Of a stretch of 40,690 nt of DNA, positions 1 through 40,690 are shown piece after piece. The notes under the pieces were generated by a model, which was given only the letters and a program-made list of their open reading frames with translations, did not search any database and was not told where the DNA came from. The stretch covers positions 1-40,690 of the forward strand of contig NZ_MAQA01000043.1 of assembly GCF_001692445.1 (NCBI RefSeq), written 5' to 3'. A program made the position numbers and the translations under genes. How positions within the stretch are numbered: the first letter of the stretch is position 1; each line of letters opens with the position of its first letter. Origin of the DNA: Oerskovia enterophila. GTDB taxonomy: Bacteria; Actinomycetota; Actinomycetes; Actinomycetales; Cellulomonadaceae.

Positions 1-8
1 GGCTCCTT

Positions 9-59
9 AGTTGCTGCAAGCAACGATACTCCGTGGTGGTTGCTGAGGGCAATAGTTGC
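9..59. promoter_or_regulatory. Cluster of TTGC/GCAA half-sites, possible MarR-type operator
   Basis: Positions 10-14 (GTTGC) and 20-24 (GCAAC) form a short inverted repeat. They are followed by TTGC at 40-43, GCAA at 49-52 and AGTTGC at 54-59. The stretch is poorer in GC than the rest of the window. AGTTGC/GCAACT half-sites are common in operators of actinobacterial MarR regulators. That link is inference, because the gene it would control may lie left of the window or be the gene starting at 154. Confidence 0.3.
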
Positions 60-153
60 AGGGGGCATCTTTTGGGGGCGTGGTGGGCGCGGTGGTGGAG
101 ACGTGCGCACCTGCGCGAGCCCCGCCGTCGGGCCCCGTGCGTACGATCGAGAG

Positions 154-798
154 GTGAGCGAACAACCGACCCCCACCCACCGCCCGCGCCGCCCCGCGAT
201 GCTCGACCCGCGCGACGCCGAGGAGCTGCCCGGGGAGATCGATCCCGCGCTGCGCGACCAGATCGCCCACACGACCGCCGCCGCGATCGTGCACGGCGCC
301 CGCGCGTCCGAGGACCCCGAGGTCGTCGACCGGCTCATCCGCCTCGTCGAGACCGAAGGGCTGGACGTCGTCTCGGGCCTCTGGGCCGACTCGGCCCCCG
401 CGACCCTGCCCGGCGCGCTCTGGCGCCTGTACGTCCTGCGCGAGTGGGTGCGTCGCGACCCCGAGACGGTGACCCTGCGTTACCGGCTCGGCGTCGACGC
501 GGCCCCCGTCCAGGAGGTCGTCGCCGGCGTCGCGAGCCCGCCCGGGCCTCAGGACGTGCGCGAGCTCGCCGACGCCGTGCTCTCGGGCGTGTTCGCGGGC
601 GACCTCGCCGTGGCCCTCGAACGAGCCGCCGCGTTCTGCCGCATCCTCGCCACGGGCGCCGCGTTCGACGCCGACACGCGCGAGGTCGCCGACCCGGGCT
701 CCGCGCTGCGCATGACGCGCGGCGCCTCGTCGCTGCTGCGCACGGCCGAGGAGCTCGAGCATGCCGCCGCGCTCTGGCGGGCCGACAGGCTCGACTGA
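154..798 (+). CDS. Conserved hypothetical protein
   Basis: I do not recognise a functional family. The product is 214 residues, largely helical, soluble and rich in Ala, Arg and acidic residues, with no signal peptide or membrane segment. I chose the GTG at 154 because a purine-rich GAGAG stretch precedes it and the sequence upstream in the same frame is glycine-rich and unlike coding sequence. An in-frame ATG at 199 is an alternative. The gene stands alone: about 525 bases separate it from the phosphate uptake pair downstream. Third-position GC is very high throughout, which supports a real coding region. No catalytic motif is visible, so no function is assigned. Confidence 0.65.
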   Translation: MSEQPTPTHRPRRPAMLDPRDAEELPGEIDPALRDQIAHTTAAAIVHGARASEDPEVVDRLIRLVETEGLDVVSGLWADSAPATLPGALWRLYVLREWVRRDPETVTLRYRLGVDAAPVQEVVAGVASPPGPQDVRELADAVLSGVFAGDLAVALERAAAFCRILATGAAFDADTREVADPGSALRMTRGASSLLRTAEELEHAAALWRADRLD

Positions 799-1323
799 CG
801 CTGCGCCGTCGGGCGCGCGGGCGGTTCCGGTCGGGGCACGCGCGGCGCCCGTGCTCCCGAGGCGTCCCAGACCTCGCCCGGCCTCTGCTCGGGAGGCGCG
901 GCGGTGCTCGCGCGGTGCCGTCACCAGCCGGTTCGGAGGCTCCGGCCGAGCGGGCGTAGGATGAACGACGACGTCGGGTCGCGGTAGCCCCGGGCTCCAA
1001 CATCAGCCGCTTCGAGCGGCCTTCGCGCCGACAGGCGCTCCCGGCCCGGCGTCGCCCCCCACCACGACGTGAGCACCCTTTCGCCCTGCCTTGACAGGGC
1101 TCCTGGGGGCTGCCGTCAGGCCGCCCGAGCGATTGAACGTTCAGGCGACAGTTCGGTTACATTTGACGGGCGTTAGGGATGCGTTAACGCGCACCTCGAG
1201 CGCTCCTCACCACAGCGTCACCTTCCAACAGAACACCTGTGACATCCGGGTGGCGATCGCTCTGAGCGGTCGTCATCTCGCCTGTGAAAACCCCACCAGC
1301 GTCCAGCCCTTCCGGAGCCTCCC
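799..1323. other. Long intergenic region upstream of the phosphate uptake pair
   Basis: I see no credible gene here. The stretch holds a short inverted repeat GCCCTG/CAGGGC at 1083-1100, which overlaps a TTGACA. A less GC-rich patch at about 1130-1190 contains two perfect 10-bp palindromes, TGAACGTTCA (1134-1143) and GCGTTAACGC (1181-1190). This patch is the most promoter-like part. Confidence 0.5.
1133..1190 (+). promoter_or_regulatory. Candidate promoter/operator for the DUF47-pit pair
   Basis: A possible sigma-70-type promoter reads TTGAAC (1133-1138), 18 bases, TTACAT (1157-1162). The perfect palindromes TGAACGTTCA (1134-1143) and GCGTTAACGC (1181-1190) sit on and just after it, where a repressor or activator could bind. 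GTTCA (1139) and GTTCG (1151) recall PHO-box half-sites, but their 12-base spacing does not match the 11-base direct repeats of PhoP boxes, so I do not call one. The leader to the GTG at 1324 would be about 150 bases. Confidence 0.35.
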
Positions 1324-1944
1324 GTGCGCTTGCGCCTCACCCCGCGCGATACCTCGTTCTTCGACCTTCTCGCTGACTCCGCGCAGCACCTGGTCACCGG
1401 GGCAAACCTTCTCGCCGAGCTGCTCGGCGCAGACCGGCCCACCCGCAAGGAGCTCGCCAAGAAGCTGGCAGAGACCGAGCACCTGGCTGACGACGCGACG
1501 CACACGATCATGCGACGCCTCAACCAGACGTTCGTCACGCCGTTCGACCGCGACGACATCTACGGCCTCGCCTCCGCGCTCGACGACTGCATGGACTACA
1601 TGGAGGAGGCCGCGGACCTCATCGTCCTGTACAAGATCGACGAGCTGCCCGCGCGCGTCTCCGAGCAGGTCCAGGTCCTCCAGCGCGCCGCCGAGCTGAC
1701 CGCCGAGGCCATGCCGCGCCTGCGCTCGCTCAACGACCTCGCCGAGTACTGGGTCGAGGTCAACCGCCTCGAGAACCAGGCCGACAAGATCCACCGCAAG
1801 CTCCTCGCCGAGCTCTTCGACAACGTCGCCGACCCGATCCTCCTCATCAAGCTCAAGGAGGTCGTCGAGATCCTCGAGCAGGCCGCCGACGCGTTCGAGA
1901 AGGTCGCGAACACCGTCGAGACCATCGCGCTCAAGGAGTCCTGA
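1324..1944 (+). CDS. DUF47 (PhoU-like) partner of the phosphate transporter
   Basis: This is a 206-residue protein of the DUF47/PhoU-like family. These are all-helical cytoplasmic proteins that sit next to Pit-type phosphate transporters and are thought to modulate them. The helical heptad pattern runs throughout, with the family-typical N-terminus (FFDLLADSAQHLVTGANLL) and acidic helices suited to metal binding. The length is normal for the family. The GTG start at 1324 is preceded by GGAG at 1314-1317. The stop codon lies five bases before the start of pit, whose ribosome binding site AAGGAG (1934-1939) lies inside this gene, so the two are certainly co-transcribed and probably translationally coupled. 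The family is clear; the exact regulatory role is not. Confidence 0.88.
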   Translation: MRLRLTPRDTSFFDLLADSAQHLVTGANLLAELLGADRPTRKELAKKLAETEHLADDATHTIMRRLNQTFVTPFDRDDIYGLASALDDCMDYMEEAADLIVLYKIDELPARVSEQVQVLQRAAELTAEAMPRLRSLNDLAEYWVEVNRLENQADKIHRKLLAELFDNVADPILLIKLKEVVEILEQAADAFEKVANTVETIALKES

Positions 1945-1949
1945 GCTCC

Positions 1950-2954
1950 GTGGAATTCGCTCTTGTCGTCCTCGTCGTCGCGCTCGCGCTGAGCTTCGAC
2001 TACACGAACGGATTCCACGACGCGGCCAACGCGATCGCGACATCCGTCTCGACGCGCGCGCTCACCCCGCGCGCTGCTCTGCTCATGGCCGCGGTCATGA
2101 ACTTCACCGGCGCCCTGCTCGGGACCGAGGTCGCAGAGACCATCGCGACCTCGATCGTCGACCTCCAGGACGTGCCGTCGCACACCGCCCTGGTCGTGGT
2201 GCTGTGCGCCCTGGTCGGGGCCATCGTCTGGAACCTCATCACGTGGTGGTTCGGGCTGCCGTCGTCCTCGACGCACGCGCTGATCGGTGGCCTCGTGGGC
2301 GCCGGCCTCGCGGGCGGCCTCGCGATCTACGGCGCCTCGATCGTCGACAAGGTCGTCCTGCCGATGATCTTCTCCCCGATCGTGGGCTTCGGCCTCGCGT
2401 TCATCGTCATGGTCGGTCTGCTGTGGGCGTTCCGCCGCGCGGCCCCCTCCAAGACGACGCGCCGCTTCCGCCTCGCGCAGACCGTGTCGGCCGCGGCCAT
2501 GGCCCTGGGCCACGGCCTGCAGGACGCGCAGAAGACCATGGGCGTCATCTTCATGGCTCTCCTGACCGTCGGCTGGGCCAGCCCCGACGAGGGCATCCCG
2601 CTGTGGGTCAAGCTCGCCGCCGCGGCCGCGATCTCGGCCGGGACGTACTCGGGTGGCTGGCGCATCATGAGGACCCTGGGTCGCAAGATCATCGAGCTCG
2701 ACCCGGCGCGCGGTTTCGTCGCCGAGTCGGTCTCCGCGATCGTGCTCTACGTCAACGCGTTCGCGCTGCACGCACCGGTCTCCACGACGCACACCATCAC
2801 GTCCGCGATCATGGGCGTCGGCGCGACCAAGCGCCTGTCCGCGGTGCGCTGGGGCGTCGCCAAGAACATCGGCATCGCGTGGGTACTGACCATCCCGGCA
2901 GCCGCGCTCGTGGCCGCGATCATGTACTGGATCCTGTCGCCGATCCTGCTCTGA
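1950..2954 (+). CDS. pit: Inorganic phosphate transporter, Pit family
   Basis: This is a 334-residue polytopic membrane protein of the PHO4/Pit family, which imports inorganic phosphate (usually as a metal-phosphate complex) using the proton gradient. The two family repeats are visible. The first is near residues 10-40, with FDYTNGFHDAANAIATSV. The second is near residues 250-290, with SAIVLYVNAFALHAPVSTTH. A further PSSSTHALIGG signature follows the third membrane segment, and about nine or ten hydrophobic segments can be counted. The size matches the short actinobacterial Pit proteins. The GTG start at 1950 is set by AAGGAG in the end of the DUF47 gene. A perfect 36-bp palindrome follows the stop. 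Confidence 0.93.
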   Translation: MEFALVVLVVALALSFDYTNGFHDAANAIATSVSTRALTPRAALLMAAVMNFTGALLGTEVAETIATSIVDLQDVPSHTALVVVLCALVGAIVWNLITWWFGLPSSSTHALIGGLVGAGLAGGLAIYGASIVDKVVLPMIFSPIVGFGLAFIVMVGLLWAFRRAAPSKTTRRFRLAQTVSAAAMALGHGLQDAQKTMGVIFMALLTVGWASPDEGIPLWVKLAAAAAISAGTYSGGWRIMRTLGRKIIELDPARGFVAESVSAIVLYVNAFALHAPVSTTHTITSAIMGVGATKRLSAVRWGVAKNIGIAWVLTIPAAALVAAIMYWILSPILL

Positions 2955-2980
2955 GGCTCCGCCTCGCCCGTGCGCGTCGC

Positions 2981-3016
2981 CAGGACCAGCGTGACCTCGA
3001 GGTCACGCTGGTCCTG
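2981..3016 (+). terminator. Perfect 36-bp palindrome after pit
   Basis: Two 18-base arms pair without mismatch and without a loop (outer end CAGGACCAGC, centre CTCGAG). The downstream CTGCTGTTT gives only a weak T tract. Its position 27 bases after the pit stop suggests a terminator or an mRNA 3' end stabiliser. Confidence 0.75.
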
Positions 3017-3033
3017 CTGTTTCCGGGGGATCT

Positions 3034-3079
3034 GTTGTCAGAAGTGAGCCGGGGGATACCCCGGTGTGCTTCTGACAGC
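3034..3079 (-). repeat. 46-bp palindromic element, copy 1
   Basis: The arms are GTTGTCAGAA and TTCTGACAGC around a CCGGGG/CCCCGG inner stem. Read on the minus strand, the 15-codon frame gives LSEAHRGIPRLTSDN. It lies between the convergent pit and DUF559 genes, 85 bases before copy 2. Confidence 0.92.
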
Positions 3080-3118
3080 TTTGCTGGTGATGGGGCCTGA
3101 CCGACGTTGCGCTGCTTG

Positions 3119-3164
3119 GTTGTCAGAACTGAGCCGGGGGATACCCCGATGAGCTTCTGACAAC
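3119..3164 (-). repeat. 46-bp palindromic element, copy 2
   Basis: The arms GTTGTCAGAA and TTCTGACAAC are perfect. On the minus strand the frame reads LSEAHRGIPRLSSDN. Its first base is the last base of the TAG stop codon of the DUF559 gene, so the element begins exactly at the end of that gene and in its reading frame. Confidence 0.93.
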
Positions 3165-4117
3165 TACGCGGAAGTCTCCTGCGTTGCCGACCCGAGATGG
3201 TGCCGGAGGATGTCGTAGACCCGGTCCGGTTCCAGCCGGACGGCACCAGCGGGGACCCGGACGACGATGTCCCGCCTGCTCGCGTCGAGCTCGGCCGTGC
3301 GCAACAGGTCCTCGTACCAACGGTCCGGGTCGCTGTGGCCGATCCCGTCGACCTCGACGACCAACCGACGCCCGTCGCGGAGCCGCCACTCGGCGTCGAG
3401 GTAGCGCTGGCGTCCCTGCGAGTCCTTGCGTCGCGCCTGCCGTTCAGGGGCGGGCAGGTCGCGTTCGCGGCAGAACCTGATGAAGTCGATCTCGGCCAAG
3501 GACTGCGAGCCGCCGGCGATGTCGACGAGCGAGGTGCGCATGATGCTCCGGAAGCGGACGGCGCCCACCCGATCGAGCTGTTCGAAGAGCTCGTCGGTCG
3601 TGGCCAGCCCTTGCTGCACCGTGGCGGCGAGCAGGCCGACCGCGGTGCGTGGGTGGCGTTGCCAGGCGGCCGCGTCGACCGCGGCACGCTGTGCTGTGTG
3701 GACGGGGAGGCCGAGGAACGGGCGGATGTCCTCGGGCGCCGGGCGGCGAGACTCGTGGACGACGACGGCGGGGACGCGTGGGGGCCGCGCCCCACGAGCG
3801 ACGACGATGTGGATCCCCGGCCGAGTCCAGCCCGTCAACCCGCGCATCGACAGTGCGGACCACGAGCCGATGGCGACCGTCCCCTGTGCGCTCAGCACCG
3901 CGACCCACCGCCGGGCCGGCTCGGTGACGGGGCCGTTGTGAAGCAGCACGACGTCGCGGGTTGCGAGCGTCCACCGTCTCGCTGCCAGCTGTGCCCTCAC
4001 GTGGTCCCAGGAGACGCCCAGCCCCCGCAGCTGCGTCCGGGTCACCACTCCCTCCTGGTAGTGGTTGATCCGGTGCAGGCCCGGGACTGACTCCAACGCG
4101 TCCGACGTTCCGCTCAT
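3164..4117 (-). CDS. AbiEi-type winged-helix/DUF559 nuclease-like protein
   Basis: This is a 317-residue soluble protein of a type that is abundant and multicopy in actinomycetes. The N-terminal ~60 residues (GVVTRTQLRGLGVSWDHVRA) resemble the winged-helix domain of AbiEi type IV antitoxins. The C-terminal ~110 residues resemble DUF559, a PD-(D/E)XK/Vsr-like nuclease fold, with SLAEIDFIRFCRERDLPAPE, the acidic YLDAEWRL and RLVVEVDGIGHSD, which supply likely catalytic acids. No AbiEii toxin gene is adjacent, so a classic toxin-antitoxin pair is not supported. The ATG at 4117 is the natural start. Two palindromic elements lie downstream and two in the opposite orientation lie upstream. Substrate and role are unknown; nuclease activity is inference from the fold. 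Confidence 0.8.
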   Translation of the reverse strand: MSGTSDALESVPGLHRINHYQEGVVTRTQLRGLGVSWDHVRAQLAARRWTLATRDVVLLHNGPVTEPARRWVAVLSAQGTVAIGSWSALSMRGLTGWTRPGIHIVVARGARPPRVPAVVVHESRRPAPEDIRPFLGLPVHTAQRAAVDAAAWQRHPRTAVGLLAATVQQGLATTDELFEQLDRVGAVRFRSIMRTSLVDIAGGSQSLAEIDFIRFCRERDLPAPERQARRKDSQGRQRYLDAEWRLRDGRRLVVEVDGIGHSDPDRWYEDLLRTAELDASRRDIVVRVPAGAVRLEPDRVYDILRHHLGSATQETSA

Positions 4118-4158
4118 GCCGGGGATTCTTGGCGTCCGCGACGTCGGGCGTCAGAGGG

Positions 4159-4188
4159 CCACCGTCGTCTGTGGACAGAGGACGGTGG
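4159..4188. repeat. Inverted repeat upstream of the DUF559 gene
   Basis: The 12-base arms CCACCGTCGTCT and AGAGGACGGTGG differ from perfect pairing at one position and enclose GTGGAC. The centre lies about 56 bases upstream of the ATG at 4117, a reasonable place for an operator bound by the gene's own winged-helix domain. That role is inference. Confidence 0.45.
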
Positions 4189-4234
4189 GAGTGGGCGGTG
4201 CACGCCGTCGAATGGTGCGCTGTCGCCGCTACCG

Positions 4235-4280
4235 GTTGTCAGAACTCGCCCGGGGTATGGCCCGGCTCAGTTCTGACCAC
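4235..4280 (+). repeat. 46-bp palindromic element, copy 3
   Basis: The arms are GTTGTCAGAACT and AGTTCTGACCAC, with an inner CCGGG/CCCGG stem. The plus-strand frame reads LSELARGMARLSSDH. Its orientation is opposite to copies 1 and 2. Confidence 0.9.
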
Positions 4281-4328
4281 GGGAGCGGGTGAGCCAGGGG
4301 TGTTTGGTTGCTCCGCCGCTCGGCGTGA

Positions 4329-4374
4329 GTTGTCAGAGTTTCCCCGGGGTATGGCCCGGCTCAGTTCTGACAAC
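4329..4374 (+). repeat. 46-bp palindromic element, copy 4
   Basis: The arms are GTTGTCAGAG and TTCTGACAAC. The plus-strand frame reads LSEFPRGMARLSSDN. It lies 94 bases after copy 3 in the same orientation. Confidence 0.92.
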
Positions 4375-4593
4375 ACAGCGGTGGCTGTCACACGTGCTTG
4401 GGTCTCGACCCAGCCTCCGACCCCAGCCTCCGAGCCCCGAGCGCCTGCGCCTTCGAATCGATGAGCCCCCGGGTCCTCGAGCTCCCGGGTCCCCGGGTCC
4501 CCGAGTCCGGAGCGCCGAGGCGTCAGAGCGAGCCCACGCCCCAGGTCCTCCAGGCTTCGACACGGAGACCGAGCTCACCACCACCGGCCCGCC

Positions 4594-5619
4594 TCAGTGC
4601 AGCGGCGGCGCGACCTTCTCCGCCGCGAGGACCCTCGGACCCTTGGGCGTGTCCGCGACGTGCGCCACGAGCATCTCGCCCGGCTCCAGGAACGGGTCCC
4701 GGGTCGGCAGGGCGTTCGCCACGGGGCGTCGCGAGTGCTGCCCCAGGACGTCGAGCACCGTGGGCAGCACGGGTCGGTGCGTGCAGAGCACCGTCGACCG
4801 CTCGGACTCGAGCAGCTCCCGCACCGTGCGGGCGACGCGCGAGGGCGACCGCTCGTGCTGGGCCTCGGACAGGTGGTCGATCGAGATCGTGTCGAGCCCG
4901 GCCGCCTGCGCGTAGGGCGCGATCGTCTGCGCGCACCGGTCCCACCGGCTCGTGACCACGGTGTTGACCCCGTAGGCGGCCAGCACCGGGACCAGCGCGA
5001 CGGACTGCGCGTGGCCCGCGGGCGTGAGCGGCCGGTCCTGCTCGGCCCCGTGCCACGCGGCCCGGGTCACGGCCTTGCCGTGCCGGGCGATCACGACCAC
5101 GCGGGTCGAGAGGCGACCGTGCGTGTACTCCTCGACGAGGGCGGCGAGCGGCCCGCGGTCGGCCTTGCGCGTCACGCGGCGCGCAGCCTCCTCGACACCG
5201 AGCCACTCGGTCGCGTCGATCTCGTCGGGCGACACGGGAGGCACGGGGGCGCGCGCGGCGAGCGGTCCGGCGTCGCGCACGCGCTTGGCCTGCTGCGCGG
5301 CCCAGTAGTGCACGCGCTTGACCCGGCCCTCGGGGGTCAGGTACTGCAGGCCGGGCAGCGGGACTCCGAGGATCACGGGCTTGCCCGTCTCCTCGGCCAC
5401 CTCGCGCACGGCTGCGGTCTGGAACGTCTCGCCCGGGTCGAGCTTGCCCTTGGGCCACGACCAGTCGTCGTAGCGGGGCCGGTGCACGAGCCGCACCTGC
5501 AGCTCGCCGTCGCGCACGCGCCACACGAGCCCGCCGGCCGACTCGATCACGGGGGCGTGCGGGACGTGGGTGGGGCCGAGGGTGTCCACGAGCGGGGCGA
5601 ACGAGGACGGAGAGCTCAT
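4594..5619 (-). CDS. mutT1: NUDIX hydrolase/histidine phosphatase fusion (MutT1-like)
   Basis: This is a 341-residue two-domain protein. The N-terminal NUDIX domain has a complete box at residues 58-80 ([17 protein letters not shown]). The C-terminal histidine phosphatase domain starts at about residue 172, with the catalytic ARHGK (His180) and a second histidine in LCTHRPV. Mycobacterial MutT1 (Rv2985) has the same architecture, hydrolyses 8-oxo-GTP/8-oxo-dGTP and Ap(n)A, and lies beside ppk1 (Rv2984), as here. The ATG at 5619 overlaps the ppk1 stop as ATGA, so translation is coupled. A longer frame upstream in this phase is only the shadow of ppk1. The gene ends the mshD-ppk1-mutT1 operon. 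Family and architecture are clear; exact substrate preference is inferred. Confidence 0.9.
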
Positions 5620-7949
5620 TGACCCATGCCCAGACGACGGCGTTGTCGGGTGATGAGGGTGGACTGGATGTCGGTCAACGGGCCGTCGGGTCCGGTCGCG
5701 TGCCGCACCCACGTCCCGTCCGCCTGCAGGTGCCACGACGCGGTGCCGCTGTCCATCGAGATGTCGATGAGGTCGAGCAGGTTCGTGATCTGGTCGGGGT
5801 CGACGAGCCGCACGAGCGTCTCGACACGGCGGTCGAGGTTGCGGTGCATGAGGTCGGCCGACCCGATGAAGACCTCGGGGCCGGACTCGGGACCGTCGGC
5901 GATGGCCGGGCCGCCCGAGTTGGCGAACGCGAAGATACGCGAGTGCTCGAGGAACCGGCCCAGGATGGACCGCACCCGGATGTTCTCGCTGAGCCCCGGC
6001 ACCCCGGGGCGGATCGCGCAGATCCCGCGGACCACGAGGTCGACCTTCACGCCGGCCTGCGATGCCCGGTAGAGGGCGTCGATGATGGTCTCGTCGACGA
6101 CCGAGTTGACCTTGAACTTGACCCACGCCTCGCGGCCTTCGCGGGCCGCGACGGCCTCGCGCTCGATCCGTTCGACGAGGCCCGAGCGCACCGAGCGGGG
6201 CGCGACGAGCAGGCGGTGGAACCTCGACTGGGGCGCGTAGCCGCTCAGCTGGTTGAACAGGCGCGTGAGGTCCTGGCCGACCTCGGGGTCCGCGGTCAGC
6301 AGCCCGAGGTCCGTGTAGAGGCGCGCGGTCTTGGGGTTGTAGTTGCCCGTGCCGACGTGGCAGTAGCGCACGAGCCCCTCGGGCTCCTGGCGGACCACGA
6401 GCGAGAGCTTGCAGTGCGTCTTGAGGCCGACGATCCCGTACACGACGTGCACGCCCGCCTGCTCGAGCTTGCGCGCCCAGGAGATGTTGGCCTGCTCGTC
6501 GAAGCGTGCCTTGATCTCGACGAGCGCGAGGACCTGCTTGCCGGCCTCGGCCGCGTCGATCAGGGCGTCGACGATCGGCGAGTCGCCCGACGTCCGGTAC
6601 AGCGTCTGCTTGATCGCGAGCACGTTGGGGTCCGCGGCGGCCTGCTGGAGGAACGTCTGGACCGAGGTCGAGAACGAGTCGTACGGGTGGTGCAGCAGGA
6701 TGTCGCGCTCGCGGATCGCCGCGAACACGTCGGTCGGGTTGGCGCTCTCCACCTCGGCGAGGAAGCGGTGCGTGGTCGGCACGAACCGCGGGTAGTGCAG
6801 GTCGGCGCGGTCCAGGTCGGCGATGAGGTTGAGGCCCGTGAAGTCGAGCGGCGCGGGCAGCTTGTAGACCTCGTCGTCCGCGACGTCGAGCTCGCGCACG
6901 AGCAGCTGGCGGATGCGGGGGCTGATCCCGTCGGCGATCTCGAGGCGCACGGGCGGCCCGAACCGCCGACGCAGCAGCTCCTTCTCCATGGCCTGGAGGA
7001 GGTTCTCGGCGTCGTCCTCCTCGACCTCGACGTCCTCGTTGCGGGTCACGCGGAACGTGTGGTGCTCGCGCACCTCCATGCCCGGGAAGAGGTGGTCGAG
7101 GTGCTGGGAGATGACGTCCTCGAGCGGTACGAACGACGTGGGGCCCTTGTCGGGGTCTGCGGCCTGCGTGCTGGGTGCGGACGGGCGGCCCCGCGAGTCG
7201 ACCGCGATGAAGCGCGGCAGCAGCGGCGGCACCTTGACGCGCGCGAAGTGCTCCTTGCCCGTCGTCGGGTTGACCACGACGACGGCGAGGTTGAGCGAGA
7301 GCCCCGAGATGTACGGGAAGGGGTGCGCGGGGTCCACGGCCAGGGGCGTGAGCACGGGGAAGATCTGCTTGCGGAAGAACTTGTGCAGGCGCTCCTGCTC
7401 GCGCGTGTCGAGCTCCTCCCAGCGCAGCAGCGAGATGCCCTCGGTCGCGAGCGCGGGCTGCACCTGGTCGGCGAACACCGCGGCGTGGCGGGCCATGAGC
7501 TCGTGCGCGCGCTCGCTGATCGCGTCGAGCACCTGGCGCGGGGTGAGCCCGGAGGCGGCCGTGACGGCGAGCCCGGTCGCGATGCGTCGCTTGAGGCCGG
7601 CGACCCGGACCATGAAGAACTCGTCGAGGTTCGACGCGAAGATCGCGAGGTAGCGCACGCGCTCCAGCAGGGGCTGCTCGTCGTCCTCGGCGAGCTCGAG
7701 CACGCGCTGGTTGAACGCGAGCCAGCTCAGCTCGCGGTCGGCGAAGCGGTCGGCGGGCAGGGGCTCGGCACTGAGCACCTCCAGGTCGACGGTCCCGGTG
7801 ACGGGCTCCTCCTCGGCGATGTGCTCGGCGATGTGCGCCGCGAGCTCGGGGTCGAGGGCGGGCCGGGGACGGGCGTCGCGAGGAGCCTCCGGCTGCTGGT
7901 CCGGGCGCGCGGGGGTCCGGACGCCGGGACGGACGGTGGAGTCGGTCAT
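5616..7949 (-). CDS. ppk1: Polyphosphate kinase 1
   Basis: This is a 777-residue cytoplasmic enzyme that makes inorganic polyphosphate from ATP, reversibly. All four PPK1 domains fit. The body starts after a ~60-residue Pro/Arg-rich extension, with [19 protein letters not shown]. The middle carries [13 protein letters not shown], and the catalytic core has [21 protein letters not shown], whose histidine (residue 531) is expected to be phosphorylated. The C-terminal part has [14 protein letters not shown] and the [16 protein letters not shown] signature. The ATG at 7949 overlaps the mshD stop as ATGA, and the stop overlaps the mutT1 start the same way. With pit and DUF47 five kilobases away, this half of the window is rich in phosphate metabolism. 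Confidence 0.96.
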
Positions 7950-8944
7950 GGCTTCATGGTGGCATCACTCGGTGAACTTTGGGTGACGGGATGCACAGTC
8001 GGCGGGCCGTACTGCACGTCCACGGTGTCCTTGCCGAAGCCCGCTCCGAGGTAGGTGCGGGTCGCGGCGGCGTTGTCGCCGTCGACGTAGAGGACCGCGC
8101 GCTGGAGGCCCTGGCCCGCGAGGTGCGCGAGCCCGACGGCGGTCAGCACCTTCCCGAGCCCCTGGCCCTGGGCGTCGGGGTCGACGCCGACGACGTAGAT
8201 CTCGCCCTCGCGCGTCGCCCCGGCAGGTGACACGGACGGGTCCGTCGGCACCTTGGTCCACAGGAACCCGGCGAGCGAGCCGTCCTCGCGCTCGAGCAGG
8301 AAGAAGCCCTCGGGGTCGAACCAGTCCTCGGCGACCCGGGCGTCGAGGTCGGCCTGGGTCAGGCGGCCCTGCTCGGGGTGATGGGCGAACGCGCGCGCGT
8401 TGACGCGGAGCCACGCTGCGTCGTCGGGCCCGGGGCGGAACGTGCGCAACCGCAGGCCCGCCGGGACCTCGGGGCGCTCCCACGTGCCGGAGCGCAGGTC
8501 GAGGCCCATCTTCCACAGCTCGCGCACCACGACGAGCCCCGCGTCGGCCGCGAACGCGCGCGCAGCGGGCAGGTCGCCGTGCGCCCACACGTGCAGCGTG
8601 CGGCCGTGCTGGCCGGGCTCGCCCGAGCGGGCGGGCAGGGTCGCGTCGCGCTGCGCGGTGCGCAGCAGCATGCGGCCGGTCCGACGGCGGCGCGCGGCCG
8701 GGTGCACCACGAGCTCGGCGCTCGCGACGTCGCCCCCGCGGTCGATCTGCGCGTACCCCGTGACGGTTCCCGAGTCGTCGTACGTGACGACGTGCGTGAG
8801 GTCCTCGTCGTCGACGCCGAGGCGCAGGAGCGGCTGCTCGGAGAGGGGAGCGACGCCGTCGGACTCGTGCGCGGCGGCGGCCAGGGAGCGGACCTCGTCC
8901 GCGGTGGCCGGGTCGAGCGGGCCGATCTCGAGGGGGGAGTGCAT
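7946..8944 (-). CDS. mshD: Mycothiol synthase
   Basis: This is a 332-residue protein with two tandem GNAT folds. It transfers acetyl from acetyl-CoA to Cys-GlcN-Ins, the last step of mycothiol synthesis, the actinobacterial counterpart of glutathione. The N-terminal GNAT domain carries [16 protein letters not shown]. The C-terminal, catalytic one carries [20 protein letters not shown] and [19 protein letters not shown], both typical of MshD. The ATG at 8944 has GGAG in front of it. The gene heads the operon with ppk1 and mutT1 through four-base overlaps. Only 40 bases separate the start from palindromic element 5, so its promoter must lie in that gap, in the element, or further upstream. Confidence 0.93.
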
Positions 8945-8984
8945 GGCTCCATCCCATCACGACGGGCGCACGGTCACCGACTCA

Positions 8985-9030
8985 GTCGTCAGAACCAGGG
9001 CGGGCTGTACCCCGTGCTGGTTCTGACGAC
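8985..9030 (-). repeat. 46-bp palindromic element, copy 5
   Basis: Perfect 14-base arms GTCGTCAGAACCAG and CTGGTTCTGACGAC enclose an 18-base loop. The third position differs from the other copies on both arms in a compensating way (T to C on one arm, A to G on the other). The minus-strand frame reads SSEPARGTARPGSDD. It lies 16 bases after the esterase stop. Confidence 0.92.
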
Positions 9031-9046
9031 TCATCGGTCCGGTCGT

Positions 9047-10345
9047 TCACGGCTGCGCGAGGTGCTCCGAGACGAACTCCAGCCCGTACGGCAGGCCCGC
9101 ATGGACCATGGCCCACGTGTGTCCCTGGCCGGGCTCCTCGCGCAGCCCGACGGTCTGACCCCGTGCGGTGAGCGCGGCGGCGAGCCGGCGGTTGGCCTCG
9201 CGGTCGAACCGCGGGGCCTCCGTCCCGCCGTCGAGGAAGACCGCGACGGGCGCGGTGAAGTCCATGGTCGGGAGGTAGTGGCTGGGCGAGTTCGCGTCGA
9301 ACTCCTCCTGCGTCGCGAGCATCGCGCGCCCGCCGTCGCCCGGGTCGCCGTAGGGCTCGAGGGCCATGATCGCGCTGAACGTGTCGAGGTGGCGCAGGCC
9401 CAGGTTGAGCGCGCAGAACCCGCCCGACGACGCCCCGCCGATCGCTCGGTGGTCCCGGTCCGGGACCGTCGGGAAGCTCTTGTCGACCCACGGGACCACG
9501 ACGTCGGTCACGTAGGTCTCGACCTGCGCGCCGCCCGTCGTCGAGTCCAGGCACTCGGTGTCGCGCGGTGAGGGGCCGGTCCCGTTGACGTCGACCGCGA
9601 CGAGGATCATGGGCTGGACGAGCTGCGCCTCGAGCAGCGTGTCCATGACGTTGGCGCTGTCGGCCGCCGCGAACCAGTCGCTCGGTTGGCCGGGACTGCC
9701 GTGGAAGAGGTAGACGACGGGGTAGCGGGTCGAGGTCGACGGGTCGAAGCCCGGCGGCGTGTAGACCCACGTGGTGCCGTCGGCCATGCGCAGGTCCGGG
9801 GCCGGCAGCGGCGTCGAGGTCACCGATCCCGCCGCCGACGAGCCCGCGCGCTCCGAGGGCTTGTCGCGATGGCTCGGCGGTGGGTCGACGATCCCCCAGC
9901 CCGCCATCGTGGTGCGGAACGCCGCAGCGTTGGGGACGTAGCCCGCGTACGCGTTGACCGCGACCGTCACGGACAGGACCACGAGGAGCCCTGACGCGAC
10001 CGTCCCGACCCAGGCGCGCCACGCGCCGCGGCGGCCGGGCCTCGCGCTGTCACCGTCACCGTCACCGTCACCGGCGTCCGCGCGTCCGCCGCCGTCGGTG
10101 TCGACGGCGCTGCGCGACGCCCGACGCCGCCTGTCCCACACGACGAGCGCGGCGACCAGGACCGCTGCGGCCGCGAGCAGCCCGGCCGTCCACCAGGACG
10201 ACACCCAGTCGCTGCGTCCCGCGAGCTCGCGCAGCACGGCGGGCGGCAGGGTCGGGGCGGTGTCGGGCTCGGGCAACGGGGCTGCGTCGGCCAGCAAGGA
10301 CGCACCCGGCAGGGCTGCGCCGGGAAGGACGTGGAACGGGCTCAC
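9047..10345 (-). CDS. Membrane-anchored esterase (PF00756, antigen-85-like fold)
   Basis: About 432 residues. The N-terminal part has two hydrophobic segments (LLAAAAVLVAALVVW and VASGLLVVLSVTVAVNAYAG) joined by a charged linker that includes GDGDGDGD. The C-terminal ~270 residues form an alpha/beta hydrolase of the esterase D/antigen 85 family, with RYPVVYLFHGSPG, the nucleophile elbow GGASSGGF, an acid near FLDGGTEAP and the histidine in GQGHTWAMVH. The catalytic domain is probably outside the cell. The start is uncertain: GTG at 10345 gives a sensible N-terminus (VSPFHVLPG), and the frame stays open beyond it into the promoter region of the divergent monooxygenase. The substrate is unknown; a mycolyltransferase role is not implied. 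Confidence 0.82.
   Translation of the reverse strand: MSPFHVLPGAALPGASLLADAAPLPEPDTAPTLPPAVLRELAGRSDWVSSWWTAGLLAAAAVLVAALVVWDRRRRASRSAVDTDGGGRADAGDGDGDGDSARPGRRGAWRAWVGTVASGLLVVLSVTVAVNAYAGYVPNAAAFRTTMAGWGIVDPPPSHRDKPSERAGSSAAGSVTSTPLPAPDLRMADGTTWVYTPPGFDPSTSTRYPVVYLFHGSPGQPSDWFAAADSANVMDTLLEAQLVQPMILVAVDVNGTGPSPRDTECLDSTTGGAQVETYVTDVVVPWVDKSFPTVPDRDHRAIGGASSGGFCALNLGLRHLDTFSAIMALEPYGDPGDGGRAMLATQEEFDANSPSHYLPTMDFTAPVAVFLDGGTEAPRFDREANRRLAAALTARGQTVGLREEPGQGHTWAMVHAGLPYGLEFVSEHLAQP
10049..10072. repeat. Four tandem GTCACC hexamers inside the esterase gene
   Basis: Four perfect GTCACC units encode alternating Asp-Gly in the linker between the two membrane segments on the minus strand. A change in unit number would keep the frame and vary the linker length by two residues per unit. 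Confidence 0.85.
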
Positions 10346-10520
10346 CCTCCCAGGGTGCCCGCCGCGCACAGGTTCCACCGGGCGAACGCCCAGGTGGCCG
10401 CCAAGGTGCACGGGACGTTCACGGACGTTCACGACGTGTCCCCACGCCCGCCGCCGCGCTGTGCGGCGCGTCACGGTCACGGGCCGGATGAGTCCCGCGG
10501 CCCGCGCGGTTGGTACGGGT

Positions 10521-11834
10521 GTGAGCACCTCGTCCGCACCGGCACTTCCGGCACTGCTTTTCGAGCAGCCTCAGCCCGTCGAGCAGTCCCAGCGCGTGCA
10601 GTCGTCGCCGGCGGCCCAGCCCGTCGACGTCGACGTCCTCGTGGTGGGCGCGGGGCAGGCCGGGCTCTCGGCCGCGTACCACCTGCGGCGGCGGGGCTTC
10701 GTGCCGCTCGGCCTCGACGGGCTCCCGTCGGCCGGGCCCGACGACGGAGCCTCCCCGGGGGACCAACGCACCTTCGTGGTGCTCGACGGGGCGCCCGCGC
10801 CGGGTGGCGCGTGGCAGTTCCGCTGGCCGTCGCTCACCATGGCGCAGACGCACGCGGTGCACGACCTGCCCGGCCTGGCCCTGGACCCGGGCGACCCGCG
10901 CGAGAGCGCGAGCACCGCCGTCGGGCGGTACTTCGGGGCGTACGAGCAGCTCAACGACCTGCGCGTGCTGCGGCCCGTCGGCGTGCGCGAGGTGCGCGAC
11001 GATCCCGGGTCTGGCGCGCTGCTGGTCGAGGCGACCACGCCCGACGGACCCGTGACCTGGCGCGCGCGGACGCTCGTGAACGCGACGGGGACGTGGACCA
11101 AGCCGTTCTGGCCCTGGTACCCGGGGCGCGAGACGTTCGCGGGCCGGCAGCTGCACACGCACGACTTCGGTGCGGCCGAGGACTTCGCGGGCCGGCGAGT
11201 GGTCGTGGTCGGCGGCGGGGCGTCCGCGACGCAGTTCCTGCTCCAGATCGCGCCGCACGCGGCCTCGACCACGTGGGTCACGCGCCGCGAGCCCGTGTGG
11301 GTCGGCGGTCCGTTCGACGAGGACCGGGGGCGCGACGCGGTCGCGCTCGTCGACGAGCGCACGCGCGCGGGCCTCGCGCCGGAGAGCGTCGTGTCCGTCA
11401 CGGGCCTGCCGCTCACGCCCGTGTACGAGGCGGGGATCGCCTCGGGCGTCCTGCGGCGCCTGCCCATGTTCTCGCGCGTGGTGCCCGACGGCGTCGCGTG
11501 GGACCCGGGAGTCCGTCCCGACGCCGTGACGCACCAGGGCGCGGACGTGATCCTGTGGGCCACAGGCTTCCGGGCCGCGCTCGACCACCTCGGGCCGTTG
11601 GGGCTGCGTGGGCCCGGCGGCGGGATCGTCATGGACGGGCCGACCGTGGTCGCGGACCCCCGCGTCCAGCTCGTCGGGTACGGGCCGAGCGCGTCGACGA
11701 TCGGGGCGAACCGGGCCGGCCGGGAGGCGGTGCGGTCGGTGCTGCGGGTGCTCGACGGAGCTGCGTCGGTGGTGCCGAGGGGGCTGGTGGCGCCGGTGGA
11801 ACCGAGTGGTCCGGTGGTGCCGGGGCCGGCGTGA
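10521..11834 (+). CDS. FAD/NAD(P)-dependent flavoprotein monooxygenase
   Basis: This is a 437-residue class B flavin monooxygenase-like oxidoreductase. The FAD-binding Rossmann motif is DVLVVGAGQAGLSAAYHL, near residue 38. A second Rossmann motif, RRVVVVGGGASATQFLLQ near residue 225, should bind NAD(P)H. Between them is LVNATGTWTKPFWPWYPG, and near the end is DVILWATGF, the usual ATG motif. The GTG at 10521 is chosen because the frame upstream is the shadow of the esterase; the ribosome binding site is weak. It is divergent from the esterase across about 175 bases. A Pro/Val-rich tail (about 25 residues) follows the domain. The substrate cannot be read from the sequence. Confidence 0.85.
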   Translation: MSTSSAPALPALLFEQPQPVEQSQRVQSSPAAQPVDVDVLVVGAGQAGLSAAYHLRRRGFVPLGLDGLPSAGPDDGASPGDQRTFVVLDGAPAPGGAWQFRWPSLTMAQTHAVHDLPGLALDPGDPRESASTAVGRYFGAYEQLNDLRVLRPVGVREVRDDPGSGALLVEATTPDGPVTWRARTLVNATGTWTKPFWPWYPGRETFAGRQLHTHDFGAAEDFAGRRVVVVGGGASATQFLLQIAPHAASTTWVTRREPVWVGGPFDEDRGRDAVALVDERTRAGLAPESVVSVTGLPLTPVYEAGIASGVLRRLPMFSRVVPDGVAWDPGVRPDAVTHQGADVILWATGFRAALDHLGPLGLRGPGGGIVMDGPTVVADPRVQLVGYGPSASTIGANRAGREAVRSVLRVLDGAASVVPRGLVAPVEPSGPVVPGPA

Positions 11835-11896
11835 GACTGCCTGCGCCGGCGGACCCTCGTGCTCTGACTGACCGATCCGGTCGTTCGAAGCAATTG

Positions 11897-11942
11897 GTTG
11901 TCAGAAGTGAGCCGGGGGATACCCCGGTGTGGTTCTGACAAC
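11897..11942 (-). repeat. 46-bp palindromic element, copy 6
   Basis: The perfect outer arms GTTGTCAGAA and TTCTGACAAC enclose a CCGGGG/CCCCGG inner stem. The minus-strand frame reads LSEPHRGIPRLTSDN. It is followed after eight bases by copy 7. Confidence 0.94.
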
Positions 11943-11950
11943 AAGGATCG

Positions 11951-11996
11951 GGTGTCAGAAGTGAGCCGGGGGATACCCCGGTGTGGTTCTGACAAC
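11951..11996 (-). repeat. 46-bp palindromic element, copy 7
   Basis: Identical to copy 6 from the third base to the end, with GGTGTCAGAA in place of GTTGTCAGAA. The minus-strand frame reads LSEPHRGIPRLTSDT. It lies 34 bases upstream of the MFS start. Confidence 0.94.
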
Positions 11997-12030
11997 TCAG
12001 CGAGGGTGAGGGCGCCGATACGCTTCCGGG

Positions 12031-13497
12031 GTGACTCCTGAAAGCCTCCCCGGACCCGACGACCTCCCCGCCGGGGCCTCGGCGGGTGCACCGACCGGCC
12101 CCCCGGCCGACGTCCCCGTCGACCGCATCCAGCGACGGACCGTCACGGTCCTCGCGGCGAGCCAGGTCTTCGGCGGGATCGGTGTCGCGACCGGCATCTC
12201 GGTGAGCTCGCTCATCGCGTCCGAGCTCTCGGGCTCCGACGCGATCGCCGGCCTCGCGCAGACCACGGCCGTCGTGGGGGCCGCGATCGTCGCGCTCCCG
12301 CTCTCGCGCCTCGCCGAGCGCCACGGCCGACGGCGGTCGCTCACGTCCGGCTACGTCGTCGCCCTCCTCGGAGCGGCCCTCGCAGCGGCCGCGACCCTGC
12401 TCCAGACGTGGCCGCTGCTGCTCGCCGGCATGCTGCTGTTCGGCGCGGGCTCCGCGACGGGACTCGCCTCGCGCTTCACCGCGACCGACCTGGCCCGGCC
12501 CGCACGCCGGGCGACCGACCTGTCGGTCGTGATCTGGGCGACGACGATCGGTTCGGTGCTCGGCCCGAACCTCGCCGGAGCGACCGAGAAGCTCGGCCTC
12601 CTGCCCGGCCCGGTCGGGGAGCACGGCGCGCACGGCACGTCGGCAGCCCCCCTGCTCGTCGCAGCCCTGGCGTTCGCTGCGGCCGCCGCGTCCGTCTGGC
12701 CCCTGCTGCGCCCCGACCCGCTGCACGTGGCGGCAGCGCGGGCCGCCGCGAGCTCGTCCGAGGGGGCCGGCGCCCGTGCCGGGACGCCCGCGACCGGTGC
12801 CGACGCTGCCGGGGAGGCTGCGCCGTCGGGCACCGTGGACGCACCGCCCGAGGCGGACATGGTCGCCGCGCCGACCCCCGCGCGCCCCGGCTTCCGCGCC
12901 GGGCTCGTGGCCGGGTGGGCCGTGATCCGCGCGTCGGCCACGGCGCAGCTCGCGCTCGTCGCGATCGTCGTGAGCCACCTCGTGATGGTCGGGCTCATGT
13001 CCATGACCCCCGTGCACATGGGGCACGGCGGCGCGAGCCTCCAGGTCATCGGGATCGTCATCAGCGCGCACATCGCCGGCATGTACGTCCTCAGCCCGGT
13101 GATCGGGTGGGCTGCGGACCGGATCGGGCACGCGCGCGTCCTCGCGGTGGGCGGGATGATCCTGCTCGCGTCGGCCGTGGTCGTCGCGGGCGCGCCGAGC
13201 GACGACTCGGCGCGGCTCACGGTCGGGCTCGTGCTGCTGGGCGTGGGCTGGTCGTGCGGGCTCGTCGCCGGCTCGGCGCTGCTCATCGACGCGACCCCCG
13301 CGGCGGACCGGACCCAGGTCCAGGGGCTCTCGGACTTCGCGATGAACCTCGGCGGCGCGCTCGGCGGGGTGCTCGCGGGGATCGTCATCGCGGTCTCGTC
13401 GTACGGCGCGCTCGCGTGGGGCGCCGCGGTGCTGCTCGTCGCGTACCTCGTGCTGGTCGCGGGGCGGCTCCTGCGCGCGCCGCGCATCGCGGTCTGA
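12031..13497 (+). CDS. MFS transporter, drug-efflux-like
   Basis: This is a 488-residue member of the major facilitator superfamily. About twelve hydrophobic segments are visible in two groups of six, with a long Ala/Gly/Pro-rich cytoplasmic loop between them (about residues 235-290). The loop after segment 2 carries RLAERHGRRRSL, a variant of MFS motif A. The N-terminal ~30 residues are Pro-rich and soluble. A proton-driven exporter of small molecules is the likeliest role, but the substrate is not visible. The GTG at 12031 has only a weak GGGG before it. The gene is close to the flavin monooxygenase and on the same strand, but two palindromic elements intervene and may end the upstream transcript. 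Confidence 0.85.
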   Translation: MTPESLPGPDDLPAGASAGAPTGPPADVPVDRIQRRTVTVLAASQVFGGIGVATGISVSSLIASELSGSDAIAGLAQTTAVVGAAIVALPLSRLAERHGRRRSLTSGYVVALLGAALAAAATLLQTWPLLLAGMLLFGAGSATGLASRFTATDLARPARRATDLSVVIWATTIGSVLGPNLAGATEKLGLLPGPVGEHGAHGTSAAPLLVAALAFAAAAASVWPLLRPDPLHVAAARAAASSSEGAGARAGTPATGADAAGEAAPSGTVDAPPEADMVAAPTPARPGFRAGLVAGWAVIRASATAQLALVAIVVSHLVMVGLMSMTPVHMGHGGASLQVIGIVISAHIAGMYVLSPVIGWAADRIGHARVLAVGGMILLASAVVVAGAPSDDSARLTVGLVLLGVGWSCGLVAGSALLIDATPAADRTQVQGLSDFAMNLGGALGGVLAGIVIAVSSYGALAWGAAVLLVAYLVLVAGRLLRAPRIAV

Positions 13498-13618
13498 GGC
13501 GCTGCGCGGCGGGGCCCGCTCGTCCGGGACTCCGGAACCGCGGCGCTACCGGGCTTGCCCCCGTGGCGACGTCTTGAGCGCGGCAGGGAGGTGCTCGGGG
13601 CGCCCTTGCCCCGGGCGG

Positions 13619-13657
13619 TCAGGACCAGCGTGGTGCAGAGGCGTCGCTCGTCCTGAC
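13619..13657. repeat. Inverted repeat GTCAGGAC/GTCCTGAC
   Basis: Perfect 8-base arms at 13619-13626 and 13650-13657 are separated by 23 bases. Size and arm layout resemble the 46-bp family, but the arm sequence differs. It lies between the convergent MFS and acetyltransferase genes. Confidence 0.55.
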
Positions 13658-13690
13658 GTGCGTGGTCGGACGTGCTGTGGGCACGTCGTG

Positions 13691-13728
13691 TCAGGACGAG
13701 CCGGAACCCGAGGGCTCCCCGGTCCTGA
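13691..13728. repeat. Inverted repeat TCAGGAC/GTCCTGA
   Basis: The 7-base arms at 13691-13697 and 13722-13728 enclose an inner CCGG/CCGG pair. It lies next to the previous repeat and eight bases before the acetyltransferase stop, so it may be a diverged relative of the palindromic elements and act as a bidirectional terminator. Confidence 0.5.
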
Positions 13729-13735
13729 GGACCCG

Positions 13736-14398
13736 TCAGCGTGCGCCGAGCTGCTTGTAGAAGATCGTCGTCGACACGAGCGCGCCGCCCGCGACCTTGG
13801 CGAACCCCGGGATGGCGCCGACCTCGGACCAGCCCCACCGGCGGTACAGCGACTCGGCGAGGCTGCCCGTCTCGGTGTCGAGCGTCAGGAGCGAGAGCCG
13901 CTCGGCCTTCGCGAAGCGCTCGATCGTAGCCATGAGCCCCGGCGCGAACTTGTTGCCGCGCGCCTGGCGGTGGACCAGGAGCTTGACGACCTCTGCGCGG
14001 TGGGCGCCGTTGGCCTTGGACGTCAGGGCGAGCGACGCGGTCGCCACGATCCGACCCGCGTCGTCACGCCCGACCCACGTCCGGTGGTCCGGGTCCGCCA
14101 GGAACGCCGACCACCACGCCGTCGCCTGCTCCTTGGTCGGGGCCTTGACCCAGCCGACGCTCGCGCCGCCCTGGACGCAGTCGATGAGCACGTCCGCGAG
14201 GCACGACAGGTCGGCCGTCCGCGCGGCGAGGCTGTCGAGGAGCGAGAGGCCGGCGGCCGGTGCTGCTGCCGGGCTCGGTCGGCCGGGGACACCCGGGCGA
14301 CCCGACCGGAGGGTGGTCCCGGCGGTCCCGCCGCGGGCGTTCGAGGAGACGAGTGCGCCACCACCGGGCGCGGGGAAGGTGAGGGGTTCGATCCGCAT
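13736..14398 (-). CDS. GNAT-family N-acetyltransferase
   Basis: The product is 220 residues if translation starts at the ATG at 14398. The C-terminal ~150 residues form a GNAT domain: GRIVATASLAL, VVKLLVHRQARGNKFAPGLMATIE (the acetyl-CoA loop, slightly degenerate), and LLTLDTETGSLAESLYRRWGWSEVGAIPGF. This pattern is typical of small-molecule acetyltransferases of unknown substrate. The N-terminal ~60 residues are low-complexity. The frame stays open to an ATG at 14482, so the start is uncertain; no ribosome binding site is clear at either. It converges with the MFS gene and is divergent from the EamA-type transporter. Confidence 0.8.
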   Translation of the reverse strand: MRIEPLTFPAPGGGALVSSNARGGTAGTTLRSGRPGVPGRPSPAAAPAAGLSLLDSLAARTADLSCLADVLIDCVQGGASVGWVKAPTKEQATAWWSAFLADPDHRTWVGRDDAGRIVATASLALTSKANGAHRAEVVKLLVHRQARGNKFAPGLMATIERFAKAERLSLLTLDTETGSLAESLYRRWGWSEVGAIPGFAKVAGGALVSTTIFYKQLGAR

Positions 14399-14558
14399 GG
14401 CCGTCACGGTAGCCACGGTGCGTTTCGGCCCCGTGAACGGCAGGGACTCTCCCCGTGTCGGAGGATGTGAGTCCGAGGTCACGTCCGATCCGACGGCTCG
14501 TCACCGCGCGCAGCGCGCACTGCGCGGGAAGACTGGGGGTCGACCTTCAGGAGGCCCC

Positions 14559-15413
14559 GTGTTCCTCAGCCTGCTCGCCGCCGTCGCCGCCGCGATCGGC
14601 TACGGCGTCAGTACCGTCATGCAGGCCGTCGCGGCCCGCCGCGCGCAGGGGCTCGCCGTGGTGCGGCAGCCGCTCGTGATCCTCGCGTTCACTGTCGACC
14701 TCGTCGCGTGGCTGTTCTCGCTCGTCGCGCTCGACCACCTGCCCCTGTTCGTGGTCCAGGCCGTGCTCGCGAGCTCGCTCGTCGTGACGGTCCTGCTCGC
14801 GAGGGTGTTCCTGTCGGTGCCCATGCGGCGGATCGACGTCGCGGCCATGACGGCCATCGTGGCCGCGCTCGTGGTGCTGGGGATCGCGGGCGGGGAGCAG
14901 CCCGCGCCCGTGCCGCCCGACTGGTTCACGCCCGTGCTCATCGGGGTCGCCGCGGGTCTCGCGGTCGTCGCGCTGGTCTTCTACAAGGCCGGGACGCCGG
15001 TGCTGCTCGCCGTGATCGGGGCCCTCGGCTACTCGGGGGCGGCCGTCGCGGCGCGAGGCGCGCACGCGTCGGGGGACATCTGGGACACGATCTTCCAGCC
15101 GCTCGCGATCGCGATCGTGCTGTTCGGGGTCGTGGGGGCGCTCGCGTACCTGCGCTCGCTCGAGCGGGGCAAGGTCGGGACGAACGCCGCGATCCTGTCG
15201 GTCGTCGAGGTCGTGGTCCCGGGGGCCGTCGGCATCGCGGTGCTCGGGGACACGATCCGATCGGGCTGGGACCCGGCGGTCGCCGTCGCGGCTCTCGTCG
15301 CGCTCGCGGGCTGCGTGGTCCTCGCGACGAGCCCCGCGAACGAGGCGGCCGAGTCGGGGGAGGCGAGCGACGGCGTCGGGCCGTCGAAGGACGAGGCGGC
15401 CGAGCCGGCGTAG
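14559..15413 (+). CDS. EamA/DMT-type integral membrane transporter
   Basis: This is a 284-residue membrane protein with about nine to ten hydrophobic segments, beginning FLSLLAAVAAAIGYGVSTVMQA. The pattern fits the drug/metabolite transporter superfamily, though the two EamA repeats are weak. The last ~30 residues are acidic and soluble. The GTG at 14559 has a strong AGGAGG (14549-14554) four bases upstream, which fixes the start well inside a longer open frame that shadows the acetyltransferase. It converges with acsA. The substrate is unknown. Confidence 0.82.
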   Translation: MFLSLLAAVAAAIGYGVSTVMQAVAARRAQGLAVVRQPLVILAFTVDLVAWLFSLVALDHLPLFVVQAVLASSLVVTVLLARVFLSVPMRRIDVAAMTAIVAALVVLGIAGGEQPAPVPPDWFTPVLIGVAAGLAVVALVFYKAGTPVLLAVIGALGYSGAAVAARGAHASGDIWDTIFQPLAIAIVLFGVVGALAYLRSLERGKVGTNAAILSVVEVVVPGAVGIAVLGDTIRSGWDPAVAVAALVALAGCVVLATSPANEAAESGEASDGVGPSKDEAAEPA

Positions 15414-15450
15414 GGGGCTCTTGTCGAGGCCCGCGGGCGAGGCCACGAGG

Positions 15451-15597
15451 CCCGACGGCGGAGCGCACCACGTGCGGTGAGCGCGCCTCGTGGGCGGGGC
15501 CGAGTTGTCAGAACGTGGCCGGGGAATGGCCCGGTGTGGTTCTGACAACTCAACGGGCCTGCCAGGTCCCCGACGGCGGAGCGCACCACATGAGGTG
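15451..15597. repeat. 29-bp direct repeat flanking palindromic element 8
   Basis: The units at 15451-15479 and 15569-15597 match at 27 of 29 bases and start CCCGACGGCGGAGCGCACCA. They lie 118 bases apart and bracket the palindromic element at 15504-15549, with 24 and 19 unrelated bases between unit and element. The spacing is too wide for an ordinary target-site duplication. Confidence 0.75.
15504..15549 (+). repeat. 46-bp palindromic element, copy 8
   Basis: The perfect outer arms GTTGTCAGAAC and GTTCTGACAAC enclose a CCGGG/CCCGG inner stem. The plus-strand frame reads LSERGRGMARCGSDN. It sits between the convergent transporter and acsA genes, where it could end both transcripts. Confidence 0.93.
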
Positions 15598-15673
15598 CCC
15601 TCGGTCGAGGCGCATCAGTCCTCCGGCCCCGGTGTGCCCGGCGCGCCGACCAGCTCGGCGCGCCGGGCCGGGC

Positions 15674-17716
<2,043 letters not shown>

Positions 17717-18025
17717 TCTTACCTCCGGTGCGCATCGACTCTGGTGCGGGGCTCATGACGTGAGATCCCCGCGGCCTGCGAGCGGCCGCAAGGGGTGCGA
17801 GACACGTCGAGCGACGGGGCCTGTCCTGCCCCGACTGGGCGAGTCTAGACCCCATCGGGTGACCCGCGTCACTGGTTCTCGAAATGGGCGAGGGTGCTGA
17901 CAAAAAGGCGAGCGACGTCGTCGGGCCCGCTTGCTCATGCGACAACGTCGCAGGAGTGCCACGATGGCCGGAACCCGAACTACTGACCAGGTGGGCACTC
18001 CGCTGCTCGCTGCGAAAGGAACGTC
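17717..18025. other. Divergent promoter region, acsA and ABC operon
   Basis: These 309 bases serve two divergent transcripts. Apart from the CRP-like palindrome at 17859-17872 and the ribosome binding sites of both genes, I see no repeat, hairpin or small gene. Clear -35/-10 pairs are not recognisable. Confidence 0.5.
17859..17872. promoter_or_regulatory. CRP/GlxR-type binding site
   Basis: GTGACCCGCGTCAC matches the GTGA-N6-TCAC core of CRP-family sites (Crp in mycobacteria, GlxR in corynebacteria). The flanking bases do not match the longer consensus. It is 143 bases upstream of the acsA start and 154 bases upstream of the ABC operon start. acs genes are known CRP targets in several bacteria. 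Confidence 0.55.
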
Positions 18026-19675
18026 GTGGCGCGATCTCGAGCAGTACGTCCTGTTCTTCCGGTGATCGCCCTGAGCGGCATCCTGGTCCTCACGGCCTGC
18101 ACGGCACCGGGCGGGAGCGCCGACGGCGCGAGCGCCGCGGGGGCTGACGCGGCGGACGGCGGCACCGGCGGCATCGTGCTCGCCGACGGCTACGAGCTCG
18201 GCGGGTACAACCCCGTCGCGGGCTTCGGGGCGGCGGGCGAGGCCAAGATGTACGACGGCCTGGTCCGCCTCACGGGAGGCGAGGGGATGCCGGGGTTCGA
18301 GCCCGCGCTCGCCGCCGAGCTCCCCACGGCCAACGACGACGCGACCGTGTGGACCGTGAAGATCCGTCCCGACGTGACGTTCTCCGACGGCAGCACGTTC
18401 GGCCCCGAGGACGTGGTCGCGACGTACGAGGCGATCCTCGACCCGGCGTCCGCGTCCGAGGCCAGGTCGTCGTTCGACATGATCGAGGAGGTCGTCCAGA
18501 CCGGCGACGACACGGTCGAGTTCCACCTCGCGTACTCGTACGCGCCGCTCCTGACGAAGATGCTCATCGGCGTGGTGCCCTCGGAGGCCGTCGCGACGCC
18601 GGGCCTCGCGGCCGAGTCCACGCTCAACACCGCACCGATCGGGACCGGGCCCTACACGCTCGTGGACCTGTCCCCGGACCGCGCGGTCCTCGAGGCCAAC
18701 GAGGACTACTGGGACGGCGCGCCCGAGGTCAAGAAGCTCACGCTCCTCTACGTCCCCGACGACAACACGCGCGCGCAGCGCATGGCCTCGGGCGAGATCG
18801 ACGGCACCAACCTGCCGCCGCTGCTCGCGAACACGTTCGAGGGCAAGGACGGCATGACGGTCACGGCGCACACCTCGGCCGACTGGCGCGGCCTCTCGCT
18901 CCCCACCGACAACCCCGTCGCGGGCGACCCCGCGGTCCGCATGGCGCTCAACCTGGCCGCGAACCGGCAGTCGATGATCGACAACGTCCTGGGCGGGCAC
19001 GGCCGCCTGGCCGCGACGCCCATCCCCGAGGTCTACGGCGACGCGTACGAGCCCGGCGCGGTCTTCGCCTACGACCCGGCGCAGGCCCAGCAGATCCTGA
19101 CGGACGCGGGCTGGGTCGAGGGAACGGACGGGATCCGGGTCAAGGACGGGCAGCGCGCGCAGATCGCGCTCATGTACAACTCGGTCGACACGGTCCGCCG
19201 CGACCTCGCGCAGGCCTTCGCGTCCGACGCGCTCGCGGTGGGCGTCGAGGTGAACCTCGAGGCGCTGTCCTGGGACCGGATCGACCCGCGCATCAACACC
19301 GACTCGACGCTCCTGGGCGGCGGCGACGAGCCGTTCGACCCCGACACGCAGGCGTACGGCGCCCTGAGCTCGGTGTTCGTCCAGCCCGACGTCGGCAGCA
19401 TCTACGACAACCCGAGCGACTACCAGGACGCGACGGTCGACGCGGCGCTCGAGGTCGGGCGGCGCAGCCTCGACCAGGCCGAGCGTGACGCGGCCTACCG
19501 CGAGGTCCAGGACGCGTACATCGACGACCCGGGGTACGTGTACCTCGTGTTCCTCGACCACACGTACGTCTCGAAGGACGCGGGCTGGACCATGTCGGGG
19601 CCCGTCCTCGAGCCGCACGCGCACGGCGTGACGTGGGGTCCGTGGTGGTCGCTGCAGTCCTGGACGCGGGACTGA
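18026..19675 (+). CDS. Peptide-type ABC transporter substrate-binding lipoprotein
   Basis: This is a 549-residue family 5 extracellular solute-binding protein (DppA/OppA/NikA fold). The N-terminus is a lipoprotein signal peptide: charged start, hydrophobic core, then LVLTAC with the lipidated cysteine at residue 25 and a Gly/Ala/Ser-rich linker. Family patterns include YDGLVRL, PDVTFSDGSTFGPEDVVATYEAI and GPYTLVDLSPDRAVLEANEDYWDGAPEVKKLTL. The GTG at 18026 follows AAAGGA at 18015-18020. The stop overlaps the first permease start as TGATG. Context next to acsA matches dppA (Rv3666c) of M. tuberculosis, which favours peptides, but nickel or other ligands cannot be excluded from sequence alone. 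Confidence 0.9.
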   Translation: MARSRAVRPVLPVIALSGILVLTACTAPGGSADGASAAGADAADGGTGGIVLADGYELGGYNPVAGFGAAGEAKMYDGLVRLTGGEGMPGFEPALAAELPTANDDATVWTVKIRPDVTFSDGSTFGPEDVVATYEAILDPASASEARSSFDMIEEVVQTGDDTVEFHLAYSYAPLLTKMLIGVVPSEAVATPGLAAESTLNTAPIGTGPYTLVDLSPDRAVLEANEDYWDGAPEVKKLTLLYVPDDNTRAQRMASGEIDGTNLPPLLANTFEGKDGMTVTAHTSADWRGLSLPTDNPVAGDPAVRMALNLAANRQSMIDNVLGGHGRLAATPIPEVYGDAYEPGAVFAYDPAQAQQILTDAGWVEGTDGIRVKDGQRAQIALMYNSVDTVRRDLAQAFASDALAVGVEVNLEALSWDRIDPRINTDSTLLGGGDEPFDPDTQAYGALSSVFVQPDVGSIYDNPSDYQDATVDAALEVGRRSLDQAERDAAYREVQDAYIDDPGYVYLVFLDHTYVSKDAGWTMSGPVLEPHAHGVTWGPWWSLQSWTRD

Positions 19676-20790
19676 TGACCACGGTCCAGGCGGGGCGCGA
19701 GGAGCGCCCGGCCGGGCGCCCCGGGCAGGACGCCGGGCAGGCAGGCACGGTGCCCGACGGCGCCTCCCGCCCCGCGCCCGACGACGCACCCTCGGTGCGT
19801 GACCTGCGCCGCGGGCGCCACCGCGACATCTGGGCCATGGTGGGGCGCCGCCTGCTCTTCATCGTGCCGGTCACGGCCGCGGTCTCCGCAGGGCTGTTCG
19901 CGGCGGCCAAGTACTCGCCGTTCGACCCCCTGGTCGGGTACCTCGGGTCCCGGTACATGACCACGAGCGACGCCGACAAGGCGATCATCTCGGAGCAGCT
20001 CGGGTTCGACCGGCCCTGGTACTCGACGTACTGGGGATGGGTCCAGGACCTGTTCGGCGGGGACCTGGGGCTGTCTCGGTCGTTCAACCAGCCCGTCGCT
20101 CAGGTCATCGCCGAGCGCCTGCCGTGGACGCTGCTGCTCGCGGGGGCCGCGCTCGCGCTCGCGGTCGTGGTCGCGCTCGCGCTGGGGATCGCGGCGGGCG
20201 TGCGCAGCGGCGGGATCCTGGACCGGGGCGTCACGGCGCTGTGCGTCGTGGTGCAGGGGCTGCCGCCGTTCGTCATGTCGCTCGCGGCGATCGCGGTGTT
20301 CGCGCTCGCGCTGGGGTGGCTGCCCGCGGCGGGGCTCACGGACGGGGGAGCGGACCCCACGGTCGGGGGCGTGCTGCGCCACCTGGTCCTGCCGGTCGTG
20401 GTCCTCGCGATCTCGCAGGTGCCGTGGCTGCTGCTCGCGGTACGCGAGTCGGTCGTGACGTCGAAGGGCGAGGACTTCGTGGCCGGTGCGGTCTCGCGCG
20501 GCATCCCGACGCCGACCATCACGCGCCGCCACATCGTGCCGACCTCGCTCGCGCCGTTCGTCAACATCGTGGGCGTCCGGCTGCCCGAGCTGGTCGTGGG
20601 CGCGGTCCTGGTCGAGGAGGTCTTCAGCTGGCCGGGCGTGGCGGGCGCGATCGTCACGTCGGCCCGCGACCTCGACATGGCGCTCCTGGCGTTCCTGACG
20701 ATCGGGACGACGGTCGTGGTCATGGTCGGCTCGCTCCTCGCGGACGTCGTCGTGGCCCTGATGGACCCCCGGGTGAGCACCGATGGCTAG
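19675..20790 (+). CDS. ABC transporter permease, DppB type
   Basis: This 371-residue permease pairs with the next gene to form the membrane channel. An unusually long Pro/Arg-rich cytoplasmic N-terminus of ~55 residues precedes the first membrane segment (LLFIVPVTAAVSAGLFAAA). About six segments follow. The ATPase-contact EAA loop is near VTSKGEDFVAGAVSRGIPTPTITRRHIVPTSLAPFVN. DppB-type features include the periplasmic region before segment 2 with QLGFDRPWYSTYWGWVQDLFGGDLGLS. The ATG at 19675 overlaps the preceding stop in TGATG. Another in-frame ATG lies upstream inside the preceding gene but is unlikely to be used. Confidence 0.9.
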   Translation: MTTVQAGREERPAGRPGQDAGQAGTVPDGASRPAPDDAPSVRDLRRGRHRDIWAMVGRRLLFIVPVTAAVSAGLFAAAKYSPFDPLVGYLGSRYMTTSDADKAIISEQLGFDRPWYSTYWGWVQDLFGGDLGLSRSFNQPVAQVIAERLPWTLLLAGAALALAVVVALALGIAAGVRSGGILDRGVTALCVVVQGLPPFVMSLAAIAVFALALGWLPAAGLTDGGADPTVGGVLRHLVLPVVVLAISQVPWLLLAVRESVVTSKGEDFVAGAVSRGIPTPTITRRHIVPTSLAPFVNIVGVRLPELVVGAVLVEEVFSWPGVAGAIVTSARDLDMALLAFLTIGTTVVVMVGSLLADVVVALMDPRVSTDG

Positions 20791-21604
20791 GCGCAACCTG
20801 GTGATCGCGGGCTCGGTCCTGGCGGTCGTGGTGCTCTACGCGGTCCTGGTCCCGTGGGTCGCGGGGGTCGACGACCGGGTCACGGACTTCGCGCAGGCCC
20901 GCCAGGCGCCGTCGGCGGAGCACCTGTTCGGCACCGACTCGGCCGGGCGCGACCTGTTCGTGCGCATCGCGTCGGGCATCCGGACCTCGCTCGTCGTGGC
21001 GCTCCTGTGCGCGCTGCTCGCGACCGTGATCGGGGTCGTGGTCGGTACCGCCGCCGGGTTCTGGGGCGGGTGGCCGGACCGGATCATCATGCGCAGCACC
21101 GACGCGGTCAACGCGCTGCCGCACCTGCTGCTCGGGATCGTGATCGTGGCGATGTTCCGCGGCAGCCTCCTCGCGATCGTCCTGTCGATCGCGCTGACCC
21201 ACTGGACGCAGGTCGCGCGCATCATCCGCTCGGAGATCCTCAGCCTGCGCCAGCGCCCGTTCATCGACGCGGCCGTCCTCGCGGGCGCGAGCCGCCGGCA
21301 GGTCGCGGTGCGCCACCTGGTCCCCGCGACCGCGCCGCAGGCCATGATCGCGGTCGTCCTGCTGCTCCCGCACGCGGTGTGGCACGAGTCCACGCTGTCC
21401 TTCCTGGGCTTCGGTCTCCCGCCGCACGAGCCCAGCCTCGGCACGCTCCTCGAGGAGGCGCGCAGCTCGCTGCTCCTGGGCGGGTGGTGGACCCTCGTCT
21501 TCCCGGCAGCCGTGCTCGTGGTCGTGACGCTCGCGGTCGCGTTCGCGGGCCAGGCGCTGCGCAAGGTCATCACCCCACCCCAACCCTCGGAGCTGAGACT
21601 GTGA
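20783..21604 (+). CDS. ABC transporter permease, DppC type
   Basis: This 273-residue second permease of the importer has about six membrane segments, from NLVIAGSVLAVVVLYAVLV to the C-terminal segment ending VVVTLAVAFAGQALR. DppC-type signatures are HLFGTDSAGRDLFVRIASGIRTSL after segment 1 and the EAA loop RQRPFIDAAVLAGASRRQVAVRHLVPATAPQ. The ATG at 20783 overlaps the upstream gene by eight bases. The stop overlaps the first ATPase start as GTGA. The size is normal for the family. Confidence 0.92.
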   Translation: MARRNLVIAGSVLAVVVLYAVLVPWVAGVDDRVTDFAQARQAPSAEHLFGTDSAGRDLFVRIASGIRTSLVVALLCALLATVIGVVVGTAAGFWGGWPDRIIMRSTDAVNALPHLLLGIVIVAMFRGSLLAIVLSIALTHWTQVARIIRSEILSLRQRPFIDAAVLAGASRRQVAVRHLVPATAPQAMIAVVLLLPHAVWHESTLSFLGFGLPPHEPSLGTLLEEARSSLLLGGWWTLVFPAAVLVVVTLAVAFAGQALRKVITPPQPSELRL

Positions 21605-22512
21605 GCCTGCGCGTCGAGAACCTGACAGTCCGCCTGCCCCTGCCGAACGGCTCGGTCGTGCACGCCGCGAGCGACGTGAGCCTCGACGTCCCGCGCGGCA
21701 CGGTCACGGCCCTCGTGGGCGAGTCGGGCTGCGGCAAGTCGATCCTGGCGTCGGCCGTCATGGACCAGCTCCCGGCGGGCGCGCGCCGGACCGGCTCGAT
21801 CACGGTCACGACCCCGCAGGGGGCTCTCGACGTGTTCGCGGGCGAACCCTTCCGGGGCCTGCACGCCGCGCTCGTCCCGCAGTCCGCGGCCACGCACCTC
21901 ACGCCCGTGCGCACCGCGCGCTCGCAGCTCGAGGAGACGATCGCGACGCTCGGCTCGGTGCGCACGAGCGACGAGCTGGCCGAGCGCGTGGGCCTCGATC
22001 CCTCGGCGCTGGACTGCTACCCGCACGAGCTCTCGGGCGGCATGGCCCAGCGCGTGGCCGTCGCGGGGGCGCTCGCAGGCGACCCCTCGGTGATCGTCGC
22101 GGACGAGCCCACGGCGAGCCTCGACCGCGCCCTGACCGACCGGATCCTGGGGCTGCTGCGCGAGTGCGCCGACGACGGTGCGGCGGTCCTGCTCATCACG
22201 CACGACCTCGCGTCCCTGGTCCGCACGGGCGTGGCCGACCGGCTCGCGGTCATGTACGCCTCGCGCCTCATGGAGACGGGGCCCGCGGCCGAGGTGTTCG
22301 ACGACCCGTGGCACGACTACACGCGCGACCTCCTGGGTGCGCTGCCCTCGCGCGGGCTGCACCCGTTGCCGGGCTCGCCGCCGCAGCTCACGGACCTGCC
22401 CGACGACTGCGTCTACCACCTGCGCCGCCCCGAGACCCGGCAGTCGGGCGGCCCGACGGCCTTGGTCCAGGTCGGCGACCGCGCCTACCGCACGCTGCGC
22501 GAGGTGGCCTGA
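21601..22512 (+). CDS. ABC transporter ATPase, DppD-like
   Basis: This 303-residue ATPase drives the importer. Walker A is GESGCGKS (near residue 40), the signature is ELSGGMAQRVAVAGALAG, Walker B is VIVADEPTASLD, and the H-loop is LLITHDLASL. The C-terminus retains an oligopeptide/dipeptide tail (LGALPSRGLHPLPGSPPQLTDLPDDCVYHLR). In M. tuberculosis the two ATPase halves are one protein (DppD, Rv3663c); here they are separate genes joined by a TGATG overlap. The GTG at 21601 overlaps the preceding stop. Confidence 0.92.
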   Translation: MSLRVENLTVRLPLPNGSVVHAASDVSLDVPRGTVTALVGESGCGKSILASAVMDQLPAGARRTGSITVTTPQGALDVFAGEPFRGLHAALVPQSAATHLTPVRTARSQLEETIATLGSVRTSDELAERVGLDPSALDCYPHELSGGMAQRVAVAGALAGDPSVIVADEPTASLDRALTDRILGLLRECADDGAAVLLITHDLASLVRTGVADRLAVMYASRLMETGPAAEVFDDPWHDYTRDLLGALPSRGLHPLPGSPPQLTDLPDDCVYHLRRPETRQSGGPTALVQVGDRAYRTLREVA

Positions 22513-23174
22513 TGAGCCTCGAGGCGCGCGGCGTCGTGGCGGGCTACCGCCGCAAGCCCCCGGTCCTGACCGACGTCTCGATCAGCGTCCCGGCGGGCAC
22601 GATCGTGGGGCTCTCGGGCCCTTCGGGCACGGGCAAGACCACCCTCGCCCGGGTCCTGGCGCTGCTCGACGCGCCGCGCGCGGGGACCGTGAGCATCGAC
22701 GACCAGGTCGCGACGGGCACGCGGTTCGCGGTCCAGGGGGACCTGCGAGGCACGGTCGCGATGCTCTTCCAGTCGCCGCGCGCCTCGACCGACCCGCGCC
22801 TGACGCTCCGCTCGATCATCGCGCAGCCCGCCGAGGTCGCCCGTCGCCCGGTCGACGTCGAGGGGGTCGCGGCGCGCGTGGGCCTGACCCCCGACCTGCT
22901 CACGCGCAGGCCCTACCAGGTCTCCGACGGCCAGCTCCAGCGGGCCTGCCTGGCCCGGGCTCTCGCGCAGGAGCCGCGCTACCTGATCTGCGACGAGGCG
23001 ACCGCGATGCTCGACGCCGCGACCACGGCGACGCTCGTGCGCCTCGTCGAGGCCGAGGCCGCGGCCCAGGGAGTGGGGGTCCTGCTCATCAGTCACGACG
23101 AGGAGCTGCTCGCGGCGTGCTGCTCGCAGGTCAGCGCGCTCGCGGACCTGCGGCGGGAGCCGGCCCCGCACTGA
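22512..23174 (+). CDS. ABC transporter ATPase, short DppF-like
   Basis: This 220-residue second ATPase of the importer has Walker A GPSGTGKT, a Q-loop in MLFQSPRAS and Walker B YLICDEATAMLD. The signature, VSDGQLQRACLARAL, deviates from LSGGQ at the first and third positions. It is shorter than typical DppF (~320 residues) because it lacks the C-terminal peptide-transporter tail, so it resembles NikE-sized subunits. The ATG at 22512 overlaps the preceding stop as TGATG. It is the last gene of the five-gene operon and converges with the malic enzyme; a bulged hairpin follows. Confidence 0.9.
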   Translation: MSLEARGVVAGYRRKPPVLTDVSISVPAGTIVGLSGPSGTGKTTLARVLALLDAPRAGTVSIDDQVATGTRFAVQGDLRGTVAMLFQSPRASTDPRLTLRSIIAQPAEVARRPVDVEGVAARVGLTPDLLTRRPYQVSDGQLQRACLARALAQEPRYLICDEATAMLDAATTATLVRLVEAEAAAQGVGVLLISHDEELLAACCSQVSALADLRREPAPH

Positions 23175-23206
23175 GCGGTCCCCGCCCGGGCGGGGCGACC
23201 GGGGGA

Positions 23207-23251
23207 GAGGTGCCCTGCCCGACGACGGTGCGCGGCGCCGTCGGGCACCTC
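23207..23251. terminator. Bulged hairpin between the ABC operon and malic enzyme
   Basis: GCCCGACG (23217-23224) pairs with CGTCGGGC (23239-23246), and the outer GAGGT/ACCTC extends the stem across a four-base bulge. It lies between convergent genes and could end both transcripts. There is no T tract. Confidence 0.6.
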
Positions 23252-23286
23252 GCCCCGTCGAGGGGTTCAGCCAGGCCGGGCGTCGC

Positions 23287-24696
<1,410 letters not shown>

Positions 24697-25110
24697 GTGG
24701 TCAGCGTATTCGCCTGTCGTGCGCGGCCGGTGCACCGGGCGGGTGAGCGGCGGGCTCGGCGTGGCGGTGGCGCCCGCAGAGGCCCCGGACACGGGAACGG
24801 CGCCCCCGGAGGGACGCCGTGCTCGCCAGCGGGACGGGGGTTAACAAGCGTGCTGCGAGGGTAGGTGCTGCAACGGGGCGAGCCCGGTCAGCCAGTCCTA
24901 TGCGGGGACTTCTCGCGCGTGGGTTCCGCCCGTCCCTGATGCTGTTGTCCCTCAGTGATACGCCGCTCCGGGGCGCCGCGCAAGGGGTGGCAGGGAGAAC
25001 GGGGGAACCTCCACGGGGTGTTCGATCCCGAGCCGGGAGGAGCCGGACAACGGGGACCCCGCGGGTTCGAACAGGCCGCGTGCGGGGCCGTCCTGCGGGC
25101 CGGGGCCTCG
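24697..25110. other. Intergenic region upstream of the malic enzyme
   Basis: These 414 bases hold no credible gene on either strand and no strong hairpin; CCCCGC/GCGGGG near 25057-25088 is the only weak inverted repeat I noticed. The malic enzyme promoter should be here, but I cannot point to it. Confidence 0.45.
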
Positions 25111-25986
25111 CTACCCGGAGCGCCCCGAGCGCTTGCGCACCGCGCGCCACACGAGCCAGCCCACGACCGCGACCGCTACGGCCCCGCCGACCACGACCGC
25201 GCTCCGAGGCGGCGCGAGCTGGGTGCGCAGCGTGACGGGGCGCACGAAGGTGAGCGTGCCCCAGCCGCTCTCGCCCGCGAGGCGGCGCAGCGTCCGGTCG
25301 GGGTTGACCGCGAACCCGTGGCCGACCTCCGCGAGCATGGGCGCGTCCGTGATCGAGTCCGAGTAGGCGTAGGACGCGTCGAGGTCGTAGCCGTTGGCCT
25401 CGGCCAGCTCGCGGATCGCGAGGGCCTTGTTCTCGCCGTACGCGTAGAAGTCGATCTCGCCCGTGTAGCGGCCGTCGACGATCTCCATGCGCGTCGCGAC
25501 GTAGTGGTCCGCGCCGAGCACAGCGGCGATGGGCTCGACGACCTCGGAGCCCGAGGCCGAGACGATCACGACGTCGTGCCCCCGGTCGTGGTGGCTCACG
25601 ATGAGCTCGACGGCCTCGGCGTAGACGACCGGGTCGATGTACTCGTGCAGCGTCTCCTCGACGATCTGCGAGACCGTGCGCACGTCCCACCCCGTCACGA
25701 GCGAGCTGAGGTGCGCGCGCATGCGCTCGGTCTGGTCCGCGTCCGCGCCGCCGACCATGTAGAGGAAGTGCGCGTACGCGCTGCGCAGCACGTCGCCGCG
25801 GCTGATGAGCCCGCCCGCGTAGAACGGCTTGGAGAACGCGGCGGTCGACGAGGTCGCGATGATCGTCTTGTCCAGGTCGAAGAACGCGGCGACCTTGCGC
25901 GGGCGGGTCTCGCCGGCACCTGGACGGGGAGGCGCCTGGGGCGCGCTGCGCGGACCGGTCTGCGGTGAGTCCTGGGGCTGGGTCAC
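25111..25986 (-). CDS. HAD-IB phosphatase, SerB-like, with C-terminal membrane anchor
   Basis: This is a 291-residue haloacid dehalogenase-superfamily phosphatase. Motif I is AFFDLDKTIIATSS (near residue 35), motif II is VVIVSASGSEVVEPI, and motif IV is AYSDSITDAPMLAEVG. A helical cap lies between motifs I and II. A single hydrophobic segment near the end (SAVVVGGAVAVAVVGWLVW), followed by basic residues, anchors the protein to the membrane with the catalytic domain inside. The GTG at 25986 is the first good start; the first ~28 residues are Pro-rich. A member of the same family, Rv3661, lies next to the ssd/tad locus in M. tuberculosis, as here. The substrate is unknown; phosphoserine is only one possibility. 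Confidence 0.88.
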   Translation of the reverse strand: MTQPQDSPQTGPRSAPQAPPRPGAGETRPRKVAAFFDLDKTIIATSSTAAFSKPFYAGGLISRGDVLRSAYAHFLYMVGGADADQTERMRAHLSSLVTGWDVRTVSQIVEETLHEYIDPVVYAEAVELIVSHHDRGHDVVIVSASGSEVVEPIAAVLGADHYVATRMEIVDGRYTGEIDFYAYGENKALAIRELAEANGYDLDASYAYSDSITDAPMLAEVGHGFAVNPDRTLRRLAGESGWGTLTFVRPVTLRTQLAPPRSAVVVGGAVAVAVVGWLVWRAVRKRSGRSG

Positions 25987-26155
25987 CCGGTGAGCCTATC
26001 CGGCGAGCGCACGAGATGTCCCGGTTCGGCAGCGTCGTCGTGCCGCGGCTCCGCGCGGCGTGCCGGGAGTGCGTCGCCCGACGGGATGTCGACGTGCCGC
26101 CCGCGCGGTACGTTCGGCCCGGACGGACCGTGGCCCAGCCCCGTGGGAGGCACGC

Positions 26156-27790
26156 ATGATCACGCTCGACGAGCTCCGCGCCATCTCGATCTTCGAGCCC
26201 CTCCCCCCGGAGCCGCTCGAGTTCCTCGTCGGTGCGGTCGAGGACATCCGGCTCCTGCCGGGCGAGTACTTCGCGCACGAGGGCGACGAGCGCGCGTTCT
26301 TCGTCGTGATCGAGGGACGTGCGGAGATCACGAAGATGATCAACGGGGACGAGCGCGTGATCGGGGTGCGGACCCCCGGCATGTTCTTCGGCGAGGTGCC
26401 CATGACGCTCAGCACGAGCTTCCCGGCGAGCGGCCGCGCGACCGAGGCCACGCGCATCATGAAGCTCGACGCGACCGTCTTCTACGGACTCGCGGCCATG
26501 GCCCCGGCCGTCCCCGCGCACGTCGCGACGCTCGCGCGCAGCTACCTCGACGCGCTCCAGGCGCACGCGTCGGAGAAGCCCGTGGCCGAGGCGCACGTGA
26601 TCGGGCCCCGGCTCGACGCGGGGGTCCGGGACCTGGCGACGTTCCTGACGCGCAACCACGTGCCGTTCGACCGGGTCGTGGTGGAGGCGCCCGCCGAGCA
26701 CCCGGCGGGGGCCGAGCCTGCCCACCCGGTCCTCGAGCTGCGCGACGGTTCGCGGCTCGTCGCCCCGGTGATGCGCGAGGTCGCGCACGCGGTCGGCCTG
26801 GCCGTGGAGCCCACCGAGACGGACTACGACGTCGTGATCCTCGGCGGCGGGCCGGCCGGGCTGACCGCGGCGGTCAACGCTGCGGCCGAGGGCCTGCGCC
26901 CGCTCGTCGTCGAGAGCCTGGCCCCGGGCGGGCAGGCGGGGACCTCGACCCGGATCGAGAACTACACGGGGTTCCCTTACGGCATCTCGGGGGACGACCT
27001 CGCGAGCCGGGCACTGACCCAGGCGCAGCGGCTGGGCGCCGAGATCGTCGTGACGCGCACGGTCGAGTCGATCGACCCGGGCTCGCACCGGGTCGTGCTC
27101 GACGGCGGCGACGCGCTCGGGGCGCAGGTCGTGATCGTCGCGACGGGGGTCGAGTGGCGCACGCTCGCCCTGCCGGCCGTGGACCGCTACCTGGGCAACG
27201 GGCTGTACTACGGGGCCGCGCGCAGCGACGCCGCGCTCGCCCAGGGGCAGGACGTCTGCATCGTCGGCGCGGGGAACTCGGCGGGGCAGGCGGCGATCTT
27301 CTTCTCGCGGCACGCCCGGTCCGTCACGATGCTCGTGCGCGGGGAGTCGCTCGGCGCGAGCATGTCGCGCTACCTGATCGACCAGATCGCGGCCAACCCC
27401 GGTATCCAGGTCGAGACCCGCGCGCAGATCGTCGACCTGCACGGCGACGAGGGCCTCGAGTCCCTCGACGTGCTCGACGCGCGGACGGGGGAGAGCGCCC
27501 GCCGCGCGCTCTCGGTCGTGTTCGTGATGATCGGCGCGGACGCCGTCACGGGCTGGCTGCCCTCGGAGGTCGCACGCGACTCGCACGGGTTCGTCCTCAC
27601 CGGGGCCGAGGCTGCGGCCGCGCCGCAGTGGACCGCCGAGCGTCGGCCGTTCGCCCTGGAGACGAGCGCCCCGGGGGTCTTCGCGATCGGCGACGTGCGC
27701 TCGGGATCGGTCAAGCGCGTCGCGGCGGGGGTGGGCGAGGGCGGGATGGCGATCGCGTACGCGCACCAGTACCTCGCGCTGGCGCACTGA
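26156..27790 (+). CDS. Cyclic-nucleotide-binding/thioredoxin-reductase-like fusion
   Basis: This is a 544-residue three-part cytoplasmic flavoprotein. Residues ~1-130 resemble a CRP-type cyclic-nucleotide-binding domain (LLPGEYFAHEGDERAFFVVIEGRAEI, TPGMFFGEVPMTL). Residues ~147-220 are a thioredoxin/glutaredoxin-like linker. From residue 223 the protein resembles thioredoxin reductase: FAD motif YDVVILGGGPAGLTAAVNAA, GGQAGTSTRIENYTGFPYGISG, a second nucleotide site CIVGAGNSAGQAAIFF, and FAIGDVRSGSVKRVAAGVGEG. The redox CxxC expected near residue 350 is absent, replaced by LYYGAARSDA, so it cannot act as a classical thioredoxin reductase. The ATG at 26156 follows GGGAGG by five bases. The same domain order is seen in other annotated actinobacterial proteins. 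Confidence 0.9.
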   Translation: MITLDELRAISIFEPLPPEPLEFLVGAVEDIRLLPGEYFAHEGDERAFFVVIEGRAEITKMINGDERVIGVRTPGMFFGEVPMTLSTSFPASGRATEATRIMKLDATVFYGLAAMAPAVPAHVATLARSYLDALQAHASEKPVAEAHVIGPRLDAGVRDLATFLTRNHVPFDRVVVEAPAEHPAGAEPAHPVLELRDGSRLVAPVMREVAHAVGLAVEPTETDYDVVILGGGPAGLTAAVNAAAEGLRPLVVESLAPGGQAGTSTRIENYTGFPYGISGDDLASRALTQAQRLGAEIVVTRTVESIDPGSHRVVLDGGDALGAQVVIVATGVEWRTLALPAVDRYLGNGLYYGAARSDAALAQGQDVCIVGAGNSAGQAAIFFSRHARSVTMLVRGESLGASMSRYLIDQIAANPGIQVETRAQIVDLHGDEGLESLDVLDARTGESARRALSVVFVMIGADAVTGWLPSEVARDSHGFVLTGAEAAAAPQWTAERRPFALETSAPGVFAIGDVRSGSVKRVAAGVGEGGMAIAYAHQYLALAH

Positions 27791-27799
27791 CGGCAGGCT

Positions 27800-27834
27800 C
27801 GTCCACAGGGGCACGGCGGGCGTGGTTGTCCACA
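27800..27834 (+). promoter_or_regulatory. DnaA-box-like pair upstream of tadZ/ssd
   Basis: TTGTCCACA at 27826-27834 equals the high-GC actinobacterial DnaA box. TCGTCCACA at 27800-27808 differs at one base and lies 26 bases away in the same direction. A chance occurrence is possible. Confidence 0.3.
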
Positions 27835-27979
27835 GGCCCGACGGCGCAGCCCCCCACGCCCGCTCGTCTCGCCCCAGGATGGTGGTCGGCCCGTGCGGAC
27901 GGGCCGGCGCGGAGAGGGCCGCGGCCCGCTCGGCGGGCTGACGACCGCCTCCGCGCCCGCGTCGACGGGAGGGGGAGCC

Positions 27980-28792
27980 ATGGGACGGGAAGAAGCGGTC
28001 GTGGTGGGAGTCATCGGGGCGTGCGGTGGAGCCGGGGCGAGCACCCTGGCCGCGGCGCTCGCGGACGGGCTCCGGCGAGCCGGACGGCGACCGCTCCTGG
28101 TGGACCTCGCGACGCGGGGCGGAGGGATCGACGTGCTCCTCGGGATCGACCACCGGGAGGGTCCGCGCTGGGCGGACCTCCGTGACGCCCGGGGCGAGGT
28201 GGACGGCCGGGCGCTCGCGGGTCTGCTGCCGACCTGGTGCGCGGTGCCGGTGCTCAGCGCGCACCGCACCGACCCGGCCGTCCTCGACCAGGGCGTGGTC
28301 GTCGACGTGTGCTCGGCCCTCGCGGACGCGTGCGACGTGCTGGTCCTCGACCTGCCGCGCGCGGCGCTCGCTGCGGGAGCGGGCGGAGGTGCCGACCTGA
28401 GCACAGGAGCGGCGGCCGGAGCGGGAGCGGATGCCGAGCACGCGGCGCTCGTCGGGGCGTGCGACGCGCTCTTCCTCGTGACCCCGCTCGAGCTGCCGGC
28501 GGTCGCTGGCGCCGTCGCGGCCGTCGCGCTCGCGCGCCGCTCAGGAGCCGACCGGTCGATGCGCCTCGTCGCGCGGCGACCCGCTCCCGGGCGGCTCGAC
28601 CCGTGGGAGGTGAGCGACGTCGTCGGGCTGCCGCTCGCGTGCGTCGTGGGGTGGGACCGGACCCTCGCGGCGCGCGTCGACCGCGGGCAGGGCCCACCCG
28701 TCGGTGCGCGGCGCCCCCTGGGGCGCGCAGGACGTGAGCTCGGCGCGCTCGTCACCGCCGGGACGCTCGCCAGGACCCCGGCCGTGGCATGA
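27980..28792 (+). CDS. tadZ: TadZ/Ssd (CpaE/MinD-like) pilus localisation protein
   Basis: This is a 270-residue MinD/ParA-fold protein. The deviant Walker A, VIGACGGAGASTLAAALA, lacks the usual lysines, as in Ssd proteins. DVLVLDLPRA is the Walker B-like strand, and LFLVTPLELPAVAGAVAAVALAR follows. Related actinobacterial proteins (Rv3660c, Ssd) sit at the head of Tad pilus loci and help place the pilus or affect septum formation. The ATG at 27980 has GGGAGGGGGAG upstream. The stop overlaps the next start as ATGA. An upstream in-frame start near 27893 is less likely because that stretch is Gly/Arg-rich and precedes the ribosome binding site. Confidence 0.87.
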   Translation: MGREEAVVVGVIGACGGAGASTLAAALADGLRRAGRRPLLVDLATRGGGIDVLLGIDHREGPRWADLRDARGEVDGRALAGLLPTWCAVPVLSAHRTDPAVLDQGVVVDVCSALADACDVLVLDLPRAALAAGAGGGADLSTGAAAGAGADAEHAALVGACDALFLVTPLELPAVAGAVAAVALARRSGADRSMRLVARRPAPGRLDPWEVSDVVGLPLACVVGWDRTLAARVDRGQGPPVGARRPLGRAGRELGALVTAGTLARTPAVA

Positions 28793-30369
28793 GCCCGATC
28801 GACGACGGCCTGCTGGCCGAGGTGCGTGGTCGGGTCGTCGGCGGGGCCCCTGCCGACGACACAGAGCTCCGGGCGGCGCTGCGCGGCTCGGGGCGCGTGC
28901 TCGGCAGCGACGCGCTGAGCGACCTGACCCGGCGCGCACGCGCCGAGCTGTACGGGGCCGGACCCCTCCAGCCCTTGCTCGAGGACCCCGAGGTCACCGA
29001 CGTCCTGGTCAACTCGCCTGCCGAGGTCTGGGTCGACCGAGGGGTAGGCCTCGAACGTGCGCCCGTGCACCTGGGGAGCGCGGCCCAGGTGCGGGCGCTC
29101 GCGGTCCGGCTCGCGGCCGCGGGCGGTCAGCGGCTCGACGACGCGAGCCCGCTCGTGGACGCGCGCCTGCCCGACGGCACCCGGCTGCACGCCGCGATCG
29201 CGCCCGTGTGCGAGTCCGGAGCCGTGATCTCGCTGCGCGTCCTGCGCTCGCGGGCCTTCACGCTCGACGAGCTCGTGGGCTCGGGTGCGCTGCCCGCACC
29301 GTGGGCCCCGGTGCTGCGGCGCCTCGTGGCCGCGCGCGCCAACATGCTGGTCTCGGGAGGCACGGGGACGGGCAAGACGACGCTGCTCGCCGCGCTGCTG
29401 TCCCTCGTGCCGGGGCGCGAGCGTGTCGTGTGCGTCGAGGAGGCGCGCGAGCTCGTGCCCGACCACCCGCACGTCGTCCCCCTGACCGCGCGGCGCCCCA
29501 ACGTCGAGGGCGCGGGGGCGGTCGACCTGGCGGACCTGGTCCGCAACGCGCTGCGCATGCGCCCCGACCGGATCGTCCTGGGCGAGTGCCGCGGCGCCGA
29601 GGTCCGCGAGGTCCTCATGGCCCTCAACACGGGGCACGACGGCGGCCTGGCCACGATCCACGCCAACTCCGCGTCGGTCGTCCCCGCGCGGCTCGAGGCT
29701 CTCGCCGCGCTGGCAGGGATGACGCGCGAGGCCGTGGCCGCCCAGGCTGCGGGGGCGCTCGACGTGGTGCTGCACCTGCGGCGGTCCGGGCGGGTGCGGT
29801 ACCTGGCAGAGATCGGGGTCGCGCGGGCTCTCGGGCGACGGACGGTCGCTGGACGCTCGGTGCGTCTGCTCGTGTCCCACGTCGCGTCGCTCGTGCGCTC
29901 GGGGAGCGCGCCCGGGGCCGCGTGGGCGACGGCTGCCGGCGTGCGGGTGGACTCCCGGGGCGTCCCCGATGCGGCCGACCTGCTCGCACTCGTGGGTGCT
30001 CGTGGCTCGGGCGAGGCGCCGGGGCAGGTCGCGGCGGTCGTCGCGGCGAGCCGGTTGGCGGCCGACGTGGGGGCGCCTCTCGGCGCAGTCCTCGAGTCGA
30101 TCGCGCAGGCGCTGTCCGCGGAGTCCGAGGCGCGAGCCGACCGGGAGGCGTCGCTCGCGGGCCCGCAGGCGACGGCGCGCGTGCTGCTGTGGCTGCCCGC
30201 CGTCGGGGTGCTGCTCGGCGCGGTCCTCGGGGTCGATCCGGTGGCGACCGCGCTCGGTGGCGGGGTGGGATCGGCGGGTCTGCTGGCCGGCGGGGTGCTG
30301 CTCCTGGTGGGGCGCCGGTGGTCGGGTCGACTGGTCGCGCGTGCCAGGGCGGCGGGGGCGCCTCCGTGA
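28789..30369 (+). CDS. TadA ATPase fused to TadB inner-membrane protein
   Basis: 526 residues in one continuous frame. Residues 1-~345 are a TadA/CpaF secretion ATPase: Walker A SGGTGTGKTTLLAALL (from residue 189), Walker B RPDRIVLGECRGAE, and His box GHDGGLATIHANS. Without a stop the sequence continues into a type II secretion F domain like TadB: LLVSHVASLVRSGSAPGAAW (from ~residue 360), then LAGPQATARVLLWLPAVGVLLGAVLG and a second C-terminal membrane segment. TadA and TadB are normally separate genes (Rv3659c and Rv3658c in M. tuberculosis). The TadB part, about 180 residues, lacks the usual N-terminal membrane segments. Four-base overlaps with both neighbours show an intact operon. An in-frame deletion that fused two genes is the simplest origin. 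Confidence 0.88.
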   Translation: MSPIDDGLLAEVRGRVVGGAPADDTELRAALRGSGRVLGSDALSDLTRRARAELYGAGPLQPLLEDPEVTDVLVNSPAEVWVDRGVGLERAPVHLGSAAQVRALAVRLAAAGGQRLDDASPLVDARLPDGTRLHAAIAPVCESGAVISLRVLRSRAFTLDELVGSGALPAPWAPVLRRLVAARANMLVSGGTGTGKTTLLAALLSLVPGRERVVCVEEARELVPDHPHVVPLTARRPNVEGAGAVDLADLVRNALRMRPDRIVLGECRGAEVREVLMALNTGHDGGLATIHANSASVVPARLEALAALAGMTREAVAAQAAGALDVVLHLRRSGRVRYLAEIGVARALGRRTVAGRSVRLLVSHVASLVRSGSAPGAAWATAAGVRVDSRGVPDAADLLALVGARGSGEAPGQVAAVVAASRLAADVGAPLGAVLESIAQALSAESEARADREASLAGPQATARVLLWLPAVGVLLGAVLGVDPVATALGGGVGSAGLLAGGVLLLVGRRWSGRLVARARAAGAPP

Positions 30370-30947
30370 GCGTCGACTGGCTGCTCGTGGCGGCGTTGTC
30401 GTGCGGGTTCCTGGTCGCCGCGAGCCCGTGGTGCCTCGCACGGGCAGGGGTCCGGGCTCGGCTCGGCGACCTGGCGGTCGCGACGGCTCCGGGGCGAGAG
30501 CCGGCGACGGGCGGACCGGTCGAGATCGGTGTCCTGCTCGAGCTGCTCGGGGCGGCGGTCCGCGCGGGGACGAGCGTCCCGCGCGCGCTCGAGGCTGTGG
30601 GGCAGGCGGTCGGAGGGCCCGACGGCGTCGCCCTCCACCGTGCCGGGGCTGCGGTCGTGCTCGGGGCAGGATGGGCCGAGGCCTGGTCCGGGTCACCGGC
30701 GCGGCTGGACGTGGTGCGCGCGGCGCTGGCCCCGGCCTGGGAGCAGGGGGCCGCGCCGGGGGAGTCGCTGCGCGTGGCGGGCGAGCAGCTCCGGCGTGAC
30801 CAGCAGGCGGCTGCACGGCAGGCCGCTGCGAGGCTCGCGGTGCACCTGGTCCTGCCGCTGGGCGTGTGCTTCCTGCCGGCGTTCGTGCTCATCGGGCTGC
30901 TGCCCGTGCTGCTGTCGTTGGGCGGTGGGGTGCTCGGTAGTGGGTGA
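30366..30947 (+). CDS. tadC: TadC-like type II secretion F-domain protein
   Basis: This is a 193-residue inner-membrane platform protein of the Tad pilus machine. An N-terminal segment (LLVAALSCGFLVAASPWCL) is followed by the T2SSF domain (LLELLGAAVRAGTSVPRALEAVG, QAAARQAAARLAVHLVLPLGVCFLPAFVLIGLLPVLLSL) with a C-terminal hydrophobic hairpin. The GTG at 30366 overlaps the TadA-TadB stop as GTGA. It is shorter than many TadC proteins, as is common in actinomycetes. The pilin genes that usually follow directly are 4.2 kb downstream. Confidence 0.87.
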   Translation: MSVDWLLVAALSCGFLVAASPWCLARAGVRARLGDLAVATAPGREPATGGPVEIGVLLELLGAAVRAGTSVPRALEAVGQAVGGPDGVALHRAGAAVVLGAGWAEAWSGSPARLDVVRAALAPAWEQGAAPGESLRVAGEQLRRDQQAAARQAAARLAVHLVLPLGVCFLPAFVLIGLLPVLLSLGGGVLGSG

Positions 30948-30949
30948 GG

Positions 30950-31216
30950 GGTGGCTGGTGCTGGTGCTGGTGGTGCTGGTGGTGCTCGTGCTGACGTGCG
31001 AGCGGTGGCGTCCGTGGGACTGCTGCCGATGCTGCCGTCGCTGGCCGAGCTCGGCGGCGGGGAACGGATGCCGGATGATGGTGCGGACGGTCGTGCCGAG
31101 GTGAGCGGCAGGGGCGGTGACTGATCGCAGCCCGGCGCGCGGCGAGCCGAGGACGCGGGACTGGCGGCGTGGTGAGCGAGGCTGGGCTGGCGGCGTGGTA
31201 GCTCGAGGGTGGGGCG
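30950..31216. other. Region after tadC with low-complexity GCTGGT repeat
   Basis: From about 30953 to 30993, degenerate GCTGGT/GGTGCT units follow the tadC stop directly. In one frame they give a Val/Leu-rich stretch (VLVLVVLVVLVL), which might be a remnant of a membrane segment. No start, ribosome binding site or conserved protein supports a gene here. Confidence 0.4.
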
Positions 31217-31528
31217 TCAGCGGCGCCCACGCTGAGAGCCGTCGTCGAGGAGGTCGTCGACGGGACAGCCGAATGCCGCGGCGATGGCGCCGAGGTCGTC
31301 GAGCGACCACGCGACCTTGCCCGTGAAGCGCTGCGAGATCGCGCTCCGTGACCGGCCGAGCAGCTCGGCGAGGTCCTCCTGGCTGATGTCGCGCCGGGCC
31401 GACTCGAGCCGGATCGCGCCGGCAGCGACCCGGCTGAGCTGTACCCCGTACTCGGAGGGCCGGGGGAGATCGTCGAGCGGCCACGAAGGGTCTTCCGGGT
31501 TCGTGTGGGCGAGTGGTCGGGGGAGCAT
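31217..31528 (-). CDS. XRE-family helix-turn-helix regulator
   Basis: This is a 103-residue small cytoplasmic regulator. The HTH is ISQEDLAELLGRSRSAISQRFTGKVAWSLDDLGAIAAAFGCPVDDLL, a complete XRE/Cro-type domain. The N-terminal ~30 residues are Pro-rich. The ATG at 31528 follows GAGG by five bases. It stands alone, with no adjacent toxin, phage or metabolic gene on its strand to name a target. It lies at the left end of the segment that separates the two halves of the tad locus. Confidence 0.82.
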   Translation of the reverse strand: MLPRPLAHTNPEDPSWPLDDLPRPSEYGVQLSRVAAGAIRLESARRDISQEDLAELLGRSRSAISQRFTGKVAWSLDDLGAIAAAFGCPVDDLLDDGSQRGRR

Positions 31529-31775
31529 GTGTGCCTCGCAGGGGTGTGTGGGAATCGGGAGTGGTGTTCGACGAGCGGGCCGTGGTTTCGCTGAGCGAAC
31601 AGCGCTCGCCACAACACTTGGGGGACTCGCCAGACGTTCCTGGACTGCTCGCCGCGGGGTCCTGAACTCGTGGAGTCTCTGAGGCAGCCGGCCACGTGGA
31701 CGAGGTTCAGCGATGCTGCTGATCGGACGCCACTGATCCATGGTGGCCGGTCAGCAGGCCATGGGTCGGGCTTTC

Positions 31776-31807
31776 CACAGGGCCAGGGCCAGGGCCACAG
31801 GGCCAGT
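31776..31807. repeat. CCACAGGGCCAG tandem repeat
   Basis: Units of CCACAGGGCCAG and GGGCCA repeat just after the sigma factor stop (minus strand). It is low-complexity and resembles the GGCCCA array beside the helicase stop. Confidence 0.55.
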
Positions 31808-31816
31808 CCGCCCGAG

Positions 31817-33094
31817 CTAGCCGAGCAAGTCCTCCCGGACCTCCGCGAGCCGCCGCGTCAGATGCTCTCGCTCGGCCGCGTTCCCGCACCGGCCGATCGC
31901 CTCCTCGAACGACGCCACGGCCTCGGCGGGTCGGCCCGCCCGCACCAGCAGCTCGGCCCGGGTCGCAGGCAGCCGATGGTTCGTCCGGAGGGACTCGTCG
32001 ATCCCTTCGAAGCCGTCGATCAGCGCGAGCCCGACGGTAGGCCCCTCGGACTCCGCGACCGCGACCGACCGGGCGAGCCGGACCATGGGTGAGCCCGTGG
32101 CCGTCTCCAGCTCGGCGTACAGGTCGGCGATCCCGCCCCAGTCCGTGTCGGTTGCGCGTCCCGCGACAGCGTGCGCAGCGGCGATCGACGCCTGGAGGCG
32201 GTACTCGTGCGCGAGGCCAGTGACGCCGTCGGGCACGGAGGCGAGCAGCGCGAGACCCGACGCGATCTCCTCGCCGTGCCACCGCGACCTGTCCTGGTCC
32301 GTCAGCAGCACGAGGGACCCGTCCGCAGCCACGCGCGCGTCACGACGCGAGTGCTGGAGCACCAGGAGGGCGAGCAGCGACCGCACCACGGGACGCCCCG
32401 GCAGGAGCTCGTCGAGCAGGCGCGCCAAGCGGATCGCCTCGCCGGCCAGGGCCACCCGCAGCACGTCGGGCCCCGTGCCCGGCGCGTACCCCGCGGTGAA
32501 GGTCAGGTAGACGACAGAGGCGACATCGTCGAGGCGGTCGTCCAGGCGCTCGGGCGGGGGCACCTCGAACGGGATGCCCGCGGCGACCAGGCGCTTCTTC
32601 GCCCGTGTCAGGCGCGCCGCCATGGTCGTGTCCTGGACCAGGAAGAGCCGCGCGATGTCCGGCACGGGCAGGCCCGCGACGAACCGCAGGGTCAACGCCG
32701 CGCGCGACTCGACCGACAACGCCGGGTGGCAGCACGAGAAGACGAGGCGGAGCCGGTCGTCGGGCAGGTGAGCGCCGTCGTCGCCCACCCCCGGCGTACC
32801 GTCCGTCGCCTCCGCCGCGGACCGCGCCTCGACGATCATGAGCGGCTCCTTCTGGACAGCGACCGCCTCGGCGCGCAAGCGGTCGAGCACGCGCCGCCCG
32901 GCCGCGGTGCGCAGCCAGGCGGCGGGGGAGTCCGGCACGCCGTCGACGGGCCACGTCCTCGCCGCAGCCGCGAACGCGTCCGCGAGCGCGTCCTCCGCGA
33001 GGTCCGGACGGCGGTAGCGCGCGACGAGCATCGCGAGCAACCGCGCCCAGTGCTCGCGCCACGCCGAGGTGAGCGCGTCGTCGACGAGCGTCAT
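31817..33094 (-). CDS. ECF sigma factor, ECF42 group
   Basis: This is a 425-residue ECF sigma factor with a long C-terminal extension. The sigma-2 region is at residues ~10-75 (WARLLAMLVARYRRPDLAEDALADAFAAAARTWP). The sigma-4 region is near 130-170 (ESRAALTLRFVAGLPVPDIARLFLVQDTTMAARLTRAKKRL). The remaining ~250 residues form the helical, TPR-like domain typical of ECF42 (AHEYRLQASIAAAHAVA, TRAELLVRAGRPAEAVASFEEAI). ECF42 factors have no classical anti-sigma factor and are encoded with DGPF/YCII proteins, exactly as here. It is the last gene of a three-gene operon, with 22 bases after the second YCII stop. The stimulus of this group is unknown. Confidence 0.93.
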   Translation of the reverse strand: MTLVDDALTSAWREHWARLLAMLVARYRRPDLAEDALADAFAAAARTWPVDGVPDSPAAWLRTAAGRRVLDRLRAEAVAVQKEPLMIVEARSAAEATDGTPGVGDDGAHLPDDRLRLVFSCCHPALSVESRAALTLRFVAGLPVPDIARLFLVQDTTMAARLTRAKKRLVAAGIPFEVPPPERLDDRLDDVASVVYLTFTAGYAPGTGPDVLRVALAGEAIRLARLLDELLPGRPVVRSLLALLVLQHSRRDARVAADGSLVLLTDQDRSRWHGEEIASGLALLASVPDGVTGLAHEYRLQASIAAAHAVAGRATDTDWGGIADLYAELETATGSPMVRLARSVAVAESEGPTVGLALIDGFEGIDESLRTNHRLPATRAELLVRAGRPAEAVASFEEAIGRCGNAAEREHLTRRLAEVREDLLG

Positions 33095-33116
33095 GGGCGC
33101 GCGACCGGCGACGAGG

Positions 33117-33464
33117 TCACAGGTCGTCCACGTCCACGACCGGACGCAGCTCGACCGTGTACTGCGGCAGGAGAGCGACGGCCTCGATCGCGGTGTCGAT
33201 GCTCGGCAGCACCGCGACGTAGAAGCCGCCGAGCTGCTCGGCGAGCTCGGCGAACGGACCCTCGGTCACGGTCGCCGTGCCCTCCCGGCTGCGGACCGTC
33301 GTGGCCGCGGCGACCGTGCTGAGCGCCTCCGCGGCCACGATGCTCCCACGGTTCCTGAGGAACGCGGCGAACTCGTCGTGCTGCGCCATGAACCGCGAAC
33401 GTTCCTCCGCGGAGGCAGCAGCCCAGACCTGCTCGTCCCCGTACAGCAGGAACATGACCTTCAC
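33117..33464 (-). CDS. YCII/DGPF-domain protein, second copy
   Basis: This is a 115-residue YCII-related protein: VKVMFLLYGDEQVWAAAS, RFMAQHDEFAAFL, and the family motif TEGPFAELAEQLGGFYVAVLPS (a TEGPF variant of DGPF). Such small ferredoxin-fold proteins accompany ECF42 sigma factors and are required for, or modulate, their activity. The GTG at 33464 lies three bases after the stop of the first copy. Its partner gene downstream is the sigma factor. Confidence 0.9.
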   Translation of the reverse strand: MKVMFLLYGDEQVWAAASAEERSRFMAQHDEFAAFLRNRGSIVAAEALSTVAAATTVRSREGTATVTEGPFAELAEQLGGFYVAVLPSIDTAIEAVALLPQYTVELRPVVDVDDL

Positions 33465-33467
33465 GGC

Positions 33468-33863
33468 TCAGGCCTCCGCCCCTGCGGGCGTGGTCACGGC
33501 GGCGGCGTCTGCCCCGCCGTGATCCACCGTGGGGCGGATCTCGTACGTGCAGCCGTCGCCCGCGAAGACCTCGTCGATGATCGTCACGAGCCCCGGCAGG
33601 TCGTCGCTCACGACCAGGTAGATGCCGCCGATCTGCTCGGCGAGCTCGGTGAACGGGCCCTCGGTCGTCCCGACACCAGGGCGGACCAGGGTCGCCGTCC
33701 CGGCGGCCTCGAGCTCGACACCGCCCGAGATCCGGTGGCCCTCCACCTCGACGCGGCGCGTGAACTCCTCGTGCTGGGCCATGATCTCCTCGGCCAGGTC
33801 CGGGCGCATGGCGGGCGTGCCGTCTTCCGGGGCGTGGATGAGGACTGCGTACTCGGTGCTCAT
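33468..33863 (-). CDS. YCII/DGPF-domain protein, first copy
   Basis: This is a 131-residue YCII-family protein and the first gene of the ECF42 operon. MAQHEEFTRRV and GTTEGPFTELAEQIGGIYLVVSDDL are the family patterns. The last ~15 residues are an Ala-rich tail. The ATG at 33863 has a strong GGAGG (33868-33872) before it. A promoter with the ECF42 pattern lies 42-68 bases upstream, which suggests autoregulation. Confidence 0.92.
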   Translation of the reverse strand: MSTEYAVLIHAPEDGTPAMRPDLAEEIMAQHEEFTRRVEVEGHRISGGVELEAAGTATLVRPGVGTTEGPFTELAEQIGGIYLVVSDDLPGLVTIIDEVFAGDGCTYEIRPTVDHGGADAAAVTTPAGAEA

Positions 33864-33904
33864 GATTCCTCCAGGTGAGTGGGTGGTTGGTCCTTCATCT
33901 CGAT

Positions 33905-33931
33905 GACGCGTGACCACCGACGGAATCGACA
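33905..33931 (-). promoter_or_regulatory. ECF42-type promoter of the YCII-sigma operon
   Basis: On the minus strand TGTCGA (33931-33926) is followed after 17 bases by CGTC (33908-33905), then 41 bases to the ATG. ECF42 factors of Streptomyces recognise TGTCGA at -35 and CGA/TC at -10, so this fits direct autoregulation. Confidence 0.75.
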
Positions 33932-34064
33932 GCCGCTCGCGACCAGTTTCGCCGGTGGCCGCGGGAGGCGCGCGGAGAACAGGACACGGGTTGACCGGTA
34001 CGGGTCGCACGATGGCGACATGAACTCATCGACAAGTCCCGGTGCCCGATGGAGAGAAACCAAT

Positions 34065-35006
34065 ATGCCCGACCCCAGCGACTTCCCCGAGTCGACCCTC
34101 GTCCCGGTCAACGGTGTGGAGCTCGAGGTCTTCGAAGCCGGCCGGCACAACGCAGGACGACCCGTCGTGCTGTGCCACGGCTGGCCGGAGCACGCCTACT
34201 CCTGGCGTCACCAGGTGCCCGCCCTCGTCGAGGCGGGCTACCACGTCATCGTCCCGAACCAGCGAGGCTACGGCGGCTCGTCCCGTCCGGCCGAGGTGAC
34301 GGCGTACGACGTCGAACACCTGTCAGGCGACCTGGTGGCGCTGCTCGACCACTACGGATACGACGACGCCACCTTCATCGGTCACGACTGGGGTGCCTTC
34401 GTCGTCTGGGGACTGACGCTGCTGCATCCGCACCGGGTCAACGGAGTGATCAACCTGAGCCTGCCGTATCAGGAGCGCGGAGAGCGGCCCTGGATCGAGG
34501 TCATGGAAGAGGTGCTGGGCGGTGACTTCTACTTCGTCCACTTCAACCGACAGCCAGGCGTCGCGGACGCCGTGCTCGACGCGAACACCTCCCAGTTCCT
34601 TCGCAACCTGTACCGGAAGAACGAGCCCCCCAGAGAACCTCAGCCCGGCATGGCGATGGCGAACCTCGCCAGAGCGCAGACGCCGCTCGGTGAGCCCGTC
34701 ATGAGCGACAGCGAGCTGGCCGTCTTCGTGTCCGCCTTCGAGTCGACCGGTTTCACGGGCAGCATCAACTGGTACCGGAACCTGGACCGCAACTGGCGCC
34801 TGTTGGCAGACGCGGACCCGATCATCCAGCAGCCCGTGCTCATGATCTACGGCGACCGGGACCTGGTCGCGAGGTCCGAGCGGCTGGCCGAGTTCGTCCC
34901 CCAGGTCGAGGTGGTCACCCTGGACTGCGGTCACTGGATCCAGCAAGAGCTGCCGGACGAGACCAACCGAGCGATCCTCACCTGGCTGGAGCAGCAGGGG
35001 GCCTAG
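34065..35006 (+). CDS. Soluble epoxide hydrolase (alpha/beta hydrolase)
   Basis: This is a 313-residue cytoplasmic enzyme. The oxyanion motif is HGWPEHAYSWRHQ. The nucleophile elbow GHDWGAF carries aspartate, not serine, which separates epoxide hydrolases and dehalogenases from esterases. A lid tyrosine lies in NWYRNLDRNW, a pattern of epoxide hydrolases; the acid is in IYGDRDLVA and the histidine in DCGHWIQQELPDETN. The ATG at 34065 follows GGAGAG by eight bases; an ATG at 34020 is an alternative. Codon use looks slightly less GC-biased than in neighbours, which hints at transfer. It is divergent from the ECF42 operon and might be related to it, though no ECF42 promoter faces it. Confidence 0.9.
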   Translation: MPDPSDFPESTLVPVNGVELEVFEAGRHNAGRPVVLCHGWPEHAYSWRHQVPALVEAGYHVIVPNQRGYGGSSRPAEVTAYDVEHLSGDLVALLDHYGYDDATFIGHDWGAFVVWGLTLLHPHRVNGVINLSLPYQERGERPWIEVMEEVLGGDFYFVHFNRQPGVADAVLDANTSQFLRNLYRKNEPPREPQPGMAMANLARAQTPLGEPVMSDSELAVFVSAFESTGFTGSINWYRNLDRNWRLLADADPIIQQPVLMIYGDRDLVARSERLAEFVPQVEVVTLDCGHWIQQELPDETNRAILTWLEQQGA

Positions 35007-35013
35007 CTTCGAG

Positions 35014-35052
35014 GGGGCGCCGCCGAGCCGCGCGAGGTCACGACGGCGCCCC
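35014..35052 (+). terminator. Hairpin after the epoxide hydrolase
   Basis: Nine-base arms GGGGCGCCG (35014-35022) and CGGCGCCCC (35044-35052) start eight bases after the stop. No T tract follows. Confidence 0.6.
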
Positions 35053-35193
35053 GGCGATGCGGGGTATGCACAGGACGCCTCGTGGGGGCGTGTTCCACAA
35101 CGTCGCCTGCTGTGCGAGCGGGGCGGGGCGCGGGCTCGCCACAGTGGGCGGCACGGCCCACGACAGGTGGGTCACGAGAGCCAGGAGGCACCC

Positions 35194-35406
35194 ATGAAGA
35201 CCATGTATCGGGCGAGAGCGACCGGAGCGGAGCTGCTCGTCCGCGTCTGCGGCGAGGACCCGGAGGCCGGTCTCGCGACGGCCGAGTACGCGGTGGCGAC
35301 CATCGCGGCCGTCGGGTTCGCGGGCCTGCTCATCGCGATCCTCAAGAGCGGCGAGGTGCGCGAGATGCTGCTCGGCATCATCCAGCGCGCCCTGTCGATC
35401 GGGTGA
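35194..35406 (+). CDS. DUF4244 Flp-like pilin
   Basis: This is a 70-residue pilin of the Tad pilus. A 27-residue basic leader is followed by GLATAEYAVATIAAVGFAGLLIAILKSGEVR. Cleavage after the glycine would place the conserved Glu-Tyr at positions 5 and 6, as in Flp pilins, and the hydrophobic helix follows. The ATG at 35194 has AGGAGG five bases upstream, the best ribosome binding site of the locus, which fits a highly expressed structural subunit. The prepilin peptidase that would process it is not in this window. Confidence 0.9.
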   Translation: MKTMYRARATGAELLVRVCGEDPEAGLATAEYAVATIAAVGFAGLLIAILKSGEVREMLLGIIQRALSIG

Positions 35407-35837
35407 GCATGGCGGCCGGCAGGGCGGGGGTGTCGCGGGCGGCGACGTCGCTCCGGGGGATGCGGGGGCGGTCGTGGCGTCGGCCCGGGTGGAGGTTCCC
35501 GGACCGTGAGGGCGGCACCGTGACTGCCGAGCTCGCCCTCGCGCTGCCCGCGGTCGTCCTCGTCCTGGTGGCCGTCCTCACGCTCGCCGCGGCGGCGAAC
35601 GCACAGCTCCAGGCCGCCGACGCCGCTCGCGCCGCTGCCCGGGCCGTCGCGATCGGTGAGGACGACGCGGTGGTGCGCGCCGTCGTCGGGCGGGTGGCCG
35701 GGGCAGACGCCACGGTGACCGTCTCCCGCGGCGACCTGTGGATCGAGGTGCGGGTCGCCAAGCCCGTGGTCGGCGGTTGGCTGTCGAGCTCGCCGCTCCA
35801 GGCGCGCGGGGCTGCGGTCGCGTGGGACGAACCGTGA
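35403..35837 (+). CDS. TadE-like pseudopilin
   Basis: This is a 144-residue protein. An Arg-rich leader precedes GTVTAELALALPAVVLVLVAVLTLAAAANAQLQAADAARAAARA, the TadE/TadG-type N-terminal helix with its glutamate. The remainder is a small extracytoplasmic beta-rich part. I take the GTG at 35403, which overlaps the pilin stop as GTGA; the ATG at 35409 is two codons later. It corresponds to Rv3655c of M. tuberculosis by position. Confidence 0.87.
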   Translation: MSMAAGRAGVSRAATSLRGMRGRSWRRPGWRFPDREGGTVTAELALALPAVVLVLVAVLTLAAAANAQLQAADAARAAARAVAIGEDDAVVRAVVGRVAGADATVTVSRGDLWIEVRVAKPVVGGWLSSSPLQARGAAVAWDEP

Positions 35838-36187
35838 GGCCCGCCGACCAGGGGTCGGGGACCGTGCTCGCGCTCGGTCTGATCGCGGTCGCGCTCGTGC
35901 TGGGGCTCGCGCTCGCGGCCCTGTCGTCCGCGCAGGGCGCGCGAGGGCAGGCTCAGACGGCAGCGGACCTCGCGGCCGTCGCCGGGGCGACAGCCCTCCA
36001 GGGAGGCCGGGACGCGTGCCCGACGGCGCACGAGACCGCGGAGCGCAACGGCGCCATGGTCGCGGCGTGCGCCGAGCAGGGCGACGGCGTGGTCAGGGTC
36101 GACGTCACCCGCGAGGCGACGGGATGGGCCGGGGCGCTCGGGACGGCGCGGGCCGCCGCACGGGCGGGACCGGCGTCGGCGCGGTGA
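35834..36187 (+). CDS. TadG/Rv3654c-like pilus-associated protein
   Basis: This is a 117-residue protein. It opens with GSGTVLALGLIAVALVLGLALAALSSAQGARGQAQTAADLAAVAGATAL, the hydrophobic helix of Rv3654c/TadG-like flp-assembly proteins, then has a short domain with two cysteines (DACPTAHE, VAACAEQ) and an Ala-rich tail. The GTG at 35834 overlaps the TadE stop as GTGA. It ends the pilin half of the tad locus and converges with the helicase gene across a long hairpin. Confidence 0.85.
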   Translation: MRPADQGSGTVLALGLIAVALVLGLALAALSSAQGARGQAQTAADLAAVAGATALQGGRDACPTAHETAERNGAMVAACAEQGDGVVRVDVTREATGWAGALGTARAAARAGPASAR

Positions 36188-36210
36188 GAGGCGCCGACGA
36201 TCGGTGACGT

Positions 36211-36267
36211 CGAGTGCATGATTCGGCTGCGGCACGCCCGGCGAGTCGCAGCCGAATCACGCACTCG
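36211..36267. terminator. Long hairpin between the tad locus and helicase
   Basis: The 21-base arms at 36211-36231 (CGAGTGCATGATTCGG...) and 36247-36267 pair with one mismatch around a 15-base loop. It lies between convergent genes and is likely a bidirectional terminator, or a member of a separate palindromic repeat family. Confidence 0.75.
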
Positions 36268-36279
36268 TCGCACGGCTCG

Positions 36280-36315
36280 GGCCCAGGCCCAGGCCCAGGC
36301 CCAGGCCCCGGCCCC
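36280..36315. repeat. Six tandem GGCCCM hexamers next to the helicase stop
   Basis: Four GGCCCA and two GGCCCC units end two bases before the helicase stop codon (minus strand). Tandem hexamers of this kind can vary in number between strains. Confidence 0.8.
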
Positions 36316-36317
36316 GG

Positions 36318-39173
36318 TCACGCAGGCGCGTACGCGAGCACCGCGTCGAGCAGCCGGACCGCCGCAGCCTTGTCGAGCGGGTTGTTGAAGTTGCCGCACT
36401 TGGGCGACTGCACGCACGCGGGGCAGCCGTCCGTGCACGGGCAGCGCGAGATCGCGGCCCGGGTCGCGCGCAGCCACGTCGCGCCCAGGTGGAAGCCGCG
36501 CTCGGCGAAGCCCGCGCCGCCGGGGTACGCGTCGTACACGAACACCGTCGCCTGCTCGGTGTCGACGTGCGTCGCGGTCGAGACCCCGCCCAGGTCCCAG
36601 CGGTCGCACGTCGCGAGCAGCGGCAGGAGACCGATCGACGCGTGCTCGGCCGCGTGCAACGCACCCGGTGCCGTCTCGGCGTCGATGCCCGCGGCCTCGA
36701 GGACCTCGGCCGGGACCGTCCACCACACGGCGGTCGTCGGGAGCGTGTGCTCGGGCAGGTCGAGCGGTTCGGTGCCCAGGATCTGCAGGTCCGGCAGGCG
36801 GCGGCGCTGGAAGCTCACGACCTGGCTCGTGACCTCGACCGGCCCGAACCCCCAGCCGATCGGCCCCCACCAGCGCTGGATCGCGGGGTGCGCGGCGTCG
36901 TTCGGGGCCGAGCCCCGCGGGACGGACGGCTCGTCGCCCGGGGCGGGCTCCGCCGTCGGGCCGTCGCCCGTCGCGTCGCCCGTCGGGGCGTCGCCGGACG
37001 GGGCGGACCCGGCCGAGGCGGGGGTCTCGCTCTCCTGCTCGTCGCGGATCCCGTGGATCGCGATCTCCGTGACCGAGCGCGACCACGTCCCGAAGTCGAC
37101 GTCCCGGCGCGCGACGAGCGCGATGCCGTCGCGCAGGTCGAGCGTCTCCACGACGTAGCTCACGCCCTGGTGCACGTAGACCGCGCCGTCGTGGACCGAG
37201 CCGTCGGCCGAGGCCGCGTCGACCGTGCCGAGGAGGCGCCCCGTGCCGGCCTCGACCACGCGCACGGGCGAGCCACCCGAGCCGCGCAGGTCGGTCATGG
37301 CGGCGGCGGACTGGGCATGGGTCCAGTACCACCCGGACGCCCGACGGCGCAGCGCACCTCGCGCGACCAGCACACCCAGGAGCTCGGTCACCGCGGCGGG
37401 GTCGCCGAACACGGCGAGGTCGGACTGCCTGAGCGGGACCTCGGCGGCCGCCGCGCACAGGTGCGGCGCGAGGACGTACGGGTTGGCAGGGTCGAACACC
37501 GTGGCCTCGAGCGGGGCCGCGAAGATCGCCTCGGGGTGGTGCACGAGGTAGGTGTCGAGCGGGTCCTCGCGCGCGACGAACGCCACCAGGCCGTCGGCTC
37601 CCGCGCGCCCCGCGCGCCCCGCCTGCTGCCAGACCGACATGCGCGTGCCCGGCCAGCCCGCGATGAGGACCGCGTCGAGGCCCGAGATGTCGACGCCCAG
37701 CTCGAGCGCGTTGGTCGTCGCGAGGCCCCGGATCGCGCCGCTGCGCAGGGCCTGCTCGAGCGCCCGGCGCTCCTCGGGCAGGTAGCCGCCGCGGTAGGCC
37801 GCGACCCGGCGTGCGAGCTGGGGCGAGACGACGCGCAGGTGGTCCTGGGTCTGCGTCGCGACGGCCTCGGCCCCACGGCGCGAGCGCGTGAACGCGAGGG
37901 TCCGGGCGCCTGCTGCCGTGAGGTCGGCCAGGAGGTCCGCTGCCTCGGCCGTGGCCGACCGGCGCGGGCGCTCGGGTGAGTCGCCGGGCGTCGCGGGCTC
38001 GTCGGGGTCGCTCGTCAGGCCCAGCTCGTCGTGGGCCGTGGGGTCGATCAGGAGGGACTCCGCGAGGGCCGCGTCGGCCGCCGGGTCGTTCGCTGCCGCG
38101 GCGCGGGCCTGCGCGGCCTCGTAGCCGAGGACCTCGGGAGGTTGCCAGAGCGCGAACGTCTTGCGGCCCGCGGGGCTCGTGTCGGTGTCGACCGTGACGA
38201 TCTGCTCGGACGGGACCCCGATGAGCCGGCCGGCGCTCGCCGCAGGGTCGGCCGTGGTGGCCGAGGCGACGACGAACGTGAGGCCCCGCGCGGACCCGGT
38301 GTCAGGAGCGGGCCGGTCCATACCCCGGCGTGGTTCTGACAACCCCGCCGGTGGCGCGGGCGCGTAGTGCGCCGAGAGCCGGGCGAGGCGTCGCAGCACG
38401 AGCGCCACGTGCGCCCCGAACACCCCCCGGTACGAGTGCCCCTCGTCGACGACGACGTAGCGCAGGTTGCGCAGGAACCGGGTCCAGCGCCGGTGGTTGG
38501 GCATGAGCGCGAAGTGCAGGAAGTCGGGGTTGGTCAGCACGACGTCGGCGTACTCCTGGACCCACTTGCGCTCCTCGAACGAGGTGTCGCCGTCGCACGT
38601 CGAGACCTTGACGTCGTTCGCGCGCGACGCGTCGAGCAGGCGCTGGAGACCGTCGACCTGGTCGGCCGCGAGAGCCTTGGTCGGGCTCAGGTAGAGGACC
38701 GTGCCGCGCGTCCGGGCGCTCTCGATCCGGCCGGGGGCCAGGGTCTCGGCCGCGCGGTCCGCGCGCACCGCGGTGAGCGCGGGCAACCAGAACGCGAGCG
38801 ACTTGCCCGAGCCGGTCGAGGTCGCGAGCGCGACGTGCCGCCCCGACCAGGCGGCCTCGGCCGCCTCGACCTGGTGCGCCCACGGTCGCTCCACGCCCAT
38901 CGAGCGGTAGCCCGCCACGAGCGAGGCGTCGGCCCAGCCGGGCCAGTCGGCGTGCTGCCCGGGGCGCCCGGGCAGGTGCTCGACGTGCGTCAGCCGGTCG
39001 GCGCGACGGCCGCCCGCGAGCAGGACGTCGAGCAAGGCGCCGGGGCGGTCGGACACGGTCGGCAGACCGGTGCTGGTGCTGTCGCGAGCGTCCGGGGCGC
39101 CGGACCTCGAGGAGCCGTTCGACGGGCTGGTCGACGCGGCGTCCGGTTCCGGGGGTCGCGACGGGCTGGGCAC
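36318..39173 (-). CDS. DEAD/DEAH-box helicase with DUF1998 domain (MrfA/Hrq1-like)
   Basis: This is a 951-residue superfamily 2 helicase. Motif I is ATSTGSGKSLAFWLPAL, motif II is VVDEGHSY (DEGH), and motif III is VVASATT. The second RecA domain has TNALELGVDISGLDAVLIAGWPGT and motif VI WQQAGRAGRAG. The C-terminal DUF1998/MZB domain has VYDAYPGGAGFAERGF and the four cysteines of CPCTDGCPACVQSPKCG, which bind zinc in Bacillus MrfA, a mitomycin-repair helicase. It corresponds to Rv3649 next to the tad locus in M. tuberculosis. Two low-complexity insertions are present (residues ~395-425 and ~710-750). Residues 278-292 (LSEPRRGMDRPAPDT) are encoded by a palindromic element inserted in frame. The GTG at 39173 is the start. 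Confidence 0.92.
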   Translation of the reverse strand: MPSPSRPPEPDAASTSPSNGSSRSGAPDARDSTSTGLPTVSDRPGALLDVLLAGGRRADRLTHVEHLPGRPGQHADWPGWADASLVAGYRSMGVERPWAHQVEAAEAAWSGRHVALATSTGSGKSLAFWLPALTAVRADRAAETLAPGRIESARTRGTVLYLSPTKALAADQVDGLQRLLDASRANDVKVSTCDGDTSFEERKWVQEYADVVLTNPDFLHFALMPNHRRWTRFLRNLRYVVVDEGHSYRGVFGAHVALVLRRLARLSAHYAPAPPAGLSEPRRGMDRPAPDTGSARGLTFVVASATTADPAASAGRLIGVPSEQIVTVDTDTSPAGRKTFALWQPPEVLGYEAAQARAAAANDPAADAALAESLLIDPTAHDELGLTSDPDEPATPGDSPERPRRSATAEAADLLADLTAAGARTLAFTRSRRGAEAVATQTQDHLRVVSPQLARRVAAYRGGYLPEERRALEQALRSGAIRGLATTNALELGVDISGLDAVLIAGWPGTRMSVWQQAGRAGRAGADGLVAFVAREDPLDTYLVHHPEAIFAAPLEATVFDPANPYVLAPHLCAAAAEVPLRQSDLAVFGDPAAVTELLGVLVARGALRRRASGWYWTHAQSAAAMTDLRGSGGSPVRVVEAGTGRLLGTVDAASADGSVHDGAVYVHQGVSYVVETLDLRDGIALVARRDVDFGTWSRSVTEIAIHGIRDEQESETPASAGSAPSGDAPTGDATGDGPTAEPAPGDEPSVPRGSAPNDAAHPAIQRWWGPIGWGFGPVEVTSQVVSFQRRRLPDLQILGTEPLDLPEHTLPTTAVWWTVPAEVLEAAGIDAETAPGALHAAEHASIGLLPLLATCDRWDLGGVSTATHVDTEQATVFVYDAYPGGAGFAERGFHLGATWLRATRAAISRCPCTDGCPACVQSPKCGNFNNPLDKAAAVRLLDAVLAYAPA
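38298..38343 (-). repeat. 46-bp palindromic element, copy 9, inside the helicase gene
   Basis: The right arm GGTTCTGACAAC is intact, while the left arm GGTGTCAGGAGC is degenerate. The minus-strand frame is the helicase frame and encodes residues 278-292, in the segment just before motif III (VVASATT). Confidence 0.9.
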
Positions 39174-39240
39174 GTCTCCGAGTCTCCCACCTGGGGCGTG
39201 CCGGGCCGAACCGTCGAGCGGGCGCTGCCCCCCAGGACCG

Positions 39241-39307
39241 CGAGGTAGAACGTCCTGCGCGACGTAGTACGCGAGGGGTTCTACCTCGCGCAGAACGTTC
39301 TACCTCG
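39241..39307 (-). terminator. 67-base hairpin after the aminopeptidase gene
   Basis: The arms start CGAGGTAGAACGT (39241) and end ACGTTCTACCTCG (39307). They pair over 27 positions with two mismatches and leave a 13-base loop. A third GGTTCTACCTCG unit lies inside the right arm. It is 38 bases after the aminopeptidase stop and 68 bases before the helicase start, so it may end the first transcript or shape the leader of the second. Confidence 0.75.
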
Positions 39308-39344
39308 GCGACTCAGGCAGCGCGGCGGCGCGCGTCCTCCGCCC

Positions 39345-40679
39345 TCAGCCCGCGAACACCTGCCCGATCGCCCGCGACAGGTAGTACGGGTCCGCGACGG
39401 CCGTCAGCTCGCGCGCCGAGTGCATCGAGAGGATGGGCGCGCCCACGTCGACCGTCCGGATCCCGAGCCGGGTCGCGGTGAGCGGACCGATCGTCGACCC
39501 GCACGGCACGGTGTTCTCCGAGACGAACTCCTGGCTCGGCACGCCGGCTGCCGCGCAGGCCGCGGCCCAGGCTGCCGCGCCGTGGGCGTCGGTCGCGTAC
39601 CGCTGGTTGGCGTTGATCTTGAGGATGGGACCGCCGCCGGCCAGCGGCCGGTTGGCCGGGTCGTGGCGCTCGGGGTAGTTGGGGTGGACCGAGTGGCCGA
39701 CGTCGCTCGACACGCACAGCGACCCCGCGAGCGCACGGTGCCGGTCCTCCTCGCCGGCGCCGAAGCCGGCGCTGATGCGCGAGAGCACGTCGGCGAGGAA
39801 CGGGCCGCTGGCCCCCGAGCGGGTCTCGCTGCCGATCTCCTCGTGGTCGAACGCCGCGAGCACGGCGACGGGCGCCCCGTGCCGCCCACGACGGGCCCCC
39901 GTGGAAGCCCCAGACGCCACCTCGAGCAGCGCCGTGAGCCCGGCATGCACCGACAGCAGGTTGTCGAGCCGTCCCGAGGCGAGCAGCTCCTCGTGCGCCC
40001 CGAAGATCCGCGGGGCCTGGGTGTCGGCCACGACCAGGTCGTACCCGCCGACGTCCGCGGCTCGCACGCCCGCGTGCTCGGCGAGCAGCGCGAGCAGGTC
40101 CGCGTCGGGGGCTCCGAGCGCGCCGAGACCCCACACGGGCTGGGTGTGGCGCTGCTTGTCGAGCGTCAGACCCTCGTTCGCGCTCCGGTCGAGGTGGATC
40201 GCGAGCTGGGGGATGCGCAGCAGGGGGCCGGTGCGGACCAGGTGGCTGCGGCCGTCCAGCGTCACGAGGCGCCCGGCGAGCTCGAGCTCGCGGTCGAGCC
40301 ACGAGTTGAGCAGGGGACCGCCGTACACCTCGACGCCCGCCTGCCACCAGCCCTCGCGGCCCGTGGTCGGCTTGGGCTTGAGCTTGAAGCCGGGGGAGTC
40401 GGTGTGCGCGCCGAGGATCGCGAAGGGCGTCGTGGCGCTCGCCCCCGCGGGCGTCGCCCACGCGATGACGGCACCGTCACGCACGACGACGTAGCGCCCC
40501 TCCGCGCTCGCGAGCGGCCAGGCGTCGGCCTCGTCGAGCAGCGTGAAGCCCGCCTCGACCGCGCGGCGGGCGACCTCGTGGGCCGCGTGGAACGACGAGG
40601 GCGAGGCCTCGACGAACCGGGCGAGGTCCTCAGCATGGGTGCGGGCCTGCGGGGACGGACCCCGCGGGGTGGCGACCAC
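39345..40679 (-). CDS. M18-family aminopeptidase
   Basis: This is a 444-residue cytoplasmic zinc aminopeptidase that removes N-terminal residues, with acidic ones preferred by some family members. Metal ligands and catalytic residues are visible: FAILGAHTDSPGFKLKPKP (His), ASGRLDNLLSVHAG (bridging Asp), FDHEEIGSETRSG (catalytic Glu and ligand), and SSDVGHSVHPNYPERHD (His). The C-terminal CGSTIGPLTATRLGIRTVDVGAPILSMHSARE completes the family pattern. The GTG at 40679 is the first start in the window; only 11 bases lie upstream, so the true start could be outside, although the homologous part begins near THAEDLARFVEASPSSFHAA and is complete. Confidence 0.94.
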   Translation of the reverse strand: MVATPRGPSPQARTHAEDLARFVEASPSSFHAAHEVARRAVEAGFTLLDEADAWPLASAEGRYVVVRDGAVIAWATPAGASATTPFAILGAHTDSPGFKLKPKPTTGREGWWQAGVEVYGGPLLNSWLDRELELAGRLVTLDGRSHLVRTGPLLRIPQLAIHLDRSANEGLTLDKQRHTQPVWGLGALGAPDADLLALLAEHAGVRAADVGGYDLVVADTQAPRIFGAHEELLASGRLDNLLSVHAGLTALLEVASGASTGARRGRHGAPVAVLAAFDHEEIGSETRSGASGPFLADVLSRISAGFGAGEEDRHRALAGSLCVSSDVGHSVHPNYPERHDPANRPLAGGGPILKINANQRYATDAHGAAAWAAACAAAGVPSQEFVSENTVPCGSTIGPLTATRLGIRTVDVGAPILSMHSARELTAVADPYYLSRAIGQVFAG

Positions 40680-40690
40680 GGGAGAGGCGG

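Follow-up and report, generated by a model that had tools for sequence, protein, structure and literature searches.

Constant-length palindromes of Oerskovia and other soil actinobacteria tend to accompany a nuclease-like gene and may belong to an undescribed kind of selfish DNA

Soil actinobacteria carry, at many places within and between their genes, short palindromic elements whose length does not vary, and these tend to accompany one family of nuclease-like genes that are bordered by a version of the element of their own. This pairing of palindrome and gene has the look of a form of selfish DNA not described before. We consider a two-component system probable, in which the palindromes form the dispersed, non-autonomous component and the gene they flank the other; this gene, usually present in single copy, encodes an AbiEi-like, presumably DNA-binding protein with a probable DUF559/Vsr-like nuclease region. 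The data are best read as a system that resembles REPtrons but is based on an unrelated nuclease, and we infer that this nuclease moves or converts the elements.

The window (the whole stretch analysed, 40,690 nucleotides of Oerskovia enterophila DNA) had been proposed in a first-pass annotation to hold a family of nine palindromes of constant length. All nine copies were recovered by pattern match where that annotation had placed them, with 0–2 mismatches to GTTGTCAGAA-N26-TTCTGACAAC, and 100 shuffles of the window gave no match. Each copy is a dyad of 46 bp around a core of 42 bp (TGTCAG-N30-CTGACA), and the foot tag TGTCAG of the window elements recurs in the relatives. When a spacer of 22–52 bases was allowed, 62 places in the genome were found and, among the matches listed, all but two span exactly 42 bp from TGTCAG to CTGACA, in agreement with the proposed constancy of length. 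The element would perhaps measure 70 bp if weakly conserved flanks were counted. The family is spread genome-wide as proposed, with 88 copies rather than a few in the source genome (Oerskovia, G000) at ≤3 mismatches in 16 positions, and none in the reversed control. For 81 copies the surroundings were studied; the stretches were chosen around listed elements, so the sample is non-random, and these copies were detected by another rule than the 88-copy pattern. Gene models are those of a codon-usage predictor built for this analysis.

Four window copies, all of type I, flank a candidate partner gene (3164..4117, − strand, 317 aa), two on each side: copies 1 (3034..3079, + strand) and 2 (3119..3164, + strand; its last base overlaps the stop codon of the gene), and copies 3 (4235..4280, + strand) and 4 (4329..4374, + strand). 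A self-complementary 36-bp repeat adjoining copies 1 and 2 (2981..3016, no strand assigned) is a decayed type-II palindrome whose inner part corresponds to type-II elements in two relatives (G043 and G059). The idea that an absent transposase had spread the elements is probably mistaken: the likely partner gene lies in the window and is not a RAYT, and no Y1_Tnp was found in 7 Oerskovia genomes. Scanned neighbours of this gene encode a PHO4 transporter and a NUDIX protein, with no AbiEii toxin among them. The gene has one match in 18 of the 23 gene-bearing genomes.

The window protein matches AbiEi in PADLOC (3.8e-20), and its own Pfam matches are weak (DUF559, E 0.11; AbiEi_3_N, E 0.061). When 10 further homologues were scanned, five matched DUF559 at E<0.1, and one of these ten (L164) scored above the cut-off (24.2 vs. 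20.6 bits). Residues E209, D211, D241, E255, D257 and H261 are invariant in alignment A1. Judged from sequence, the C-terminal end of the protein is probably a DUF559/Vsr-like nuclease domain, and the PD-(D/E)XK and EDxHD (Vsr-like) catalytic folds are related to this predicted nuclease end.

The association of the gene with the elements is strongly supported. At 23 of 27 loci of the gene family (the window locus included) an element is present on both sides of the gene, defined as TGTCAG-N30-CTGACA within 700 bp, with ends at ≤2 mismatches in 12 and at least 12 of 21 pairs formed; the same rule gave one match in 103 kb of shuffled sequence. Among the other four loci, one has exact ends on both sides (L149), two have other palindromes common to both sides (L151 and L155) and one has an element on one side (L146). 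Outside the family, palindromic 6-mers of equal span, in runs of at least two, were common to both flanks at 18 of 29 homologue loci (L158–L186); in the controls, random Oerskovia intervals gave one such case in 1,328 and mismatched flank pairs 14 in 797. The tags at this class level include TGTCCG, CGTCAT, TGGATG and CGTGTG, and some distant loci have tags that contain CGTC (e.g., CGTCAT and CGTCCG). Common flank palindromes in runs of at least two were lacking at the remaining 11 loci, two of which have <100 bp of right flank; L165 shows exact TGTCAG ends on both sides.

Across genomes, the gene was present in 20 of 35 genomes of the family with at least five copies vs. 3 of 115 with fewer (Fisher p ∼1e-12, uncorrected for relatedness). 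The other 15 of the 35 genomes had no homologue at E≤1e-20, among them three Oerskovia (7, 24 and 26 copies) and G077 (107 copies). Genomes with many copies and no gene could reflect gene loss, or the scoring of the best 15 candidates only. At the G085 locus, inspected by eye, two decayed elements remain.

In the Oerskovia stretches that were read, a given nuclease allele goes together with one element type in all but a few cases. Type I accounts for 76 of 81 copies in the stretches fetched from G000 and for 4 of 4 in G023, whose nuclease-like proteins are 97% alike. Type II accounts for 10 of 10 copies in the stretches from G043 and 11 of 11 in those from G059, where the proteins are ∼57% like P0001 and the gene is inverted at the same locus. 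Five of the 81 G000 copies were scored as type II by a crude rule, and in the type-II genome G059 a decayed, CCGG-bearing, type-I-like palindrome lies at the histidine-kinase site; the allele rule is thus not strict. More widely, 62 dispersed elements from 10 genomes were compared with 28 sets of flanking elements, and for 57 of them the closest set was that of the same genome or of a named sister. These 62 were hand-picked from listings (8 of the 81 for G000, partial picks for the other genomes), and a sister set was accepted for G059, G319, G309, G078 and G032.

Comparison with relatives revealed elements gained or lost, and ancestral sites at which the element type differs. A type-II element occupies the aligned position at 6 of the 14 source-genome elements that were aligned, so that relatives hold members of the same family at these sites and not merely unrelated terminators. 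Gain or loss between relatives, as the first-pass annotation had envisaged, was seen in the window: copy 8 (15504..15549, + strand), between convergent genes, is absent from six aligned relatives, and the aligned position of intergenic copy 5 (8985..9030, + strand) holds a type-II element in G059 and is empty in the other five. Alleles that lack the element at the molybdopterin site are shorter by 45, 51 or 54 nt. Neither a target-site duplication nor a clean boundary was found at the sites aligned with relatives.

Twenty-four of the 81 studied copies lie inside predicted genes (19 genes, 11 of which were checked with Pfam), and all 24 are in one common frame, though another frame would be open in 23 of them. 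This in-frame presence bears out the precedent of Rickettsia palindromic elements that had been invoked. By contrast, the open frame of 15 codons, which had been presented as a conserved feature, follows almost automatically from the sequence: of 162 element strands, 161 have it open. In the window, the gene models place one of the nine copies in a gene: copy 9 (38298..38343, + strand) lies in frame (residues ∼277–293) in a DEAD/MrfA-type helicase gene (36318..39173, − strand), between domains (Pfam DEAD, 99–268; Helicase_C, 415–525; MZB), and the aligned position in G043 holds a type-II element. The other eight are intergenic, including copies 6 (11897..11942, + strand) and 7 (11951..11996, + strand), which are 54 bp apart.

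Selection on a hairpin had been proposed from compensating changes in the two arms of copy 5. This is not supported, because the arms do not covary in the source genome: they match at 478 of 720 positions vs. a mean of 470.2 for shuffled arms (48 elements), the outer and CCGG positions being too constant for the test. Covariation did not exceed shuffles in G000, in G050 and G129 together, or in G269, and a weak excess was detected in a fourth set (p 0.0145). Some positions are constant only as G/C or as A/T (e.g., 62 of 62 in one set).

In the proposed mechanism (i) the protein would bind the dyad, which would act as an inverted pair of ∼23-bp half-sites; (ii) it would cut or nick there; and (iii) through repair or strand transfer the resident element type would be copied to new positions and would overwrite older elements, in the manner of homing or of the spread of REPs. 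In-gene copies would then survive where the polar peptide that they add (LSE…SDN) is tolerated.

A reading that needs no mobility is that a regulator or nucleoid protein, such as the AbiEi-like protein itself, binds the dyads as duplex DNA, and that the sites change in concert as they co-evolve with it. AbiEi-type proteins bind inverted repeats, the arms in the source genome behave as independent half-sites, and positions fixed only as G/C or A/T would fit groove or shape readout. We nevertheless regard this reading as rather unlikely, for only 1 of the 81 copies lies between divergent genes, whereas divergent spaces make up 73 of the 302 intergenic spaces of at least 50 bp in the same DNA; furthermore, the 24 copies in predicted genes, the near-identical copies at unrelated positions within one window, and the presence or absence of elements among close relatives argue against it. 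The location of 48 of the 81 copies between convergent or tandem genes, with that single divergent case, would instead suit intrinsic transcription terminators or RNA hairpins at 3′-ends. Watson-Crick plus GU pairing of 37 oriented copies slightly exceeds shuffles (590 vs. 578.6, p 0.034), and in a first batch the polarity of the centre was that of the gene for all 13 informative tandem copies (1:14 for in-gene copies). A second batch did not repeat this striking result (2:5 for tandem and 2:2 for in-gene copies; 15:5 for tandem copies overall), and centre polarity was dropped as evidence. Generic terminators, an alternative of the first-pass annotation, are not supported, because the length is fixed, no Rfam match was obtained in the window at gathering scores and copies lie in real genes; with Watson-Crick pairing of arms in the source genome at chance as well, we judge this explanation quite improbable.

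Miniature elements (MITEs) of an ordinary DDE insertion sequence, the autonomous copy of which was missed, would account for inverted half-sites, dispersed copies, and presence or absence among relatives. However, half-site matches are nearly balanced (76 forward and 78 reverse), among the half-sites listed no solitary ends bracket a transposase, no target duplication was seen at the sites aligned, and the recurrent neighbour is the AbiEi-like gene, all of which make MITEs very unlikely. Movement by a RAYT (TnpA-REP) tyrosine transposase is largely refuted, and we give it hardly any credence. Small, often paired palindromes, mostly at the 3′ sides of genes with some in-gene, around a flanked gene in single copy do reproduce the REPtron pattern, as set out in two reports (PMC8266576, PMC3733652), but a search for Y1_Tnp (PF01797) was negative in all 7 Oerskovia genomes and positive in 5 of 14 control genomes, the foot tag of the window elements is TGTCAG rather than GTAG or CGTC, and arms in the source genome pair no more than expected by chance.

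The two-component reading with a nuclease partner shares with REPtron, REP-RAYT and REPIN systems the many short palindromes, often in pairs, with one usually single-copy flanked gene, a palindrome type that tracks the cognate protein, and a mostly extragenic location. It departs from them in that an AbiEi-like and probably DUF559/Vsr-like protein replaces the HUH/Y1 tyrosine transposase, and in one fixed dyad of 42–46 bp. Rickettsia palindromic elements, for which we know of no cognate gene, likewise lie in frame in unrelated coding genes and add a short peptide. They are ∼150 bp long according to one report (PMC10969869), whereas ours measure 46 bp, the two being compared by length. As in homing, sites of another type would here receive a copy of the nuclease gene's own DNA type, and PD-(D/E)XK and EDxHD are named as homing endonuclease families (PMC6083498). 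Unlike homing endonucleases, no intron or intein was seen, each genome has many dispersed targets and the putative nuclease gene itself does not multiply. AbiE antitoxins (AbiEi) have a related N-terminal region, but lack the nuclease-like C-terminal region of our protein, and the toxin partner was not seen among the scanned neighbours in the window. The literature that could be searched, from which subscription papers were mostly absent, yielded no apparent description of these elements or of AbiEi/DUF559 proteins with palindromes, and nothing that joins AbiEi with DUF559.

A broader proposal, which we put forward tentatively, is that AbiEi-DUF559 proteins, with many paralogues in actinobacteria, drive many palindrome families and form a new class of prokaryotic selfish DNA. 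Each allele would copy its own dyad of ∼42–46 bp (∼70 bp with flanks) to new sites and overwrite the dyads of rival alleles where these already stand, and the copies of a genome would switch type upon replacement of the gene. The results tie a common, unexplained actinobacterial protein family to dispersed palindromes and to short in-frame protein insertions. If the mechanism is true, it would be a second, independent counterpart of RAYT-REP, based on a nuclease rather than on a tyrosine transposase. Type I and type II elements at the same sites are natural before-and-after pairs for tests of element spread, and the elements of other genomes can be interpreted through their flanking genes.

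Some further searches complete the description. The spacing set comprised 31 spacings at 20 loci, with L130 and the wide pairs of L143, L144 and L153 excluded. No tRNA was found in the window, and NCBIfam returned nothing for the window protein. Its single match among solved structures (E 0.16) was taken as chance. The protein had 0 matches in 72,556 plasmid records and no confirmed relative in viral contigs, and one match, at 32% identity, was obtained among phage-labelled records.

The 46-bp element, a dyad with a 42-bp core (TGTCAG-N30-CTGACA), gave nine matches in the window at the positions assigned by the first-pass annotation (3034, 3119, 4235, 4329, 8985, 11897, 11951, 15504 and 38298; shuffle mean 0.00). 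The family extends genome-wide: 88 copies were found at ≤3 mismatches of 16 in the 4.65-Mb genome around the window (contig 43), and the reversed control gave 0. With a free spacer of 22–52 bases, the element ends had 62 exact matches in this genome, and among the matches listed the span was exactly 42 bp in all but two. Weak conservation reached ∼13 bp outward of the element, around GGAYNA just 5′ of it, so that the unit may approach 70 bp. The same element type was present in named relatives (Oerskovia, Antribacter), at least one match at ≤2 mismatches was detected in 52/150 family genomes, and exact ends occurred in 33/197 class genomes, where single matches are partly chance.

Between copies 1–2 and copies 3–4 lies a candidate nuclease-like gene (3164–4117, minus strand), the partner gene. 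Its 317-aa product matched PADLOC AbiEi models (3.8e-20) and gave only weak Pfam matches, to AbiEi and DUF559; a homologue (L164) scored above the Pfam DUF559 cut-off, and six acidic or His residues in the C-terminal part were invariant in a 19-row alignment. AbiEi-type proteins bind inverted repeats, and the C-terminal part of the product is probably a DUF559/Vsr-like nuclease domain.

In a first set of 129 sequences, tblastn detected five distinct partner genes, all five with elements on both sides. The gene was present in 23/150 family genomes, and elements lay on both sides within 700 bp at 23/27 loci (own included), with two per side in 14 of these and a flanking-pair spacing of 61–63 bp in 27 of the 31 tabulated. 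Exact element ends also flanked a gene fragment outside the 23 (L149) on both sides, and locus L146 had an element on one side only. Two distant homologues (L151 and L155, the latter a second copy in its genome; 38–41% identical) had other palindromes, with the tag CGTCCG, on both sides, suggesting further gene-palindrome pairs. Two genomes carried two homologues each (L131 and L152; L137 and L153), with an own element type around each. In the wider class, a homologue was found at E ≤ 1e-25 in 130/394 genomes. Palindromic 6-mers at equal span (run ≥2) were shared by both flanks at 18/29 class-level loci outside the own genome, and not shared at 11/29; the tags varied by lineage. Such sharing was seen in 1/1,328 random Oerskovia intervals and in 14/797 pairings of left and right flanks from different loci (62/870 when pairs both bearing a TGTCAG palindrome were kept).

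Gene and elements also occurred together. The gene was present in 20/35 family genomes with ≥5 copies compared with 3/115 with fewer (Fisher p ∼1e-12, relatedness not corrected), and of 62 dispersed elements picked from ten genomes and compared with 28 sets of flanking elements, 57 resembled the set from the same genome or from a named sister. In the stretches analysed, the interior of the own genome (type I) was found in 76/81 elements of G000 (the own genome) and 4/4 of G023, whose proteins are 97% alike. A different interior between the same ends, at the same element length (type II; example, AGCGTGACCTCGAGGTCACGCT), was found in 10/10 elements of G043 and 11/11 of G059, whose proteins are ∼57% like that of the window. 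In these two genomes the gene occupies the same locus in reverse orientation, with PHO4 and NUDIX genes on either side and neighbouring DNA ∼88–94% alike. No partner gene was detected at E ≤ 1e-20 in G085, G095 or G073; at the partner-gene locus of G085 two decayed elements remain, judged by eye.

The first-pass annotation had proposed comparing orthologous sites with and without the element; the sites were polymorphic among six other Oerskovia genomes: the copy at 15504 was absent in 6/6. Two similar 41-bp direct repeats (15447–15487 and 15565–15605) bracket this copy. They may represent a target duplication of unusual length or simply a common repeat, which also occurs at 27833 and 37336. 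A type II element stood at the aligned position of a relative for 6/14 own elements aligned (window 8985 and 38298; L026:1696, L026:12154, L034:12282 and L034:12950 in other own stretches), so that old sites apparently switch type where they are. In two of these sites, L034:12282 and L026:12154, additional sequence borders the own copy on one side, and the change is thus not confined to 46 bp. The L026:12154 site is type I in G000, type II in G059, G043 and G095, and decayed in G023 and G073; its orthologue in G085 (L189) holds a different palindrome, CGTCGGACGC...GCGTCCGACG. Against a strict type rule, G059, a type II genome, has a decayed type-I-like palindrome at a histidine-kinase site.

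Placement was sampled in ∼0.53 Mb of own sequence, in stretches chosen around elements. Its 81 copies comprised 29 between tandem, 19 between convergent and 1 between divergent genes, 8 at stretch edges and 24 in predicted genes; in the same sequence, 174 spaces of ≥50 bp lay between tandem genes, 55 between convergent and 73 between divergent ones. The in-gene copies occupied 19 host genes, and all 11 scanned had Pfam matches: a helicase, an MFS transporter and a P-type ATPase (element within the match in the latter two), two histidine kinases (in the second, L043, the element is probably within the ATPase domain), a PutA-like, an NHL/thioredoxin and a NirB-like protein, a molybdopterin oxidoreductase, a biotin carboxylase and an ABC transporter. 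In 8/11, the Pfam match limits place the element between two domains or in a tail region. In-frame presence in genes, proposed by analogy with Rickettsia palindromic elements (RPEs), held: a single frame, reading LSE...SDN, was common to 24/24 in-gene copies. One other frame was open in only 2/162 element strands; the third was open in 23/24 in-gene copies and yet is not the one used. Whether a copy persists inside a gene thus depends on its frame and probably also on the encoded peptide. The Oerskovia elements resemble RPEs in this respect. RPEs are not known to have a partner gene. A MITE review covers these elements (PMC10969869).

Selection on a hairpin, which the same annotation had read from compensating arm changes, was not borne out in a test of whether the left and right arms of an element match each other better than arms paired across different elements. 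For the own genome, arms matched at 478/720 positions (shuffle mean 470.2, p 0.24, 48 elements), and no excess over shuffles was seen in G050 and G129 taken together (p 0.81, 26 elements) or in G269 (p 0.82, 10 elements). The excess was weak in a fourth set (31 elements, p 0.0145) and in 37 oriented own copies with G-U pairs allowed (590 vs. 578.6, p 0.034); the test bears on the variable positions, not on the near-invariant TGTCAG and CCGG. Some half-site positions were constant only as G/C or A/T (62/62 in one set). The arm data are more readily explained by a symmetric protein that recognises the DNA as a duplex than by a strand folded on itself.

The overall layout is a REPtron-like arrangement (REPs and REPtrons are treated in PMC3733652 and PMC8266576), but the protein differs, being AbiEi-DUF559 and not RAYT. 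A RAYT partner is very unlikely, with Y1_Tnp missing in 7/7 Oerskovia genomes and 5/14 controls positive. The simplest account, we infer, is that the AbiEi-DUF559 protein would recognise the dyad and cut there, and repair would then copy the protein's own element type into new sites and over older elements. Homing endonuclease families are named in PMC6083498. In the main rival account, a DNA-binding protein and its many sites evolve together. This accounts for the type switch, but explains poorly the in-gene copies, the near absence from divergent spaces, and copy gain and loss. Counting against the nuclease reading are the 15/35 element-rich genomes with no detected gene, the 11/29 class-level loci whose flanks had no such palindromes in common, the decayed type-I-like palindrome of G059, and the failure to find a clean insertion boundary. 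Among papers listed in searches of the open literature, none appeared to describe an association of these palindromes with an AbiEi-DUF559 gene.

Two other palindromic repeats were seen in Oerskovia. A long near-perfect palindrome at L026:4805–4915 (own genome C1, ∼59.8 kb), CCGAGAAGTGAGCAGATGCC... inverted, has more copies in several Oerskovia genomes; it lacks TGTCAG ends and belongs to a repeat family of its own. A second family, CGAGATGCGGCC..., lies in the NirB-like gene region at L034:10870–10960 (own genome C8, ∼67.9 kb), with more copies across Oerskovia genomes.
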